Below, in pieces: positions 1-64,000 of a stretch of DNA of 64,000 nt; within the stretch, counting starts at the first letter, position 1, and each line of letters begins with the position of its first letter. Position numbers and translations under genes: made by a program. Source of the stretch: Nonlabens arenilitoris (GTDB taxonomy: Bacteria; Bacteroidota; Bacteroidia; Flavobacteriales; Flavobacteriaceae); NCBI RefSeq assembly GCF_002954765.1, contig NZ_MTPW01000001.1:1315501-1379500 (forward strand). The letters run 5' to 3'. A model generated the notes under the pieces. The model made no database searches, was not told the origin of the DNA, and saw only the letters and a list, made by a program, of their open reading frames with translations.

Positions 1-458
1 AATATTAAATTCTCTTATAAAGATTTTAAGTGGTTCTTAAACTATGCACTTATAGACACTCAACTTAATTATCTAGATGGTAATCCTCAAAAACCACTGA
101 CTGCAAAACATAATGCTGGTAGTGTTATTATGTATGAAAATGAGAAATGGCGCATAGGTTATGAAACCTATTATACTGGTAGACAACTATTATTTGATGG
201 CTCAGATTCTCAAGATTTTTATTGATGGGTTTACTAGTAATGAAAAACTTTGACTGGGGAAATCTCTATATGAATTTTGAAAATCTCACAGATAGAAGAC
301 AGAGTCGCTTCTCTCCTACTGTCACTACAGATATTACTGGAGTACCAACATTTAATGAAATTTATGCGCCTACAGATGGTTTTATCTTAAGTGCAGGAAT
401 CATATGGAAACCATTTGGTAATAAAAGTCATCACGGTCATGGACATCATGATGATTAA
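1..458 (+). pseudogene. TonB-dependent receptor, C-terminal part, frameshifted
   Basis: C-terminal beta-barrel strands of an outer-membrane TonB-dependent receptor; the 5' part lies outside the window. The first frame runs from base 1 to a stop at 223-225, and the protein continues in another frame from 222 with the typical last strands (NFENLTDRR, then GIIWKPFG). Adding one T to the run at 216-220 joins the frames and gives a receptor-like sequence (QDFLLMGLLVM). The tail HHGHGHHDD is His-rich, which hints at metal binding, but the substrate cannot be read from this fragment. It may be a real pseudogene, a phase-off state or a sequencing error. The family call is firm; the state of the gene is not. 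Confidence 0.75.
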
Positions 459-476
459 GTGAATTTTACTTTTATT

Positions 477-523
477 AAAAGCTCCACATTATGAAGGTAC
501 CTCTCATAATATGGAGCTTTTTT
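477..523. terminator. Bidirectional hairpin terminator
   Basis: A long inverted repeat (AAGCTCCA...ATTATGA paired with TCATAAT...TGGAGCTT) is flanked by A on the left and T on the right. It lies between the convergent TonB receptor and DUF2892 genes and could end transcription from both sides. Confidence 0.8.
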
Positions 524-534
524 ATGTCTATTAT

Positions 535-741
535 TTACTTTTTTACTGGACAACTATTAATCCCTAAAACTGCATATAATGGACAAAAATTCATAAAACT
601 AGTGGCTAATAATACACCACCTACAATTAATAAAATAATTCCTAGTGTACCAGTTATTACATTAGTAAAAAATAAAATAGATACTATTACCGCAAATAAT
701 ACTCTTACAATTCTATCGATGTTTCCTATATTCTTCTTCAT
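535..741 (-). CDS. DUF2892 (YgaP-like transmembrane) protein
   Basis: A 68-residue inner-membrane protein matching the DUF2892 pattern: an N-terminal MKKNIGNIDRIVRVL segment followed by two transmembrane helices (about residues 12-28 and 32-50) and a short tail with Cys in NFCPLYAVLGINSCP. In the family this domain occurs alone or fused to rhodanese domains as in E. coli YgaP. Its function here is unknown. It lies just downstream of the Crp/FNR-type regulator on the same strand, about 70 bases apart, so the two may be co-transcribed. The family call comes from sequence pattern only. Confidence 0.75.
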   Translation of the reverse strand: MKKNIGNIDRIVRVLFAVIVSILFFTNVITGTLGIILLIVGGVLLATSFMNFCPLYAVLGINSCPVKK

Positions 742-811
742 GACTTATACTTTTTAAATGAGATACAATAGTAGTCTAGTGTATGTTCTTAAAAAGTGAC
801 TTAAGTCACAA

Positions 812-1435
812 CTAAAGAATTTTAATAGTTTGATGTGATAAAATAAGTTTATTATCGTTCTCTAATTTTTTTAAAACACGACTAATCACCTCTCGAGATG
901 TAGCCAGATCGTCTGCAAGCGCTTGATGAGAGATTTTAATTATTTGAGAATTAGTTAATGCTGCTTTATCGTGCAGTAAATTTAAAATGCGCTCGTCCAT
1001 TTTATGAAAAACCATATTCTCTATAGTGTTTAATAAATCTGCATAGCGCATCTCATATTGTGAGTTAAAAAGTAGATTTAACTCTGGATATTGCTGCAGC
1101 CATTTTTTAAGTTTGTCTGCTGGTAATAAAAGAATTTCTGTCTCTTCTAATGTCTGTGCATTGATTTCACTGGTTCCATTTTTAATACCTGCTGCAAAGG
1201 ACATCACACAGCTCTCACTTGCTTTTATATGATATAGTAATAATTCTTTATCATCATAGGTAGTAAAAACACGTAACAATCCTTTCAACACCAATGGTAT
1301 CACTTTTACATACTGTCCTTTACGTAAGATCTCTTGATGATCAGGCACAGTAATAATGTCACATTCTCGATTGATTGTTTCCACCAGTGTTTTATTAAAA
1401 AATGGAAACTGTTTATGAAGATCAGTAAAGGACAT
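812..1435 (-). CDS. Crp/FNR-family transcriptional regulator
   Basis: A 207-residue cytoplasmic regulator. Residues 20-120 fit a cyclic-nucleotide-binding-type sensor fold (ILRKGQYVKVIPLVLKG, then a hydrophobic core). Residues 145-205 form the Crp-type winged helix, with the recognition segment QALADDLATSREVISRVLKK. There is no N-terminal Cys cluster as in true FNR, so an iron-sulphur oxygen sensor is unlikely. The effector is unknown. It is the last gene of a tight minus-strand set (88-residue protein, GNAT enzyme, regulator) with 2-base gaps. Targets may include the adjacent DUF2892 gene, which is inference from position. Confidence 0.85.
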   Translation of the reverse strand: MSFTDLHKQFPFFNKTLVETINRECDIITVPDHQEILRKGQYVKVIPLVLKGLLRVFTTYDDKELLLYHIKASESCVMSFAAGIKNGTSEINAQTLEETEILLLPADKLKKWLQQYPELNLLFNSQYEMRYADLLNTIENMVFHKMDERILNLLHDKAALTNSQIIKISHQALADDLATSREVISRVLKKLENDNKLILSHQTIKIL

Positions 1436-1437
1436 AT

Positions 1438-1878
1438 TTAAAATTCTAAAGTCATCGCTTGATGAGGAATTCCGTCTTCTAGATATTTTTCACCTGTAGC
1501 TATAAAACCTAAATCTTTATAAAATCTATCTAGATAACATTGAGCAGATATTTTAATGAATGGAAATCCTTGATTTTTACAATAATCAATACTCGCATTC
1601 ATTATTTTCTGGCCGTAGGCCGCGCCACGATTTTTGGGACTTACTACTACTCTACCTATACTAGCTTGTTTAAAATAATCACCTGGTTGAAACACACGAG
1701 TATAAGCTACAAGTTTATCATTTACATATCCTACAATATGAATAGCTTTTTGATCCTTACCATCCATATCTTGATAAACACAGTCTTGTTCTACCACAAA
1801 AACTTCAGAGCGTAGTTGTAGTACTTCGTATAATTGTTGAGTATTAAAATCAGAAAAATATTTAACGATTACATCCAT
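1438..1878 (-). CDS. GNAT N-acetyltransferase, ElaA-like
   Basis: A 146-residue GNAT acetyltransferase, expected to move an acetyl group from acetyl-CoA to an amine. The acetyl-CoA-binding motif A is clear at residues 75-90 (GRVVVSPKNRGAAYGQKIM), and the N-terminal LRSEVFVVEQ and the late YLDRFYKDLGF segment are typical of the ElaA subgroup, whose usual length is about 150. The substrate is unknown. It starts 2 bases after the 88-residue gene and ends 2 bases before the regulator gene, so all three probably share a transcript. Confidence 0.85.
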   Translation of the reverse strand: MDVIVKYFSDFNTQQLYEVLQLRSEVFVVEQDCVYQDMDGKDQKAIHIVGYVNDKLVAYTRVFQPGDYFKQASIGRVVVSPKNRGAAYGQKIMNASIDYCKNQGFPFIKISAQCYLDRFYKDLGFIATGEKYLEDGIPHQAMTLEF

Positions 1879-1880
1879 TT

Positions 1881-2147
1881 TTAAAATTGTTTTGGGACAA
1901 CTTTAGGTTGCGGTGGCTTCACTCCTATTCTTATATCGGTAATAATTTTCTCCAGCATATTACCAAATTCTTCATCGCCGGCAGCCATCAATTCTTGACG
2001 TCTAGCATCTAGATCATCTAGCGTTTCTTCTCGATCTTTTTCATCAAAATCTTCAAGATCACGCCATATCTCCATCAATTTCTTTTGAGGATGAACCGCT
2101 GTTCTTAATTGATGTATTATAATAGAAGCTTCTTTTCTCATATTCAC
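1881..2147 (-). CDS. Hypothetical protein, 88 residues
   Basis: I do not recognise this small protein. It is strongly charged, predicted soluble and helical, with an acidic middle (DLEDFDEKDREETLDDLDARR) and a Pro/Lys tail (KPPQPKVVPKQF). It has no signal peptide, membrane segment or Cys cluster. It is the first gene of the tight minus-strand set ending with the Crp/FNR regulator, and the 2-base gap to the GNAT gene argues that it is truly translated. ATG at 2145-2147 starts MNMRKE; the second Met two codons later is also possible. Confidence 0.6.
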   Translation of the reverse strand: MNMRKEASIIIHQLRTAVHPQKKLMEIWRDLEDFDEKDREETLDDLDARRQELMAAGDEEFGNMLEKIITDIRIGVKPPQPKVVPKQF

Positions 2148-2222
2148 TACACACAGTTAAAAATCACAAATCGTGACTCAACTATTTAAATTAATTATTA
2201 TTTGTACAGTCTAATTATCGTA

Positions 2223-2498
2223 CTATTTCTTACCGCGATAAATTAAAGATATACGATTGTGTTCTAATAAAAGTTGCTCGTCTTTTTGATAGCTTTTTAA
2301 TAAATGGATTGCATAATCTAGTTGATCTTCAGATATATTTCTATAAGCTGGAGCTGGTACTACTTCACTCCATTTTGCAAATAAAGTATTGTCTAAAGCA
2401 ATACGCCAATAGCAATGATTATCAAATTTTAAGTGATAATATTGATTAGGTAGTGCATTCCCTAGATCCAGATACTCTTGCCTTTTATTAAGATTCAT
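2223..2498 (-). CDS. Hypothetical protein, 91 residues
   Basis: An unrecognised small soluble protein with several aromatic residues (YYHLKFDNHCYWRIALDN) and a basic end (YRGKK). It has no signal peptide or membrane helix. It begins one base after the stop of the 73-residue membrane protein gene on the same strand, so the two are likely co-translated from a transcript that may begin at rpiB. Confidence 0.55.
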   Translation of the reverse strand: MNLNKRQEYLDLGNALPNQYYHLKFDNHCYWRIALDNTLFAKWSEVVPAPAYRNISEDQLDYAIHLLKSYQKDEQLLLEHNRISLIYRGKK

Positions 2499-2499
2499 A

Positions 2500-2721
2500 C
2501 TAGTAATTATAAAAATAAATACACAAGACCACTACAGTTAATGATAATATATAAAACAACAAGCCAGTAAAAATTCTATACCGTCTACTTTCCATTGTTA
2601 AAAATATATGCCTAAATACTAAATACCTAGTAATCAAAAATAATATACCGCTAGGTAGTATTATAAATATAAAAAGTAATAGAAAATAATCTGCTAGTGA
2701 TCCACTAGATAACAATATCAT
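2500..2721 (-). CDS. Small two-helix membrane protein
   Basis: A 73-residue protein with two clear hydrophobic helices (about residues 8-32 and 49-71) joined by a basic loop (MESRRYRIF), which fits a positive-inside hairpin. I know no family for it. It sits between rpiB and the 91-residue gene in the same direction, with a palindrome copy (2743-2758) separating it from rpiB. The close spacing to the following gene supports it as real. Confidence 0.5.
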   Translation of the reverse strand: MILLSSGSLADYFLLLFIFIILPSGILFLITRYLVFRHIFLTMESRRYRIFTGLLFYILSLTVVVLCIYFYNY

Positions 2722-2742
2722 TTAGTAGGTTGTGGTACATCT

Positions 2743-2758
2743 CGCTTTCGCGAAAGCG
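2743..2758. repeat. Perfect copy of CGCTTTCGCGAAAGCG palindrome
   Basis: Intergenic copy, 3 bases beyond the stop of rpiB and 21 bases before the next gene on the minus strand. No T run follows, so it does not look like a standard intrinsic terminator. Confidence 0.9.
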
Positions 2759-2761
2759 TAC

Positions 2762-3193
2762 TTATGAACATGCTATCTTATTCACACGATTTGCATGGCG
2801 TCCACCTGCAAATTCTGTATCTAAAAAAGTCTCTACCATAGCAATAGCCTGTGGTATAGAAGTGAAACGTGCTGGTATACAGATGATATTTGCATTATTA
2901 TGCTCACGAGCAAGTCCTGCAATTTCTTTAGACCAGCATACTGCGCCACGTACATTTTGATACTTATTAACGGTCATAGAGACACCTTGTGCACTACCAC
3001 AAATAACTACACCTAGATCTGCAGTGTGGTTATCAACATCCTGTCCTACCTTGTGAGCAAAGTCAGGATAATCAACACTATCTAAAGTATCTGTTCCATG
3101 ATTAGTTACTTGATGGCCTCTTTCTTTAAGCATATTAACAATAGCTCGTTTATAATCTGGTCCTGCGTGGTCGTTTCCTATAGAGATGTTCAT
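2762..3193 (-). CDS. rpiB: Ribose-5-phosphate isomerase B
   Basis: A 143-residue RpiB/LacAB-type sugar isomerase that interconverts ribose 5-phosphate and ribulose 5-phosphate in the pentose phosphate pathway. Seen: the N-terminal NDHAGPDYKRAIV segment, the active-site region VVICGSAQGVSMTVNK (residues 62-77, catalytic Cys region) and the late phosphate-binding HANRVNK. The length fits the family (about 145). The CGSAQG form differs from the common CGTGIG but is compatible with a flavobacterial variant. A TAAATTTG promoter element lies 20 bases upstream. It is the first gene to the left of the proposed oriC and is transcribed away from it. Confidence 0.88.
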   Translation of the reverse strand: MNISIGNDHAGPDYKRAIVNMLKERGHQVTNHGTDTLDSVDYPDFAHKVGQDVDNHTADLGVVICGSAQGVSMTVNKYQNVRGAVCWSKEIAGLAREHNNANIICIPARFTSIPQAIAMVETFLDTEFAGGRHANRVNKIACS

Positions 3194-3213
3194 GATAGCG
3201 GTGTTTTATGATA

Positions 3214-3221
3214 CAAATTTA
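3214..3221 (-). promoter_or_regulatory. -7 promoter element for rpiB
   Basis: TAAATTTG on the minus strand matches the Bacteroidota -7 consensus TAnnTTTG and lies 20 bases before the rpiB ATG. I see no clear -33 TTG. Confidence 0.5.
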
Positions 3222-3457
3222 AGTCTAGTTATTGATAATCTAGGGTTATTAACATCCATGGTTTTACACTATTCATAAACAATAGATAACATGTTAATAT
3301 CAATTGAAAGAAAACATTAGGAAGTGAAGGTTTAAAAACTCATATCTATTTAAAATTGAGATAACCAAAATATAACTCACCTTTTTAAGACTAACTTTTC
3401 AGACTTAAAAAGACGTTCATCAACATAAAATATGTAGTTAGTTTATATACATTTTGA

Positions 3458-3691
3458 TGTGAATAAGGGTTGTGAACAACTGTGTATAAACCTATCTTAA
3501 TTACATTAGAAACTTACTTTACAATTAGTTAACATTAGTATAACATGTGAATAAGTAGCGATAAGTTATAAAAAATTCAAGTTCCTAATATTTTAGTAAA
3601 AAGATATACCGCTATTCACACTACATCATCATCATCAATTTTATTTAAATTTTTAAAAAAGAAAAAATGATATTGTTTATAATGTGGATAA
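3458..3691. other. Candidate chromosome replication origin (oriC): DnaA-box cluster
   Basis: Four perfect DnaA boxes (TGTGNATAA, the complement of TTATNCACA) occur at 3458-3466, 3481-3489, 3546-3554 and 3683-3691, all in the same orientation. Near-matches sit at 3471-3479 (TGTGAACAA) and 3612-3620 (CTATTCACA). They lie in a gene-free stretch from 3194 to 3891. An almost pure A/T run around 3637-3682 could be the unwinding element. The flanking genes diverge (rpiB left, rnr right), and two parS-like sites lie 20 kb away. No dnaA gene is in the window, which is not unusual in this phylum. The rest of the gap, 3240-3450 and 3700-3890, is AT-rich with nothing else I can name. Confidence 0.7.
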
Positions 3692-3891
3692 CGTTTAAAA
3701 CTATCTAAAATCAATAAAACGATTTATGAAGGAATTAATAAATCATATATGATCAACTAAGTCGATTAAAATTAAATTTGGAATAATAAATGCAAGCATT
3801 GAAATGATTGCGTGTAATCAATAAAGTAAGTGCGTCACTATTACACTAACTATTGAATAAGGAGTATTGAAAAAGTAATTTTATTTGTAAG

Positions 3892-4062
3892 CTAGACGCT
3901 TGTAGAGGAAGTGTTTTCTATAAGTGGAGAAGTCTCTTCAAAGCTATCAACAGTGTGATCTGTATCTAAAGCTTTATTGATAAAAAGAACTACTAGAATA
4001 ATACCCACAAGAAATATCCCTATGAATAGTAAGGTTGATTTAAGTGGCTTTCTAGTTTCCAT
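3892..4062 (-). CDS. Small single-pass membrane protein
   Basis: A short protein of 56 residues from METRKPLKS, with one strong transmembrane helix (LLFIGIFLVGIILVVLFI) and an acidic, Thr/Ser-rich outer tail (ending ENTSSTSV). I know no family. The frame stays open to a TTG at 4102-4104, but a promoter-like TAACTTTG covers 4102-4109, so translation should start at the Met codons at 4083 or 4062. It is transcribed from between rnr and the proposed oriC, toward oriC. Real expression is not proven. Confidence 0.45.
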   Translation of the reverse strand: METRKPLKSTLLFIGIFLVGIILVVLFINKALDTDHTVDSFEETSPLIENTSSTSV

Positions 4063-4101
4063 TTGTTTAAAATTGTCAACCATTAGACGATCAACAATAC
4101 A

Positions 4102-4109
4102 CAAAGTTA
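4102..4109 (-). promoter_or_regulatory. -7 promoter element for the small membrane protein
   Basis: TAACTTTG on the minus strand fits TAnnTTTG, 40 bases before the ATG at 4062. It overlaps the most upstream possible TTG start and so argues against that start. Confidence 0.4.
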
Positions 4110-4202
4110 CAGTTATTTCTTAAATAATTGTTAATAACGGTATATTAAATGATTAATAATCAAAGTATAAAGTACTTATAATCTCTCAGAGTTTTAAAAG
4201 AT

Positions 4203-4210
4203 TAACTTTG
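4203..4210 (+). promoter_or_regulatory. -7 promoter element for rnr
   Basis: TAACTTTG fits TAnnTTTG and ends 18 bases before the rnr ATG. No convincing -33 TTG is visible. Confidence 0.5.
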
Positions 4211-4228
4211 TAGAAGTATAAATAGAAT

Positions 4229-6427
4229 ATGAAGAAGAAGAAAAAACGAAACTCAAAAACAAAGTTTCAAAACCTCAGTCAATCTGTACTGAATGTATTA
4301 AAGCAAGAACCTAATAAGGATTTTAATTATAAACAAATATGTGCAAAGCTCTCAATATCAGATGCTAGTACACGTAATCAAGTTATTAAAAGACTTCACC
4401 AGTTAAAATCTAAAGCACAAATAGAAGAGACAGATCGCGGTAAATTTAAAATTATTAAAGCCATTGATTATTACACAGGTACTATTGATATCAGTACTCG
4501 TGGTACAGGATATGTGATAACAGAAGAACTACAGGAAGATATCATGATACCACGTCGTTCACTAGGTCAGGCATTAAACGGTGATCAAGTTGAAGTGTAT
4601 GTTTATCATAGAAGAAGAGGTCAACAGCCTGAAGGTGAAATCACTAAAGTAATCGAGCGTAAGAAAACTGAATTTGTAGGTACTATTCAAGTACATGAAA
4701 AATTTGCTTTTGTAAACGTTACTGATCCTAAAATTCAAACAGATTTCTTTATTCCAGGTCGAGAGATCAATGGAGCAAAAGATGGACAGGTAGTTCTAGT
4801 AGAATTTGTAGAATGGAATGATAAACAAGATTCACCTAACGGTAAAGTAAAGGCTGTTCTAGGAGAACCAGGTGAGCACAATACTGAAATACACGCCATA
4901 CTAGCTCAATATGGTTTACCATATGAGTTTCCTACCGTTGTAGAAGAATATGCAGACCAGTTAGATAAAACCATAACAGAACAAGAAATAAGTAAACGTC
5001 GCGATATGCGAGAATCGCTTACTTATACCATTGATCCAGCAGATGCTAAAGATTTTGATGATGCACTTTCATTCGAAAAATTAGAAAATGGTCATTATGA
5101 AATAGGAATCCACATTGCAGATGTAAGTCACTACGTAAAAGAAGGAACACCACTAGATGATGAAGCATATGAACGTGCAACTTCTGTATATCTAGTGGAT
5201 AGAGTAGTACCTATGTTACCAGAGGTATTATCAAATGGTGTTTGTTCATTAAATCCTCATGAGGATAAATTATGTTTCTCGGCTGTTTTTGAAATGGACG
5301 ATAATGGAAAGGTTTATAAACAGTGGTTTGGTCGTACTATCATTCATTCAGATCAACGTTTTGCTTATGAAGAAGCACAGCACATTATTGAGACTGGTAA
5401 AGGAGAAATTCCTGCAGATATATCACTTACTAAAAAAGATACAACTGCAGATCCAGCCATTGTAGAAGCAACTCTTACCTTAGATAGTATCGCAAAAAAG
5501 ATGCGTAATGAACGTATGGTACAAGGTGCTTTAAGCTTTGATAAGACTGAGGTTAAATTTAATCTTAATGATAACAGTGAGCCAATAGGTGTTTATTTTA
5601 AAACCTCTAAAGATGCTAATAAACTGATAGAAGAATTTATGCTACTGGCTAATAGAAAAGTAGCAGCTTTTATAGGAAAACGAGATCCTAAACACACTTT
5701 TGTTTACCGTATTCACGACGAGCCTAATGATGAAAAACTAGGCGCACTTGCAAAAATTGTGACTCGTTTTGGTCATAAACTAGACTTAAGAGATCGCAAA
5801 CATGTTACTCAATCTTTAAACAAATTATTGAGTGATGTAAAAGGGAATAAAGAGCAAAACATGGTCGATACACTTGCTATTAGAACCATGTCTAAGGCCG
5901 AGTACTCTACACAAAACATAGGTCACTATGGTCTAGCGTTTGATTACTACTCGCATTTCACATCACCTATACGTCGTTATCCAGACGTGATGGTCCATAG
6001 ACTATTACAACATTATCTAGATAAAGGAAAAAGTGTAAGTGAAGAGCTCTATGAAGAAAAGTGTCACCATTCCACTAACATGGAAATTCTAGCTACTAAG
6101 GCAGAACGTGACTCTATCAAGTACATGCAGGTTAAATTCATGAAAGATCATGAAGACGAGCAGTTCTTAGGTGTTATTTCTGGAGTTACCGATTGGGGAA
6201 TTTATGTAGAAATTATTTCTAATAAGTGTGAAGGAATGATACGCTTAGGTGATCTAGATGATGATAGTTATGAATTTGTAGAAGAAGAGTTTGCAGTGAT
6301 AGGTCGCAAGACTAAAAACGCCTACAGACTAGGTGATGAGGTTTATGTAAAAGTAAAAAATGCAGATCTTGTTAAGAAGCATCTAGATTTCTGGATGATA
6401 GGTAGTAAAGAAGCTGTTGAAAACTAA
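4229..6427 (+). CDS. rnr: Ribonuclease R
   Basis: A 732-residue RNase II-superfamily 3'-5' exoribonuclease, which degrades structured RNA and acts in RNA quality control. Domain order seen: basic start (KKKKKRNSKTK), winged helix at about 15-75, two cold-shock/OB domains at about 85-225, RNB catalytic domain at about 260-590, and S1 domain at about 640-725. The RNB metal-binding motif is at residues 264-278 (TIDPADAKDFDDALS), followed by IADVSHYV and RATSVYLVDRVVPMLP; the late FTSPIRRYPDVMVHR motif is also present. The length is typical of Bacteroidota. It is the first large gene to the right of the proposed oriC and overlaps the zinc-ribbon gene by a few codons. Confidence 0.97.
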   Translation: MKKKKKRNSKTKFQNLSQSVLNVLKQEPNKDFNYKQICAKLSISDASTRNQVIKRLHQLKSKAQIEETDRGKFKIIKAIDYYTGTIDISTRGTGYVITEELQEDIMIPRRSLGQALNGDQVEVYVYHRRRGQQPEGEITKVIERKKTEFVGTIQVHEKFAFVNVTDPKIQTDFFIPGREINGAKDGQVVLVEFVEWNDKQDSPNGKVKAVLGEPGEHNTEIHAILAQYGLPYEFPTVVEEYADQLDKTITEQEISKRRDMRESLTYTIDPADAKDFDDALSFEKLENGHYEIGIHIADVSHYVKEGTPLDDEAYERATSVYLVDRVVPMLPEVLSNGVCSLNPHEDKLCFSAVFEMDDNGKVYKQWFGRTIIHSDQRFAYEEAQHIIETGKGEIPADISLTKKDTTADPAIVEATLTLDSIAKKMRNERMVQGALSFDKTEVKFNLNDNSEPIGVYFKTSKDANKLIEEFMLLANRKVAAFIGKRDPKHTFVYRIHDEPNDEKLGALAKIVTRFGHKLDLRDRKHVTQSLNKLLSDVKGNKEQNMVDTLAIRTMSKAEYSTQNIGHYGLAFDYYSHFTSPIRRYPDVMVHRLLQHYLDKGKSVSEELYEEKCHHSTNMEILATKAERDSIKYMQVKFMKDHEDEQFLGVISGVTDWGIYVEIISNKCEGMIRLGDLDDDSYEFVEEEFAVIGRKTKNAYRLGDEVYVKVKNADLVKKHLDFWMIGSKEAVEN

Positions 6428-6584
6428 GCATTGTTATACCTGTAAAAAAGAAGATACAGTCATGTATCGCATACAGATTACTAAAGGTAAAGATTGGATT
6501 TTTTGTTGCAAGACCTGTACAGAAAATCACCAGTCTTTACCTTTTTATAAATATGGTGGTACCTGGAAAGGTAAAAGACACTAG
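6417..6584 (+). CDS. Small zinc-ribbon protein
   Basis: A 55-residue reading frame, easily missed because it starts at TTG and overlaps the end of rnr by 11 bases. It carries two Cys pairs, CYTC near the start and CCKTC about 25 residues later, with HQSLPFYKYGGTWKGK at the end. This is the layout of a four-Cys zinc ribbon. I recall similar tiny proteins ending in YGGTWK in other flavobacteria, but no function. It ends 2 bases before the next lipoprotein ATG, so rnr, this gene and the lipoprotein could be one transcript. The start is uncertain; the ATG at codon 16 would remove the first Cys pair and is less likely. Confidence 0.65.
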   Translation: MKTKHCYTCKKEDTVMYRIQITKGKDWIFCCKTCTENHQSLPFYKYGGTWKGKRH

Positions 6585-6586
6585 TT

Positions 6587-7048
6587 ATGAAAAGATTATT
6601 ATTTCTATTAATGATATGCTCACTCGTTTCTTGTAAAAGAGATTTTTCTAAAGGACCTCAATTAAGCTGGTTACAAGGTAAATGGCAAAGAATAGATGAT
6701 AGAGATGGTAGAACTACTTTTGAAAATTGGAGGATACAAATCGATGGAAGCTTTTTAGGTCATGGTTTTACTCTAGAAGAAAATGACACTGTTTTTGAAG
6801 AAAAATTAGCTATCAAGCCACTTAATATACTAGTTAAAAATGATAATAGATGGGTTCTTCAAGTTACAGGTGTCAATGTATCTCCTACTATTTTTGAAAT
6901 TAAAGAATTTACTAATAATAGTTTTACTGCCGTAAATTTAGAAAACGAGTTTCCTACTCACATTCATTATTCTATTATAAACGATAGCCTTAAAGCACAA
7001 GTTTATAGTGACCAGATGTCTATTGATTTTACTTTTAAAAAGTTATAA
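6587..7048 (+). CDS. Putative lipoprotein, 153 residues
   Basis: An exported lipoprotein: basic start, hydrophobic stretch and the lipobox LVSC with the lipidated Cys at residue 16. The mature part begins with a segment (LSWLQGKWQRIDDRDGRTTFENW) typical of small flavobacterial lipoproteins of a lipocalin-like beta type, where a G-x-W motif opens the barrel. No enzyme motif is present. The ligand and role are unknown. It probably shares a transcript with rnr and the zinc-ribbon gene. Confidence 0.7.
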   Translation: MKRLLFLLMICSLVSCKRDFSKGPQLSWLQGKWQRIDDRDGRTTFENWRIQIDGSFLGHGFTLEENDTVFEEKLAIKPLNILVKNDNRWVLQVTGVNVSPTIFEIKEFTNNSFTAVNLENEFPTHIHYSIINDSLKAQVYSDQMSIDFTFKKL

Positions 7049-7175
7049 AAGTCATTTTAAGACATTTATCAATTCTATAAATTGAAGATTTAATGTATTT
7101 CATCTATGATTTATTACTTTAATCTATATACTAATTTTACTTATTCACATTTTAAGTAACCTAGGTAAATCACTA

Positions 7176-7360
7176 GATATTTGTATCGGTTATCCTGGTT
7201 AGTTAACTAAGAAAGTGTATTTACATTTTTCCCCTGAAAGAAGTAGTACATAAAGATGCTTTGATATTCCCTAAATATCAAAGTATCGTTTCAAAAAAGT
7301 AGAGTTTTTTTGGTTAGTATGAAAGGTAGTTTATCGCAAGATAGACTGCCTTTCTTCTTT
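7176..7360 (+). ncRNA. Candidate structured non-coding RNA ending in a terminator
   Basis: The gap 7049-7407 holds no convincing gene. Within it, GATATTTG at 7176-7183 is one base off the -7 promoter consensus. A 12-base palindrome TTAGTTAACTAA is at 7199-7210, a 9-bp perfect hairpin (CTTTGATAT / ATATCAAAG) at 7259-7283, and a long hairpin at 7321-7355 (GAAAGGTAGTTTATC / GATAGACTGCCTTTC) followed by a pyrimidine-rich run. This arrangement suggests a transcript of about 170 bases, or a leader plus terminator upstream of the next gene. I cannot match it to 6S, tmRNA or SRP RNA. Confidence 0.3.
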
Positions 7361-7407
7361 TACTGTAACAAATGAATTTAAATAGCATCTTTATAAAAAC
7401 GATACAC

Positions 7408-8082
7408 ATGAAAATTTCAACTCTATTTTTATTCTTATTTGTTATGTCATTCAGTTTTGCTCAAAATCCTAGGGAAGTTGAGTTAGGTAACTTTGATACT
7501 ATTAAAGTCTATGATTTAATCACTGTTAATCTTGTAAAATCTGATGTTAATAAGATTGTTATCTCTGGTCATGATGCTGGTGATGTAGAGTACGTTCATA
7601 AAAACGGAACTTTAAAAGTGCGTATGGCTTTTAATAAACAATTTGACGGTACAGAAACTTTTGTCCATGTTCACTACACAGATTTAAAAGTAATTGATGG
7701 AAATGAAGGTGCTTTTATAACCTCTAATGAACTTATAGAACAACCACAACTAGAAATTAGAGTACAAGAAGGCGCTCGAGTTAAAGCTGGTGTAATGGTA
7801 GAATTTCTTGAGATTAAAGCCGTATCTGGTGGAATTACTGAAGTAAGTGGTACTGTAGATCAACAAATAATTAATGTAAACACTGGTGGTATTGTAGAGA
7901 ATCAAGAATTAAAATCTAAACGTACCAAAGTAAAAGTAAGAGCAGGTGGAGAAGTAGACGTATACACCACTAACTCTGTAGATATTAACATACAAGCAGG
8001 TGGCGATGTACGAGTCTATGGTAATCCTCAAGAAATTTCTAAGAAGACCTTTGCAGGTGGACGTATTAAGATAATGGATTAA
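7408..8082 (+). CDS. DUF2807 (GIN-domain) secreted protein
   Basis: A secreted protein of 224 residues with a clear signal peptide (MKISTLFLFLFVMSFSFAQ, cleavage after SFAQ). The rest is built from repeating short beta strands with Gly turns (for example VSGGITEVSG, VRAGGEVDVY, IQAGGDVRVYG), the parallel beta-helix pattern of DUF2807, described as an autotransporter-adhesin-head-like GIN domain. Function is not known. An upstream in-frame ATG at 7372 would add 12 residues before the signal peptide and is less likely. A palindrome copy follows 35 bases after the stop. Confidence 0.8.
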   Translation: MKISTLFLFLFVMSFSFAQNPREVELGNFDTIKVYDLITVNLVKSDVNKIVISGHDAGDVEYVHKNGTLKVRMAFNKQFDGTETFVHVHYTDLKVIDGNEGAFITSNELIEQPQLEIRVQEGARVKAGVMVEFLEIKAVSGGITEVSGTVDQQIINVNTGGIVENQELKSKRTKVKVRAGGEVDVYTTNSVDINIQAGGDVRVYGNPQEISKKTFAGGRIKIMD

Positions 8083-8117
8083 AGAAACTTTAAAGTTTAA
8101 AGGTATTCTGTTAATTA

Positions 8118-8133
8118 CGCTTTCGCGAAAGCG
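8118..8133. repeat. Perfect copy of CGCTTTCGCGAAAGCG palindrome
   Basis: Intergenic copy, 35 bases downstream of the DUF2807 stop, flanked by A and T to give an 18-bp palindrome (ACGCTTTCGCGAAAGCGT). No T run follows. Confidence 0.9.
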
Positions 8134-8179
8134 TGTCAATTATCAACACATAGGTATCAGAAAACCCAACATTAATTTT

Positions 8180-8187
8180 TACCTTTG
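8180..8187 (+). promoter_or_regulatory. -7 promoter element for the LysE-family gene
   Basis: TACCTTTG fits TAnnTTTG and ends 20 bases before the ATG at 8208. Confidence 0.5.
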
Positions 8188-8207
8188 AGCTATAACCATA
8201 TAATTAT

Positions 8208-8951
8208 ATGCTCGAAGACGTTCTTAGTGCGATTCCGCTGGGATTTTTAATGGCCTTTCTCATAGGACCAGTGTTCTTTGCATTACTAGAAACCAGTGCA
8301 ATTAAAGGATTTAGAGCCGCAGTAGCACTAGATATAGGAGTTATTCTTGCAGACATTATTTTTTTACTTGCGGCATATTTTATGACTTCCTCTATTTTAG
8401 AGAAGTTAAAAGATGATCCTGGGCTTTATATTTTTGGCGGTTCTATTCTTGCGATATATGGTATAGTTTCTTTTGTGAAAACTAGAAAATCTTATCTTAA
8501 AGAAGTTGATCCTAAAGTACTTACAGTAAAGAAGAACAACTACTTTTCTTTATTTATAAAAGGTTTTTTCCTCAATTTTATCAATATAGGTGTCTTAGGA
8601 TTTTGGTTAGGTTTAATAGTCGTTTTTAGTCCTCAATTAGAGAATGATTCTAATAGAATTCTCACCTTTTTTGGTGCAGTGTTAGTCACTTATTTTATTG
8701 TAGATCTATGTAAAATAGTACTTGCAAAAAGTTTAAATCGTTATCTCACACCTCATCGTATCTTTCTTTTAAAAAGACTTATCGCTATTATTATGGGTAT
8801 ATGTGGTGCCGTTTTAATCTTTAAAGGTGTTTTTCCTGATGTAACAGATCAAGTAGGTGAGCAGTTACATATTATTCCAGAATTACCAGAACCAGTCGCT
8901 CCAGAACTAGAAGGTATAAAGGAGACTCCTATTGTTAATGATAGCATATAA
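8208..8951 (+). CDS. LysE-family transporter
   Basis: A 247-residue inner-membrane protein with about six hydrophobic helices and the LysE/RhtB signature near the start (IPLGFLMAFLIGPVFFALLETSAIKGFRAA), in which the Gly-Pro pair is characteristic. The family exports amino acids and related compounds by proton-coupled transport. The last 30 residues are Pro- and Glu-rich (PELPEPVAPELEG) and lie outside the usual fold. It stands alone with its own promoter; the substrate is unknown. Confidence 0.85.
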   Translation: MLEDVLSAIPLGFLMAFLIGPVFFALLETSAIKGFRAAVALDIGVILADIIFLLAAYFMTSSILEKLKDDPGLYIFGGSILAIYGIVSFVKTRKSYLKEVDPKVLTVKKNNYFSLFIKGFFLNFINIGVLGFWLGLIVVFSPQLENDSNRILTFFGAVLVTYFIVDLCKIVLAKSLNRYLTPHRIFLLKRLIAIIMGICGAVLIFKGVFPDVTDQVGEQLHIIPELPEPVAPELEGIKETPIVNDSI

Positions 8952-8975
8952 ATTTAATAGCTGATTATTAGGTTA

Positions 8976-9001
8976 TTGTCATTTTTTTTTTTTCATGTTT
9001 G
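8976..9001 (+). promoter_or_regulatory. Candidate promoter with a 12-T spacer tract
   Basis: TTG at 8976-8978 is followed, after a spacer that includes twelve T (8982-8993), by CATGTTTG (8994-9001), one base off the -7 consensus. The spacer is 15 bases, shorter than the usual 17-23, so changes in the T run could tune promoter strength. The ATG of the lipoprotein gene is 21 bases further on. Confidence 0.35.
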
Positions 9002-9021
9002 TAATCTAATTCAACCAATAA

Positions 9022-10400
9022 ATGAAAACAACTATTAGATTATTGTGCTTTTTAATAATAACAGCAATAGTTTTAGTTTCTTGTGAAAAGGATGAATACT
9101 TGAAAGATAACTTTTCAAGTAATTCATTTCCCTTTCAGGTTACTAAAATGAGCAAAGAAGAAATTATCAATTCTACAGGTAATAGAGATCTTTTTACAAG
9201 CTTGAATGAAACTACAACGGTTTTATCACAGAAAACAACAAGCAACACACCTCCATACACTATACTAGATCATAGTGCTACTGTTTTTACAGATGATAAT
9301 AATACTTTTACTTCTTATACGTTCAAAACTATTAATACAATAGATGATGGCGTTTTAAGAAATATAGTGGTAACTGATATTTCAAATGTTTACACTACAT
9401 ATCTAGTTGAGTATGTAAAACAGCCCAACGGTATGTTAGGTGCTAGCTATATGTTATTAAGTAATGATGATGGTGGTTTGGTAAAATCATCTTATATTAC
9501 TGTTACTTCTTGTGAAGATATTGGGTATTGGAAAGTAATAGATACTAATAATCCAGATTGTTTAGTTTGTGTAAGATGGACTGTAGAAGAATTTTGTAAC
9601 ACAGTAACTTATGAAATACCTAATACCACAATAGATGCTGGAAATTCTGGCGGTGGTGGTGGAGCAAATACTCAACCTGGAACAGGTTCATGGGGAACAG
9701 GTTTCCCTATTTCTGGTGGAATAGGAGGAGGATCTCCAGGTGGTTTTGTAACGCAACCTAGTTACGCTGATCATAAGGAATCATTACTAAATTTTTCGGA
9801 TGATCCACAAATTAAGCAGCAAATTAAAGATTGGCTATTATTAGCTCAATCAGAAGGTCCTGAGCAAGGGAATGAATGGAGATTAGGTCCGGACAATTCA
9901 TATTCTCCTAATTCTGTTAATCTTGAATATTCTAACGAATTTGGAGTTTTTTTGGTAATGTCACTAGTAATAGAGTTGTAATGCGAAGTCACGTACACAG
10001 ATCGAACAATGATTCGTTTTTTAGTGGTGGAGATATTGTGGCAACCTTAAAATTTTATAAAGATAAGAATGATCATCAATTTCCAGTTCAAAATGCAAAT
10101 ACAACGAGTTTGCTTGTTTCTAAGTCCGGTGTGTATGCAATAAGAATAAAAGATAAAACAAAGGCTAATAATTTACACAGATATTTTGGTCAGAATGTAG
10201 TTGATAACGCTATTATCGATCACTCAAAGGCATATCCAGGAATATCAATTGATCCAAATTCTACAACTTATTTCAATTTTCTTGAAAGTAACTTTACGTT
10301 CTTCTTTGAATATTATAAATTAAATGAAAGTTTAATTGTTTTTAAAGCCAACTTAGATAGCAATGGCAATGTACTTAGCTGGTCTAACTTAACATTTTAA
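9022..10400 (+). pseudogene. Gly-rich lipoprotein with JAMM/M67-like peptidase domain, frameshifted
   Basis: Two reading frames (9022-9981 and 9981-10400) form one gene if one T is added to the seven-T run at 9947-9953. The N-terminal part has a lipoprotein signal (VLVSC, Cys 21), four later Cys residues (CEDIG, CLVC, FCNT), and a Gly-rich linker at about 205-245. The joined C-terminal part reads NEFGVFFGN followed by SHVHRSNNDSFFSGGDI. This resembles the JAMM metalloprotease pattern: an early Glu, HxH, and SGxD about twelve residues later. The second frame alone would start after the Glu. Likely role: cell-surface metal-dependent peptidase or an effector-like domain. That is inference from motifs. 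It could be a pseudogene, phase-off or a base-calling error. Confidence 0.6.
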
Positions 10401-10402
10401 TC

Positions 10403-11059
10403 ATGAAAAAAATACCACACATATTAGTAATACTATTTCTATGTTCTTTCATCGTTTTGAACAATATAATTGATATGAGAAGCATGCAAAGGATTGATGC
10501 ACCAAACGACGGTTATCAAGATGGAGATTACTATAAAGACATTCATAACGATTTAGATAAATTTGAAGGAGTTTGGCTCTATGATAATGGAATTGATAAA
10601 GTAGAAGTAACTATAACAAAATATGAATATCAACAATTTAATTTTGCAAGACCTATATATATTGATAAACTAGGAATCGAATTTAAATATTGGGAAAACG
10701 GTGTTTTGATTAAGGAAACTGATCCAAGTTTTCCTTCATCAGAGCAAATAGAAATTATGAATGTTGAAGGAGTTTTAAATCTACCAGGAGCCGTTAATGT
10801 AATTGATAATGGTTACTCTTTAGTTTCAGGTTCTTATGATGAACCCTTTGGGACACAAGATTGTAAACGCCCAAATCATACTAATTTAAAATTAGGATAT
10901 CAGACTAGTTCTAATAATGTAAATGGTGTTACTACAATAGGAAAACTACATTGGAATCTAATAGACCTATATGGTTTAAACCCAAGCGGTGGCTATAACT
11001 TTACGTGTGAATATAATTATGTTTTACCAGAAGTAATGATTCTTATAAAACAACCATAA
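10403..11059 (+). CDS. DUF6705-like secreted protein
   Basis: A 218-residue exported protein with an N-terminal hydrophobic segment (HILVILFLCSFIVL) and no clear lipobox in the usual position (a Cys at residue 14 lies inside the helix). The mature part has the pattern LDKFEGVWLYDNGIDKVEVTI, which I associate with the flavobacterial DUF6705 family of small beta-rich proteins that often sit next to surface lipoproteins. The function is unknown. It begins 2 bases after the JAMM-like gene and ends before a strong terminator, so the two form a transcription unit, possibly enzyme and partner or immunity protein (inference). Confidence 0.65.
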   Translation: MKKIPHILVILFLCSFIVLNNIIDMRSMQRIDAPNDGYQDGDYYKDIHNDLDKFEGVWLYDNGIDKVEVTITKYEYQQFNFARPIYIDKLGIEFKYWENGVLIKETDPSFPSSEQIEIMNVEGVLNLPGAVNVIDNGYSLVSGSYDEPFGTQDCKRPNHTNLKLGYQTSSNNVNGVTTIGKLHWNLIDLYGLNPSGGYNFTCEYNYVLPEVMILIKQP

Positions 11060-11084
11060 TTTAAAAGCAACTGATTTAATCGGA

Positions 11085-11116
11085 AACCTCAACTTTATCA
11101 AAGTTGAGGTTTTTGC
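11085..11116 (+). terminator. Intrinsic terminator after the lipoprotein operon
   Basis: Stem AACCTCAACTTT / AAAGTTGAGGTT with a three-base loop and a T run directly after it. Confidence 0.85.
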
Positions 11117-11133
11117 TTTTTAAAATAAGGAAT

Positions 11134-11168
11134 AAAAAAATCCCCAATCAGTAAAGATTGAGGATTTC
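11134..11168 (-). terminator. Terminator for tRNA-Cys
   Basis: Read on the minus strand: stem TCCTCAATC / GATTGGGGA followed by seven T, directly downstream of the tRNA. Confidence 0.8.
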
Positions 11169-11170
11169 AG

Positions 11171-11241
11171 AGGCGTCTAGCGGATTCGAACCGCTGTACT
11201 AGATTTTGCAGACCCATGCCTAGCCGCTCGGCCAAGACGCC
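11171..11241 (-). tRNA. tRNA-Cys (anticodon GCA)
   Basis: A 71-base cloverleaf on the minus strand. Acceptor stem GGCGTCT pairs with AGACGCC, followed by discriminator U. The D arm is GCCGAGCGGCUAGGC, the anticodon loop is CUGCAAA with GCA at positions 34-36, and the T arm has GCGGTTCGAATCCGC. CCA is not encoded. The anticodon stem contains two G-U pairs. Confidence 0.93.
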
Positions 11242-11317
11242 TTTTACGCCCGCAAAAATAACAAAAAAGTTGTCTTTATCACTATTATTAATCAAAAACG
11301 CTCTTTAGTGTTGACTT

Positions 11318-11674
11318 CTAGCGACTTTGCTGCATAGAAATGACCACACTTGCTACATCACCACCTATAGGAGGATTGATTTTTGCCACTTTTACATGTG
11401 CTTTTTGTACTAATTGCTCTTCACTTAGAACTCGATCCAGTATTCTTTGTGCGACTTGTTCTAGTAATTTTGAACGTATCTCCATTTCTTCCACTATAAT
11501 TCTATTAAGTGAAACATAATCCACGGTATCGCTCAGTTCATCAGTCTTAGCGCTTTTTGATAGATCAGCAGTTACTTCTAGATCTACACGATATTCACTA
11601 CCTATCATAGCCTCTTCATCGAGACATCCATGGTTAGTATAAACCTTTACGTTTTCAAGTATAATTGTATGCAT
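11318..11674 (-). CDS. folB: Dihydroneopterin aldolase
   Basis: A 118-residue cytoplasmic enzyme of folate synthesis that cleaves 7,8-dihydroneopterin to 6-hydroxymethyl-dihydropterin and glycolaldehyde. Seen: the N-terminal IILENVKVYTNHGCLDEE (active-site Glu region), DTVDYVSLNRIIVEEM in the middle, LLEQVAQRI, and the late HVKVAKINPPIGGDV with the conserved Lys. The length matches the family. It is divergent from glnS with a short shared intergenic region. The start ATG at 11672-11674 gives the standard N terminus. Confidence 0.92.
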   Translation of the reverse strand: MHTIILENVKVYTNHGCLDEEAMIGSEYRVDLEVTADLSKSAKTDELSDTVDYVSLNRIIVEEMEIRSKLLEQVAQRILDRVLSEEQLVQKAHVKVAKINPPIGGDVASVVISMQQSR

Positions 11675-11717
11675 GTGGTAAAGATACTATGAGTATGGTT
11701 AGGACTGAAATAAGCTG

Positions 11718-11725
11718 TAAATTTG
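11718..11725 (+). promoter_or_regulatory. -7 promoter element for glnS
   Basis: TAAATTTG fits TAnnTTTG, 27 bases before the ATG at 11753. It overlaps an alternative upstream start at 11723 and so excludes it. Confidence 0.5.
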
Positions 11726-11752
11726 TTTTATCTAAATATATTGAAAAGAGCC

Positions 11753-13432
11753 ATGAGTGATACTACTAAACCTAATAACTTCATAGAAGACATTATAGAA
11801 GACGATTTAAACAATGGTCTTTCTCAAGATAAATTACGTTTCCGTTTTCCACCAGAACCTAATGGGTTTTTACACATAGGTCACGCTAGCGCAATATGTT
11901 TAAACTTTGGGCTAGGAGAGAAGTACAACAGGCCAGTAAATCTGCGTTTTGATGATACTAATCCTGCAAAAGAAGAAGCAAAATATGTAGCTGCGATTCA
12001 AAAAGATGTAGAATGGTTAGGCTATAAATGGGATAATCTGTGTTATGCGTCAGACTATTTTCAAGAGCTTTATGACTGGGCTGTTCAAATGATTAAAGAC
12101 GGAAAAGCTTATGTAGATTCTCAATCTAGTGAAGAAATGGCCGCTCAAAAAGGGACACCTACTCAACCTGGAGTAGATGGACCTTACCGTAATAGAAGTG
12201 TGGAAGAAAATCTAGCACTTTTTGAAGGTATGAAGAATGGAGAATATGGTGAAGGAGAACACATCCTGCGTGCTAAAATTGATATGCAGTCTAATAACAT
12301 GCTCATGCGCGATCCTATCATGTATCGTGTGGTTGATAAAGCACACCATAGAACCGGTACTGACTGGAAAATTTATCCTATGTATGATTGGACACATGGA
12401 GAAAGTGATTATCTGGAGCAAATCTCACACTCTTTCTGTACCCTTGAATTTAAGCCTCATAGAGAGCTTTATGACTGGTTCCTTGATCAAGTTATCGATA
12501 AAGATAAAATACGTCCTAAACAACGTGAATTTGCCCGTAGAAACGTATCACATACCGTTACCAGTAAACGTAAACTTCAAAAACTAGTAGAAGCTGGTGT
12601 TGTTAACGGATGGGATGATCCACGTATGACGACCATATCTGGTTTAAGACGTCGAGGTTACACTCCAGCATCATTAAAAAACTTTGCAGAGTCTATAGGA
12701 ATCGCAAAACGTGATAACCTAGTAGATATGAACCATCTCGAGTTTCATTTAAGAGATGATTTAAATAAAACTGCAGATCGTGTGATGTGTGTATTAGATC
12801 CAGTAAAGCTGGTTATTACTAATTATCCAGACGATCAGGTTGAAATCCTTCAAGCAGAAAATAGTCAAGAAGACGAATCTCGTGGTTTTAGAGAAGTTCC
12901 TTTCTCAAAAGAACTTTATATAGAACGTGAAGATTATAGAGAAGAGGCAAACAAGAAATTCTTCCGTTTGAAGAATGGAAAAGAAGTACGTCTTAAGAAC
13001 GGATATATCATTAAAGGTGAAGGTTGCCTTAAAGATGCAGACGGTAATATTACAGAGATTCACGCCACCTATGATCCAGATTCTAAAAGTGGTAGCGGTA
13101 CAGAAGCTAGTATGCGCAAGGTAAAAGGTACACTTCACTGGGTAAGTGCTGCTCATGCAGTACCTGTAGAAGTACGTCTTTATGATCGTTTATTTACAGT
13201 ACCATCACCAGATACAGATAAGGAAAAAGACTTCATGGAGTTTGTTAATCCTAATTCTCTAGAAGTTATTACTGCCATGGCAGAACCTGCAATGAAAAAC
13301 TTAAAAGTAGGTGACATTGTACAATTCCAACGTATGGGATATTTCTGTGTGGATCCAGATACTACAGAGGATCACATGGTATTCAATCGTACAGTAACCT
13401 TGCGAGATACTTGGGCAAAGCTAGAGGACTAG
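11753..13432 (+). CDS. glnS: Glutaminyl-tRNA synthetase
   Basis: A class I aminoacyl-tRNA synthetase of 559 residues that charges tRNA-Gln with glutamine. Seen: PPEPNGFLHIGH (HIGH motif, residues about 33-44), the GlnRS-type RFDDTNPAKEE, and VTSKRKL (KMSKS-equivalent, about 269-275). The C-terminal half has the two anticodon-binding beta barrels. The chosen start gives MSDTTKPNNFIED; an upstream ATG at 11723 lies in the promoter. Direct charging by GlnRS means the organism need not use Glu-tRNA amidation for Gln. A palindrome copy lies 26 bases after the stop. Confidence 0.96.
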   Translation: MSDTTKPNNFIEDIIEDDLNNGLSQDKLRFRFPPEPNGFLHIGHASAICLNFGLGEKYNRPVNLRFDDTNPAKEEAKYVAAIQKDVEWLGYKWDNLCYASDYFQELYDWAVQMIKDGKAYVDSQSSEEMAAQKGTPTQPGVDGPYRNRSVEENLALFEGMKNGEYGEGEHILRAKIDMQSNNMLMRDPIMYRVVDKAHHRTGTDWKIYPMYDWTHGESDYLEQISHSFCTLEFKPHRELYDWFLDQVIDKDKIRPKQREFARRNVSHTVTSKRKLQKLVEAGVVNGWDDPRMTTISGLRRRGYTPASLKNFAESIGIAKRDNLVDMNHLEFHLRDDLNKTADRVMCVLDPVKLVITNYPDDQVEILQAENSQEDESRGFREVPFSKELYIEREDYREEANKKFFRLKNGKEVRLKNGYIIKGEGCLKDADGNITEIHATYDPDSKSGSGTEASMRKVKGTLHWVSAAHAVPVEVRLYDRLFTVPSPDTDKEKDFMEFVNPNSLEVITAMAEPAMKNLKVGDIVQFQRMGYFCVDPDTTEDHMVFNRTVTLRDTWAKLED

Positions 13433-13458
13433 TATTTTCTAAAAATTTTGAATAATTA

Positions 13459-13474
13459 CGCTTTCGCGAAAGCG
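13459..13474. repeat. Perfect copy of CGCTTTCGCGAAAGCG palindrome
   Basis: Intergenic copy, 26 bases downstream of the glnS stop, again flanked by A and T. Like the copies at 2743 and 8118 it sits just after a gene end. Confidence 0.9.
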
Positions 13475-13597
13475 TATCTTATAAAATCCTTCTTATTTTA
13501 ACTGTAATTAGTAATAATTTTGTTGATTTAAGAAGGATTTAATATATATACCATAATTGTTAACCGGTTATTAACGTATTTCCATGTACAGTGTGTT

Positions 13598-13605
13598 TAT
13601 CTTTG
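13598..13605 (+). promoter_or_regulatory. -7 promoter element for the YtxH-holin cassette
   Basis: TATCTTTG fits TAnnTTTG, 31 bases before the ATG at 13637. Confidence 0.5.
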
Positions 13606-13636
13606 AATTAATTAATAATCAATAAATTAAACGAAG

Positions 13637-13990
13637 ATGGCAAAGACAGGAAACGCATTAGTAGCACTAGTAGCAGGAGCAGCAATAGGAGTAGCAGCTG
13701 GCTTACTTTATGCACCAGAAAGTGGTGAGAAAACAAGAAAAAAATTAAAGAAAAAAGCAGATAAAGCACAGCGTGATATCAAAAACCAAGCACAAACTGC
13801 TTATGATACTTTAACAACTAAAGCATCAGAATATAAAGGAACTTTAGATGAGCGTTTAGAAACTGCATTATCCACAGCAAGCTTTAAAGCAGATGATGCT
13901 ATCGTTTCTCTAGAAAGAAAACTAGAACAATTGAGAGCGCAAAACGCAAAATTACAGAAGCCTAAGGTCAACGGAAAAACAACGGTATAA
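13637..13990 (+). CDS. YtxH-domain protein
   Basis: A 117-residue small envelope protein. Residues 6-28 form a Gly/Ala-rich hydrophobic helix (LVALVAGAAIGVAAGLLYAP) followed by ESGEKTRKKLKKKADKA, the standard YtxH (GvpP-like) signature. The rest is a Lys/Ala-rich amphipathic helix likely to form a coiled coil. In Firmicutes YtxH is a general stress protein; no function is established in flavobacteria. It leads a three-gene set with a holin-like membrane protein and a 68-residue protein, ended by a strong terminator. Confidence 0.85.
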   Translation: MAKTGNALVALVAGAAIGVAAGLLYAPESGEKTRKKLKKKADKAQRDIKNQAQTAYDTLTTKASEYKGTLDERLETALSTASFKADDAIVSLERKLEQLRAQNAKLQKPKVNGKTTV

Positions 13991-13999
13991 ATCTTATTC

Positions 14000-14386
14000 A
14001 TGGGAAAAGGTATAAGTGAGAATATTCAAGAATTTACCACCGCTACTCAAAGTTTTATAGAATCATCTATTAACTATCATAAACTCGATCTCTATAAAAA
14101 AGTGATGAGTGGCGTGATATCTAGTAGCCATAAATTGCTATTAGGATTTTTTTTACTGATATCAATTCTATTTTTAAGTTTAGCCGCTAGTGTTTATATA
14201 GGAGATTTATTAGATAATGCTGCTTTGGGATATTTAATAGTTGGTCTCTTTTATTTCCTTCTAGTTATTCTAGTAGCTTTATTTATGAAACCAGTCATTG
14301 AAAAAAGTTTACTGCGCAAGACCAGCCAGCAATTCTTCAATTCTAACGAGGATATAAAAATTGATAAGTATGAGAGTTTACAATAG
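14000..14386 (+). CDS. Holin-superfamily-III-like membrane protein
   Basis: A 128-residue protein with an amphipathic N-terminal helix (residues 1-45) and two transmembrane helices (about 47-70 and 76-98), ending in a charged tail. This layout is usually annotated as a phage-holin family protein. With no phage genes nearby, it is more likely a housekeeping envelope or stress protein, as in many bacteria that pair it with YtxH. It starts 9 bases after YtxH and overlaps the next gene by 17 bases, so translation of the three is probably coupled. Confidence 0.75.
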   Translation: MGKGISENIQEFTTATQSFIESSINYHKLDLYKKVMSGVISSSHKLLLGFFLLISILFLSLAASVYIGDLLDNAALGYLIVGLFYFLLVILVALFMKPVIEKSLLRKTSQQFFNSNEDIKIDKYESLQ

Positions 14387-14576
14387 TTTTGATGAGATAG
14401 ATAGGGATTTAAGATACTTGCAATTGCAAAAACAAGTGGACCAAGAAACAATGAAACTTAATCTTAATGAGGTAAAGGAAAGTTTATCTGCTGTAGCGGT
14501 TTTAACTAGCATAGTGAGTTCTATAGCAAAGAAGGCAGTAATTCTTAAAACAGTTAATAAACTAATAGGAAGATAA
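14370..14576 (+). CDS. Small cassette protein, DUF6327-like
   Basis: A 68-residue protein starting at ATG 14370 (MRVYNSFDEIDRDLRYLQLQ), overlapping the end of the holin-like gene. It is helical: an acidic start, a Gln-rich middle and a C-terminal hydrophobic amphipathic part (ALTSIVSSIAKKAVILKTVNKLIG type). I recall this as a third member of the YtxH/holin set in flavobacteria (DUF6327), from memory only. The function is unknown. The TTG nine bases upstream could also start it. Confidence 0.65.
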   Translation: MRVYNSFDEIDRDLRYLQLQKQVDQETMKLNLNEVKESLSAVAVLTSIVSSIAKKAVILKTVNKLIGR

Positions 14577-14604
14577 AATTGAATTGAAAAAGAAAGTATA
14601 AATA

Positions 14605-14633
14605 AAAAGCACCGCCATAGCGGTGCTTTTTTT
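14605..14633. terminator. Bidirectional terminator
   Basis: Stem AAAAGCACCGC / GCGGTGCTTTT with a short loop, A-rich on the left and seven T on the right, between the YtxH cassette and the convergent SPFH gene. Confidence 0.9.
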
Positions 14634-14656
14634 ATTTTAATAATGATCGATTAACC

Positions 14657-15625
14657 TTAATCTTTCCAGCCGTCAGCATCATTATTTTTATTGGCTTCAG
14701 CCTCTTCTTTATTTTTATTAGTCTTCTTCATTTGCTCACCTATTTGTGCACTTGCTGTAAAACTAGCTATCATGTTGTTTAACATATCACTACCAGCTTG
14801 TGGAGAATTAGGTAATAGTATTAAGTTAGACTGTGTTGCCTCACCTATGGATTGTAAAGTATCATAGTGTTGTGTTACTACGATTAAGGCACTTGCTTCT
14901 TGAGAATTAATACCTACGTTATTTAAAACATCTACACTTTCTTCTAGTCCACGTGCTATTTCACGACGTTGGTCTGCGATACCTTGACCTTGTAAACGTT
15001 TAGATTCAGCCTCGGCACGTGCTTTTGCAACAATTTTGATACGATCAGCTTCAGCTTCATACTCAGCAGCTGTTTTCTCGCGCTCTGCTGCGTTAATACG
15101 ATTCATTGCAGCCTTTACCTGTACATCTGGATCAATGTCTGTTACAAGTGTTTTAATGATGTCATAACCATAGTCCATCATTGCCTCATTTAATTCACGT
15201 TTTACAGCTATTGCAATATCATCTTTCTTTTCAAAGACGTAGTCTAGTTTCATTTTAGGAACCTCTGCACGTACTACATCAAATACATATGATGTGATCT
15301 GATCATGTGGGTTTTGTAATCTGTAAAAGGCATCATATACTTTTTCCCTTCTTACTTGAAACTGTACAGATATTTTAAGACGAACAAATACATCATCTTT
15401 TGTCTTAGTTTCAACAATTACATCTAGTTGTTGAATTTTAAGATTAATACGTCCTGCAATTTTATCAATTAATGGCACTTTAAACTGAAGTCCAGAATGG
15501 CGCATACTGGTAAATTTCCCAAAACGCTCAATTAGTGCAGCTGTCTGTTGTTTTACGGTAAAAATCGAACTGAAAATAAGTAGAAGTATAATCACTCCTA
15601 AAATCGGAAATATTAATTGTCCCAT
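14657..15625 (-). CDS. SPFH/Band 7 membrane protein
   Basis: A 322-residue stomatin/prohibitin-type protein. One N-terminal membrane helix (LIFPILGVIILLLIFSSIF) anchors a cytoplasmic SPFH domain at about 30-190 (KQQTAALIERFGKF, then QFQVRREKVYDAFYRL). A long Ala/Glu-rich coiled coil at 195-245 follows (AAEREKTAAEYEAEADRI), and a charged Asn/Lys tail. Such proteins form large membrane rings and organise membrane microdomains or control FtsH-type proteases. It lacks the NfeD partner next door. It is a monocistronic unit bounded by a strong terminator. Confidence 0.9.
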   Translation of the reverse strand: MGQLIFPILGVIILLLIFSSIFTVKQQTAALIERFGKFTSMRHSGLQFKVPLIDKIAGRINLKIQQLDVIVETKTKDDVFVRLKISVQFQVRREKVYDAFYRLQNPHDQITSYVFDVVRAEVPKMKLDYVFEKKDDIAIAVKRELNEAMMDYGYDIIKTLVTDIDPDVQVKAAMNRINAAEREKTAAEYEAEADRIKIVAKARAEAESKRLQGQGIADQRREIARGLEESVDVLNNVGINSQEASALIVVTQHYDTLQSIGEATQSNLILLPNSPQAGSDMLNNMIASFTASAQIGEQMKKTNKNKEEAEANKNNDADGWKD

Positions 15626-15694
15626 AATTGGTGTTTTAAGTTTGTTTAAAGATACAGTACAATTAGTCTTATTTTAGCAGAATAAGTTACACCT

Positions 15695-16330
15695 ATGAAA
15701 CATATTTTAGCTTTTACAGCTGTTATTTTGTTAGCTTTTTATTCAAATGCTCAAAGAAGACAAGCTTCAAATAATAGACTAGGTATAGCCCTAGACGCTA
15801 CCTTTTTTAGTTTAAACACTGATGATGTAGCGGTAGATGGTAAAGTAGGGTGGAGTGCTGGATTAGAAACCAGAGGTTCTTCTACACCTTATTGGGATAT
15901 GATTTTTGGAATACACCTTTTTAATAATAAATTTTCTGTTCAAGAAGCGTTAACGCTAGATGAAATAGACATGAGTGTTATAGGTGCAGAGGTAAAGTTA
16001 CTATGGGCTTATAAAATTGATAATAGGGAATATCTTTCTTTAGAAATAGGACCTGCCGTATCTTTTAATGGTGAATTTAAAGTAGCAGATAAAAGGTATG
16101 AAGACAGTGTTATAACAGGTAGTAGTGCTGTGACTGTATCTTCATTTCAAGAAACATCACCTGTAAATATTAATGGAATAGTCGGTTTAAGTGGTGGATT
16201 AGATAAGATTAGATTTTCTGCTCACTACCACTATGCATTTTTAGATGTTTTAAATGGTAAAAACGCTTTAAGCGAAGAACTCAACGGTAATATGAGTTAT
16301 ATCACCGCTGGAGTTCGCTTTTATTTTTAG
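15695..16330 (+). CDS. Outer-membrane beta-barrel-like protein
   Basis: A 211-residue exported protein with signal peptide MKHILAFTAVILLAFYSNAQ. The mature part shows alternating hydrophobic and polar strands, Gly-rich turns, and a terminal strand ending in aromatic residues (SYITAGVRFYF), as in small outer-membrane barrels. No specific family is recognised, though it resembles the porin-family (OMP_b-brl) proteins common in this phylum. Its last 4 bases overlap the 3' end of gltX on the other strand. Confidence 0.75.
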   Translation: MKHILAFTAVILLAFYSNAQRRQASNNRLGIALDATFFSLNTDDVAVDGKVGWSAGLETRGSSTPYWDMIFGIHLFNNKFSVQEALTLDEIDMSVIGAEVKLLWAYKIDNREYLSLEIGPAVSFNGEFKVADKRYEDSVITGSSAVTVSSFQETSPVNINGIVGLSGGLDKIRFSAHYHYAFLDVLNGKNALSEELNGNMSYITAGVRFYF

Positions 16331-17844
16331 GATAATTTTTCTATGGCATGTTGAATGCGAGCGATAGTTTCATTTTTACCTATCATACTTGCTATCTCAA
16401 AGACATCTGGTCCCATCAAACTACCTACTAATGATAGTCTTAATGGCATCATTACCTTACCAAATCCCATTTCTTGACTAGTTATCCAGCCTTTAATTGC
16501 GTTACTTAAACCAGTTGCGCTATCATCAGTGCAATCCTCGATGATTTTAATCACATCTGTCATTATACTAGTAGTATCATCTTTCCAAGCTTTTTTAGCC
16601 GCTTTTTCATCATAAGAATCAGGTGCGGTAAAGAAAAAACCAGCTAGTTCAAAAAGATCTTCTGTAAATACAGCACGTTCTTTTACTAGACCACAAACTA
16701 TGTTTACATATTCTTGTGATCCATAATCGATACCTTTTTCTTCTAACGCTTTCGCAAAAGCGGCACCTATAACAGCATCATCTTGTGCAACATACCATTG
16801 TTGTTGAAACCATTTTGCTTTTTCTGGGTCATATTTTGCACCAGAACTATTTACCTTTTCTAGACTGAAAGCTTGAACTAATTCTTCAAGGCTGAAAATC
16901 TCTTGTTCTGTACCTGGATTCCATCCTAAGAAAGCCAATATATTGATCATCGTTTCTGGAAGAAAACCATCTTGTTTAAATCCTGTAGAAAGCTCTCCAC
17001 TTTTAGGGTCTTTCCATTCTAATGGGAATACAGAAAAGCCCATTTTATCACCATCGCGCTTACTTAATTTTCCTTTTCCGGTAGGTTTAAGTATTAATGG
17101 TAGGTGAGCAAACTTAGGTCGTTCCCATCCAAAGCTTTCATAAAGCAATACATGTAAAGCCATGCTAGGCAGCCATTCTTCACCACGTATCACGTGAGAA
17201 ATTTTCATATCATGGTCATCTACCACATTAGCAAGGTGGTAAGTAGGCATCCCATCACTTTTAAATAGTACTTTGTCATCGATAAGTGAGGTGTCTATTT
17301 CAATCCCTTTACGAATTTCATCAAACATGTGTAATGTTTTCAACTCTGGCTTAAAACGGATTACATAATCATCTCCTCTTGCGATACGTTCTTCAACCTC
17401 ACTACTTGTTAAGGTTAGAGAATTGGTAAAATCGTTACGATTGTTATGATTGTATATAAAAGTTTCCTTTTTTGCTTCTGCATTTTCACGAGCCGTTTGC
17501 AATTCTTGTGCAGTATCAAATGCATAATAGGCGGCACCTTTTTCTATAAGGTCTAGCGCATATTGTTTATACATTGATTTACGTTCACTTTGTCTATAAG
17601 GTCCGCAGTCTCCTTCTTTTCCTGGTCCTTCATCATATGGAATATGACACCAGTTTAAGGCATCAATAATATAATCTTCGGCACCTTCTACATACCTATT
17701 TTGATCAGTATCTTCAATACGTAATACAAAAATACCATTGTGTTTTTTTGCAAATAAATAATTGAACAATGCTGTTCTAACACCACCTATATGTAATGGT
17801 CCGGTTGGACTAGGTGCAAATCTTACTCTAACTGGAGTGCTCAT
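16327..17844 (-). CDS. gltX: Glutamyl-tRNA synthetase
   Basis: A class I aminoacyl-tRNA synthetase of 505 residues that charges tRNA-Glu. Seen: RFAPSPTGPLHIGGVRTALFN (HIGH-type motif, residues 8-28), the AIRGEEWLPS-type segment (HVIRGEEWLPS) in the catalytic domain, and KLSKRDG (KMSKS-type, about 260). The C-terminal part is the helical anticodon-binding domain. Near residue 363 the peptide AAFAKALEEKG is encoded by a one-mismatch copy of the genome palindrome. It is tail-to-tail with the outer-membrane protein gene and likely monocistronic. Confidence 0.96.
   Translation of the reverse strand: MSTPVRVRFAPSPTGPLHIGGVRTALFNYLFAKKHNGIFVLRIEDTDQNRYVEGAEDYIIDALNWCHIPYDEGPGKEGDCGPYRQSERKSMYKQYALDLIEKGAAYYAFDTAQELQTARENAEAKKETFIYNHNNRNDFTNSLTLTSSEVEERIARGDDYVIRFKPELKTLHMFDEIRKGIEIDTSLIDDKVLFKSDGMPTYHLANVVDDHDMKISHVIRGEEWLPSMALHVLLYESFGWERPKFAHLPLILKPTGKGKLSKRDGDKMGFSVFPLEWKDPKSGELSTGFKQDGFLPETMINILAFLGWNPGTEQEIFSLEELVQAFSLEKVNSSGAKYDPEKAKWFQQQWYVAQDDAVIGAAFAKALEEKGIDYGSQEYVNIVCGLVKERAVFTEDLFELAGFFFTAPDSYDEKAAKKAWKDDTTSIMTDVIKIIEDCTDDSATGLSNAIKGWITSQEMGFGKVMMPLRLSLVGSLMGPDVFEIASMIGKNETIARIQHAIEKLS
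16747..16762. repeat. Palindrome copy, one mismatch, inside gltX
   Basis: CGCTTTCGCAAAAGCG, one base from the consensus. On the gltX strand it encodes AFAKA. Confidence 0.75.
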
Positions 17845-17954
17845 TATAGCCGTTTTTAAAGCTGCAAAGATAATATTTGTAAGTTATGAGTTCAGTGTTA
17901 ACAGTTAAGACTTTCTCAAGAAAGTGGTTCTCTATGGCTATGGAAGGACAATTA

Positions 17955-19013
17955 CTAATTTTTATTTTTAGATAATTCTATCATTTCTTGTGGTACATGT
18001 TTATTAACAATTAAAAACCATAATGGTGGTATCGTTGCTATAACCATCATAGTAGGATATCCATAGGGTAGTTGTGGACTGTTTTCATGATAATCTAAAA
18101 GTTGATACTTTTTATTTGCTCGATAATGATGATCACTATGTCTAGTAAGTTCATAAAGTAATATTCTGCCCAGTGCATGGTTAGAGTTCCAGCTATGTAT
18201 TTCTTTTACTACTTCATATCTTCCAGACTTTTTTTTAGCTCTTCTCAATCCATAATGCTCTAGGTAGTTAATAATCTCTAGTAAGGTAAAACCTATAAAT
18301 GCAATACCTATAGCTATCATTGTGGTCATCCACGAGAATAAAATTCCTATCGTTAGTAAATAACTCAATTGTATAATTGTAAACCACAACATATCATTTT
18401 TAATAGAATAGAATGATTGATCTTTTACTTTCAATAATCTCTTTTGAATACTCCATGAGTTCTTATATTGATTGATAACAGAACGCCACCAAAATGCATA
18501 AAAATTCTCGTTATATCTTGCACTTGCTGGATCTTCAGGTGTAGCAGCATTTAAATGGTGGCCATAATTATGTTCAATGTAAAAATGCATGTAGAGACTA
18601 GGTAATAACAGTATTTTGCCTAAAAATCGTTCCCAAGATTCTTGTCTATGTCCTAATTCATGTGCAACGTTAATGCCGTTGCTACCAGCCACTATTCCTA
18701 ATGTAAAGATCAAACCTATTACTTCATAAGTTTCAAAATTGCCGATGGAATACGTGTATAAACCATAAATGAGAACACTAAATATGATAGGTACGTTTAA
18801 CCACAGTAAAATGTCAAATAATTTATTTTTCAACTTACTCTCTTTACTTTCCGCATCTAAATTGCTAGTTAAAGATGGCATGATTAGTTCAATTAATGGT
18901 ACAATTGTAAAAACCATCAATGGGGTAAGATATAAAGCAGATCCTCTATAATAAATACCAATCACACACAAAATAGGAACGATATATGCGGTTAGGTATT
19001 TGAGATCTTTCAT
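17955..19013 (-). CDS. alkB: Alkane 1-monooxygenase (AlkB-like)
   Basis: A 352-residue membrane-bound non-haem diiron hydroxylase. About six hydrophobic helices frame the His boxes HELGHR (about 118-123), EHNYGHH (about 146-152) and RHSDHH (about 290-295), plus the AlkB-specific NYLEHYGL. These His residues bind the two irons. The enzyme oxidises the terminal carbon of alkanes and needs a rubredoxin or ferredoxin donor, which is not encoded nearby. The length is somewhat shorter than the 400 of pseudomonad AlkB, as is common in flavobacteria. The substrate could be alkanes or other long-chain compounds. It is a single gene, divergent from the DUF4175 gene. Confidence 0.88.
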   Translation of the reverse strand: MKDLKYLTAYIVPILCVIGIYYRGSALYLTPLMVFTIVPLIELIMPSLTSNLDAESKESKLKNKLFDILLWLNVPIIFSVLIYGLYTYSIGNFETYEVIGLIFTLGIVAGSNGINVAHELGHRQESWERFLGKILLLPSLYMHFYIEHNYGHHLNAATPEDPASARYNENFYAFWWRSVINQYKNSWSIQKRLLKVKDQSFYSIKNDMLWFTIIQLSYLLTIGILFSWMTTMIAIGIAFIGFTLLEIINYLEHYGLRRAKKKSGRYEVVKEIHSWNSNHALGRILLYELTRHSDHHYRANKKYQLLDYHENSPQLPYGYPTMMVIATIPPLWFLIVNKHVPQEMIELSKNKN

Positions 19014-19143
19014 GAGTAGGATGATTAAACTATTGAAATTTTAAGCTCGTAATTTTCTTAAAGAACAAGTTCTAATATACACCATATCATAAACATCGTG
19101 CTCATTGCGTTATATTTACCCTACATAGACGACATATTAAGTG

Positions 19144-22100
19144 ATGAATAACTTTCAAATAATAGAGCACAAGCTCAAACTTTTTATTAAAAAATATTAC
19201 ACAAATGAGATCATTCGTGGTATTATTTTATTTCTAGCGATAGGATTATTGTACTTTCTATTTACTGCCGTTATCGAGCATTTTTTATGGTTGAGTTCGA
19301 CAGGTAGAACAATTTTATTTGGCCTTTTTGTTTTAGTACAGGCAACATTATTGTTTAAATTTATTGGTATCCCATTAGCGAGGCTGTTCAAATTATTTTC
19401 AGGAATTGATTTTAGAGATGCCAGTAATATGATTGGAACTCATTTTCCTGAAGTATCAGATAAATTAATCAATGTATTACAATTACATAAAAACGGTGGA
19501 GATGATGAGCTTACTTGGGCCAGTATTAATCAAAAAAGTGAAGAGCTTAAACCTATTCCTTTTTCTCTTGCTATTGATTTTAAAAAAAATACTGCATATT
19601 TAAAGTATTTAGCCATACCTGTACTCATCATTGCAGTCTTATTTTTTACGGGTAATAATGATGTAATCACTGAAAGCACAAAACGTGTTGCTAATTTTAA
19701 TAATGAGTATATCCCGCCAGCACCATTTACTTTTACACTGCTTAATGATGATTTAAATACATTACAAAAAAGAGACTTTAAACTTAATGTTGATGTTTCT
19801 GGGAGGACTATTCCAGAGAACGCAAGTATCCATTTTAATGATCAAACTTATTATCTAACTCAAGAAGCTCCTGGTAGATTTAGTTTTATATTCAATAACC
19901 CTTCTGTAAACACACCGTTTTATCTCAAGGCTAACGAGGTAAGGAGTGAAGAATTTGAGTTAAAGGTAGATGCAGTTCCTTCCATAAATAAGTTTGAACT
20001 ATTTATAGATTATCCATCTTACACTGGTAAAAAAGATGAAATTATTAAAAGTACCGGTAATGCTTTGGTTCCACAGGGAACTAAAATAACTTGGAGATTA
20101 CAGACCGTTGCTACAGATCGCGTTGAATTTAAATCGAGTAATGCTGTAGAATCTTTCCAAAAGGATGATAATGAATTCGCTTTCGCGAAAGCGATATTAA
20201 AACCACTTAAATATGCAATTTCAACTTCAAATATAAATGCTAGGGATTATGAAGAATTAAACTTTAAAATAGATGTTACTAAGGATGACTACCCAGAGTT
20301 AACCATGGAAATGAAGAAAGATAGTATTCAGGAAGATATTCTTCACTTCAGAGGACAAGTCGCAGATGATTATGGGATTAAAAAAATACAACTTGTCTAT
20401 TATGAGAGTGATAGTAATACTAATCGACAGATCTATGAGATAGGTAAAAACCGTGGAACATTTGATCAGTTCTTATTTACTTTTCCTGATAACCTACCTT
20501 TAACAGGTGGTAAAAACTATCAATTTTATTTTGAAGTAATTGATAATGACGCTGTTAATAATTTTAAAAGTTCAAAAAGTCAAGTTTACGGGTTTAAAAA
20601 ATCTACTAAGAAGGAAGAAGAACAACTACAACTACAAGATCAAAAGAAATCATTAGAAGAATTAGAAAAGTCATTAAAGGAACAGGATAAACAGCAAGAA
20701 GAACTAAAAGAAATTAGTCAAGAACAAATTGAAAAAAAGCAACGAGGTTTTAATGATAAGAAAAAATTAGAACAAGCACTTAAAAATCAACAAGAACAAG
20801 AACGTGAAATGCGTCAGCAAATGGAAAAAATGAGGGATAACTTAGAAAAGTCTAATCCTCAAAAAGATCCTATGAAAGAGGCTTTAAAAGAACGTTTACA
20901 GCAAAGTGAAGAAGAGATTAAGAAAAATGAAGAGCTTCTTAAAGAACTGCAAGAATATCAAGATAAGTTGAGTAAAGAGGATTTAAAAGAAAAACTAGAA
21001 AAAGCTCAGAAGAATTCAAAACAACAAAAGCGTAATCTCAAACAACTGTTAGAGCTCACAAAGATGTATTATGTGACCCAAAAGTATGAGCAAATGATTA
21101 ATAAGCTTAAGGATTTATCTACTAAACAAGAAGAGCAATCTAAAAAGAAAGGTGACGATAATAAGAAGGTTGATCAAGATTCTTTAAATCAAGAATATAA
21201 AGATTGGGAAAAGGAATTACAGGAACTGGAGAAAGAAAATAACGGTCTTAAAAAACCTATGAAGTTGGATTTTGATCCACTTAATTCTCCTGAGATTAAG
21301 GAAGAACAACAACAGTCTAGTGAATATCTTGAGAATTCTAAAACTCCGGAAGCTAGTAAAAAGCAAAAAAGTGCAGCAGATAAAATGAGACAGCAAGCTC
21401 AAGCTATGCAAGCTCAAATGAGTTCTGGTAAATCAGAAAAAATGAAAGAAGATGCTGACATGTTGCGTCAGATATTAGATAATCTGATTGTGTTTTCAAA
21501 AGAACAAGAAAACGTTCTTAATGGTGTTAAGAGTCTAAATAGAAATAGTCCAAATTTTGGTAAAAAACTTAAAATCCAGAAGGATTTAGAAAGAGCTTTT
21601 AAACATGTTGATGATAGTTTATTTGCCCTTGCATCACGTAATCCCGAGGTTGGTATTGATATTAATAGAGAAGTTACTGATATTTACTATTATATAGATA
21701 AATCTTTGACTCAACTTAGTGATTTTGAGATGGATAAAGGTCAGATTTCACAACAATTTACTCTTAATGGTGCTAATAAGCTCGCTAACATGCTTAGTAG
21801 TGTAATGGATGCGATGAATAATGCTATGGCATTACCTGGTAAAGGTGAAGGAGAACCTGGTGAAGGACAAAGTTCTGGTTTTCAATTACCAGATATTATA
21901 AAAAAACAAGAATCCTTAATGAAGGAAGGTGATCAAGGTGAAGAAGGCGCTAATGGTGAAAAGCCTGGTAAAGGTGATGGCAAAAAACCTGGTGATGGTC
22001 AGCCTGGTGATTCTGGTCCACCTGGACAAGGTGGGAAGAATGGTCAGGAAGGTCAATCTGGTGAAGGTGGTGAATCCGGACAAGGTGGCCAAAGTGGGCA

Positions 22101-22692
22101 AGGCGGAAAGGATGGAACGGGTAGTACAGGTGAATCTGGACAAGGTGGTTCTAATGATCAAGGTGGTCAAGGTTCAAATGGGGAAGGTTCTGGTAGTGAT
22201 GGTGTCAATGGAATTGAAGGTTCAGGTAATGCTTCTGGAGCGGAAGAAGAAAAATCTGGATACCGAGAATCTGAGGAAGAAAGTGCTAGAATTTATGAAA
22301 TTTATAAAAGGCAACAAGAGTTAAGAAATCAACTAGAGAACATGATCCGTCAGGAAGGTTTAGAAGGCATTGTTGATGATATTACAGATAAGATGAAATC
22401 TGTCGAACGCAAGCTTTTAGATCAAGGATTTAATCGTGATGTTCAAAATCAGATGATGGAAATTCAACATGATTTATTAAAACTTAAGGATGCAGGATTA
22501 GAACAAGGAAAAGAAGATCAACGTGAGGCTAATACTAATCGTAAGGTCTATAATAACCCTACTAATTCAACATTACCAGACGCATCTATGTATTTCAATA
22601 GTAAGGAGATTTTAAATAGACAAGTACTACCTTTGCAACAACAATATAAAAAGAAGGTAAAGGAGTATTTCAAAGAAGATGGTAGACTTTAA
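19144..22692 (+). CDS. DUF4175-family large membrane-anchored protein
   Basis: A 1182-residue protein. Two N-terminal transmembrane segments (about 18-60) are followed by a third near 155-175, an extracytoplasmic beta-rich part (about 180-480), and a long Lys/Glu/Gln coiled coil (about 485-690). After a helical part comes a Gly-rich, collagen-like stretch (about 930-1030, with many G-x-x triplets such as GQGG, GDSGPPGQ), then a charged C terminus. It fits the large Bacteroidota DUF4175 proteins, often found just before ybeY and mnmG as here. The function is unknown. A GTG three bases earlier is a possible start, but ATG at 19144 is preferred. A perfect palindrome copy encodes FAFAKA near residue 346. 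Confidence 0.82.
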   Translation: MNNFQIIEHKLKLFIKKYYTNEIIRGIILFLAIGLLYFLFTAVIEHFLWLSSTGRTILFGLFVLVQATLLFKFIGIPLARLFKLFSGIDFRDASNMIGTHFPEVSDKLINVLQLHKNGGDDELTWASINQKSEELKPIPFSLAIDFKKNTAYLKYLAIPVLIIAVLFFTGNNDVITESTKRVANFNNEYIPPAPFTFTLLNDDLNTLQKRDFKLNVDVSGRTIPENASIHFNDQTYYLTQEAPGRFSFIFNNPSVNTPFYLKANEVRSEEFELKVDAVPSINKFELFIDYPSYTGKKDEIIKSTGNALVPQGTKITWRLQTVATDRVEFKSSNAVESFQKDDNEFAFAKAILKPLKYAISTSNINARDYEELNFKIDVTKDDYPELTMEMKKDSIQEDILHFRGQVADDYGIKKIQLVYYESDSNTNRQIYEIGKNRGTFDQFLFTFPDNLPLTGGKNYQFYFEVIDNDAVNNFKSSKSQVYGFKKSTKKEEEQLQLQDQKKSLEELEKSLKEQDKQQEELKEISQEQIEKKQRGFNDKKKLEQALKNQQEQEREMRQQMEKMRDNLEKSNPQKDPMKEALKERLQQSEEEIKKNEELLKELQEYQDKLSKEDLKEKLEKAQKNSKQQKRNLKQLLELTKMYYVTQKYEQMINKLKDLSTKQEEQSKKKGDDNKKVDQDSLNQEYKDWEKELQELEKENNGLKKPMKLDFDPLNSPEIKEEQQQSSEYLENSKTPEASKKQKSAADKMRQQAQAMQAQMSSGKSEKMKEDADMLRQILDNLIVFSKEQENVLNGVKSLNRNSPNFGKKLKIQKDLERAFKHVDDSLFALASRNPEVGIDINREVTDIYYYIDKSLTQLSDFEMDKGQISQQFTLNGANKLANMLSSVMDAMNNAMALPGKGEGEPGEGQSSGFQLPDIIKKQESLMKEGDQGEEGANGEKPGKGDGKKPGDGQPGDSGPPGQGGKNGQEGQSGEGGESGQGGQSGQGGKDGTGSTGESGQGGSNDQGGQGSNGEGSGSDGVNGIEGSGNASGAEEEKSGYRESEEESARIYEIYKRQQELRNQLENMIRQEGLEGIVDDITDKMKSVERKLLDQGFNRDVQNQMMEIQHDLLKLKDAGLEQGKEDQREANTNRKVYNNPTNSTLPDASMYFNSKEILNRQVLPLQQQYKKKVKEYFKEDGRL
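20178..20193. repeat. Perfect palindrome copy inside the DUF4175 gene
   Basis: CGCTTTCGCGAAAGCG read in the frame giving AFAKA, at about residue 346, in the predicted extracytoplasmic region. Confidence 0.9.
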
Positions 22693-23098
22693 TTATCAAT
22701 TTAATTTTGAATTATCTAAGGAGTTGGATTATTCAAAATGGTTGGAAGCTGTAGCTGTTTCTGAGCAAAAATCTATAGGTGATCTATCTTATGTATTCTG
22801 TACTGATGATTTTCTTTTAGAATTAAATAAGAAGTATCTAGATCATGATACATTAACAGATATCATCACATTCGACTATTGTGATGATTACTTAATTCAT
22901 GGAGAAATTTATATTTCAGTGGATAGGGTAAAGGATAATGCTAAGGATTTTAATGTAACTTTTAATGATGAGTTATTAAGAGTTATGGTGCATGGACTTC
23001 TTCATTTATGTGGCTATGGAGATAAGTCAGATTTTGAAAAGAGTTATATGCGTTCTAAGGAGAATGAAAAAATTAAAATGTTTCACGTGAAACAATAG
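22679..23098 (+). CDS. ybeY: Endoribonuclease YbeY
   Basis: A 139-residue metal-dependent endoribonuclease of rRNA maturation and ribosome quality control. The motif HGLLHLCGYGDK (about 103-114) holds the zinc-binding His pair; the third metal-site His of many homologues (GYDH) is replaced, as is usual in Bacteroidota. DTLTDIITFDYCDD matches the conserved N-terminal part of the fold. The start overlaps the end of the DUF4175 gene by 14 bases, and it ends 2 bases before mnmG, so all three are co-transcribed. Its last codons (FHVKQ) are written by a parS-like site. Confidence 0.93.
   Translation: MVDFNYQFNFELSKELDYSKWLEAVAVSEQKSIGDLSYVFCTDDFLLELNKKYLDHDTLTDIITFDYCDDYLIHGEIYISVDRVKDNAKDFNVTFNDELLRVMVHGLLHLCGYGDKSDFEKSYMRSKENEKIKMFHVKQ
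23079..23094. other. parS-like centromere site 1
   Basis: TGTTTCACGTGAAACA is a perfect 16-bp palindrome that matches the known ParB/Spo0J-binding consensus TGTTNCACGTGAAACA at every position. It lies in the last codons of ybeY, just before mnmG. ParB spreading from such sites segregates chromosome origins. No parA or parB gene is in the window. Confidence 0.85.
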
Positions 23099-23100
23099 GT

Positions 23101-24972
23101 ATGTTTGATAAAGAATATGATGTAATAGTTGTTGGTGCTGGTCATGCAGGAAGTGAGGCTGCTGCCGTTGCTGCAAATATGGGTTCTAGTACCTTACTAG
23201 TAACTATGAATTTGGAAACTATAGGCCAAATGTCTTGTAATCCTGCTATGGGCGGTATTGCAAAAGGGCAAATTGTAAGAGAGATTGATGCTTTGGGTGG
23301 TTTAAGTGGTATCGTTTCTGATAAAAGCGCCATACAATTTAAGATGCTCAATCAATCTAAAGGTCCGGCTATGTGGTCTCCTAGAACCCAAAACGATCGA
23401 ATGCGTTTTTCTGAAGAATGGAGAATGCAGTTGGAAGCCATTCCTTTATTAGATTTCTATCAAGAAATGGTTTCTGGACTGTTGATTGAAGGTGAAAAAG
23501 TGGTAGGTGTCCGTACATCGTTAGGTATTGAAATAAGATCTAAGTCTGTAGTTCTTACCAATGGTACTTTTTTGAATGGTTTGATTCATATAGGTGATAA
23601 ACAGTTCGGTGGTGGTAGGGCAGGAGAACGTGCCTCTACAGGAATTACAGGTCAACTTGTTGAGCTAGGATTTGAATCGGGTAGAATGAAAACTGGAACT
23701 CCTCCAAGAGTTGATGGTCGCTCGTTAGACTATTCTAAAATGGAACCACAGCCTGGTGATGCTGTCACTTCTAAGTTTAGTTATAGTAATCTAACAACAT
23801 GTTTGAAACATCAAAGAGATTGTCACATGACCTACACTAGTCCTGAAGTGCATAATTTATTGCGTGAAGGTTTTGATAGATCTCCCATGTTTAATGGTAG
23901 GATTAAATCGTTGGGTCCACGATATTGTCCGAGTATTGAAGATAAAATAGACCGTTTTGCAGATAAGGATAGACATCAACTTTTTGTGGAACCTGAAGGT
24001 TGGAATACCTGTGAGGTTTATGTGAATGGTTTTAGTACATCTTTACCTGAGGATGTACAATTTAGAGCTTTACGTAGTGTAGTTGGTTTTGAAAACGTCA
24101 AATTTTTCAGACCTGGTTATGCTATAGAATATGATTATTTTCCACCTACCCAATTAAAACATACTTTAGAGACTAAGCTTATTGACGGATTATATTTTGC
24201 TGGTCAGATTAATGGTACGACTGGATATGAAGAAGCTGCTTCCCAAGGTTTAATGGCCGGTATTAATGCTGTACGCAAGATAAGGGAAGAAGAGGCTTTT
24301 ATACTTAAGAGAGATGAAGCTTATATAGGCGTTCTTGTCGATGATTTAATAACTAAAGGTACAGAAGAACCTTATAGAATGTTCACATCACGAGCCGAAT
24401 ATAGAACTTTGTTAAGACAAGATAATGCTGATTTAAGATTGACACCTAGAGCAGTTGAATTAGGTATTGTTACTGATGAAGCTCTAAAAAGAGTTGATCG
24501 TAAGGCTACAGAATCAGAAAAAATGGTTCAATTTTTACGAGATACTAGTTACGATTTTAAAGAAATGAATAACTTATTAGTGACTAAAGGAAGTAAGCAG
24601 GTTACTCAAAATGATAAATTATTTAAAGTTTTTTCAAGGCCGCAAATCAATCTAGAAGATATAAAAACAATTTCACAGGTAAAAGAATATCTAGAAGCTA
24701 ATGATCTAGATGATGATATTCTAGAGCAAGTTGAAGTTCATGTTAAATATGCGGGCTACATTGCCAAAGAAAAAGACAACGCCGATAAGTTACATAGATT
24801 AGAAAATGTAAAGATTCCATCTGACTATGATTTCAAATCTATCAAGTCACTTTCTTATGAAGCACGTGAAAAATTAACTGCAATTCAACCGGCAACAGTT
24901 TCTCAAGCATCTCGTATTTCAGGGGTTTCACCTAGTGACATTTCTGTTTTATTGGTACATATGGGTAGATAG
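23101..24972 (+). CDS. mnmG: tRNA uridine-5-carboxymethylaminomethyl modification enzyme MnmG
   Basis: A 623-residue FAD-dependent enzyme that, with MnmE, modifies the wobble uridine (position 34) of certain tRNAs. Seen: the FAD-binding GAGHAGSEAA (residues 11-20), CNPAMGGIAKGQ (about 46-57), GTFLNGLIHIG, KTGTPPRVDGRSLD, the FAGQINGTTGYEEAASQG segment near 375, and the C-terminal helical domain for MnmE and tRNA. Length is normal for the family. It is flanked by two parS-like sites and continues the DUF4175-ybeY transcript. mnmE is not in the window. Confidence 0.97.
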   Translation: MFDKEYDVIVVGAGHAGSEAAAVAANMGSSTLLVTMNLETIGQMSCNPAMGGIAKGQIVREIDALGGLSGIVSDKSAIQFKMLNQSKGPAMWSPRTQNDRMRFSEEWRMQLEAIPLLDFYQEMVSGLLIEGEKVVGVRTSLGIEIRSKSVVLTNGTFLNGLIHIGDKQFGGGRAGERASTGITGQLVELGFESGRMKTGTPPRVDGRSLDYSKMEPQPGDAVTSKFSYSNLTTCLKHQRDCHMTYTSPEVHNLLREGFDRSPMFNGRIKSLGPRYCPSIEDKIDRFADKDRHQLFVEPEGWNTCEVYVNGFSTSLPEDVQFRALRSVVGFENVKFFRPGYAIEYDYFPPTQLKHTLETKLIDGLYFAGQINGTTGYEEAASQGLMAGINAVRKIREEEAFILKRDEAYIGVLVDDLITKGTEEPYRMFTSRAEYRTLLRQDNADLRLTPRAVELGIVTDEALKRVDRKATESEKMVQFLRDTSYDFKEMNNLLVTKGSKQVTQNDKLFKVFSRPQINLEDIKTISQVKEYLEANDLDDDILEQVEVHVKYAGYIAKEKDNADKLHRLENVKIPSDYDFKSIKSLSYEAREKLTAIQPATVSQASRISGVSPSDISVLLVHMGR

Positions 24973-24986
24973 TTTCACGTGGAACA
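24971..24986. other. parS-like centromere site 2
   Basis: AGTTTCACGTGGAACA matches the reverse of the classic parS (TGTTTCACGTGGAACA) at 15 of 16 positions. It fills almost the whole 14-base gap between mnmG and the methyltransferase gene, and lies 1.9 kb from site 1. Confidence 0.8.
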
Positions 24987-25832
24987 ATGAAAAAAGAAAC
25001 CTCTTACTCACAACTATTTTTAAAGTTAAAAGACTATTTTTTAACTCAAGAATCATTTGAACTTTATAAGGATCCATCAACAGGAGTTCTTAAAACTATT
25101 CCACATCCTAAAAATGTTGATGCATATTATGAGAGTGAAGATTATCTATCCCACGATGATTCTCAGACCTCTTTTTTTGCAAAGTGTTATCAGTTTGCTA
25201 AAAGGTGGAACTTAAAAAGTAAAAAACAGTTGATTGCAAAGTATGCAATGAACGGAAAAATTCTGGATATAGGTGCTGGAGTAGGAGATGTTGTAGCCAT
25301 TTTAAAAAATGCAGGTTACGATGCTATAGGTTATGAGCCTAGTGAAAAGGCAAGATCATTTGCTGCAAGAAAAGGAATCATGCTTTTAAATCAAACAGAT
25401 TCTATAGAGTCTAAAAGTATTAAGGTAATCAGTATGTATCATGTTCTTGAACATGTGCCTGATTTTGAAAAGCAAATTCATCAAATTCAAAACTGGTTAT
25501 CAAAAGATGGAATTCTTATTTTAGCATTGCCTAATTATAATTCATTTGACGCAAAATTTTTTAAAAAAGAATGGGCTGGATATGACGTTCCTCGTCACTT
25601 ATATCATTTCAATAAAGAAGCTATAGGAAATATCTTTCAAGATCGTTTTGAATTACTAACTACAAAACCGATGTGGTTTGACAGTTTATATGTTTCCATA
25701 CTATCTGCACGTTATCAGAAAAGAAAATTTTCCTTTCTTTATGGTTTATGTATTGGATTATTATCTAATTGTGCTGCGGTGTTCACTAATGAGCCTTCTT
25801 CATTAGTTTACGTGCTTAGAAAACGATTTTAA
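24987..25832 (+). CDS. Class I SAM-dependent methyltransferase
   Basis: A 281-residue methyltransferase. SAM-binding motif I is ILDIGAGVGDVVAILKNAGY (about 92-111), followed by IGYEPS (acidic loop end of strand 2), ISMYHVLEHVPDFEKQ (about 150-165, typical of the Methyltransf_23 group) and LALPNYNSFD. The substrate is unknown; relatives act on quinones, lipids or sugars. It has no membrane segment until a weak hydrophobic helix near 250. It is the last gene of the DUF4175-ybeY-mnmG unit, separated from mnmG only by parS site 2, and followed by a hairpin. Confidence 0.85.
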   Translation: MKKETSYSQLFLKLKDYFLTQESFELYKDPSTGVLKTIPHPKNVDAYYESEDYLSHDDSQTSFFAKCYQFAKRWNLKSKKQLIAKYAMNGKILDIGAGVGDVVAILKNAGYDAIGYEPSEKARSFAARKGIMLLNQTDSIESKSIKVISMYHVLEHVPDFEKQIHQIQNWLSKDGILILALPNYNSFDAKFFKKEWAGYDVPRHLYHFNKEAIGNIFQDRFELLTTKPMWFDSLYVSILSARYQKRKFSFLYGLCIGLLSNCAAVFTNEPSSLVYVLRKRF

Positions 25833-25851
25833 AGCTTTTTAAGAAGCTTTT
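25831..25851 (+). terminator. Probable terminator after the mnmG operon
   Basis: Stem AAAGCTT / AAGCTTT followed by TT, starting at the methyltransferase stop. A second weak hairpin (CTCTT / AAGAG plus T run) at 25901-25924 may assist. The T tract of the first hairpin is short. Confidence 0.45.
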
Positions 25852-25959
25852 ACAAAATTTATTACAATAGTGTTTAATATTATTTAAAAGCCTGTATAAA
25901 CTCTTTTAATTAAGAGGTTTTTAATAGGTTTAAATTATTTTAGATATACAAACAATAGT

Positions 25960-26352
25960 TTATATTGATTGTATCCAAAATAGACCGAAAACCACGAGAA
26001 GAAAATAAATTGCTGTTCTTCCTGCACCACGATAATCCTGTAAAATTCTTAACCCGATAAGTAGAATTAAGAAAAGGACTCCAGTAATAATTAATCCTAT
26101 TTCGCTTAAGGAGATATCTTGATCAACAATTATATCATAAATTCCCAAAGCTAGAATTGAGGTTACAATTATCTCAAGACCTAAAATGATAATTAATGAT
26201 AATTTCACCAAAAAAGGTGGTAGATGGTTTTTATACATTAATACATAATCCTTGAGAGTTTTATTCCAAACAAATAATTTTTCATAAGCAGAAATAATTA
26301 TTGTTAACAGCAAAAAAACTAAAATTAAAATGGGACCTGAATAAGTAATCAA
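25960..26352 (-). CDS. Four-helix membrane protein, DoxX-like layout
   Basis: A 130-residue protein with four hydrophobic helices (about 6-22, 48-72, 82-102, 112-128) joined by short loops. The layout resembles DoxX/DUF-type small membrane proteins, but no family motif is recognised, so the name is tentative. It stands on the minus strand between the mnmG operon (converging) and holB (same strand, 77 bases away). The function is unknown. Confidence 0.5.
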   Translation of the reverse strand: MITYSGPILILVFLLLTIIISAYEKLFVWNKTLKDYVLMYKNHLPPFLVKLSLIIILGLEIIVTSILALGIYDIIVDQDISLSEIGLIITGVLFLILLIGLRILQDYRGAGRTAIYFLLVVFGLFWIQSI

Positions 26353-26429
26353 TAGAAAGAATTTTTAACGAAAGGTAAAATTACTACCTTTTTATAATTA
26401 ATTCCTAATTTTCAACATGTTAACTACTT

Positions 26430-27560
26430 TTAAGCAGATTTATGAATAAGACGAGTAAGTCCTATTGCTAGGTCTGTTAAAATGACTTTACCATTACCAT
26501 TTCTTTCAATATGGTAAATAGCCTTCTCTATTTCATCACTGATAGGTTGAATACGATGACCTTCTATAAATGGAGCAAACTTTTCTAATTTAAAATCGGG
26601 CATTTGCGGTGTTAAATAAACTGCACTTTTTGCCTTATAATTAAGCAGCATTGCTTGTCTAAAGTATTCTAGACAGTACAATAGAAATCGTTTTTGGGTT
26701 TCTCGATTAGTTGCGGCTACCATATCTGCCCAAGCAATTAAATCATTAATAGCTGACTTGCGTCCACGTGCTGCAAATGCAGTACGCACCCAAGTCACAA
26801 ACCATTTTTCAAAATCAATATCTTCAGATATATTATTTATGGATTGAACAGCTTTATTATAATCACCATTAGACTGTCTTGCAATCTGTTGGGCACGAGT
26901 TATTTCTAATCCATTTCTTTCAATTAGTCCGTTAGCGATAGATTCACTATTTAATTTAGGAACATGTAAAAGCTGGCATCTCGATTTTATCGTATTAATA
27001 ATTTGATCCTCATCTTCAGCAATAAGTAAGAATACCGTTTTTGCTGGCGGCTCTTCAATTAATTTCAATAATTTGTTAGAAGCTTCAGTATTTAACTTAT
27101 CAGCACCCCAAATAATTAAAACCTTATATCCACCTTCATAAGATTTAAGACTTAATTTAGATACAATCCTTTTAGCCTCATCTACACCTATCTTACTTTG
27201 CTTTTTTTCAATTTCTATGGCTTGATACCAGTCTGCTAGACTTCCATAGGGTTGTGTTGTTAAGAATTCTCGCCATTCGGCTATATAGTCATCAGATACT
27301 GCTTTATCTTTAATACGTGCATTATTTGCGACTGGATAAGCAAAATGTAAATCTGGATGTGCGATTTGATCCATTTGTGTATCACATCTATCATTATCTT
27401 CACTACATAATATACTTCTCGCATACACTAGTGCTAGCGGTAATACACCGCTACCTGTAGGACCTATCATTAATTGTGCGTGTGCAATCCTACCGTTAAT
27501 AACAGTCGTTTGTAAATGTCTCTTTAAATGTTCTAGACCTATGATATCTTGATATCGCAT
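26430..27560 (-). CDS. holB: DNA polymerase III delta-prime subunit
   Basis: A 376-residue clamp-loader subunit. Seen: [16 protein letters not shown] at the start, [16 protein letters not shown] (P-loop-like, degenerate GxxGxG), a Cys-poor zinc-region remnant, and the SRC-type [21 protein letters not shown]...IKSRCQ motif at about 170-200, which defines the delta-prime/DnaX group. It has a divergent P-loop, as expected for the non-ATPase delta-prime. The chosen ATG (27558-27560) gives the usual N terminus; the frame is open further upstream to 27623, but that part lies in the divergent promoter region shared with pgk. A TATATTTG element ends 5 bases before the ATG, suggesting a leaderless or very short-leader mRNA. 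Confidence 0.87.
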
Positions 27561-27564
27561 ATTG

Positions 27565-27612
27565 CAAATATAAAAGTATAGGCGCGAGGTTGTATCATAA
27601 CCGCTATATTTG
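27565..27612. promoter_or_regulatory. Divergent promoters of holB and pgk
   Basis: TATATTTG on the minus strand (27565-27572) points to holB and TATATTTG on the plus strand (27605-27612) points to pgk. Both match TAnnTTTG exactly. The pgk element is 23 bases before its ATG, while the holB element is only 5 bases before its ATG. Confidence 0.5.
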
Positions 27613-27634
27613 TCACCATTCACAACATATAACT

Positions 27635-28819
27635 ATGAAGACGATTAACGATATCAATTTTAAGGATAAAAAAGCCCTAGTAAGAGTAGACTTTAATGTA
27701 CCTCTCAATGATAATTTTGAAGTGACAGATACCACTCGTATCCACGCAGCAAAAGATACCATCATTAAAATATTAGAAGATGAAGGATCTGTCATATTAA
27801 TGTCACATCTAGGTCGTCCTAAAGGAAATCAAGAGGAATTTTCATTAAAGCATATTGTAGCAGCAGCTACAGATATCTTAGGTGTACAAGTTAAATTTGT
27901 CGAAGATTGTATAGGTGATGCTGCTCAACAAGCAGCTGCAAATTTGCAACCTTGTGAGGTTTTATTGTTAGAAAACCTAAGGTTTTATAGTGAAGAAACT
28001 GCTGGTGATGCCTCTTTCGCGAAAGCGTTATCTCAATTAGGTAACGTTTATGTAAACGACGCATTTGGTACCGCACATAGAGCACATGCTTCTACAGCAA
28101 TAATTGCTCAATATTTTGATGAAAAATGCTTTGGTCACTTAATGACAAGAGAGATTGAGAGCTTGAATAAAGTGCTGGAAACTCCAGATAAACCAGTTGT
28201 GGCTATTTTAGGAGGCGCAAAAGTTTCATCAAAAATTACCGTTATTGAGAATATACTGGATAAGGTAGATGATCTTATTATCGCAGGTGGTATGGCATAC
28301 ACTTTTATTAAAGCACAAGGTGGAAAGATAGGAGACTCTCTTTGCGAAGATGATAAAATGGAACTAGCACTTGAAATACTTGAAAAAGCCAAATCAAAAA
28401 ATACAAATATACATTTACCAGTAGACGCTATCACTGCCGATGCCTTTTCTGAACATGCAACTATAGATAATGCGGCTATAGATGCTATACCTAACGGTTG
28501 GATGGGATTAGATATAGGAGAAAAATCTAGATCACAATTTCATACAGTATTAATGCAGGCCAAAACCATCTTGTGGAATGGTCCAGCAGGTGTTTTTGAA
28601 TTAGAGCCTTTTTCACATGGAACAATTTCTCTAGGAAAATCTGTCGCTGCGTCTACTGCAGCAGGAGCATTTTCTTTAGTAGGTGGTGGTGACTCAGTTG
28701 CAGCAGTAAAGCAATTTGGTTTTGATAATCAAGTAAGTTATGTCTCAACCGGTGGTGGTGCCATGCTAGAAATGCTAGAAGGTAAAACTCTACCTGGTAT
28801 AGCCGCTATATTAGATTAA
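27635..28819 (+). CDS. pgk: Phosphoglycerate kinase
   Basis: A 394-residue glycolytic enzyme that transfers phosphate from 1,3-bisphosphoglycerate to ADP. Seen: RVDFNVPL (substrate loop, residues about 18-25), SHLGRPKG (about 58-65), [21 protein letters not shown], the hinge region [12 protein letters not shown] (about 190-201), and the ATP-binding [13 protein letters not shown] near 350. An upstream in-frame ATG at 27590 lies in the promoter; the ATG at 27635 gives the normal start ([16 protein letters not shown]). A near-copy of the genome palindrome encodes ASFAKALSQ near residue 128. Confidence 0.97.
28012..28027. repeat. Palindrome copy, one mismatch, inside pgk
   Basis: CTCTTTCGCGAAAGCG, one base from consensus, encoding SFAKA. 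Confidence 0.7.
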
Positions 28820-28834
28820 TTCTTAAATCCATAC

Positions 28835-30412
28835 ATGTATAAATTCTTTTTAACATTTTTTGCGTTATCTATGGTGACTATGGCGCAAGTCTCACCGGAT
28901 AGTACTAGTACTACCGGACGCATAATTACCTATGAAGAATTCAAAAAAAATCAGCTAAAAGAACAACAAAATGTAGCAATAGGAGACACGATTAAACCTT
29001 CTATAGAGGTAGTAACTGATACTATTTCTGTGGCGAATATACCGGTAATAACAGTTGAAACCGCTGGAATTAATGAATATCCAGAGGTTGATGAATTTGA
29101 CGAGAAGTTACTTAAAGAACTGTATAACAATGATATGTATGACTATATGTATGATGAAGTTATACAAATGGATTATAGTGAGGCTGTAATGAAATCCTTA
29201 CCTACAGACACGCTTAAAGCGCGTCTTAAACGTATTAATGAAACCACGCCTTTTCAAATAGACTATAATCCAGTATTAGAACAATTAATTAATAGGAAAC
29301 TCAGTCATCAACGCATCTATATGGAGCGTTTGATGACCTTAAGCGATTACTATTTTCCATTATTTGAGGAAATGCTAGATAAATATGATATCCCTTTAGA
29401 GATGAAGTATCTGGCCGTTGTAGAAAGTGCATTAGATCCTAGAGCAAAAAGTAGAGTAGGTGCTACTGGATTATGGCAATTCATGTTTGCTACTGGTCGT
29501 GATTTTGATCTTGAAGTTAACTCTTATGTAGATGAACGCATGGACCCTATAAAATCTACAGAGGCTGCTTGTAAATTTTTAAAGAGTTTATATAATATTT
29601 ATGGAGATTGGGATCTAGCACTTGCCGCTTATAATTCTGGTCCAGGTAACGTGAATAAAGCCATTAGACGCAGTGGTGGATATAAAAACTACTGGAATCT
29701 AAGACCTTATTTACCACGAGAAACGGCTGGCTATGTGCCTGCTTTTCAAGCAATGGTATATTTATACACCTATGCAAGCGAGCATGGTTTTCAACCAGCA
29801 CAAACAGCTTATAAAACTATAGCGACTGATACGATACGTGTAAAAAAAATGATTTCGTTAGAGCACGTGGCACAATTTACTGATGAGGATATGGAGACCA
29901 TTCAATTTCATAATCCTAGTTATAAATTAGACATCATCCCAGCAGTGTCCGGTAGAAATTATTATTTGAGATTACCAGTTAGAGCTGCAGGTAAATTTGT
30001 GAGCAGTGAGGATGCGGTATACGCTTTTGCGAAAGCAGAATTTGACAAAAAAGAAAAACCTTTACCAGAACTCGTTAAAGCAGAGTCTCGCGTCGTTTAT
30101 CGAGTTAAAAATGGAGACTATCTAGGTAAAATTGCTAATAAATATGGGGTGAAAGTTAGTCAATTGAAAAGGTGGAACAGCTTGCGCAGTTATAATCTAA
30201 AAATAGGTCAGCGGTTATATATTCACCCACGTAAGCCCATAACAAGTAGCGCTACCAGTACAAAAAAAACACCTGGTAGTTATAGAGTAAAAAGTGGTGA
30301 TAGTTTATGGAAAATTGCAAACACCTATGGCATAACTATTGCTCAAATTAGAAAATTGAATCCAGGTAAAACAGAAGATTTGCAACCAGGTACCACTTTA
30401 AAACTTAAATAA
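28835..30412 (+). CDS. Membrane-bound lytic transglycosylase, MltD-like, with two LysM domains
   Basis: A 525-residue exported murein enzyme. Signal peptide MYKFFLTFFALSMVTMAQ; then a low-complexity acidic part; a lysozyme-like SLT domain at about 175-300 with the catalytic Glu in LAVVESALDPRAKS, the GATGLWQFM motif and LALAAYNSGPGNVNKAI; and two LysM repeats at about 425-468 and 480-524 (VYRVKNGDYLGKIANKYGV, YRVKSGDSLWKIANTYGI) that bind peptidoglycan. It cuts glycan strands to make 1,6-anhydro-muropeptides. It starts 15 bases after pgk and is followed in 7 bases by the DUF4837 lipoprotein. A decayed palindrome encodes YAFAKAEFD between SLT and LysM parts. Confidence 0.92.
   Translation: MYKFFLTFFALSMVTMAQVSPDSTSTTGRIITYEEFKKNQLKEQQNVAIGDTIKPSIEVVTDTISVANIPVITVETAGINEYPEVDEFDEKLLKELYNNDMYDYMYDEVIQMDYSEAVMKSLPTDTLKARLKRINETTPFQIDYNPVLEQLINRKLSHQRIYMERLMTLSDYYFPLFEEMLDKYDIPLEMKYLAVVESALDPRAKSRVGATGLWQFMFATGRDFDLEVNSYVDERMDPIKSTEAACKFLKSLYNIYGDWDLALAAYNSGPGNVNKAIRRSGGYKNYWNLRPYLPRETAGYVPAFQAMVYLYTYASEHGFQPAQTAYKTIATDTIRVKKMISLEHVAQFTDEDMETIQFHNPSYKLDIIPAVSGRNYYLRLPVRAAGKFVSSEDAVYAFAKAEFDKKEKPLPELVKAESRVVYRVKNGDYLGKIANKYGVKVSQLKRWNSLRSYNLKIGQRLYIHPRKPITSSATSTKKTPGSYRVKSGDSLWKIANTYGITIAQIRKLNPGKTEDLQPGTTLKLK
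30022..30037. repeat. Palindrome copy, two mismatches, inside the transglycosylase gene
   Basis: CGCTTTTGCGAAAGCA, two bases from consensus, encoding AFAKA in the linker before the first LysM domain. Confidence 0.55.
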
Positions 30413-30419
30413 TACGTTT

Positions 30420-31397
30420 ATGAAATCCATACTTTACATATTTATCTTATTGATTACTCTTACGAGTTGTAACGATGCGCCCGTAATTGTAACAGATAGT
30501 GCCGGTAGAATGAATGATATTTTATTAGTAATTGATAACGATTTATGGGAGAATGAAGTAGGTGATAGTATTAGACAGATTTTAGCAGCACCTGTAGATG
30601 GACTAGTTCGTGAAGAACCACAGTTCTCTCTTAATCAAATAGAACCAGATTCTTTTGCAGGATTATTAATGAAAAATCGTAATTATTTAAAGGTTGAAGT
30701 TTCTAATAAAGAACCTGGTGTAAGTGTTACTACTGGTTTATATGCAAATCCACAGACCGGTGTTATTATAAGAGGTAAGGACGCTGCTGGCATTATAGAG
30801 CAAATCGTTAATAATGCACAACAAATTAAAACCATATTTAATGATGGTGAGATTAAGGAAAAGCAACGCTTAATGAAAAAAGTAGGGCTTAATGTAGATC
30901 AAATTAAAGAACGATTCAATATTGAATTAATAGCCCCTAGATCTTACCGTTATGCAGCACCAGATGATAAGGATTTTTTCTGGCTGCGACGTAACATTAA
31001 AGAAGGTACAATGGATATTATGATTTATGAAGTGGGTCGTCATAAGATCCCTCAAGATTCTAATGTAGTAGCTAGCATTACTAAGGTAAGAGATTCTGTA
31101 GGTTCTTTAAAAGTACCAGTAGATAATGGAAAATTTATCACAGAACGCGCATTCTCGCCTTATGTAAATGAAAGTCAGGTGGATGGTAAATTTGCTTATG
31201 AAACTAAGGGATTATGGGAAGTAAGCGGACAGTTTATGTCTGGACCTTTTCTTAATTATGCTATTTATAATGAAGAAAAGAACAACTGGTTAGTTATAGA
31301 AGGTTACATTTTTGCGCCTAGTGCAAAACAACGCAATTACCTTTTTGAACTAGAATCAATATTGAAAAGTGTGAAATTTATATCACAAGAAGATTAA
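30420..31397 (+). CDS. DUF4837-family lipoprotein
   Basis: A 325-residue lipoprotein (lipobox LTSC, Cys 17) matching the Bacteroidota DUF4837 pattern: GRMNDILLVIDNDLWENEVGD at the start of the mature part, then RNYLKVEVSNKEPGV, and DFFWLRRNIKEGTMDIMIYE later. No enzymatic motif or known role. Position directly after the transglycosylase suggests an envelope or cell-wall role, which is inference. It is closed by a strong terminator shared with tatA. Confidence 0.85.
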   Translation: MKSILYIFILLITLTSCNDAPVIVTDSAGRMNDILLVIDNDLWENEVGDSIRQILAAPVDGLVREEPQFSLNQIEPDSFAGLLMKNRNYLKVEVSNKEPGVSVTTGLYANPQTGVIIRGKDAAGIIEQIVNNAQQIKTIFNDGEIKEKQRLMKKVGLNVDQIKERFNIELIAPRSYRYAAPDDKDFFWLRRNIKEGTMDIMIYEVGRHKIPQDSNVVASITKVRDSVGSLKVPVDNGKFITERAFSPYVNESQVDGKFAYETKGLWEVSGQFMSGPFLNYAIYNEEKNNWLVIEGYIFAPSAKQRNYLFELESILKSVKFISQED

Positions 31398-31419
31398 ATA
31401 ATTCTTTGTGATTGCACAT

Positions 31420-31457
31420 AAAAAAAGCCCTTTTAACCATGTTAAAAGGGCTTTTTT
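31420..31457. terminator. Bidirectional terminator
   Basis: Stem AAGCCCTTTTAAC / GTTAAAAGGGCTT with A run left and T run right, between the convergent DUF4837 and tatA genes. Confidence 0.92.
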
Positions 31458-31474
31458 ATAAAATATGATTTAGA

Positions 31475-31666
31475 CTAGTTGTTAGAGTCTATTTGATCAT
31501 TATTTGCTTTGTCTTCTTTAGTAGCGTCTTTAAATTCTTTAATTCCACCACCTAGACCGCGCATTAATTCAGGTATTTTTTTACCTCCAAAAATTAATAA
31601 CACTACTAGCGCTATTAATATAATACTACCATAACCAGGCATTCCTAAAATAAAGTTTGCTAACAT
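31475..31666 (-). CDS. tatA: Sec-independent translocase TatA/E
   Basis: A 63-residue TatA-family protein, the pore-forming part of the twin-arginine protein export system. It has one membrane helix (about residues 10-25, [22 protein letters not shown]), the hinge [20 protein letters not shown] and an acidic tail. The start ATG at 31664-31666 gives the usual short N terminus; an upstream start at 31708 would place 14 extra residues over the promoter. tatC is not nearby. It is a single gene between the DUF4837 terminator and the M23 gene. Confidence 0.92.
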
Positions 31667-31688
31667 AATATGTGTTTTAAAAACAGTA

Positions 31689-31696
31689 CAAAGATA
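31689..31696 (-). promoter_or_regulatory. -7 promoter element for tatA
   Basis: TATCTTTG on the minus strand, 22 bases before the tatA ATG; fits TAnnTTTG exactly. Confidence 0.5.
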
Positions 31697-31879
31697 CGAT
31701 GAACTCAATCAAACTTTGATAAATGACGTTAAAATTACTTATTTTATAAAAAGTATAAGCTTAGCCCGTGTAAAACTGGCTTGAATCATATAAAATAGAC
31801 AATTTTTAATTCTACTTATAGTTGATGAATAGTTAGAATAGCATTGCATAGAAATAACGTGCGAGCTATTATATTATTT

Positions 31880-31887
31880 TATCTTTG
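31880..31887 (+). promoter_or_regulatory. -7 promoter element for the M23 peptidase gene
   Basis: TATCTTTG, 19 bases before the ATG at 31907; fits TAnnTTTG exactly. Confidence 0.5.
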
Positions 31888-31906
31888 AATTTCGTTATAA
31901 ACGCTC

Positions 31907-32773
31907 ATGGCTATTAAAAAAGAAAAAGGAAAACTGAAGAGAAAATGGTTGCATCGTTATCGTATGGTGGTGCTCAACGATGATACCTTTGAAGAACGTT
32001 TTTCATTAAACTTAACCAGGTTAAATGTCTTTATAGTTACTGTACTATCTGCTATAATTCTTATAGGAGTAACCACGGTTTTAATAGCATTTACACCTTT
32101 AAGGGAGTTTATACCTGGATATGCCAGTACTAAGCTTACTAAAGATGTTATAACACTAGAAAATAAAACAGATTCTTTACTGACCTCAATTCAATTACAG
32201 CAACAAAAATATGATCGCATTCAAATGGTGTTAAGTGGTAACATCACTGCAGCAGAATATGCCAGAATAGACAGTATTGCAAAAGTAGAAACTGCAAATC
32301 AAGAGAATTTACCTATTCCTATTGAAGAAGATAGCTTATTGCGAGAGGAAGTGGACCGTGAAGATAAATACAATGTCATAGAAGGAGCGACTAGTCGTAC
32401 TAATTTTGTGTTTTTTACACCAGTGACAGGTACAATATCAGATGGGTTCAACGCTCAAAAAAAACATTATGCTGTTGATATCACCTCTGCAGCAAATGCA
32501 CCTGTAAAAGCAGCAGCAGATGGGACAGTTATATTTGCGGGATGGAGTACGGATACAGGAAATACAATTCTTATGGAACATTCATATGGTGTTATCACAG
32601 TTTATAAGCACATGGCTACTTTAAATAAAAAGCAAAACGATCAAGTGCAAGCTGGTGAGGTGATAGGAATTGTAGGTAATACAGGTGAATTAACTAATGG
32701 ACCCCATTTACATTTTGAATTGTGGATGGATGGCTATCCACAAGACCCAACTAATTTTATTAACTTTCAATAA
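31907..32773 (+). CDS. M23-family (LytM) metallopeptidase
   Basis: A 288-residue membrane-anchored protein. A basic cytoplasmic start (KKEKGKLKRKWLHRYRM) precedes a membrane helix at about 41-65. A coiled region (about 85-125) leads to a C-terminal LytM domain with the zinc motifs HYAVDI (HxxxD, about 187-192) and HLHFE (about 269-273). It should cut peptide cross-bridges of peptidoglycan or activate amidases. Both metal motifs are intact, so catalysis is likely. It overlaps the start of the next gene by one base (TAATG), so the two are translationally coupled. Confidence 0.9.
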   Translation: MAIKKEKGKLKRKWLHRYRMVVLNDDTFEERFSLNLTRLNVFIVTVLSAIILIGVTTVLIAFTPLREFIPGYASTKLTKDVITLENKTDSLLTSIQLQQQKYDRIQMVLSGNITAAEYARIDSIAKVETANQENLPIPIEEDSLLREEVDREDKYNVIEGATSRTNFVFFTPVTGTISDGFNAQKKHYAVDITSAANAPVKAAADGTVIFAGWSTDTGNTILMEHSYGVITVYKHMATLNKKQNDQVQAGEVIGIVGNTGELTNGPHLHFELWMDGYPQDPTNFINFQ

Positions 32774-34272
32774 TGTCAATAAAATCAATCGCAGCAAAGG
32801 TTTTTGCAGCTATCATTGATAGGCAAACCCATAAATGGTCTAGTCAACCTGTGGCTACTCAAGAAAAGGTCTTTAAACACCTTATTAAAACTGCCCGAGA
32901 TACGGCTTTTGGTAAAGCTCATTCTTTTGACAATATTGATACACATTCCAGATTTGTTAAAAATGTTCCCGTACGAGATTATGAAGAGTTAAGACCATTT
33001 GTAGATAGAGTCGTGGCCGGAGAATCAGATATTTTATGGCCAGGTAAACCATTATATTATGCAAAGACATCTGGAACTACTAGCGGCGCAAAATATATCC
33101 CTATTACTAAGGAGTCTATGCCGGAGCATGTAAAGGCTGCTCGTAATGCAATTTTAAGTTACATCCACGAGACAGGTAAAGCAGCTTTTGTAGATCACAA
33201 AATGATTTTCTTGCAAGGTAGTCCAGAGATGGAAGATAAGAATGGTGTCCAGTTAGGTAGATTAAGTGGAATTGTCGCACATTATGTTCCTGGATATTTA
33301 CAAAAAAATCGTTTGCCTTCATGGGAAACCAACTGTATTGAAGATTGGGAAACTAAGGTTGAGGCCATCATTGATGAAACCTTACCTCAAAACATGGGTA
33401 TTATTTCTGGAATCCCTAGTTGGGTACAAATGTATTTTGAACGCATTGTACAACGCACTGGTAAAAAAGTAGGTGATGTATTTCCAGATTTTAATCTCTT
33501 TATTTATGGTGGTGTTAACTTTGAACCATATAGGCCAAAATTTGAGCAACTTATAGGAAGAAAAGTAGATAGCATTGAGCTTTTTCCGGCAAGCGAAGGA
33601 TTTTTTGCATATCAAGATAAACAAGATGTAAAAGGCATGCTTTTACTCTTAGATGCTGGAATTTTTTATGAATTTATTCCTGCAGATCAATTCTTTGAAG
33701 ATAATGCACCACGATTAACTATAGGTGAGGTGGAGATCGGTGTGAATTATGTGCTTATTATTTCTACAACAGCTGGTTTATGGGCTTACAATATAGGAGA
33801 TACGATTGCTTTCACTTCTACTAATCCATACCGTGTTATTGTCACCGGTCGTATTAAACATTATATAAGTGCAAGTGGAGAACATGTTATAGGTAAAGAA
33901 GTAGAACATGCTATGGAAGAAGCCGCTGCCATACACAATGTTGTGATTAATGAATTTACTGTCGCACCACAACTTGCCCCAGGTAATGATGAATTACCTT
34001 ATCACGAGTGGTTTATCGAATTTGATGAAAAACCTAAAGATTTAGAAGCCTTTAAAGCAACATTAGATCTTAAAATGCGGGAACAAAATAGTTACTATGA
34101 TGATTTAATCGTTGGTAAAGTGTTGCAACCACTTATCATAAAGCAAGTTGATAAAAATGGATTTAAACAATATATGAAAACGATAGGTAAACTAGGAGGA
34201 CAAAATAAATTGCCACGACTATCTAATGACCGTAAAATTGCTCAAGTATTAGAACAATTACTTCATAATTAA
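32773..34272 (+). CDS. GH3-family adenylate-forming acyl-acid-amide synthetase
   Basis: A 499-residue cytoplasmic enzyme of the GH3 family (auxin-responsive promoter family in plants), which activates a carboxylic acid with ATP and joins it to an amino acid. Seen: the ATP-binding YYAKTSGTTSGAKYIPIT (about 95-112), NLFIYGGVNFEPYRP, the SEGFFAY motif (about 275) and GLWAYNIGDTIAFTST (about 335-350). Bacterial members are common in Bacteroidota but their substrates are mostly unknown. It is coupled to the M23 peptidase, so an envelope substrate is possible but unproven. Confidence 0.85.
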   Translation: MSIKSIAAKVFAAIIDRQTHKWSSQPVATQEKVFKHLIKTARDTAFGKAHSFDNIDTHSRFVKNVPVRDYEELRPFVDRVVAGESDILWPGKPLYYAKTSGTTSGAKYIPITKESMPEHVKAARNAILSYIHETGKAAFVDHKMIFLQGSPEMEDKNGVQLGRLSGIVAHYVPGYLQKNRLPSWETNCIEDWETKVEAIIDETLPQNMGIISGIPSWVQMYFERIVQRTGKKVGDVFPDFNLFIYGGVNFEPYRPKFEQLIGRKVDSIELFPASEGFFAYQDKQDVKGMLLLLDAGIFYEFIPADQFFEDNAPRLTIGEVEIGVNYVLIISTTAGLWAYNIGDTIAFTSTNPYRVIVTGRIKHYISASGEHVIGKEVEHAMEEAAAIHNVVINEFTVAPQLAPGNDELPYHEWFIEFDEKPKDLEAFKATLDLKMREQNSYYDDLIVGKVLQPLIIKQVDKNGFKQYMKTIGKLGGQNKLPRLSNDRKIAQVLEQLLHN

Positions 34273-34346
34273 TTTTCTGATTATAAATTTACAATCTTAT
34301 AACAGCGGCATTTAACGCATAGCGCTGTATAGACTAGTTAAATAAC

Positions 34347-34354
34347 TATCTTTG
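34347..34354 (+). promoter_or_regulatory. -7 promoter element for the DUF6909-like gene
   Basis: TATCTTTG, 16 bases before the ATG at 34371; fits TAnnTTTG exactly. Confidence 0.5.
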
Positions 34355-34370
34355 CTAGGAAATTTATTAT

Positions 34371-36098
34371 ATGCCTATACTTAACGTAGAACCACGCACA
34401 AGAGCCCAAGAAAGTACTAATGCCATTGAACGCATGTATATCACTATGCGACATTTATTTAATCGTGGCTTTTATAAACCTATGGGTGTGAGTGGAGAAT
34501 CATTAAGAGAATCACTACTTACCTTAAGACCAGAAATCTATGGATCTATTGCTGAAGAGAAAATAGAACTAAGCGGTTTACTTTATGTGATGGATCGTTT
34601 ACCAGAAGGTATAGAAGAGTGTTCTTATATCAATTTAACCAGTGATGAAGGTTATCAAGGTTCACATTTTAAAGCTATCATCCCTAAAAAAAGACGTCGC
34701 AACTGTTATCGTATCGATAAGCACCAGATGAATATTGAGGTCACTCGAGGACGCTCAGAAATATATGATATACTGACGCACCTTACTTTTCTTATGATAG
34801 AATCTCATAAGATCATGAAACAGGTTTTAGTAGGTGATAATGGCAGTACTACACGCGACTGGAAATGTCTTGAAGCTGTAATAGGAAAAACTAAACTCAC
34901 ACAACAAGAGAAAGAAGTTGCCGTGACACATGTGGCCACTATTTTGGGACGCACTTTTGAAGAAGTAATGAGTGTTTACAACGATTTTGCAACGTCTAAA
35001 AATCCACATCAGTTTTTAAGTACCATCTATCATTTAGGAAATCTTGCAAAAAAAGAAATTTTAGAAGGAGAAAAGAGATTAGTCACATTCTCTCCTGTTT
35101 TAAGAGAACGTCTAGGTCACCATATTCATGGAGATAAATGGGCGTTACGTATCAAGCAACATTTAGTAGATAACAACTTATTCCATAGGCCATTGCACAT
35201 TATTAGTGCAAACTTGCACAGTGTCATGAATTCACTTTATGGACCTAAAGCGCTCGAGGCAAAACTTAAAAACAACGACCGCATGGAGTTGTTTGCAACA
35301 CTTAGTAATGACGCTGCAAAAAAAGATCGTGACGCTATTAAAAAGCACGCGCTCGCAAATGGAATGTCCTACCTTAAGGATGAAAGTGGTACTAATATAG
35401 ACGTACAGATTTTTGATATGTCTCAGTGTCAGTACATGGATGTAGACTTTTGTTCAGTTAGCTTCCGCGAAAGCGAGGACAACACAAAACCAGTGCTCAT
35501 TGTAATGGATTATGCTTTTGGAGAACAAGCATATGAAACTATGGATGAATTATTAAAACCGTATAAAGATGAGAACGGTAAGCTACATTTAATGAATATG
35601 AAGTCTATCAATATTATGGGTAAGGCTGGTATTCTAGAAGGTGATAAAGGCGATATAATGGTTCCAGATGCACACGTTTTTGAAGGTACTGCAGATAACT
35701 ACCCGTTTAAAAATAAACTAACTAAAAAAGATTTAAAAACTGATGGTATCAATGTAGTAGCTGGCTCTATGGTTACTGTACTAGGTACATCATTACAAAA
35801 TAAAGATTTATTACAGTTTTTCTATAGTTCGAGCTGGCGTGTGATAGGTCTAGAGATGGAAGGTGCCCACTATCAAAAAGCCATACAGGCCGCCTCTAGA
35901 GTGCGTCGCAGTATCAATAAAAAAATTAATGTGCGATATGCTTATTATGCTAGTGATAACCCATTAAAAACGGGTCATACACTCGCTAGTGGTGGACTAG
36001 GTCTTACAGGAGTTAAACCAGTATATGTTATTACTGAAAAAATCCTAGAGCAGATTATGGAAAACAGCATCACACCAGAAATAAGTACAGAAGTATAA
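34371..36098 (+). CDS. DUF6909-like protein with nucleoside-phosphorylase-like C terminus
   Basis: A 575-residue soluble protein. I recall this as a conserved Bacteroidota family (DUF6909), without an assigned function. The N-terminal 270 residues are helical with no known motif. The C-terminal half includes LGTSLQNKDLLQFF, VIGLEMEGAHYQKAI and YYASDNPL; the EMEGA and SDNPL pieces resemble the substrate-binding motifs of purine and uridine phosphorylases and AMP nucleosidase. A role on nucleosides or nucleotides is therefore inferred, with low certainty. It has its own promoter. A degenerate palindrome copy encodes SFRESED near residue 365. Confidence 0.7.
   Translation: MPILNVEPRTRAQESTNAIERMYITMRHLFNRGFYKPMGVSGESLRESLLTLRPEIYGSIAEEKIELSGLLYVMDRLPEGIEECSYINLTSDEGYQGSHFKAIIPKKRRRNCYRIDKHQMNIEVTRGRSEIYDILTHLTFLMIESHKIMKQVLVGDNGSTTRDWKCLEAVIGKTKLTQQEKEVAVTHVATILGRTFEEVMSVYNDFATSKNPHQFLSTIYHLGNLAKKEILEGEKRLVTFSPVLRERLGHHIHGDKWALRIKQHLVDNNLFHRPLHIISANLHSVMNSLYGPKALEAKLKNNDRMELFATLSNDAAKKDRDAIKKHALANGMSYLKDESGTNIDVQIFDMSQCQYMDVDFCSVSFRESEDNTKPVLIVMDYAFGEQAYETMDELLKPYKDENGKLHLMNMKSINIMGKAGILEGDKGDIMVPDAHVFEGTADNYPFKNKLTKKDLKTDGINVVAGSMVTVLGTSLQNKDLLQFFYSSSWRVIGLEMEGAHYQKAIQAASRVRRSINKKINVRYAYYASDNPLKTGHTLASGGLGLTGVKPVYVITEKILEQIMENSITPEISTEV
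35460..35475. repeat. Palindrome copy, two mismatches, inside the DUF6909-like gene
   Basis: AGCTTCCGCGAAAGCG, two bases from consensus, read in the frame giving SFRES rather than AFAKA. Confidence 0.55.
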
Positions 36099-36142
36099 TT
36101 TAAGCTTACTCTTATCGTTTCTAGAAAGAAGTAAACTTCAAT

Positions 36143-36150
36143 TATATTTG
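36143..36150 (+). promoter_or_regulatory. -7 promoter element of the polysaccharide locus
   Basis: TATATTTG, 23 bases before the wzz-like ATG; fits TAnnTTTG exactly. It may drive the following tightly packed genes. Confidence 0.5.
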
Positions 36151-36173
36151 AATAAATAAAACCTTCGTTTTTC

Positions 36174-37211
36174 ATGGAAAACCAACCACAGAATAATCAA
36201 GAGCAAGAAGTAGATTTAGTTCCTGTTTTTGTCTGGATTAGTAATGGATTTAAAAACCTTTTTACCGGTATAGGTAAAGTGTTTAAAGGTATTAGCCATT
36301 TCCTTATCTTATTTCTGATTTTTATTCAGAAAAATTTAATCATCATAGCAATTACCTCTATTGCCGGTATTGCTTTAGGTTGGTATTTAAACTTAAAATC
36401 TAGTGATCAATTTACCGCGCAGGTAGTTGTACAGCCCAATTTTAAAAGTGCTGGACAATTAATTTCTAATATTAATTATTATCAATCATTAGTTGAACAA
36501 GAAGATTTTGAAAAACTAGCCCAAGAACTTAATACTTCTAAGGATAAAACTTCAAAAATCACTTCACTAAGTATACGTCCAGAGTTTAATGATACAGAGT
36601 TGTTAGAAGAGTATGATCAGTTAGCAAGAAAATCTGACACTATGGCTTTAGAAAACTTCAGTTTTGAGGGTTTTAAAGCAGCAAAACGTGATCAAGATTA
36701 TAAATTTCAATTAATTGAAGTAGCGTCTATGGATAGAACTGTTCTTGAAAATGTAATTGATAATGTTATAAAAGTAAAAGAAAACTCCATTATTAAGGCA
36801 GAGCAACAAGCGCTTAAAGAAACAGTAGATTTTGACCTCAAATCTATGAATTATCAGTTGATAGAGCTAGATTCTCTAATCGCAGCTTATCAAACTGCAA
36901 TTAAATCTAGTGATGTTCAAGGTGGAAATGGTACTAACTTATACTTAGGAGATCAAAAACCATCGGAAGCATTAAAAAACCTCTTTGATCAAAAAAGAAA
37001 TCTACTTTATCAAATGTCTAGTGTAAGACAAGATAAGTATAGCTATAACAATACTATTAATGTGATATCTCAATATATCAAAAAAGGTATGATTGAAAAG
37101 AAGCATTATAGACTTAAAGGCGCATTAATAGGTTTAGGATTTGGACTATTAATTGCTCTTTTCCCATTGATTTGGAGGTTTTTGAAAAACTACGAAAAAG
37201 AAAATGCATAA
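36174..37211 (+). CDS. Wzz-type chain-length regulator
   Basis: A 345-residue inner-membrane protein of the Wzz/polysaccharide co-polymerase family. Two membrane helices (about 42-72, LILFLIFIQKNLIIIAITS; and about 312-332, GALIGLGFGLLIALFPL) enclose a large periplasmic coiled region. It sets the number of repeat units made by the Wzy polymerase. It lacks a tyrosine-kinase domain. The short hydrophilic start (MENQPQNNQEQEVDL) is normal. It is first in the polysaccharide locus and overlaps rfbB by 8 bases. Confidence 0.82.
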   Translation: MENQPQNNQEQEVDLVPVFVWISNGFKNLFTGIGKVFKGISHFLILFLIFIQKNLIIIAITSIAGIALGWYLNLKSSDQFTAQVVVQPNFKSAGQLISNINYYQSLVEQEDFEKLAQELNTSKDKTSKITSLSIRPEFNDTELLEEYDQLARKSDTMALENFSFEGFKAAKRDQDYKFQLIEVASMDRTVLENVIDNVIKVKENSIIKAEQQALKETVDFDLKSMNYQLIELDSLIAAYQTAIKSSDVQGGNGTNLYLGDQKPSEALKNLFDQKRNLLYQMSSVRQDKYSYNNTINVISQYIKKGMIEKKHYRLKGALIGLGFGLLIALFPLIWRFLKNYEKENA

Positions 37212-38220
37212 AATATTAGTCACTGGTGGAGCAGGATTTATAGGAAGTAATCTTATAGAATACTTGCTCAACAATACGACTGGCCATATTTATAATTTAG
37301 ATAAGCTTACCTATGCGGCAGACTTAGATTTTGCTCATAATTATCATCACGATCGACTTACCTTTATTAAAGGCGATATATGTAATGCTGCTTTTATAAA
37401 CGATTTATTTCAACAGCATCAATTTAATAAAGTATATCATCTCGCGGCAGAGTCTCATGTAGACAATAGTATAGAAAATCCACAGGTTTTTATTGAAACT
37501 AATGTAAATGGAACTTTTAACCTGTTACATGCGGCATATCATCTATGGATGGAGCAACCACATATTTTTAAGCCATCTTTTCAAAACATGCAACCTAGAT
37601 TTCTTCACATCTCTACAGATGAGGTTTATGGAAGTCTCAAGGATGAAGGTTTTTTCACAGAAACGACTCCTTATGCACCTAGCAGCCCATATAGCGCTAG
37701 TAAAGCATCGAGTGACCATCTAGTCATGAGTTATGTGCATACTTATGGTTTACCTGCTATAATTACTAATTGTAGTAATAATTATGGACCTAGACAGCAT
37801 GACGAGAAATTAATTCCAGTTGTCATAAGAAAAGCATTAAGCGGTGAACCTATTCCCATTTATGGAGATGGGAAAAATGTACGCGATTGGTTATATGTCA
37901 CAGATCATTGTCAAGCATTACATACCGTTTTAGAAAATGCAAGTGCTGGAGAAAATTATAATGTAGGTGGGAAAAACGAAATAAGAAATATAGATATTGC
38001 AAATCATATATGCAGTATATTAGATGAGGTACAGCCTCGTAAGGATGGACAACCTTATGCAGCACAAATTACTTATGTAAAAGATCGACCTGGTCATGAC
38101 TATCGTTATGCTATTGACCCATCTAAAATTGAAAAAGATCTTCAATGGCAACCAGCAGAAACCTTTAAGTCTGGAATCAAAAAAACAGTAGAATGGTATT
38201 TCAAAAAATATAATTTATGA
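37204..38220 (+). CDS. rfbB: dTDP-glucose 4,6-dehydratase
   Basis: A 338-residue short-chain dehydrogenase/epimerase enzyme, second step of dTDP-rhamnose synthesis: dTDP-glucose to dTDP-4-keto-6-deoxyglucose. Seen: NAD-binding [14 protein letters not shown] (7-20), [12 protein letters not shown], the catalytic region STDEVYGSL (Asp-Glu, about 136-144) and [11 protein letters not shown] with the catalytic Tyr and Lys (about 164-174), plus [14 protein letters not shown] and [12 protein letters not shown]. It overlaps wzz before it and rfbA after it (4 bases). Confidence 0.96.
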
Positions 38221-39080
38221 AAGGAATAGTTCTAGCCGGTGGTAGTGGTACTAGACTGCATCCACTTACTTTAAGTGTGAGTAAGCAGTTAATGCCTATC
38301 TATGATAAGCCTATGATATATTATCCTATCTCAACTTTAATGAGTGCTGGAATACAAGAAATATTAATCATTTCTACGCCACAAGATCAACCACTTTTCA
38401 AAAATTTATTAGGCGATGGATCTCAATTGGGCTGTAGGTTTGAATATGCCGTTCAAGAAAACCCTAATGGTCTGGCAGAAGCGTTTATAATAGGTGCTGA
38501 TTTCATAGGAAAAGATAGTGTAGCTTTAATTTTAGGAGATAATATTTTCTATGGAACAGGTCTTGAAAAAGCACTTCAAGACAGTATAGATCCTGACGGT
38601 GGAGTCATCTTTGCCTATCACGTAAATGATCCACAACGCTATGGTGTGGTAGACTTTGATGAAAATATGCGAGTAACCAGCATAGAAGAAAAACCTCAAG
38701 ATCCTAGATCTAACTATGCTGTCCCTGGGATATATTTCTATGATAATGAGGTAGTAGAAATTGCAAAATATATACAACCATCACATCGTGGTGAATTAGA
38801 AATTACAGACGTCAATAACGTATACCTTAATCGAGGCAGACTTAAAGTAAATGTGCTCGATCAAGGAACTGCCTGGCTCGATACAGGTACTTTCGAATCC
38901 TTAATGCAAGCCAGTCAGTTTGTACAAGTAATCGAACAGCGTCAAGGCTTAAAAATAGGCTCCATAGAAGAAGTAGCTTATCGTAAACGATATATTGAGA
39001 AGCAACAACTCAAAAACCTCGCAGAACCACTTGTAAAAAGCGGTTATGGAGATTATTTGATGAGACTTACAGAGAAATGA
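38217..39080 (+). CDS. rfbA: Glucose-1-phosphate thymidylyltransferase
   Basis: A 287-residue nucleotidyltransferase that joins glucose 1-phosphate and dTTP to give dTDP-glucose, the first step of dTDP-rhamnose synthesis. Seen: the nucleotide loop [13 protein letters not shown] (6-18), [28 protein letters not shown] (about 105-113) and [20 protein letters not shown]. Length is typical. It overlaps rfbB and rfbC by 4 bases each (ATGA), so the products are made in step. Confidence 0.97.
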
Positions 39081-39613
39081 TTGTAAAAGAAACTCCGTTA
39101 AAAGACTGCTATATCATCGAGCCACCTGTTTTCGGTGATGATCGCGGTTATTTCAGTATTAGACACGATAAATACGCTTTCGCAAAAGCGTTTCCTAACC
39201 ATCCACCATTTGTATTACATAACGAGTCCTTTTCAAGCTATGGAGTGCTACGTGGTTTACATCTACAAAAAGGAGATGCTGCTCAAGCAAAGCTAGTGCG
39301 TTGCGTACAAGGTAAAATTCTTGATGTAGCAGTAGATTACAGACCAGATTCTCCATCCTTTTTAAAACATTTCACCATTGAATTAAGTGGTGATAATCAT
39401 AAACAACTTTTAGTTCCTAGAGGATTCCTGCATGGCTTTTCTGTCCTTTCAGATATAGCAATCGTTAATTATCAAGTAGATAACACTTACCAACCAGAGA
39501 CTGAATTTGGGATACGATATGACGACCCAACGTTAAATATAGATTGGCAATTACCAGATAGTGCTGTTTTACTATCTGAAAAAGATGAAAAATTAGATTT
39601 TTTAAAATTATAA
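39077..39613 (+). CDS. rfbC: dTDP-4-dehydrorhamnose 3,5-epimerase
   Basis: A 178-residue cupin-fold epimerase, third step of dTDP-rhamnose synthesis. Seen: the N-terminal [33 protein letters not shown] (about 55-75, active-site His in LHLQ), [13 protein letters not shown], and the late [15 protein letters not shown]. It carries a one-mismatch copy of the genome palindrome at 39175-39190, encoding YAFAKAFPN. It is followed by a 31-base gap that holds a dispersed repeat before rfbD. Confidence 0.95.
39175..39190. repeat. Palindrome copy, one mismatch, inside rfbC
   Basis: CGCTTTCGCAAAAGCG, the same variant as in gltX, encoding AFAKA. Confidence 0.75.
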
Positions 39614-39620
39614 TCAGAAT

Positions 39621-39643
39621 GTCAGTCTGAGCTTGTAGAAGAC
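39621..39643. repeat. Flavobacterial dispersed-repeat-like unit
   Basis: GTCAGTCTGAGCTTGTAGAA followed by GAC, with self-complementary ends (GTC...GAC). It resembles the intergenic repeats of the GTCAGTCTGAGCTTGTCGAAG type that I recall from many Bacteroidota genomes. It fills the gap between rfbC and rfbD. Confidence 0.45.
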
Positions 39644-39644
39644 G

Positions 39645-40502
39645 ATGTTTGACAAATACAAACCCTTGAAAAAAATTCTCATTACAGGAGCAAACGGTAT
39701 GTTAGCTACAGCGATCAAAAACGCTTTATCTGGTTGTGAAGTTTATGCATTTTCAAGTCAAGAATTAGACATCACCTGTTCACAAAGCTTACATAAAAAT
39801 ATAGCAACCATTCTGCCTGATTACATTATTAATTGCGCCGCTTACACAGCCGTAGATCTTGCAGAAACCGAAGAGGAAAAAGCCTTTAAAATAAATGCAC
39901 TTGCAGTTGAGAAAATGGCTCAAATTGCTGAGCAATATCGCGCGACTTTGATACATTTTTCTACAGATTACGTTTTTGATGGAAATGTTTCTAAGCCATA
40001 TGCGGTAGATCATCCTACTCGTCCAGTAAATATTTATGGTGCGAGTAAGTTAGCTGGAGAAAAAGCCATTACTCAAGTAAATGCTAAACATTACATTTTT
40101 AGAATCTCATGGCTCTATGCACCATATGGTAAGAACTTTTTTAATTGGATTGCAGAAACTGATTTGGAAGAGTTAAGCATAGTAAACACACAAACCGGTT
40201 CTCCTACCAGCGCACTAGATGTAGCAGATTTTATGAACCACTTGATTCATAATGACCCTAAAAACTATGGAACCTATCACTTCACCAATCAAGGAGAAAT
40301 GACGTGGTACGCTTTCGCGAAAGCGATAAATCAAAAATTAGATTTAAATAAAACGATCAATCCAGTTGCCACTTTTAAAACCGCTGCAAAACGACCTACT
40401 TACAGTGCGATGGATTGTAAAAAAACAGAACAGGTTTTCAATTATTTAACTCCATCTATTAGCGATGGATTAGATAGGGTAGTGGCTAGGTATAAGTCTT
40501 AA
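39645..40502 (+). CDS. rfbD: dTDP-4-dehydrorhamnose reductase
   Basis: A 285-residue reductase that makes dTDP-L-rhamnose, the last step of the pathway. Seen: [20 protein letters not shown] (nucleotide-binding), [23 protein letters not shown] and YGASKLAGE (catalytic Tyr/Lys), then [15 protein letters not shown]. The start is uncertain: ATG at 39645 adds MFDKYKP, while TTG at 39666 gives the standard start. The extra residues are next to the repeat at 39621 and may reflect its insertion. A perfect palindrome copy encodes YAFAKAINQ near residue 223. Confidence 0.94.
40310..40325. repeat. Perfect palindrome copy inside rfbD
   Basis: CGCTTTCGCGAAAGCG read as AFAKA. Confidence 0.9.
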
Positions 40503-40536
40503 GGAAACCTTATTTTTACAGCTTTACAACAAGCAT

Positions 40537-41664
40537 ATGTCTGAAAAGAATCATAAAGTAGCATTAATCACTGGTGTAACCGGTCAAGATGGTGCTTATT
40601 TAAGTGAGTTTTTATTAAAAAAAGGATATGAAGTACACGGTATCAAGCGCCGTGCTTCATTGTTTAATACAGATCGTATTGATCATTTATATCAAGATCC
40701 ACATGAGACTGATGTAAAGTTCAAATTACATTATGGCGATCTTACAGATACCACTAACCTCACTAGAATCATCAAGGAAACTCAGCCAGACGAGATTTAT
40801 AACCTCGCAGCGATGTCACACGTTCAAGTTTCTTTTGAAATGCCAGAATACACCGCAAATGCAGATGGTATAGGTGCGCTACGTATTCTAGAATCTGTAC
40901 GCTTGCTAGGAATGGAAAAGAAGACTAAAGTCTATCAAGCTTCTACATCAGAATTGTATGGTAAGGTGCAAGAGATTCCACAATCAGAAACCACACCATT
41001 CTATCCACGCAGTCCTTATGCTGTCGCAAAAATGTACGCTTACTGGGCAACAGTAAATTACCGTGAAGCTTATGGCATGTTTGCTTGTAATGGGATTCTT
41101 TTCAACCATGAATCTCCAGTACGTGGTGAAACATTTGTGACTCGTAAAATAACACGTGCGACGTCCAAAATCGTAAAAGGTCTCCAGGATAAAGTGTATT
41201 TAGGTAACCTAGATGCTAAAAGAGATTGGGGACATGCTAAAGATTATGTGCGCATGATGTGGATGATCCTACAACACGATGAGCCAGAAGATTGGGTTAT
41301 CGCTACAGGAACGACGACTAGCGTGCGTGACTTTGTACGTATGGCTTTTCAGTACGTAGGTATAGAACTAGAATTTAATGGTGAAGGCGTGGATGAGAAA
41401 GGAACCGTAAAGTCGTGCTCAAATCCAGATTATCAACTAGAAATAGGTAAAGAAGTAGTAGCGGTAGATCCTCGATATTTCCGTCCTACAGAGGTGGATT
41501 TATTAATTGGTGACCCTACTAAAGCCAAAGAAAAACTAGGTTGGGTTCCAGAGATCGCACTTCAAGAACTCGTTAATGACATGATGAAAAGTGATTTACA
41601 TCTCATGTCAAGAGAAGAATATTTAAAAAGTGGTGGTTATAGAATTAACAACTACTTTGAATAA
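40537..41664 (+). CDS. gmd: GDP-mannose 4,6-dehydratase
   Basis: A 375-residue enzyme that turns GDP-mannose into GDP-4-keto-6-deoxymannose. Seen: NADP-binding [19 protein letters not shown] (14-32), [17 protein letters not shown] (Gmd-specific), [13 protein letters not shown], the catalytic [16 protein letters not shown] and [10 protein letters not shown] (Tyr/Lys), and [16 protein letters not shown]. Length is standard. It works with fcl downstream to make GDP-L-fucose. It starts 34 bases after rfbD, and is followed by a 300-base gap. Confidence 0.97.
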
Positions 41665-41870
41665 TTAAAAACCACTATTTCTGTGATAAAAATGGCCTAA
41701 TAACATAACACGTTAAAAATGAAGTGTGGCGTAGGGATAAGCAAAAATCGTTTTAGTTCAGATATTATGTATTATAGGAAATATTAGTTTTATTCTTGAA
41801 GAATTTAAATATCTAGAAACTTTCTTTTTGCGCCGTAGCAAACAAAATTTTTAGTGTTAGGTTCTTAAGC

Positions 41871-41901
41871 CTTGATTTTTTTGTTTCGTTTTTTTATCAA
41901 G
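41871..41901. repeat. AT-rich inverted repeat in the gmd-fcl gap
   Basis: CTTGAT (41871-41876) and ATCAAG (41896-41901) enclose two T runs around GTTTCG. The 308-base gap 41665-41972 holds no gene that I can support. Its right half resembles AT-rich intergenic filler I recall between genes of other flavobacteria, so a dispersed repeat is possible. Confidence 0.35.
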
Positions 41902-41972
41902 AAAAAAATGAAAGGACAAGTTTTAAAACGAATGATTTTAAACTTTGAGTTACTTAATAAGTGCAAGAAAAA

Positions 41973-43013
41973 ATGAATAAAGATTCAAAAATATACGTCG
42001 CAGGACATCGTGGTCTTGTAGGAAGCGCCATCGTTAGTGAGTTAAAAAAATTAGGTTACACAAATTTTGTTCTTAAAACTCACAAAGAGCTAGACCTTAC
42101 AAATCAACAAGCCACAGCAGACTTTTTTGTAACTGAAAAACCAGAATTCGTCTTTCTTGCAGCGGCGAGTGTAGGTGGTATCGTAGCAAACAACACTTAC
42201 AGGGCAGATTTTATCTATAAAAATCTCATGATTCAAAATAACGTGATCCATCACAGTTATTTGAATGGTGTGAAAAAGTTATTGTTTCTAGGAAGTACCT
42301 GTATCTATCCCAAAATGGCACCACAACCTATGCCAGAGGACAGTTTACTCACCGGTCCACTAGAATATACTAATGAACCTTATGCGGTAGCAAAAATCGC
42401 TGGGATCAAAATGTGTGAGAGCTATAACTTGCAATATGGCACCAATTTTATCTCTGTAATGCCTACTAATTTATATGGTCCTAACGATAATTTTGATTTA
42501 GAGAAATCACATGTACTGCCAGCGCTAATTCGTAAAATGCACCTAGGTAAATTATTAATGGATGGTAATGAGCAGGCATTAATGGATGATTTAGGTGTTG
42601 ATGATATCGCTTTCGCGAAAGCAGAATTACAAAAACACGGTATCACAGAAAATGGCATCGCTTTATGGGGAACTGGCTCACCAAAGCGAGAGTTTCTATG
42701 GTCACATGACATGGCAAAAGCCTGTGTGTACTTGATGGAAAACAAAGACTTTGCTGATGTAAAAGGAAGCGAAAAAGACATAAGAAATACACACCTCAAT
42801 ATAGGAACCGGAGAAGATATCGCTATAAAAGACCTCGCAGAACTGATTAAAAAAACGGTAGGTTATGAAGGAAAGCTAGATTGGGATGCTACAAAACCTG
42901 ACGGCACACCACGTAAGCTTACAGATGTGTCAAAACTGCATGAATTAGGTTGGAAACACGAGGTAAATCTAGAAAAAGGTGTGGAGATGATGTATGAAGC
43001 TTATATGAAATAA
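41973..43013 (+). CDS. fcl: GDP-L-fucose synthase
   Basis: A 346-residue epimerase/reductase that makes GDP-L-fucose from the product of Gmd. Seen: [33 protein letters not shown] (about 65-78), [18 protein letters not shown], and [18 protein letters not shown] (Tyr/Lys), then [21 protein letters not shown] at 41973 is preferred to a GTG at 41961. An insert at about 195-222 is usual in Bacteroidota Fcl; the palindrome copy (IAFAKAELQ) lies in this tolerant segment. It ends 9 bases before the MBOAT gene. Confidence 0.96.
42608..42623. repeat. Palindrome copy, one mismatch, inside fcl
   Basis: CGCTTTCGCGAAAGCA, last base changed, encoding AFAKA. Confidence 0.75.
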
Positions 43014-43022
43014 TCGATACAT

Positions 43023-44513
43023 ATGTCCTTTATTTCCATATCCTATTTATTGTTTTTTCCAGTTATAGCACTGTTATACTATGTGTTACCTCATAAGTTG
43101 AGGTGGATTTTATTATTAGTAGGAAGCTATTTTTTTTACATGTCTTGGAATGTAAAATATGCGCTTTTGATGCTGCTTTCCACAGTAATTACTTATTTGA
43201 GCGGTATTTTAATCAGTAAAGTAAATCAAAGCGAGTTAAGTGAAAAGCTTAAAATAAAAAGGAAGAAGCTATGGCTTACCTTGAGTTTAGTCTCTAATTT
43301 AGGAATCCTTATTTTCTTTAAGTATTTTAATTTTTTGAATTCGGCAGTTGCTGATTTCTTTTCATTAATTCATGTAGAATGGGGCTTTGAAAATATTGAT
43401 GTTTTATTACCTGTAGGTATTTCTTTCTACACTTTTCAGGCTTTAAGTTACTCGTTAGATGTTTATTTTGATAGAATAAAAGCCACGCATCATTTTGGGA
43501 AGTATGCATTATTTGTTTCATTTTTCCCTCAATTAGTCGCAGGTCCTATTGAGCGGTCTTCTCATTTGTTACCTCAACTTGATAAGGTAATTAGCTTTGA
43601 TTATAGTAGAATTAGAAGTGGTTTAGGACTTGTGGTATGGGGAATCTTTAAGAAGGTTGTTATTGCAAATAGGCTTGCTGTAGTTGTAAATCAGGTATAT
43701 AGCGATCCAGGTTCTTATAGTGGTTTTGAGACCATTATTGCAACTATATTTTTCTCATTCCAGATTTACACAGACTTCTCTGCATACACAGATATTGCAC
43801 GTGGTAGTGCTAGAATGCTCGGTTATGATTTAATGAAAAACTTTAATCAGCCTTATTTTGCGACATCAATTCCCGATTTTTGGCGTAGATGGCATATTTC
43901 TTTAACTACTTGGTTTAGAGATTATTTATATATACCATTAGGTGGAAATCGAGTTAGTAAATGGCGATGGTATGTAAATATTATGATCGTTTTCTTGGTG
44001 AGTGGCTTCTGGCATGGAGCAGCTTGGAGTTTTATAATTTGGGGATTACTACACGGGATTTTTCAAATGATAGACTTGTGGACTCAGAAATCAAGACGAA
44101 AAATGAATTCGTTTATGAAAATTAAAGAGAATTCATTTGATGTTTTATTTTTTAAAAGAGTTTGGACCTTTGTTTTAGTAAGCTTTGCTTGGATCTTTTT
44201 TAGAGCAGAAACATTTGAAAAAGCGATGCTAGTAATAAGCAACAGTATGAACCTATCTTTTTATCAATTACTTGATGGCTCAATGTATGAGCTAGGCCTG
44301 GATTCCAAAGATTTTACACTTGCAATCTTACTTATCATAGGATTACTGACTTTCTGGACTATTGATAAAAGGTACCCTATTAGAACGTGGTTATATGGAA
44401 AGCACATGGCTACACGATATATCGTTTACTTATCTACTATTTTCTTTATTTTAATTTTTGGATATTACGGTTCAGAGTATAATGTAGATGAATTTATATA
44501 CTTTCAATTTTAA
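43023..44513 (+). CDS. MBOAT O-acyltransferase (AlgI/PatA-like)
   Basis: A 496-residue inner-membrane protein with about eleven hydrophobic helices. The MBOAT signature is clear: TDFSAYTDIARGSARMLGYDL (about 243-263), NFNQPYFATSIPDFWRRWHI and the catalytic His in GFWHGAAWSFIIWG (about 327-340). In AlgI/PatA/DltB-type systems the protein takes an acyl group across the membrane for transfer to a polysaccharide. The next gene, overlapping by one base, encodes an SGNH-type partner, so the pair likely O-acylates the polymer made by this locus. Confidence 0.92.
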   Translation: MSFISISYLLFFPVIALLYYVLPHKLRWILLLVGSYFFYMSWNVKYALLMLLSTVITYLSGILISKVNQSELSEKLKIKRKKLWLTLSLVSNLGILIFFKYFNFLNSAVADFFSLIHVEWGFENIDVLLPVGISFYTFQALSYSLDVYFDRIKATHHFGKYALFVSFFPQLVAGPIERSSHLLPQLDKVISFDYSRIRSGLGLVVWGIFKKVVIANRLAVVVNQVYSDPGSYSGFETIIATIFFSFQIYTDFSAYTDIARGSARMLGYDLMKNFNQPYFATSIPDFWRRWHISLTTWFRDYLYIPLGGNRVSKWRWYVNIMIVFLVSGFWHGAAWSFIIWGLLHGIFQMIDLWTQKSRRKMNSFMKIKENSFDVLFFKRVWTFVLVSFAWIFFRAETFEKAMLVISNSMNLSFYQLLDGSMYELGLDSKDFTLAILLIIGLLTFWTIDKRYPIRTWLYGKHMATRYIVYLSTIFFILIFGYYGSEYNVDEFIYFQF

Positions 44514-45949
44514 TGAGAAAGACTTTGATTTATAGAGTTTTGAGGTTGTTGTTTCTGGTTATTCTGGCTGCATGGATTTTTGTTGAATTAAGCATCATAT
44601 TTACGCCTAAGAGAGATAAACTACCGTGGAATACTACCTCTAAGGTTAAAGGTTTTTATGAGTTAGAAGACAATTCTATAGACGTCGTGTTTTTAGGATC
44701 ATCACACGCATTTTGTACCTTTAATCCAGCTGTATTTTATAAGGAAAATGGTATCAAGGGATATGTTTTTGCATCTAATGAACAACCATTATGGTTAAGT
44801 TATCACTATCTAATTGAAGTTTTAAAAACACAAAAGCCAGAAGTCATTGTTTTAGAAACATTTTATATTTCTGAAAATAATGAATATAAAAAAGATGGAG
44901 TTAATAAGTTAAGTCTTGATGATTTACCGTTGACTTTAAATAAAATAAAAGCGCAAAATGTTGCTTTTGAAGATAATCTAGAAGGTGTTAACCCTTTTTA
45001 TAATTACCATAATAGGTGGAAAGAATTTAATATCACAGATTTTGATTGTAAAGAAAATGGATTATTGAAAGGCTTTACTCCATTGTATAAGGCAACACCT
45101 AAAGTCATAGAGAATTTTAATGTTACTAAGGCTGATTTACCCGTTAAGAGTATGTTATACCTTGATAAAATTATTGATTTAGCTAATGATAATAATATAC
45201 CTCTTGTTTTAACTTATGCTCCATATAATATTAATGCTTCTCGTAACCAACATATTAAGACAGTAGAAGAAATAGCGTTGTCTCAAGGCATACCATTTAT
45301 AAATTATTCTGATACTAGTTTATTAAAAACAATCCAATTTGATGCTCAAGTTGATATGGAAGGTGGACATACTAATGTTTATGGAGCCCAAAAAGTATCT
45401 GAACATTTATCTAATTATCTAGACAACGAATTTAATTTTAACCCAATTAAGAAGAGTAAAGACTATGAAGTTTTAACCTCAAGATTTTATGCAGCAGACT
45501 CACTTAAAAAAATAGATGATTTTGACGATTACCTAAACTATTTAAGTAATATGGACGTTTACGTTGCCGTAACTGCTATGGATGCGATTAATAAAAGTAC
45601 TTCTATAGCTTTTGAAAAGCTAGGTTCTCAAATCAGTTTTAAAGATAAATTTAGAGTTTCTTATACTGGTCTATTTAATAATTATAGAGGATATGTTGAG
45701 GAAAAAATAGATACAATGGCTATCATCAATAAGATGCAGCCCAATGATAAGAGAAATTTTTACATAAGAATGGAGAGTGCTAGTTTTAATACTGGTAATT
45801 ATTCTAAGATCTATATTAATAATGTGGATCAATTAATTAATAAAAGTAAGAGAGGTTTTAATATAGTAGTCTATGATGCCGTTACAAATCAAATTTTAGA
45901 TACAGCCTCTTTTGATACTTTTGAAACAGGCAATTGGAGTCGATATTAG
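44513..45949 (+). CDS. SGNH-type partner of the MBOAT acyltransferase
   Basis: A 478-residue protein with one N-terminal membrane helix (about 9-30) and an exported domain. DVVFLGSSHAFCTFNP (about 58-73) contains the nucleophile-type GSSH block, and DMEGGHTNVYGAQKVSEHL (about 282-300) may give the late catalytic His. Such AlgJ/DltD-like proteins receive or transfer acyl groups outside the membrane. It overlaps the MBOAT gene by one base. The last 130 residues have no known motif. The acyl group and acceptor sugar are unknown. Confidence 0.75.
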   Translation: MRKTLIYRVLRLLFLVILAAWIFVELSIIFTPKRDKLPWNTTSKVKGFYELEDNSIDVVFLGSSHAFCTFNPAVFYKENGIKGYVFASNEQPLWLSYHYLIEVLKTQKPEVIVLETFYISENNEYKKDGVNKLSLDDLPLTLNKIKAQNVAFEDNLEGVNPFYNYHNRWKEFNITDFDCKENGLLKGFTPLYKATPKVIENFNVTKADLPVKSMLYLDKIIDLANDNNIPLVLTYAPYNINASRNQHIKTVEEIALSQGIPFINYSDTSLLKTIQFDAQVDMEGGHTNVYGAQKVSEHLSNYLDNEFNFNPIKKSKDYEVLTSRFYAADSLKKIDDFDDYLNYLSNMDVYVAVTAMDAINKSTSIAFEKLGSQISFKDKFRVSYTGLFNNYRGYVEEKIDTMAIINKMQPNDKRNFYIRMESASFNTGNYSKIYINNVDQLINKSKRGFNIVVYDAVTNQILDTASFDTFETGNWSRY

Positions 45950-45986
45950 TTATCAAACTATTATTACTTTGAGCTAAACATAATAA

Positions 45987-47255
45987 ATGCTACTAAGGAA
46001 AGGTAAATTTTCAGGAGAACAGAAAACCGTGGCCAAAAACTACGGAGCACTAGTGATTCTTCAAGGATTAAATTATTTACTACCACTACTAATTATTCCT
46101 TTTTTAGAACGCCAATTAGGTCTTGAGAAGTTTGGTCTGGTAATGCTAGCACAGTATTTAATGGTTTTTTGCGTGGTGTCTACAGATTTTGGTTTTAACC
46201 TAACGGCTACTCGAGAAATATCATTAATCAAATCTCAAAATGGAGATTACTCTAAAATTTATTTTAAGGTATTCTGGGCACGTATGATTTTATTAATATT
46301 TGTGTTTTTAATTCTTATGACTGTGGTTTTTAGTTTTGAAAGATTTTCTCAAAACTGGGCTGTTTATTTGTTGAGTTATGGTGTTGTAATAGGACAAGCG
46401 ATTTTCCCAGTTTGGTTTTTTCAGGGAATTGAAAAAATGAGATTGATCACAATAATTAATGTAATTGCAAAGACAATTTTCACTATACTATTGTTTTTAT
46501 TCATTACTGGTCCTGATGATTTTATTAAAGTTCCTGTTTTTAATTCTATAGGTTTTATAATAGCAGGAATTATAAGCTTTATGATAAGTCTTAAATACGT
46601 GTCATGGCAATGGCCACATTTTAAAGGCACTAAAGAATTCTATAAAGAAAGTTTTCAAGTTTTTAGTTCCAATGTAGCCTCTCAAATAGGTGTTGCTGCA
46701 AATGGGTTGATTCTTGGTTTTTTTGCCGGTGATGCTGTAGTAGGAGTTTATAGTGCATTTGAAAAATTAATTCTAGCAGCAAAGAATATGTACGTGCCTA
46801 TTTATCAAGCTATCTATCCCTACATGTCTCGTAAAAGCTGGCCCCAAAAGAAAAAAATGATGATTCTTTTAATACCAGCAATTACTTTAATAGGACTTAC
46901 AGGTTATGGGATAATTTATTTCTTTGGTGATCATATCATCTCCTTACTATATGAAGATACACGCATAATAGAGAACGTTAATTTATTTAAAGTTCTAGGG
47001 TTAATTGTTGTTTTCTCTGGGTTAAATATGCTGTATTTATCTTTATTTGCGCCAGCTTCAAAACTATATAAAAACCGACTTAGAATTCTTGTTTTAGGAG
47101 CCATAGCGACGCTTATTCTCAACTTTTATTTTGTGCCTTCTTATGGCATAAAGGCTACTATATATAGTTTTACATTTGTAGAAGGCTTTATGCTACTTTT
47201 ATGTATTTACTTTTATCTAAAAAAGACTCCTAACGAAATCATGCTAAATGAATAA
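45987..47255 (+). CDS. Polysaccharide flippase (Wzx-like)
   Basis: A 422-residue integral membrane protein with about twelve helices, of the MOP/Wzx flippase superfamily. The N-terminal LQGLNYLLPLLIIPFLERQLGLEKFGLVML and FGFNLTATREISLIKS patterns are typical. It should flip undecaprenyl-linked repeat units from the cytoplasmic to the periplasmic side. It lies in the middle of the locus and overlaps the FkbM methyltransferase gene by 8 bases. Confidence 0.9.
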   Translation: MLLRKGKFSGEQKTVAKNYGALVILQGLNYLLPLLIIPFLERQLGLEKFGLVMLAQYLMVFCVVSTDFGFNLTATREISLIKSQNGDYSKIYFKVFWARMILLIFVFLILMTVVFSFERFSQNWAVYLLSYGVVIGQAIFPVWFFQGIEKMRLITIINVIAKTIFTILLFLFITGPDDFIKVPVFNSIGFIIAGIISFMISLKYVSWQWPHFKGTKEFYKESFQVFSSNVASQIGVAANGLILGFFAGDAVVGVYSAFEKLILAAKNMYVPIYQAIYPYMSRKSWPQKKKMMILLIPAITLIGLTGYGIIYFFGDHIISLLYEDTRIIENVNLFKVLGLIVVFSGLNMLYLSLFAPASKLYKNRLRILVLGAIATLILNFYFVPSYGIKATIYSFTFVEGFMLLLCIYFYLKKTPNEIMLNE

Positions 47256-48054
47256 AATTCTTGCTCTTTACGCTCATATATTCTCTAAAAAGATTTTTTT
47301 TAAATTAAACTATTTCCTATTTCATGTAGGTTTAAGAGGAATGGGAATTCTTAATTATACTAGCTTTAGTGTAAGTGGCGAGAAATTTTTAATTGACTTT
47401 CTTAAGAAAAATCACAGTTTAGATTTAGTACTTGATGTAGGTGCAAATGATGGAAACTATACAGCATTCTATATGGATTACTCAAAGCAAGTTTATTGTT
47501 TTGAACCACACCCTAATACTTCTAGCAAACTCATAGAACGCTTTAAAAACAATAAAAAGATTAAAGTGATTCCTAAAGGACTGTCTGACACACAACTTAA
47601 AACTGTCATTTACGATTATGCACAAGATAATGGATCTTCCCACGCTTCTTTATATGCTGAGGTGATTACAGATATCCATAACTCGCAGATGGTAGAAGTC
47701 CCAATAGAACTCGATACTTTGAATAGAGTTGCCCGAGAATTGCATATCAAACATATCAATTTACTCAAAATTGATACAGAAGGAAATGAATACAAATGTC
47801 TCAAAGGAGCTAGCGAATTATTAAAAAATAATCTGGTGGATGTAATTCATTTTGAATTTAATGAGATGAATGTTTACAGTGGTGTATTTATGAAAGACTT
47901 TGTAGAATTGTTACCTAACTTTAATTTATACAGACTTTTACCATCAGGTTTTTTACCTATTGCTTATAAATCTGATAGGCCACTGCGATATGAGATTTTT
48001 GCATTTCAAAATATAGTCGCTTTTAGAAAAGATATTGATACTCTTATAAAATAA
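47248..48054 (+). CDS. FkbM-family methyltransferase
   Basis: A 268-residue SAM-dependent methyltransferase. SAM motif I is LVLDVGANDGNYTAFYMDYS (about 60-79), followed by VYCFEPHPNTSSKLIERF and the FkbM-specific INLLKIDTEGNEYKCLKGA (about 170-188). In sugar loci such enzymes often methylate a sugar hydroxyl. It overlaps the flippase before it and the glycosyltransferase after it (TAATG), so it is part of the same transcript. Confidence 0.88.
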   Translation: MNKILALYAHIFSKKIFFKLNYFLFHVGLRGMGILNYTSFSVSGEKFLIDFLKKNHSLDLVLDVGANDGNYTAFYMDYSKQVYCFEPHPNTSSKLIERFKNNKKIKVIPKGLSDTQLKTVIYDYAQDNGSSHASLYAEVITDIHNSQMVEVPIELDTLNRVARELHIKHINLLKIDTEGNEYKCLKGASELLKNNLVDVIHFEFNEMNVYSGVFMKDFVELLPNFNLYRLLPSGFLPIAYKSDRPLRYEIFAFQNIVAFRKDIDTLIK

Positions 48055-49117
48055 TGGGTAAACTAGTTGTCATACAAACAGTAATTCCAGCTTATAGAAT
48101 CAAGGTATTTGATAAAATAAGTACAGAGTTGGGTGATGATTTTACTCTTTATGGAGGACAGTTTTTTTTGACAAAACGATTGCTACCACCACACAATCTA
48201 AACTTCATCAACATATAAATAACCATTACTTACTGGGTCGTAGGTTGTTGTGGCAAACTGGATTTTGGAAAGAAGTTTTTAAGGATAACGTGCTCGTACT
48301 TAGTTTAAATCCACGAGTTCTTTCACATTGGGTGATATTGTTATTGAGATCGCTTTCGCGAAAGCGAACTATACTATGGGGACACGCATGGCCACGATCT
48401 GGACAGAAATCAAAATCAGATAATTTACGTCATCTCATGAGATCACTTGCTAGTGAGATCATAGTTTATACAGAACAACAAAAGGAAGAACTTAAACTTA
48501 AAATGCCACAGAAAAAGATTACAGCAGCACCTAATGCGGTTCTTTTTAAAAATGAAATGTCGTGTGACACTGCTACTGAGGTCAATGACATTATTTATGT
48601 TGGTCGTTTAATTGCAGATAAGAAACCGCTCTTACTTTATCACGGTTTCAAGAAAGTTCTTAAAGAACTTCCAGAAGCTACCAAACTGGTAATTATAGGC
48701 AATGGACCAGAACGTGCAAAATTGCTTGAATTAAGTAAAAAAGATGGTATTGAACATAGAGTGTTCATTCCTGGAGAGGTTACTAAGGCGAGTTTACTCA
48801 AGGAGTATTATAAAAAGTCTCTTGTAAGCGCATCTCCTGGTTATGTAGGTTTAAGTATAACGCAAAGTCTAGGTTATGGAGTGCCTATGATTATAGCACG
48901 TGATGAAAATCATAGTCCAGAGTTAGAAGCGGTAAAAGATGGTTTTAATGCAAAATTTTTTAATTCAAATGATGAAGATAGTCTTGCTCAAGGTCTTATT
49001 TCATTTTTTGAAAATAAAGAAAAGTGGTTGAAGCTTAGAAAAGAAATAGTTGAGGATTGTAGTATTAGATACTCTATAGAGGCTATGACAGCAACATTTA
49101 TTAATTTACTTAAATAA
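48054..49117 (+). pseudogene. Glycosyltransferase family 4, frameshifted
   Basis: The gene begins at ATG 48054 (MGKLVVIQTVIPAYRIKVFD) but that frame stops at about 48216. The rest continues in another frame (DKTIATTTQSKLHQH, then LLWQTGFWKEV). Adding one T to the eight-T run at 48162-48169 restores one protein of about 354 residues. The C-terminal half has IIYVGRLIADKKPLLLYHGF, VIIGNGPERAKLLELSKKDG and LVSASPGYVGLSITQSLGYG, the donor-sugar domain of GT-B enzymes. It would add one sugar to the repeat unit. It may be a phase-off state, a pseudogene or a base-calling error. It contains a perfect palindrome (LSRKR). Confidence 0.75.
48351..48366. repeat. Perfect palindrome copy inside the GT4 gene
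   Basis: CGCTTTCGCGAAAGCG read in a different frame, giving SLSRKRT. Confidence 0.9.
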
Positions 49118-49126
49118 AATCAATAG

Positions 49127-50526
49127 GTGTTACTAAGGAATTTTTTCATATTTATTTACCTATCCATAACAGTGTTTCTATTTACTACATTAGAAACCTC
49201 ATTATCTCTATGGTTGAGTTTTATGGGTAATGCTCTTATTCTTACCTTCATTACCTATTATCATATTTTTATTGAGCGCAGGTATAGTCCTTTTTTAAGC
49301 ACCTACATTGTGTTTAATTTTTTGTTTTTTCTAGTAGCGCCGCTGGCACAGATTAGCGAATTTAATATGATGGAAACACCTGTTTTCACACACTACTTTC
49401 CTTTTTCAGAGCTTACTTTTATTAAGACTAATGGACTTATTGCTACTTTTAATATTGTCTTTTTTCTGTTTTATGTAGGTTGTAAAGATTATATAAAAGT
49501 AAAAAAGCAATATCATTTAAAAAAACACCTTCTTTAACTAATATATTGATTGTTTGTGTTTTAAGCGTTTTAGTTCTTGTATATAATTATGACTTTTTTC
49601 TTGATGAATTATCTAGACCTAGCTGGTTGAAATCAACCTATAGTGTTAGCCAACTTCTTATAGTGAAAAAAGTACTTTTTTTACTACCGCTTGCTGGGGT
49701 AATTCTTTGCGTTGATTATTATAAAAACGCCAACATAACTACTCAAAAATTGATTATAGTAACTACTATGTTACTTTTTCTTCTCGGTTTACTATTCCTT
49801 TTCAAAAATCCTTTAACCGAGAAAAGAAATGCACTAGGGCCTATTTATCTTTTATTATTATTCTTATTTGTACCTAAACTACTCAACAGTAATGTGAAAT
49901 CTACTTTGCTACTATTTGTGGTGATGATCATAGGCTTCCCGCTTTCTCAATTTTTAACTCATATAGATTATGGATTTGATGAGATATTGAGTAACCCTAG
50001 TTTACTATTTGCAAAAAATCAATTGAGTGAAGGATACATGTCACTAAACTATGACGCATTTATAAATATAGGAGTAGTGATGGAGCACGTAGAATTTGAT
50101 GGACTATCTTATGGGTATCAATTGTTGAGTGCTTTATTGTTTTTTGTCCCTAGAAGTTTATGGATCACAAAACCAGATGCATCGGGATTAATAGTAGGGA
50201 ATCATGTGATAGATCACTATAATTTTTATTTTGCAAACCTATCTAATCCTTATATTGCTGAAGGCTATATGAATTTTGGCATCATAGGCATCATCGTTAT
50301 GGCTATTATACTTGCATTGAGTATAGTCTATTTTCTAACATGGCTTAATAGCTCTAATCTATTTAAAAAATCAATTGCTTTTTATTTTGCGATGCATTTA
50401 CTGTTTTTATTAAGAGGCGATTTTACAAATGGATTCTCTTATTTTATAGGTACTTTAATTGGCTTATACATTTTACCTAATTTTATTTTTAAGTTTTATC
50501 ACTTTATTTTCAAACAAAAGTTATGA
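49127..50526 (+). pseudogene. O-antigen polymerase (Wzy-like), frameshifted
   Basis: Two frames, 49127-49537 and about 49516-50526, join into one membrane protein of about 466 residues if one A is added to the seven-A run at 49519-49525 (QYHLKKTPSLTNILIVCVL). The joined protein has about eleven or twelve hydrophobic helices and a large periplasmic loop, the layout of Wzy-type oligosaccharide repeat-unit polymerases. No strong sequence motif supports the substrate. Its place between glycosyltransferase genes and an O-antigen ligase fits the role. The start at 49127 is TTG-type; alternatives are close. It may be phase-off, broken or a base-calling error. Confidence 0.65.
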
Positions 50527-51779
50527 GTTTTAAAGAAAAACTTATGTTTTACTTACCGCAGCTCATATTAGTCTGCTGTATACTATTGTTTCTTACACCT
50601 ATCATCCCACGTGGTATTAGACCTGTGATAGTAGTTATTTTGTTGATTGGTTCTATTTTGAGCTATTACAATGCAAAGCAACCATTTAGATGGTCCAATT
50701 TTCTATTGAACTCTTCATTAATATTTATATATGCAATCAGTTTAATCTATACTGAGGATGTAGAATACGGAATTAGAAAAATAAGTACTGCATCAACTTT
50801 ATTGATATTTCCGTTAATTTTTTCATTTATGAGTAAACGATGTATTCGATATATACTTGATAAACGATATATGTTGATGTGGTTGTTTATAGTGGCCACT
50901 GTACTTTTATGTATAGGTGCCTTTTTAAAATTCATGACTCATTACAGTTTTAATGATAGTATTTTACATTACCCTAATATTATAAGATCTGATTTAGGAG
51001 GATGGAAAATTCACCCTATCTATTTGAGTATGCATATAGGTGTTTCGGTTATTTTCTCTCTTGTAATTTTTAATAAAGGTGTGAACTGGAAACGTTTATT
51101 ATGTCTCATCCTTTTAGATATCATTCTGATTATATTTTTAATGATTATGATTAAAAAAGGACCTATTATCGCCCTCATTTTAGGAATCGCTTTTTTAACG
51201 TTAGTTTTTAAGAATAAAAAATTATTCATAATATCAGGTCTAGTAGCAGCTGTTATAATTTGTACAATTGCTGTAAATCCTAAAGTACAATCTAGATTTG
51301 CAGAATTATTACAGGTTCAAAATGCCAAAGATGATATTACTAGCTCTACTAACATTAGGTATTCAATTTATCAATGTGCTTTTGATATGCTACCAGACGC
51401 TGGATTAATTGGCTATGGTATAGGTGATGGTAAAAATGTATTAATTGAATGTTTTCAAGAACAAGCTGCCTTTCTAGCGTCTCACAAGTATAATTCTCAT
51501 AATCAGTATCTGGGCTTAGTCCTTAATGTAGGCTACCTAGGTCTTATCCTTTTTGTAGTTTTTTTACTTTATCATATGATTAGAGCATTTTCAAGAAAAA
51601 ATTATCTGTTAATAGCAGTAGTATTATTCTATTGTATGGTTATGTTTTCTGAGAATATATTAGAAAGAGAAAATGGAGTTTGGTTTTTTGCGTTATTTGT
51701 TAACCTATTTATTATGCTGGATTGGAATCTTACTAAAATTGATAAGGAACCTACTTCAATTGACAAATTAATAAAATAA
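50523..51779 (+). CDS. O-antigen ligase-family membrane protein
   Basis: A 418-residue membrane protein with about eleven hydrophobic helices. It fits the Wzy_C/WaaL superfamily: a periplasmic loop with YPNIIRSDLGGWKIHPIYLS, and the late AFLASHKYNSHNQYLGLVLNVGYLG (about 317-341), whose HNQYL block is characteristic of ligases and polymerases of this fold. It should join finished polymer to a lipid or protein acceptor, or polymerise. It overlaps the Wzy-like gene by 4 bases. Confidence 0.82.
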   Translation: MSFKEKLMFYLPQLILVCCILLFLTPIIPRGIRPVIVVILLIGSILSYYNAKQPFRWSNFLLNSSLIFIYAISLIYTEDVEYGIRKISTASTLLIFPLIFSFMSKRCIRYILDKRYMLMWLFIVATVLLCIGAFLKFMTHYSFNDSILHYPNIIRSDLGGWKIHPIYLSMHIGVSVIFSLVIFNKGVNWKRLLCLILLDIILIIFLMIMIKKGPIIALILGIAFLTLVFKNKKLFIISGLVAAVIICTIAVNPKVQSRFAELLQVQNAKDDITSSTNIRYSIYQCAFDMLPDAGLIGYGIGDGKNVLIECFQEQAAFLASHKYNSHNQYLGLVLNVGYLGLILFVVFLLYHMIRAFSRKNYLLIAVVLFYCMVMFSENILERENGVWFFALFVNLFIMLDWNLTKIDKEPTSIDKLIK

Positions 51780-51781
51780 AA

Positions 51782-52828
51782 ATGCAGCTATACCATATTG
51801 CAGAGGATGTTTCAAAAGCTAGTGGTGGAGTACGTACGGTTGTTAAGGATATTCATTCGCAGTTTCCAGCGTCAAAAGTATGGACTACCAGAAAGGAAAA
51901 AGGAGATCTTAATATTCTAGAATTTGCTGGTTCTGGACCATGGCTATATTCAAAGAAATTGAAAGAGCATTTAGAAAAAATAGAAGAAACCAGTATGTTA
52001 CACATACACGGCGTCTGGATGCATGCTCAATACACCGCTGCTAGAATTGCCGCTAGAAGAAACTTACCCTTTATAATTTCACCACACGGTATGTTTGAAC
52101 CTTGGCTTTGGAAACAAGGGACTATTAAAAAAAAGATATACTTTAAAGCACTGGCTTATCCTGTTTTTTCAAAAGCTGAATTCATTCATGCAATAACACC
52201 TAACGAGCAAAAAAACTTACAAGCATTATTTCCAAAAGCAAAAGTCATTTGTATTCCTAACGCAATTGAAATTGAAAATGTATTCAAAAAAAATAATCCA
52301 AAAAGGCCATATTTTTTATTCTTAGGGCGCATCCATCCTGTTAAAGGGATCAAAATCCTTATTGAGGTTTTTAAATCTCTTAAATCTCTTGATTTTGATC
52401 TTAAAATTGCTGGCCCAGAAAACGATTATAGCTACGAATTAAAAGCGCTTTCTCAATCTGATAGTCGTATCCAGTTTCTAGGATCTGTAAGAGGAGAAGA
52501 GAAAAAAAAGCTCTATAGAAACGCCCATACATTTATTGCACCCAGTTATTCAGAAGTAGTTGGAATGGTAAATCTAGAAGCCGCGATGATGAGCACACCT
52601 GTCATTACAACACATCAAACAGGATTATTAAAGGAGTGGAATGAGAATGGTGGTTTCTTAATAAATCCTACTTTTAATGAATTAAAAGAGGCTATTTTGA
52701 AATCCTCTAACTGGAATGAAGAAGAACGAGAATTGAAAGGAAGTCAATTGCGTGATTTTGTAATTCAAGAATATTCTTGGAAAGTAAATAAGCCTAAATG
52801 GGAAGCTTTGTATAAAATGTTGAAATAA
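51782..52828 (+). CDS. Glycosyltransferase family 4
   Basis: A 348-residue GT-B glycosyltransferase. The N-terminal acceptor half has ASGGVRTVVKDIHSQFP and HIHGVWMHAQYTA; the C-terminal donor half has FLFLGRIHPVKGIKILIEVF (about 178-197) and SYSEVVGMVNLEAAMMSTPVI (about 258-278), with the ExxG-like region that binds the nucleotide sugar. The sugar and linkage are unknown. It starts 2 bases after the ligase gene and ends the first tight gene block; a 90-base gap with a hairpin follows. Confidence 0.9.
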   Translation: MQLYHIAEDVSKASGGVRTVVKDIHSQFPASKVWTTRKEKGDLNILEFAGSGPWLYSKKLKEHLEKIEETSMLHIHGVWMHAQYTAARIAARRNLPFIISPHGMFEPWLWKQGTIKKKIYFKALAYPVFSKAEFIHAITPNEQKNLQALFPKAKVICIPNAIEIENVFKKNNPKRPYFLFLGRIHPVKGIKILIEVFKSLKSLDFDLKIAGPENDYSYELKALSQSDSRIQFLGSVRGEEKKKLYRNAHTFIAPSYSEVVGMVNLEAAMMSTPVITTHQTGLLKEWNENGGFLINPTFNELKEAILKSSNWNEEERELKGSQLRDFVIQEYSWKVNKPKWEALYKMLK

Positions 52829-52873
52829 TATAAAACAATAGATTTACAGAAGCCTACTTTGTAGAAAGAATAT

Positions 52874-52904
52874 CTAATCTACTGGTAACCGCAGGTTAGA
52901 TTAG
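52874..52904. repeat. Inverted repeat between glycosyltransferase and acetyltransferase genes
   Basis: CTAATCT...CTG pairs with CAG...AGATTAG across a short loop. No T run follows, and a TACCTTG promoter-like element is only 11 bases downstream, so an operator is as likely as a terminator. Confidence 0.4.
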
Positions 52905-52942
52905 TTAAAATAATTACCTTGCAATCTCAACACTACAGCTTT

Positions 52943-53488
52943 TTGAAAAACTACCAGCAACTAGACCAGTTTGAATTACCGCCCAACTTTCGTGGTCGTG
53001 GTGCAGTAACGGTGCAATTATGGTGGTTAGTACAAAGTACACTTTTTGCTTTGTCACCGCAATTTATGTATGGTTGGCGCAGATTTTTATTACGTTCTTT
53101 TGGAGCGCAAATCGGTAAAAAAGTGATCATTAGACCTACGGTTAAAACCCAATTCCCATGGAAAGTTTCTATAGGTGATTACAGCTGGATAGGTGATGAT
53201 GTGGTGCTTTATAGTCTAGGTGAAATAGAAATAGGTACAAACGTAGTCATTTCTCAAAAATCATACATCTGCACAGGAACTCACAATCCACAAGCCATAA
53301 AGTTTGATATCTACGGCCATAAAATTACTATAGAAGATCAATGCTGGATTGCAACAGACGTTTATATCGCACCAGGAATAACTATAGGCCGCGGCACGTT
53401 AGTAGGCGCACGCAGCAGCGTTTTTAAAAACCTTCCAGCAGGTAAAGTATGTTTAGGAAGTCCTGCACAAGTGATAAAAGATAGATAA
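52943..53488 (+). CDS. WcaF-like acetyltransferase (left-handed beta helix)
   Basis: A 181-residue hexapeptide-repeat O-acetyltransferase of the colanic-acid WcaF type. Seen: LPPNFRGRGAVTVQLWWLVQ at the start, FPWKVSIGDYSWIGDDVVLYSLGEI, VVISQKSYICTGTHNP with the catalytic His, and repeated I/V-G-x hexapeptides to the end (VYIAPGITIGRGTLVGARS). It acetylates a sugar of the repeat unit. No ATG is available; TTG at 52943 is chosen because the alternative TTG at 52919 lies in a TACCTTG promoter-like element. It ends 2 bases before the next gene. Confidence 0.88.
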   Translation: MKNYQQLDQFELPPNFRGRGAVTVQLWWLVQSTLFALSPQFMYGWRRFLLRSFGAQIGKKVIIRPTVKTQFPWKVSIGDYSWIGDDVVLYSLGEIEIGTNVVISQKSYICTGTHNPQAIKFDIYGHKITIEDQCWIATDVYIAPGITIGRGTLVGARSSVFKNLPAGKVCLGSPAQVIKDR

Positions 53489-53490
53489 GC

Positions 53491-54708
53491 TTGAAAGGAA
53501 AACACATTACATTCATAGGGCTCAACTATGCGCCAGAAGACACAGCCATAGGTCTGTATTCTACTCAAATGGTAGAAGCACTCACAAGTGCTGGCGCAAC
53601 CGTAAATGTCGTTACAGCCTTTCCTTATTATCCGCAGTGGAAAATAGCGCAAGCCTATAAAGACCAGCCCAATTATCTTCAAGAAGAATATAAAGGCGCA
53701 AAACTCTACCGTTATAAGCAGTATGTGCCAGAAACGCCTACTTTTTTAAAACGCATCATTCATATTTTGAGTTTTACTAAAGGAAGTTTTTTCAATCTTA
53801 GAAAGATTAAAGAAGCAGATCTAGTCATTTCTATTATTCCGTTTACGTCCAGTGCATGGCTTGCAGGATATCATGCAAGAACTCACAAAGCAAAAAGTTG
53901 GATTCACATACAGGATTTTGAATTTGATGCCGCATTACAATCGGGTTTGTCTAGTGGTGGAAAAAAGTTGATTTTCAAGTATCTTTTTGGTCTTGAAAAA
54001 CGCATTTTAAATAAGGCAAACACGATTAGTACCATAAGTCATAATATGATTGCAAAACTGGAATCCAAAACCAGCCAGCCACATTATTACTTGCCTAACT
54101 GGATTGATGAAAATCAAGTAAACCCAGCGACTGCAAAGCAGCATTCTTACTTACGCAGTGATAAATTTAAATTGCTTTATAGTGGTAATGTAGGAGATAA
54201 GCAAGATTGGGATTTTTTCTCCGCTTTCGCGAAAGCGTTACCAACACAACATTATGACATTATCATCGTAGGTGCTGGAGCAAAATACCAGAAGTTAAAG
54301 GATACTACAAACCAAGAAAATATTCACTTTTACGATCCAGTTCCTTTTGAAGAACTCTCAGATTTACTGTGTAGTGCTGATGCGCATTTTTTGTTTCAAA
54401 AAACCGAAGTGCTCGATACTGTAATGCCGTCTAAACTGTTAGGCATGATGGCTAGCGAGAAGCCTTCTCTAGTTTTAGGAAATGCAAAGTCTGAAGTAAA
54501 ACAGGTGATGGAACTTGCAAATGCAGGTTGCTATCTCACTACTGCAAATGTTGAAACTGCCGTCAATCAATTAGAAAACTGGCGATTAAATCAAGAAGCA
54601 AGATTGCAAATAGGAAAAGAAGCAAGGTGTTATGTAACGCAACATTTTGCACGCAAACCTATATTAGACAATTGGGTAGATCAACTCACAGCATTACTGG
54701 ACAGCTAG
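53491..54708 (+). CDS. WcaI-like glycosyltransferase family 4
   Basis: A 405-residue GT-B glycosyltransferase, similar to colanic-acid WcaI. Seen: HITFIGLNYAPEDTAIGLYS at the start, FPYYPQWKI, SWIHIQDFEFDAAL, and the donor-half KFKLLYSGNVGDKQDWDFF plus VLDTVMPSKLLGMMASEKPSL (about 308-328). The start is TTG at 53491, 2 bases after the acetyltransferase, which is plausible by spacing. WcaF- and WcaI-type proteins being adjacent supports a common repeat-unit step. A perfect palindrome copy encodes SAFAKALPT near residue 246. Confidence 0.9.
   Translation: MKGKHITFIGLNYAPEDTAIGLYSTQMVEALTSAGATVNVVTAFPYYPQWKIAQAYKDQPNYLQEEYKGAKLYRYKQYVPETPTFLKRIIHILSFTKGSFFNLRKIKEADLVISIIPFTSSAWLAGYHARTHKAKSWIHIQDFEFDAALQSGLSSGGKKLIFKYLFGLEKRILNKANTISTISHNMIAKLESKTSQPHYYLPNWIDENQVNPATAKQHSYLRSDKFKLLYSGNVGDKQDWDFFSAFAKALPTQHYDIIIVGAGAKYQKLKDTTNQENIHFYDPVPFEELSDLLCSADAHFLFQKTEVLDTVMPSKLLGMMASEKPSLVLGNAKSEVKQVMELANAGCYLTTANVETAVNQLENWRLNQEARLQIGKEARCYVTQHFARKPILDNWVDQLTALLDS
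54222..54237. repeat. Perfect palindrome copy inside the WcaI-like gene
   Basis: CGCTTTCGCGAAAGCG read as AFAKA, close to the start of the donor-sugar domain. Confidence 0.9.
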
Positions 54709-54766
54709 TATACGATGCTACCAGCCATTTTCCCTATATTTACAGCTCTAACCACAATTATATTCG

Positions 54767-55756
54767 ATGAAGAAAAGAGTTCTTATTACTGGCGCAGCTG
54801 GATTTTTAGGTTCGCATTTATGTGATCGATTTATAAAAGAAGGATATCGTGTGGTAGCAATGGATAACCTAATTACAGGAGATCTCAAAAATATAGAACA
54901 TCTTTTTCCTTTAGAACAATTTGAATTTTATCATAATGATGTTAGTAATTATGTGCACGTCGCAGGTGAGTTAGATTACATTTTACATTTTGCGAGTCCA
55001 GCTAGCCCAATAGATTATTTAAAAATTCCTATCCAGACATTAAAAGTAGGATCCTTGGGAACGCATAATTTATTAGGCCTTGCTAAGGCTAAAAATGCAC
55101 GTATACTTATCGCCTCTACCAGTGAGATTTATGGAGATCCATTAGTACATCCTCAAAGTGAAGATTACTATGGAAACGTAAACACCATAGGACCTCGTGG
55201 TGTGTATGATGAGGCAAAACGATTTCAGGAGTCCATTACTATGGCATACCATCGTTTCCATGGTCTAGAAACACGCATCGTGCGTATTTTTAACACCTAT
55301 GGACCTAGAATGCGATTGAATGATGGACGTGTAATCCCTGCGTTCATGGGACAAGCACTGCGTGGAGAAGACATTACCGTTTTTGGAGATGGAAAACAGA
55401 CTCGTTCTTTTTGTTATGTGGATGATCAAGTAGAAGGAATTTATAGATTACTCTTGAGTGATTACAGTGATCCAGTAAATATTGGGAATCCGCACGAGAT
55501 TACAATTGGTGATTTTGCAAAAGAGATTATAGAACTTACTGGTACAGATCAAAGAGTGGTTTATAAAGAACTACCTCAAGATGATCCATTAAAGCGCAAA
55601 CCAGACATCACACTAGCTAAGGAAATCTTAGACTGGGAACCTAAGGTAACTCGTGAAGAAGGAATGCGTATTACTTTTGAATATTTTAAAACACTTTCTA
55701 AAGAAGAATTAGATAAACGTGAGCACAAAGACTTTACAAAACATATCAGACGATAG
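54767..55756 (+). CDS. UDP-glucuronate decarboxylase (UDP-xylose synthase)-like
   Basis: A 329-residue SDR enzyme. NAD-binding [17 protein letters not shown] (7-23), [34 protein letters not shown] (about 74-93, typical of UXS), [26 protein letters not shown] (Tyr/Lys) and [19 protein letters not shown] are all present. The ASPASP block separates it from plain glucose epimerases. It turns UDP-glucuronate into UDP-xylose. No UDP-glucose dehydrogenase is in the window to supply it. It overlaps the next gene by 38 bases. Confidence 0.9.
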
Positions 55757-57107
55757 TATATCCTATCGAGATGGCCGTTATTCGGGACTGATAAGACCTT
55801 TTCTGTATTTAACAGATTTGTGCCTGATCATTGCTGGTGCGGGATATTTTTTTGATAGTAGTTTTGACTTACTCACTTTTGGAATTTTCATAGGTATATG
55901 CTGGGTGATAGTATCTATGCAATTTGATTTTTATCAAATACATCGCAATACTAAATTTATAACGCTGTTATTGCGTATTGCAAAACAGTCTGTCTTTTTT
56001 GCCTTCATAGTGTTTGCTTTTTTTGGCTATTATTATCAGCTTGATAGAGACTCTGTTTTTATATTTAAATACATAGGTGCTGCCATGGCTGCCATAGCGA
56101 CCATTAAGGTGAGTATCTTTTTCTTGTTTAGAAACTATCGTAAGGTATTAGGCGGTAACCTTAGACATATTGCGATTTTAGGTGCAAATAAGGACACAGA
56201 ACAGCTCAAGAACTTCTTTGCAAAGCGTCCTGATTATGGATACCGACTCAAAAATCTGTTTGATACAAACGACTCTTTTAATATTCAAGAGTTTACAGAT
56301 TGGGTAATTGAAAATAATGTAGATGAGATCTTTTGCTCTGTACCAGCATTAACTAATGAGCAATTAGTTGAACTTACAGATTTTGCAGACAATAACCTGC
56401 GTACTCTTAAATTTCTACCAGATACATCTGCAGTACTCTCTAAACAGTTACACTATGAATATTATGGTAAAACACCCATATTATCTTTAAGACAAATACC
56501 ATTAGACGATCCAGTAAATAAACTAGCAAAACGATCCTTTGATATAGCCTTTTCATTACTGGTAATAGTTGGAGTTCTATCCTGGTTAATACCTATAGTG
56601 GCCATCATTATTAAGTTAGAATCTAAAGGAGCTGTGTTTTTTAAACAAAAACGTAATGGACTAGACTATAAAGAGTTTACCTGTTATAAATTCCGCAGTA
56701 TGGTACCCAATAAGACCGCAGATTTACACCAAGTCACACGTGGAGATCATCGCATTACCAAAATAGGGAAGTTTTTACGTAAAACTAGTATTGATGAACT
56801 GCCACAGTTCTTTAATGTGTTTTTAGGAGATATGAGTGTAGTAGGACCTCGACCACATATGGTGAGCCACACACACATGTATGCAGAACGTATCGATAAG
56901 TTTATGGTGCGTCATTTTGTAAAACCAGGTATTACAGGACTCGCACAAGTAAGCGGTTATCGTGGCGAGGTAGAGACTGAAGAGGATATCATAGGTCGTG
57001 TGCGCAATGATATTTTCTATATAGAAAACTGGAGCACCGTTATGGATTTGAAGATCATCTTTAAAACTGTGGCAAACGTATTTATGGGTGAAGAAAAAGC
57101 CTATTAG
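55719..57107 (+). CDS. Initiating undecaprenyl-phosphate sugar phosphotransferase
   Basis: A 462-residue polyprenyl glycosylphosphotransferase (WbaP/WcaJ type), which puts the first sugar phosphate on undecaprenyl phosphate. Four N-terminal helices (about 25-145), a Rossmann-like CoA-binding_3 domain (about 148-250), one more membrane segment with [19 protein letters not shown] (about 268-286), and the catalytic end: [37 protein letters not shown] and [13 protein letters not shown]. The start GTG at 55719 overlaps UXS by 38 bases; a start nearer [16 protein letters not shown] is possible. It ends directly at the ATG of the next gene. Confidence 0.92.
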
Positions 57108-58358
57108 ATGGAACTTGTATCTGTCATTATGCCTACTTATAACAGTGCTTTAACTCTTAAAGAAGCGCTAGACAGCATCATTCATCAATCATACAGACCT
57201 ATAGAAATTATCACAATTGATGACGCAAGTAATGATGATAGTCTCGCTGTTGCGAAAAAATATGCACAACAACACAGCACTCAAGATTTACAGTTCGTTG
57301 CTCTAAGCAATGACGAGAACGCTGGAGCAGGAATAAGCAGAAACAAAGGAGTCGAAAAAGCCTCAGGTACCTATATCGCTTTTCTAGATGCAGATGATAT
57401 ATGGAAACCAGAAAAGCTTACGACTCAAATCGACGCTATGAAAACTCAAAACGCTAGCGTATGTTATGGAGCTTATGAGATCTTTAAAACCAATCCAGAT
57501 CAGCCTATCTCAGTTTATAAAGTATTTGAAAAACTTACTTATGATAAATTGCATAAAACCAATTATCTGGGCAATCTTACAGGTATTTATAACGCTGCTG
57601 TATTAGGTAAAATAGCCATTCCATCATTGCGTAAAAGGCAAGATTGGGCCATGTGGTTAGACGTTCTTAAAAAAGCAGATTTTGCGATAGGAATTCAAGA
57701 ACCTATTGCTAGTTACCGACTAAGCGATGGACTGTCTGCAAATAAAATAGAATTGGTAAAGCATAACTATGCAGTTTATAGAAAACACTTAGGTTACTCA
57801 GCGATGAAGAGCTATTGGAATATGATGTTGTTTTTTTATGAGCAGTTTCTTGTAAAGAAGAAAATGATAGTTTCGATTGAAAAAAAGCAAAAGGAGTCTT
57901 CAAAAAATGATGATTGGTTTCCTGATAAAATTTTAATTCAAAGAGAAGAAGATTATCACACACATTATTTAGGTGAACTTAATGATGGCCGATTATTCTT
58001 CGGTTATAACACCTTTATTTTTCCAAATGGCTTTCAGGCTGAAAATTGGCAAGAGTCTCGTTTAGAGTATGTGGTAGTTTATCTATTCGATAATAATGGT
58101 AAGTTTTTGGAGGCTTTATACAAGTTTATAGGTAAAACTAAAGATGTCCAGATTGGGGAATCAGAGCGTTTATTGTTACAATTATTACAGCCATTAGGTA
58201 AATTAAAATTTAGAAGTATTGAAGTCAAACCATTTTCAACAATAATTGATGGGTTTGAATTTGGACTTATTACAGATGATGAAATCCAAACCATTGAATT
58301 ACAGCCAAGTTCTACTATTGCTTTTTCTGCTCCTTGGAATGGTGAATACGATACCTAA
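57108..58358 (+). CDS. Glycosyltransferase family 2
   Basis: A 416-residue GT-A glycosyltransferase. The N-terminal domain (1-220) has VSVIMPTYNSALTLKEALDSI (4-24), the acidic ITIDDASNDDS, NKGVEKASGTYIAFLDADDIW with the DxD-type DADD, and RKRQDWAMWLDVLKK. The C-terminal 170 residues have no family I recognise. It starts right after the phosphotransferase stop. Its 3' end overlaps the tail of the CapK-like gene on the other strand by 4 bases. It may add the second sugar. Confidence 0.88.
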   Translation: MELVSVIMPTYNSALTLKEALDSIIHQSYRPIEIITIDDASNDDSLAVAKKYAQQHSTQDLQFVALSNDENAGAGISRNKGVEKASGTYIAFLDADDIWKPEKLTTQIDAMKTQNASVCYGAYEIFKTNPDQPISVYKVFEKLTYDKLHKTNYLGNLTGIYNAAVLGKIAIPSLRKRQDWAMWLDVLKKADFAIGIQEPIASYRLSDGLSANKIELVKHNYAVYRKHLGYSAMKSYWNMMLFFYEQFLVKKKMIVSIEKKQKESSKNDDWFPDKILIQREEDYHTHYLGELNDGRLFFGYNTFIFPNGFQAENWQESRLEYVVVYLFDNNGKFLEALYKFIGKTKDVQIGESERLLLQLLQPLGKLKFRSIEVKPFSTIIDGFEFGLITDDEIQTIELQPSSTIAFSAPWNGEYDT

Positions 58359-59653
58359 TCCACTTCGCTCATAAATTGTTTCAATTTCCCACGATTACTG
58401 CGGTCTAAAGAATCTAATCTGGTAAAAATTACTTCAAGTCCTGGTTCTAGATATTGATCCATTGCGGCTTGAACTTGGGTTTTTTGTGATGCATCCATAT
58501 CTGTTTTACTCACATATTGAATTTCAAAAGATGTTTCTGCTTTTTGAATGATTATAAATTCTAGTATGTTGACATCTTCATTGATAATCGATTTTGTAAC
58601 ATAATAAAAGGTCAATCCAGGAACGACTTTACCACTAGGTAATCTTGCGATATCACTGGTACGACCTTGTAGATTTTCTAGAATTCTGGTACCATTTTCT
58701 AGTGTTTTTAAACTTCCTAAATCGCCTATTTCATAGCGTATCATAGGATGTGCTAGGTTATATAAATCGGTAACGAGTATACGACCTATTATTCCATCTG
58801 TAACTGGTTGATTAGCATCATCGACTATTTCTATAAATAGATTTTGCTGGTTCAGAACAAATTCTCCTTGTTGATTTTCCATAGCGATTAATCCTACCTC
58901 GCTAGCTCCATATTCATTCACAATGGGAACACCTATCCATTTTTCAAGCAATTTGCGATCATCTGCAAAAAGCATTTCACTGGTTACGATACATATTTTT
59001 AGACTTGGGCAGTAGGTTTTGAGAGTTGTACCTTTCTCACGACAGTATTTTGCTAGTAGTACGATACTGCTGGTATAACCGTTGAGGTATTCGTATTCGC
59101 TTTCGCGAAAGCGTGATACATACTTCTTTAATATCGCGTCATTTAAATTGAAAATAGGAAACCTTTTGCGATTGCTCACATAGTCTTTAAGGAGTTCTAC
59201 ATATTTACCTTTTCCACTCAATGGTATCCCATAAAAACGAGCCTGTAAAGACGTGTTGAGGTCAATGTCATGTTCATTATAGGCATGATGAAATGCAGCC
59301 CAGGTAATCGCGTGTGCAAACTTATCTTTTGCATAAGTAAAAGGATGACCGCTAGAACCACTGGTTTTTCCTTTAAAAACGTTTTTTGAGCTGTAGTCGT
59401 TACTTAATCTTTCATGAAGTGGTTGCTGTAAATCTCTTTTAGTAAGTACTGGAAGCTTTGCCCAGTCAGTAGATTTGTTTTCTAATAGATTTATATAGAA
59501 GTTGTTATGCTTTAAATGATGTTGTACAATTGCCTTCTTTTGTTGTTCTATAGATTCATCAGTGTTACTTAATAATTGCTTAAAACGAGATTTGGCTTCC
59601 TGAATAGGGAAACCTTGCCATCTTAATATGTTGTCAAAAAGTTGTAGTGGCAT
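58355..59653 (-). CDS. CapK/PaaK-like adenylate-forming enzyme
   Basis: A 432-residue protein similar to phenylacetate-CoA ligase and capsule-locus CapK proteins. Seen: FKGKTSGSSGHPFTYAKDKFA (ATP-binding P-loop, about 92-112), VNEYGASEVGLIAMENQQG (about 238-256) and ATP/adenylate-binding VTDLYNLAHPMIRYEIGDLG (about 300-319). Such proteins in polysaccharide loci are thought to activate or transfer an acid onto a sugar; the exact reaction is unknown. ATG at 59651-59653 is chosen, since the farther one at 59710 lies in the shared divergent promoter with purD. It holds a perfect palindrome (RFRESEY). Confidence 0.8.
   Translation of the reverse strand: MPLQLFDNILRWQGFPIQEAKSRFKQLLSNTDESIEQQKKAIVQHHLKHNNFYINLLENKSTDWAKLPVLTKRDLQQPLHERLSNDYSSKNVFKGKTSGSSGHPFTYAKDKFAHAITWAAFHHAYNEHDIDLNTSLQARFYGIPLSGKGKYVELLKDYVSNRKRFPIFNLNDAILKKYVSRFRESEYEYLNGYTSSIVLLAKYCREKGTTLKTYCPSLKICIVTSEMLFADDRKLLEKWIGVPIVNEYGASEVGLIAMENQQGEFVLNQQNLFIEIVDDANQPVTDGIIGRILVTDLYNLAHPMIRYEIGDLGSLKTLENGTRILENLQGRTSDIARLPSGKVVPGLTFYYVTKSIINEDVNILEFIIIQKAETSFEIQYVSKTDMDASQKTQVQAAMDQYLEPGLEVIFTRLDSLDRSNRGKLKQFMSEVD
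59098..59113. repeat. Perfect palindrome copy inside the CapK-like gene
   Basis: CGCTTTCGCGAAAGCG read on the minus strand in the third frame, giving RFRES. Confidence 0.9.
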
Positions 59654-59677
59654 TTTAAATTTTAAAGCAATATTGAG

Positions 59678-59697
59678 CAAGGTAAAACTTATTTTTG
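59678..59697. promoter_or_regulatory. Divergent promoters of purD and the CapK-like gene
   Basis: TATTTTTG at 59690-59697 (plus) fits TAnnTTTG, 18 bases before purD. TACCTTG at 59678-59684 (minus) is a one-base-short version, 24 bases before the CapK-like ATG. Confidence 0.45.
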
Positions 59698-59715
59698 CAT
59701 TCTTAAACACAACCT

Positions 59716-60987
59716 ATGAACGTCCTTATTCTAGGAAGCGGTGGCCGCGAGCACGCTTTTGCATATTCAATTTCAAAAAGCTCTTTACTTTCTCAACTTT
59801 TTGTTGCTCCAGGAAATGCTGGTACGGCTCAAATAGCGACTAATGTAGCGCTAGGCGTGACTGATTTTCCAGCGATTAAAGAATTTGTTCTTGAGAATAA
59901 TGTGCAAATGGTAGTAGTAGGACCAGAAGCACCACTGGTAGAAGGAATCTATGATTACTTTCAAGAAGACGCTGCTCTTAAAAATGTCAACGTTATAGGG
60001 CCATCTAAACAAGCAGCCATGCTTGAAGGTTCTAAAGAGTTTGCAAAAGAATTTATGGAACGCAATGAAGTTCCTACGGCAGCTTATCAAAGTTTTACTA
60101 GCGATACACTTAAGGAAGGAATGGCGTTTATTAATTCATTAAAGCCTCCATTTGTTCTAAAAGCAGATGGACTCGCTGGTGGTAAAGGTGTGCTTATAAT
60201 TTCTGATGCTCAAGAAGCTAAAGAATCTCTTGAAGAAATGCTGGTAGGTGGAAAATTTGGCGCAGCATCTAATAAAGTTGTGATTGAAGAATTTCTAGAC
60301 GGTATAGAAATGAGCGTTTTTGTTTTAACCGATGGCGACTCTTATAAAATTTTGCCTACTGCAAAGGATTATAAACGTATAGGTGAAGGCGACACAGGTT
60401 TAAACACCGGTGGAATGGGTGCGGTCTCTCCAGTACCATTTGCAGGAGATGTACTGATGCAAAAAATTGAGCAAAAAGTTGTCATTCCAACTATAGAAGG
60501 ATTTAAAAAGGAAAACTTAGTCTACAAGGGATTTGTCTTTATAGGTCTAATGATTGTAGATCAAGAACCGCTTGTTATAGAATATAACGTACGTATGGGT
60601 GATCCAGAAACTGAAGCTGTTCTTCCACGTATATCTAGTGATTTATTAAGTCACTTAAATGCTTTTGCAACATCTAGCTTAGATCAAGAAAATCTAGTGA
60701 TCGATGAGCGCAGTGCAACAACAGTAATGTGTGTTGCAGGTGGCTATCCTGAAGCTTATGATAAAGGGATGGAGATTACAGGACTAGACAAGGTAGTAGA
60801 CAGCATCGTTTTTCATGCAGGTACGACTGTAAAAGATGATAAAGTAGTTACTAATGGTGGACGTGTTATGACAGTAACTTCTTATGGTACAGATTTCAAT
60901 GAGGCACTAAAAAAATCCTACCAGAATGTAGATAAACTACACTTTGATAGGATGTATTATAGAACCGATATAGGATTTGACCTATAG
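59716..60987 (+). CDS. purD: Phosphoribosylamine-glycine ligase
   Basis: A 423-residue ATP-grasp enzyme that makes glycinamide ribonucleotide, the second step of purine synthesis. Seen: LILGSGGREHAFAYSISKS at the start, PGNAGTAQIATN, VVVGPEAPLVEGIYDYF, FVLKADGLAGGKGVLIISDA (ATP-binding, about 147-166), NTGGMGAVSPVPF, and GFVFIGLMIVDQEPLVIEYNVRMGDPETE. Length is normal. It has its own promoter, divergent from the CapK-like gene. It is not next to other pur genes. Confidence 0.97.
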   Translation: MNVLILGSGGREHAFAYSISKSSLLSQLFVAPGNAGTAQIATNVALGVTDFPAIKEFVLENNVQMVVVGPEAPLVEGIYDYFQEDAALKNVNVIGPSKQAAMLEGSKEFAKEFMERNEVPTAAYQSFTSDTLKEGMAFINSLKPPFVLKADGLAGGKGVLIISDAQEAKESLEEMLVGGKFGAASNKVVIEEFLDGIEMSVFVLTDGDSYKILPTAKDYKRIGEGDTGLNTGGMGAVSPVPFAGDVLMQKIEQKVVIPTIEGFKKENLVYKGFVFIGLMIVDQEPLVIEYNVRMGDPETEAVLPRISSDLLSHLNAFATSSLDQENLVIDERSATTVMCVAGGYPEAYDKGMEITGLDKVVDSIVFHAGTTVKDDKVVTNGGRVMTVTSYGTDFNEALKKSYQNVDKLHFDRMYYRTDIGFDL

Positions 60988-60997
60988 TGGTTAATAT

Positions 60998-61240
60998 TTA
61001 TTTCTGATTTTTTCCTAAGAAAGAATGAGCAGTTTGTGTGTGGTCTTCCTCACCATTTGCTTCAAAAATACGTAGTTGCTTAATCCAGTAACCTAAAGCT
61101 ACTATTAAAATTGCAATACAAATCCATGAAACGGTATTTGCTAACCACCAGTTTTCTAACTCTAATTCAGCTAGGGCTGAAAATGGAGCTAATAATATCT
61201 CTTCAAAAAAGTATGCGATTCCTTCAAAAAATTCTTTCAT
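60998..61240 (-). CDS. Small membrane protein, DUF6341-like
   Basis: An 80-residue protein with an amphipathic start (MKEFFEGIAYFFEEILLAPF), ELENWWLANTVSWI and one membrane helix (about 34-53), ending in a soluble acidic tail. I recall similar flavobacterial proteins with ELENWWLANT (DUF6341) beside the next gene; this is from memory. A TATTTTTG promoter element (61266-61273, minus strand) sits 25 bases upstream. The function is unknown. Confidence 0.65.
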   Translation of the reverse strand: MKEFFEGIAYFFEEILLAPFSALAELELENWWLANTVSWICIAILIVALGYWIKQLRIFEANGEEDHTQTAHSFLGKNQK

Positions 61241-61286
61241 TACTGTAAATTGCTTTATACTGATGCAAAAATAGTCAAAAAACCAT

Positions 61287-62198
61287 ATGCTTTCTACTTT
61301 TTTTAGTACTTCTAGACCTGTTCACTATTTGATGGTGTTCATTATAGTAGTCTTGACGGTATTAATTACAATATTATGGGATCCACAAAGACAATGGTGG
61401 GAACTTATTGCTATACTAATTTTGTCGGGAAGCCTTGCTCTAGTTGAATTTATTGTGTCTAAAAACGATTTAACACCTTCATCCAGTTATGTGTTGTGGT
61501 GTGCTACAATTTTATCACTTACTTATCTTGCATTTAAAGTACCGCTGCATATTATGGTTGCATTGTTCTTTGTTCTGCTAGCAATTCGTCGTTTATTGAG
61601 TCTTAAAACAGGACATTCAATTATAAAAAAGATTTTTGACGCTACCTTTTGGATAGCTATAGCGACCGTCTTTTATCATTGGAGCGCCTTATTATATCTC
61701 TTGGTTTTTGTTTCTATATTTCTTTATGTGCGCAATGACTTCAGGCACTGGGCGACACCATTTATTGCATTGGGTTGTGTATGGGTTTTATTATTTACCT
61801 ATGATTATGTGTGGGATAACCACGTCATTTCTTCGTTATGGGACTTATATAAATCTTCATATTTATGGGAGTATACAGTATTTCAAAGTCAAGAAATTAT
61901 CTTGTTTTTTCTGATTATTTTTTCTGTGTTTGGACTATTTATTTACTTGACAAAGCTCATTGATATACAGCAAAGTGTGCGACCACGATTTACTATTATG
62001 ACATTTATGGGTTTATGTGGTATTGCTTTATTTTTAATCGATTTTGAATCATTCTGTAATGGTGGATATTTATTTCTCATATTACCACTAAGTGTATTTA
62101 TCGCAAGAGCAGTGCACGCAATAAATCATAAAATATTTAAAGAAATTCTTCTTTGGATTCCTGTTTTACTGCTGTTGGGCAGTTTTTTACTGTATTAA
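61287..62198 (+). CDS. Integral membrane protein, DUF6427-like
   Basis: A 303-residue protein with about nine or ten hydrophobic helices, starting MLSTFFSTSRPVHYLMVF. I recall this as the flavobacterial DUF6427 family, usually next to the small DUF6341 gene and purD or upp as here. There is no transporter or enzyme motif I can name. It is divergent from the DUF6341-like gene, with only 46 bases between their starts. Confidence 0.7.
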   Translation: MLSTFFSTSRPVHYLMVFIIVVLTVLITILWDPQRQWWELIAILILSGSLALVEFIVSKNDLTPSSSYVLWCATILSLTYLAFKVPLHIMVALFFVLLAIRRLLSLKTGHSIIKKIFDATFWIAIATVFYHWSALLYLLVFVSIFLYVRNDFRHWATPFIALGCVWVLLFTYDYVWDNHVISSLWDLYKSSYLWEYTVFQSQEIILFFLIIFSVFGLFIYLTKLIDIQQSVRPRFTIMTFMGLCGIALFLIDFESFCNGGYLFLILPLSVFIARAVHAINHKIFKEILLWIPVLLLLGSFLLY

Positions 62199-62227
62199 AT
62201 CAAACCCTAAAATTGACTAAAGAGACT

Positions 62228-62235
62228 TATATTTG
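62228..62235 (+). promoter_or_regulatory. -7 promoter element for the DUF4254 gene
   Basis: TATATTTG, 19 bases before the ATG at 62255; fits TAnnTTTG exactly. Confidence 0.5.
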
Positions 62236-62254
62236 TATCTTAAAATAACAAATT

Positions 62255-62863
62255 ATGTTCTCAGATAAAGCCAATGCTATTTTTCAAAAAGTCATCGATG
62301 TTTACCACGTTGTAAATACAGTTGATCAACCTTTTGAAAATGCATATGATCGTAATACAGATCTTATAGAGCACTTATTATATCGCAAGTGTTGGATTGA
62401 TACGGTACAATGGCATTATGAAGATATCATCCGTGATCCTAACATTGATCCAGTTGCAGCACTAACTTTAAAACGTCAGATAGATGCTAGTAATCAAGAT
62501 CGTACAGATATGGTCGAGTATGTAGATAGTTATTTTTTAGATAAATATGCAGATGTTACCGTTAAGGATAACGCCACTATTAATACAGAAAGTCCTGCAT
62601 GGGCAATTGATAGATTATCTATCCTAGCCTTAAAGATTTATCACATGAATGAAGAGGCAACACGTACAGATGCTTCTCAATCACATATTGATGCCTGTCA
62701 GAAAAAATTAGACATTTTATTAGAACAACGTATTGATCTTTCTACTGCTCTAGATCAATTGTTAGAAGACATCGCGCATGGTCGTAAATACATGAAAGTG
62801 TATAAGCAAATGAAGATGTATAATGATGATGAGCTTAATCCAGTATTGAGAGCACGTAAATAA
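62255..62863 (+). CDS. DUF4254 protein
   Basis: A 202-residue soluble, helical protein of the Bacteroidota DUF4254 family. Seen: LLYRKCWIDTVQWHYEDIIRDPNIDP (about 42-67), LKRQIDASNQDRTDMVEYVD and SPAWAIDRLSILALKIYHMNEE. Function is unknown. In many genomes it lies directly beside a GT9 heptosyltransferase-like gene, as here (1-base gap), which suggests a shared role in envelope sugar assembly. That is inference from gene order. Confidence 0.85.
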   Translation: MFSDKANAIFQKVIDVYHVVNTVDQPFENAYDRNTDLIEHLLYRKCWIDTVQWHYEDIIRDPNIDPVAALTLKRQIDASNQDRTDMVEYVDSYFLDKYADVTVKDNATINTESPAWAIDRLSILALKIYHMNEEATRTDASQSHIDACQKKLDILLEQRIDLSTALDQLLEDIAHGRKYMKVYKQMKMYNDDELNPVLRARK

Positions 62864-62864
62864 T

Positions 62865-63890
62865 ATGGCCTTACCGCAACGCATTATCGTTATCAGGCTC
62901 AGTGCCATGGGTGACGTGGCTATGTGTGTGCCTGTTTTACTTGCTTTGCAAAGAGATTATCCCAGTGTTGAGGTGATCACGCTTTCGCGAAAGCGATTTA
63001 AACCCATCTTATCACAAATACCTAACGTTACGTTTATAGAAGCTCAAGTAGACGATATACACAAAGGAATTCCCGGTTTGTGGAAACTAGCGAAAGAATT
63101 GAAAGAACTTCAACCACAAGCTATTGCAGATTTTCATAATGTGTTACGCACTAAAATGTTGCGTATATTTATGATGGGAATACCTAACGCTGTTATTAAT
63201 AAAGGTCGCGCAGAAAAAAAGCAATTAATTGATAACTCATCATTTTTTAAACCTCTTAAACATAGTACAGAGCGATATGCAGATGTATTGCGAGATCTAG
63301 GTTTTGAAATTCATTTAAAACAAGACGAGTTTCTTCTAAAAAGATCCATTTCTGCTCAAATACTTGAAAAAGTAGGCAAAAATTCTTCTAATTGGATAGG
63401 TTTTGCACCATTTGCTGCACATCGTACTAAGGCTGTAGGTCTAGAAAAAGCTACTGAAATTGCTCAAAAGGTTGCTGCAATGTCTAACGTCAATTTATTA
63501 TTATTTGGTGGTGGCAAAAAAGAAACCAGTGATCTAGCTCAAATGGCAAGCAGTGCAGATAATATTATCTCAATAGCAGGTAATTTAGATTTTGAAGAAG
63601 AGCTCAGTCTTATTTCAAATCTCGATGCTATGATTGCTATGGATAGTGGTAATGGTCACCTAGCAGCGATGTATGGTGTTCCTGTTATTACCCTATGGGG
63701 AAACACACATCCATATGCTGGTTTTGCACCTTATGCGCAGCCTATACAACGTCAACTTACTGTTAATAGAATAACTTATCCATTAGTTCCTACTTCTATT
63801 TTTGGTAATCAATTAGTGGACGGCTATGAAGATATTACTGATTCTATAGAGACTTCTCGCATTCTAGAAGAGTTGAAGAAGTTGTTGTAG
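62865..63890 (+). CDS. Glycosyltransferase family 9 (heptosyltransferase-like)
   Basis: A 341-residue GT-B enzyme of family 9 that adds ADP-heptose or a related sugar in lipopolysaccharide core synthesis. Seen: RIIVIRLSAMGDVAMCVPVLLAL (4-26), IADFHNVLRTKMLRIFMM, SSNWIGFAPFAAHRTKAVGLEKA (donor domain start) and DAMIAMDSGNGHLAAMYGVPVITLWGNTHP (about 254-283), the GT9 donor-binding block. It starts 1 base after DUF4254. A perfect palindrome (TLSRKRF) lies near residue 41. Confidence 0.93.
   Translation: MALPQRIIVIRLSAMGDVAMCVPVLLALQRDYPSVEVITLSRKRFKPILSQIPNVTFIEAQVDDIHKGIPGLWKLAKELKELQPQAIADFHNVLRTKMLRIFMMGIPNAVINKGRAEKKQLIDNSSFFKPLKHSTERYADVLRDLGFEIHLKQDEFLLKRSISAQILEKVGKNSSNWIGFAPFAAHRTKAVGLEKATEIAQKVAAMSNVNLLLFGGGKKETSDLAQMASSADNIISIAGNLDFEEELSLISNLDAMIAMDSGNGHLAAMYGVPVITLWGNTHPYAGFAPYAQPIQRQLTVNRITYPLVPTSIFGNQLVDGYEDITDSIETSRILEELKKLL
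62980..62995. repeat. Perfect palindrome copy inside the GT9 gene
   Basis: CGCTTTCGCGAAAGCG read in the frame giving LSRKR, in the acceptor domain. Confidence 0.9.
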
Positions 63891-63902
63891 GTAACTGCAT
63901 TT

Positions 63903-64000
63903 TTATTCCTGCCCAAAACTATACTCACGTTCCACTTTACAAATGCGCACGTGATACCATTTATACCAATCAGATTTACCTAAGCGTTGCGCCATTTGAT
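63903..64000 (-). CDS. Partial hypothetical gene, C-terminal end
   Basis: On the minus strand an open frame enters from the right edge and stops at 63903-63905. The last residues read QMAQRLGKSDWYKWYH followed by VRICKVEREYSFGQE. I do not recognise the family. It converges with the GT9 gene, 12 bases apart. Confidence 0.55.
   Translation of the reverse strand, partial: QMAQRLGKSDWYKWYHVRICKVEREYSFGQE

Follow-up and report, generated by a model that had tools for sequence, protein, structure and literature searches.

The 64-kb window, meaning the whole stretch of DNA analysed here, carries 15 copies of a 16-bp word: nine exact, four with one mismatch and two with two mismatches (Table 1). The word equals its reverse complement, and 10 of its 16 bases are G or C, against a window GC content of 33.8%. 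All 11 TTCGCGAA octamers in the window fall within CTTTCGCGAAAG. The closest copies (39175 and 40310) lie 1.1 kb apart, and the widest gap, from 20178 to 28012, spans 7.8 kb. No match to the palindrome appeared in any of 100 dinucleotide shuffles of the window. Thus, what the sequence-only reading had claimed for the window was recovered in full: nine perfect and six altered copies at every coordinate, a GC-rich word in AT-rich DNA that should be absent by chance, the same closest and widest distances in an even spread, and copies crossing unrelated genes. Beside mnmG, the window also contains TGTTTCACGTGAAACA, which agrees with the parS consensus. This shows that ParB binds another sequence on the chromosome than the palindrome, and it places the window probably close to the origin.

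Table 1. Copies of the 16-bp palindrome and parS sites in the window, with their gene context
Feature	Position	Context
Exact palindrome	2743..2758	Intergenic, 3 bp beyond end of minus-strand ORF 2762-3193
Exact palindrome	8118..8133	Intergenic, between ORFs 7372-8082 and 8208-8951
Exact palindrome	13459..13474	Intergenic, 26 bp beyond GlnRS gene 11723-13432
One-mismatch copy, CGCTTTCGCAAAAGCG	16747..16762	Within GluRS gene 16327-17844 (minus strand); codes AFAKA
Exact palindrome	20178..20193	Within DUF4175 gene 19141-22692; codes AFAKA
Canonical parS, TGTTTCACGTGAAACA, not of the repeat	23079..23094	Beside mnmG
Weaker parS copy (2 mismatches)	24971	
One-mismatch copy, CTCTTTCGCGAAAGCG	28012..28027	Within phosphoglycerate kinase gene 27590-28819
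Weaker parS copy (3 mismatches)	28609	
Two-mismatch copy	30022..30037	Within SLT/LysM gene 28835-30412
Two-mismatch copy	35460..35475	Within DUF6909 gene 34371-36098
One-mismatch copy	39175..39190	Within dTDP-sugar isomerase gene 39077-39613
Exact palindrome	40310..40325	Within RmlD-like gene 39645-40502
One-mismatch copy	42608..42623	Within epimerase gene 41961-43013
Exact palindrome	48351..48366	Within glycosyltransferase gene 48245-49117
Exact palindrome	54222..54237	Within glycosyltransferase gene 53491-54708
Exact palindrome	59098..59113	Within minus-strand ORF 58355-59710; no Pfam family found for ORF
Exact palindrome	62980..62995	Within heptosyltransferase-like gene 62865-63890

The 3.32-Mb Nonlabens genome from which the window comes contained 439 exact copies (expected, <0.001), and a reversed control word was found 0 times in the same genome. 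In a 444-kb sample, 53 exact copies were counted against 2e-6 to 1.4e-5 expected under first- to fourth-order Markov models. The proposed check, a whole-genome count compared with a Markov model, therefore came out far above expectation and beyond the window, and the idea of a genome-wide signal stands. The palindrome was present in all 23 searched Nonlabens genomes (180-737 copies each; 255-737 in near-complete ones) and in all 18 searched Dokdonia genomes (138-711 copies each), and one further genus had 153 copies. In the two genera, copies come at about one per 5-8 kb, and two of them scarcely ever lie less than 1 kb apart. Other sampled genomes of the family and phylum had 0 or 1-13 copies; in the four low-copy genomes that were mapped, the copies were mostly clustered.

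A 44-kb accessory stretch of polysaccharide genes had no exact copy. Contigs C2 (13.3 kb) and C3 (9.6 kb) had four and one, respectively, and were considered as plasmids; this was rejected, as they carry chromosomal-type genes, so that their copy density says nothing about plasmids. C2 had no match in a plasmid collection. Two isolated Nonlabens phages (71 kb) showed no copy at up to three mismatches, and some real phage contigs had copies at near-host density. A viral search with one sugar gene of the window as query returned nothing useful. A search for a second palindrome of the same kind in 68 non-bearer loci of ~20 kb, a set of low power, found none. A candidate word in Flavobacterium dankookense was rejected as a tandem array, and CACGTGGAAC in Flavobacterium resembles parS, as expected near an origin. 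Patiriisocius has a weak, non-palindromic candidate iterated word.

The copies exclude one another below ~2.5 kb. When 294 sites from three genomes were pooled (the first 94-100 listed per genome), successive 500-bp bins held 0, 5, 9, 15, and 17 pairs, with ~25.9 expected in each, and counts rose to expectation at 2.5 kb. One-mismatch copies also avoided exact ones, with 2 pairs closer than 1 kb against 13.9 expected. In Nonlabens stretches, some of which are orthologous and hence non-independent, spacings of 3-4 kb were in 1.7-fold excess. The even spread thus extends beyond the window. Such a zone is explained equally well by any site that neighbouring sites make redundant.

In the 444-kb sample, 22 of the 53 copies were intergenic against 11.8% of the bases, a 3.5-fold enrichment; genes were called by length, from open frames of 100 codons or more, so that very short genes count as intergenic. 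These 22 copies lie between convergent, co-directional, and divergent genes alike, and the other 31 are inside genes. Twenty stretches sampled round the chromosome all contained copies: the five 20-kb ones closest to parS had 11 and the five closest to its antipode 10. Mapping against origin and terminus, which had been suggested beforehand, gave no gradient in these sampled stretches. In the same 20 stretches, the one-mismatch/exact ratio was 18/47 (0.38), and 12 of the 18 one-mismatch copies differed at the outermost position. The flanks are symmetric, being T/G-rich on one side (out to -18) and A/C-rich on the other, and the signal extends over ~50 bp. Apart from this bias in base composition, each of the 78 listed copies has flanks of its own.

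The copies are conserved. In nine diverged Nonlabens, 13 of 17 alignable copies (unaligned ones were dropped) were identical while the DNA around them had diverged, compared with 0.52 expected. The copy at 2743 was identical in four of five alignable Nonlabens loci, not counting L122, where the last base is unaligned. At the 13459 locus, two bases are altered symmetrically in N. xiamenensis (CGATTTCGCGAAATCG). Among 12 named Nonlabens loci, the exact word occurred in 7 at the GluRS site and in 10 at the DUF4175 site. In alignments, the GluRS site encoded AFAKA in 12/12 Nonlabens and 0/63 other rows, and the DUF4175 site in 11/12 and 0/50. Non-bearer rows were gapped near the site in 6/63 (GluRS) and 0/50 (DUF4175) cases, and this mostly gap-free alignment indicates that the word arose there by substitution. 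The palindrome thus dictates AFAKA in both proteins tested, and its sites come about at the level of the DNA. What keeps the copies in place seems to be the DNA word itself, not the genes they cross.

We propose, at a probability of roughly 0.4, that the palindrome is a genome-wide self-DNA label resembling an uptake sequence. The ~50-bp site, palindrome plus symmetric flanks, would be read by one sequence-specific, two-fold symmetric DNA-binding protein. Among relatives, fragments bearing a copy would be favoured in uptake, or else in recombination, and a site-bearing allele would therefore spread. A second copy within the same fragment would bring no gain, and copies would come to lie where the chromosome tolerates them, spaced beyond a predicted fragment length of ~1-2.5 kb. 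The copy numbers and their limitation to a few genera, the exclusion zone, the intergenic preference, the conservation, the DNA-level origin of the two coding sites, the one-off ratio, the flanks, and the lack of copies in the two isolated phages speak for this reading. The phage contigs with near-host density speak against it, as does the fact that the exclusion zone fits other kinds of site equally well. Known uptake sequences are, to our knowledge, shorter and non-palindromic, and a perfect palindrome fits a dimeric binder better than an uptake receptor. A comEC gene was full-length in 41 of 42 bearers and partial in the 42nd; it was also present in 7 of 8 non-bearers. The literature searched yielded no report of uptake or transformation in Nonlabens or Dokdonia. 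Self-DNA preference has been published for Riemerella columbina, classed in Flavobacteriaceae in the text consulted of PMC7965970. In Neisseria, the sections consulted of PMC2397512 describe a spacing of uptake sequences that matches conversion-fragment size, stringent conservation, permissive core-genome places, and one-off/exact ratios of 0.25-0.43 (Table 1 of that paper). For the Haemophilus signal, AT-rich flanks matter too, according to the part consulted of PMC7811141.

A dedicated dimeric nucleoid protein could instead occupy the ~50-bp site and anchor, loop, or load something every few kilobases; one site would serve 2-3 kb, which would make nearer sites redundant. We regard this as the main rival, less likely than the label; the two-fold symmetry of core and flanks, the quasi-regular spacing with its 1.7-fold excess, the presence in all sampled stretches, and the copies in some phage contigs agree with it. 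Against it, copy number varies from 255 to 737 among near-complete genomes of one genus, the 44-kb accessory stretch is tolerated without an exact copy, and the density shows no origin or terminus bias. Sites of Noc, SlmA, and MatP have such a bias. With densities of 11 (around parS) and 10 (around its antipode) copies per 100 kb in the sampled stretches, the palindrome does not behave as a macrodomain site of these types. A second ParB-type protein is absent from bearers: exactly one PF02195 match was found in 10/10 bearers, whereas non-bearers had one in 8/10 and two in 2/10, which also speaks against Noc. In an alignment of ParB inspected by eye, no helix-turn-helix residue was seen to divide bearers from non-bearers. 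The palindrome was rejected as parS itself, given the separate canonical parS at 23079 and the even density in the sample. Of the segregation role named in the sequence-only reading, the parS-kind variant is weakened by these results.

Maintenance by a methylase and a linked repair activity, as in HIP1, would also create an iterated palindrome, and we consider it improbable. HIP1 is likewise GC-rich, with one-base deviations at its ends in the text consulted of PMC4390886, and two-thirds of the one-mismatch copies here (12/18) deviate at the outermost position. However, TCGCGA occurred outside the motif about as often as expected (28 found, 25-39 expected), which also weakens restriction avoidance of this hexamer. 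In a search of 17 bearers for two methylase families, PF01555 and PF00145, four (G009, G418, G421, and G422) had no above-cut-off match to either, and neither the T/G- and A/C-rich flanks nor the 2.5-kb exclusion is predicted. Among the roles listed beforehand without a preference, parS-kind segregation, a mark by a common methylase (for the two families searched), and TCGCGA avoidance lost ground; an uptake-like label and a chromosome-organising site are the two leading candidates.

A Chi-like recombination hotspot, recognised on the DNA by a nuclease of recombination, is very doubtful. The density of one copy per 5-8 kb, similar to that of Chi in E. coli, and the conservation would suit it, but the Chi sites known so far are short and have a direction, which no palindrome can have, and exclusion over 2.5 kb is not known for Chi. 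A role in RNA or transcription, as a terminator, hairpin, or regulator site, is largely refuted and most improbable: the 16-mer can fold as a 6-pair hairpin and is enriched between genes, but 31/53 copies are inside genes and the intergenic ones occur in all gene orientations. Moreover, flank-arm complementarity was no higher than in shuffled sequence, fold z-scores ranged from +0.20 to -2.47 (6 copies), and none of 17 terminator-like sites in window positions 1-20000 was a palindrome copy, so that an intrinsic terminator was rejected on placement, arms, folds, and scan alike. A mobile or inserted repeat (REP/RAYT, transposon ends), suggested by the many dispersed copies, is scarcely credible, and it is refuted for the two genes tested by the mostly ungapped non-bearers at the GluRS and DUF4175 sites, while the unique flanks also oppose it, in keeping with the non-mobile nature first proposed.

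We would put at about even odds a bolder proposal: that Nonlabens and Dokdonia share a new chromosome-marking system with a dimeric reader, a ~50-bp symmetric site, a quasi-lattice, and ~2.5-kb exclusion. Two non-sister lineages would each have gathered the same 16-bp code separately and at different places, since the specificity of the reader is either ancient or was acquired by transfer. Few bacterial groups are known to have dispersed words that act in gene exchange or in the layout of the chromosome. This word is long, perfectly symmetric, and sharp in its exclusion distance, and every genome searched in the two marine genera has it. Judged from the literature searched, the proposal, if true, would give Bacteroidota their first described code of this kind and would add the first self-DNA label that is a long perfect palindrome. 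Bearers include cultured strains (Dokdonia 4H-3-7-5, PRO95, and Dokd-P16), making self-DNA recognition in Flavobacteriaceae, and what organises their chromosomes, accessible to testing. The palindrome also tags DNA moved from Nonlabens or Dokdonia into other genera.

The Noc site is a palindrome with TTTC/GAAA half-sites. The present word shares with ParB/parS and Noc sites the form of a 14-16-bp palindrome with such half-sites, and differs from them in its hundreds of copies, its lack of origin or terminus bias in the sample, and the lone ParB. It was not assigned to HIP1 of cyanobacteria (GCGATCGC), from which the sequence-only reading had rightly set it apart: both are iterated GC-rich palindromes with most variable end positions (PMC4390886, in the text consulted), but the present word has another sequence and a Flavobacteriaceae host, is twice as long and much sparser, has a clear exclusion zone, and lacks a common methylase within the two families tested. 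With the DUS of Neisseriaceae and the USS of Pasteurellaceae, as described in the parts consulted of PMC2397512, PMC7811141, and PMC7371117, it shares genome-wide iteration, stringent conservation, kilobase spacing, genus limits, foreign islands that may be recognisable by the word, intergenic and probably permissive placement, and a similar one-off share; AT-rich flanks are a further likeness to USS (PMC7811141, same limits). The in-gene share, 31/53, is higher than the 34-42% in Neisseria. It is unlike DUS and USS in being perfectly palindromic over 16 bp with flanks that are symmetric too, in its Bacteroidota host, and in a density 3- to 8-fold lower, and the earlier remark that its sequence differs from known uptake sequences proved correct.

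The 15 palindrome copies that the sequence-only reading had located in the window (C1:1315501-1379500) were all present at those positions. The window's glutaminyl-tRNA synthetase shares 99% identity with that of Nonlabens ulvanivorans, which places the organism in Nonlabens. The N. arenilitoris genome (G000; 3,323,003 bases, three contigs) contained 439 exact copies, i.e., one per 7.6 kb, and no copy of the reversed control word. The proposed genome-wide signal thus extends beyond the window, and it far exceeds the Markov expectation (53 copies in 444 kb against 2e-6 to 1.4e-5). The suggested even spread also held: the first 100 sites (12.9-767 kb) averaged 7.62 kb apart, compared with 7.57 kb genome-wide. 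Twenty evenly spaced 20-kb stretches had 1-4 copies each (47 in total), and those close to parS or its antipode were no richer than the rest. Another word, AGATTGGG, occurred 10 times in the window (0.46 expected). In the 13-kb contig C2 (L214), similar genes lay in pairs of opposite orientation (Paa, sulfate permease and 3-hydroxyacyl-CoA dehydrogenase), an arrangement that may be an assembly artefact.

Short gaps were counted in four genomes (see the table). Pair counts pooled over 294 sites were 0 below 500 bp (25.9 expected) and climbed to expectation at 2.5 kb. The coefficient of variation of the gaps, taken alone, was significant in G000 and G211 and not significant in G001 and G416. One-mismatch copies avoided exact copies equally (2 pairs below 1 kb, 13.9 expected; some stretches were orthologous) and therefore seem to be working members. 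In 18 such copies the variant lay at the outermost base (12), position 6 (3) or position 7 (3). One N. xiamenensis copy, a single case, carried a symmetric double change.

Positions, spacing and clustering of palindrome copies and related features
Item	Description	Observation
G000	N. arenilitoris, 99 gaps	<1 kb: 1 (12.2 expected); <2 kb: 4 (22.9 expected)
G001	bearer genome, 93 gaps	<1 kb: 2 (16.5 expected); <2 kb: 11 (29.7 expected)
G416	bearer genome, 99 gaps	<1 kb: 2 (18.6 expected); <2 kb: 14 (33.8 expected)
G211	bearer of a third genus, 99 gaps	<1 kb: 0 (5.2 expected); <2 kb: 3 (10.1 expected)
G097	low-copy genome	12/12 copies within 75 kb
G307	low-copy genome	9/13 copies within 59 kb, 3 more within 10 kb
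G072	low-copy genome, 88% complete assembly	9/11 copies on a single contig
G415	low-copy genome	5/6 copies within 10 kb
L110	viral stretch with palindrome	tape measure, major head, portal proteins
L085	viral stretch with palindrome	integrase, tape measure
L096	viral stretch with palindrome	portal
L117	viral stretch with palindrome	baseplate-hub match
parS-like sites	window 23079, 24971, 28609	around mnmG
parB	G000:C1:2988967	almost exactly opposite on the chromosome

The 5' flanks of 78 exact copies were C-poor to -18, with T at -2, -9 and -12 and G at -14/-15, and the pattern was mirrored 3'. It recurred in Dokdonia (26 copies), G001 (36) and named Nonlabens loci (51), and was weak in G211 (17 copies). 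The flank arms were no more complementary than shuffled arms, indicating that the extended site is, as judged from its sequence, a symmetric binding signal and not a longer hairpin.

Intergenic copies made up 22 of 53, against 11.8% of bases, and every gene orientation was represented. The 31 genic copies read as AFAKA (20), RFRES (7) or LSRKR (4). Of the 17 copies that could be aligned across nine diverged Nonlabens, 13 were identical (0.52 expected from all aligned 16-mers). AFAKA was confined to Nonlabens both at the GluRS site (12/12 against 0/63 other rows) and at the DUF4175 site (11/12 against 0/50). Thus, the DNA word dictates the protein sequence at both.

The search of relatives suggested by the sequence-only reading found 180-737 copies per genome in all 23 Nonlabens genomes searched. 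Dokdonia had 138-711 in 18/18 genomes. At least one copy was present in 48 of 397 family genomes: four Nonlabens, G211 (153 copies; the sole genome searched from its genus), the Dokdonia genome G227 (630) and 42 others with 1-13 each. In the phylum sample, 9/296 genomes were positive, with at most two copies each except G000 itself. Among 80 named loci around one gene, all 12 from Nonlabens had 1-5 exact copies, and the other 68 (1.35 Mb) had none at up to two mismatches.

In a glutaminyl-tRNA synthetase tree (51 sequences), the bearers separated into two sets, one made up of Nonlabens (support 100/100) and the other of G211 plus Dokdonia, the latter grouping weakly supported (85/42) in this one-gene tree. 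None of 200 bootstrap trees of this gene joined both sets, and the non-bearers Patiriisocius and Aequorivita were closer to Nonlabens. At one comEC alignment column, the palindrome was present in G211 and all eight Dokdonia examined (seven exact, one with a mismatch), and in 0/6 Nonlabens and 0/3 non-bearers. The Nonlabens GluRS and DUF4175 places had no palindrome in G227 or G211. The same 16-mer thus seems, from these comparisons, to have accumulated separately in the two sets, which points to a reader of fixed specificity. In Patiriisocius, a close relative of Nonlabens in which the palindrome is not a genome-wide repeat, the non-palindromic word CTTCGGAAAT was over-represented, with 16 occurrences in 105 kb where 0.54 would be expected (L148, L162, L063, L064, L225, L285), and may be a different label.

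Copies in the four low-copy genomes mapped were mostly clustered. One copy with nearly identical flanks was found in six genomes, each from a different genus (G099, G033, G305, G165, G329, G122). In L203 (from G099), the sole such stretch annotated, it lay inside an RND efflux gene whose neighbours were P-type ATPase, multicopper oxidase and HlyD/CusB-like genes. Such stray copies look like DNA acquired from a bearer. A metal-resistance gene cluster carried copies at the same places in several Flavobacteriaceae genera otherwise without the palindrome (L201-L213; L203 annotated).

A collection of 2.9 million viral contigs yielded 41 stretches with the palindrome, from 30 contigs; in stretches of 58-67% GC it may be chance. 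Three of four stretches scanned (L110, L085, L096) had clear phage genes. Copies are thus borne by some phages, and at least one of these has an integrase. The Nonlabens phages P12024L and P12024S had none at up to three mismatches. In four IMG/VR contigs (L094, L097, L098, L110), an exact copy and a one-mismatch copy were kept at a distance of 4,480 bp.

In the literature searched, which included few subscription journals, the full 16-mer had no match, the inner 10-mer matched only 10 papers with unrelated titles and abstract openings, and no description of the palindrome was found among the matches listed for palindromes in Nonlabens or Dokdonia and for iterated palindromes or uptake sequences in Flavobacteri. 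Our tentative main reading is a self-DNA label working like uptake sequences (probability about 0.42). A chromosome-organising binder is the main rival, somewhat less likely; perfect symmetry, quasi-regular spacing and the phage copies would suit it, and between these two readings the phage copies favour neither. Under both, a single dimeric reader would be expected and near-neighbour copies would be redundant. Identity with parS was rejected (parS is a separate word, and 10/10 bearers searched had a single ParB), terminator and hairpin readings fail, and insertion origin fails at the two genes compared (GluRS, DUF4175). TCGCGA outside the palindrome occurred as expected, neither enriched nor depleted, and no PF01555 or PF00145 methylase was common to all 17 bearers searched.

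The palindrome closely resembles uptake sequences in its traits. Like them, it is spaced over distances comparable to exchanged fragments, is stringently conserved and seems to sit in permissive places. The ratio of one-off to exact copies, 0.38, falls within the Neisseria range (0.25-0.43, from Table 1 of PMC2397512). AT-rich flanks, described as a trait of the Haemophilus uptake signal (PMC7811141), are common to both. A preference for self-DNA has been reported in Riemerella columbina, which its authors assign to Flavobacteriaceae as well, a family in which natural competence is not universal (PMC7965970). It is this published preference, together with the close match in traits, that sets our estimate for the self-DNA label.
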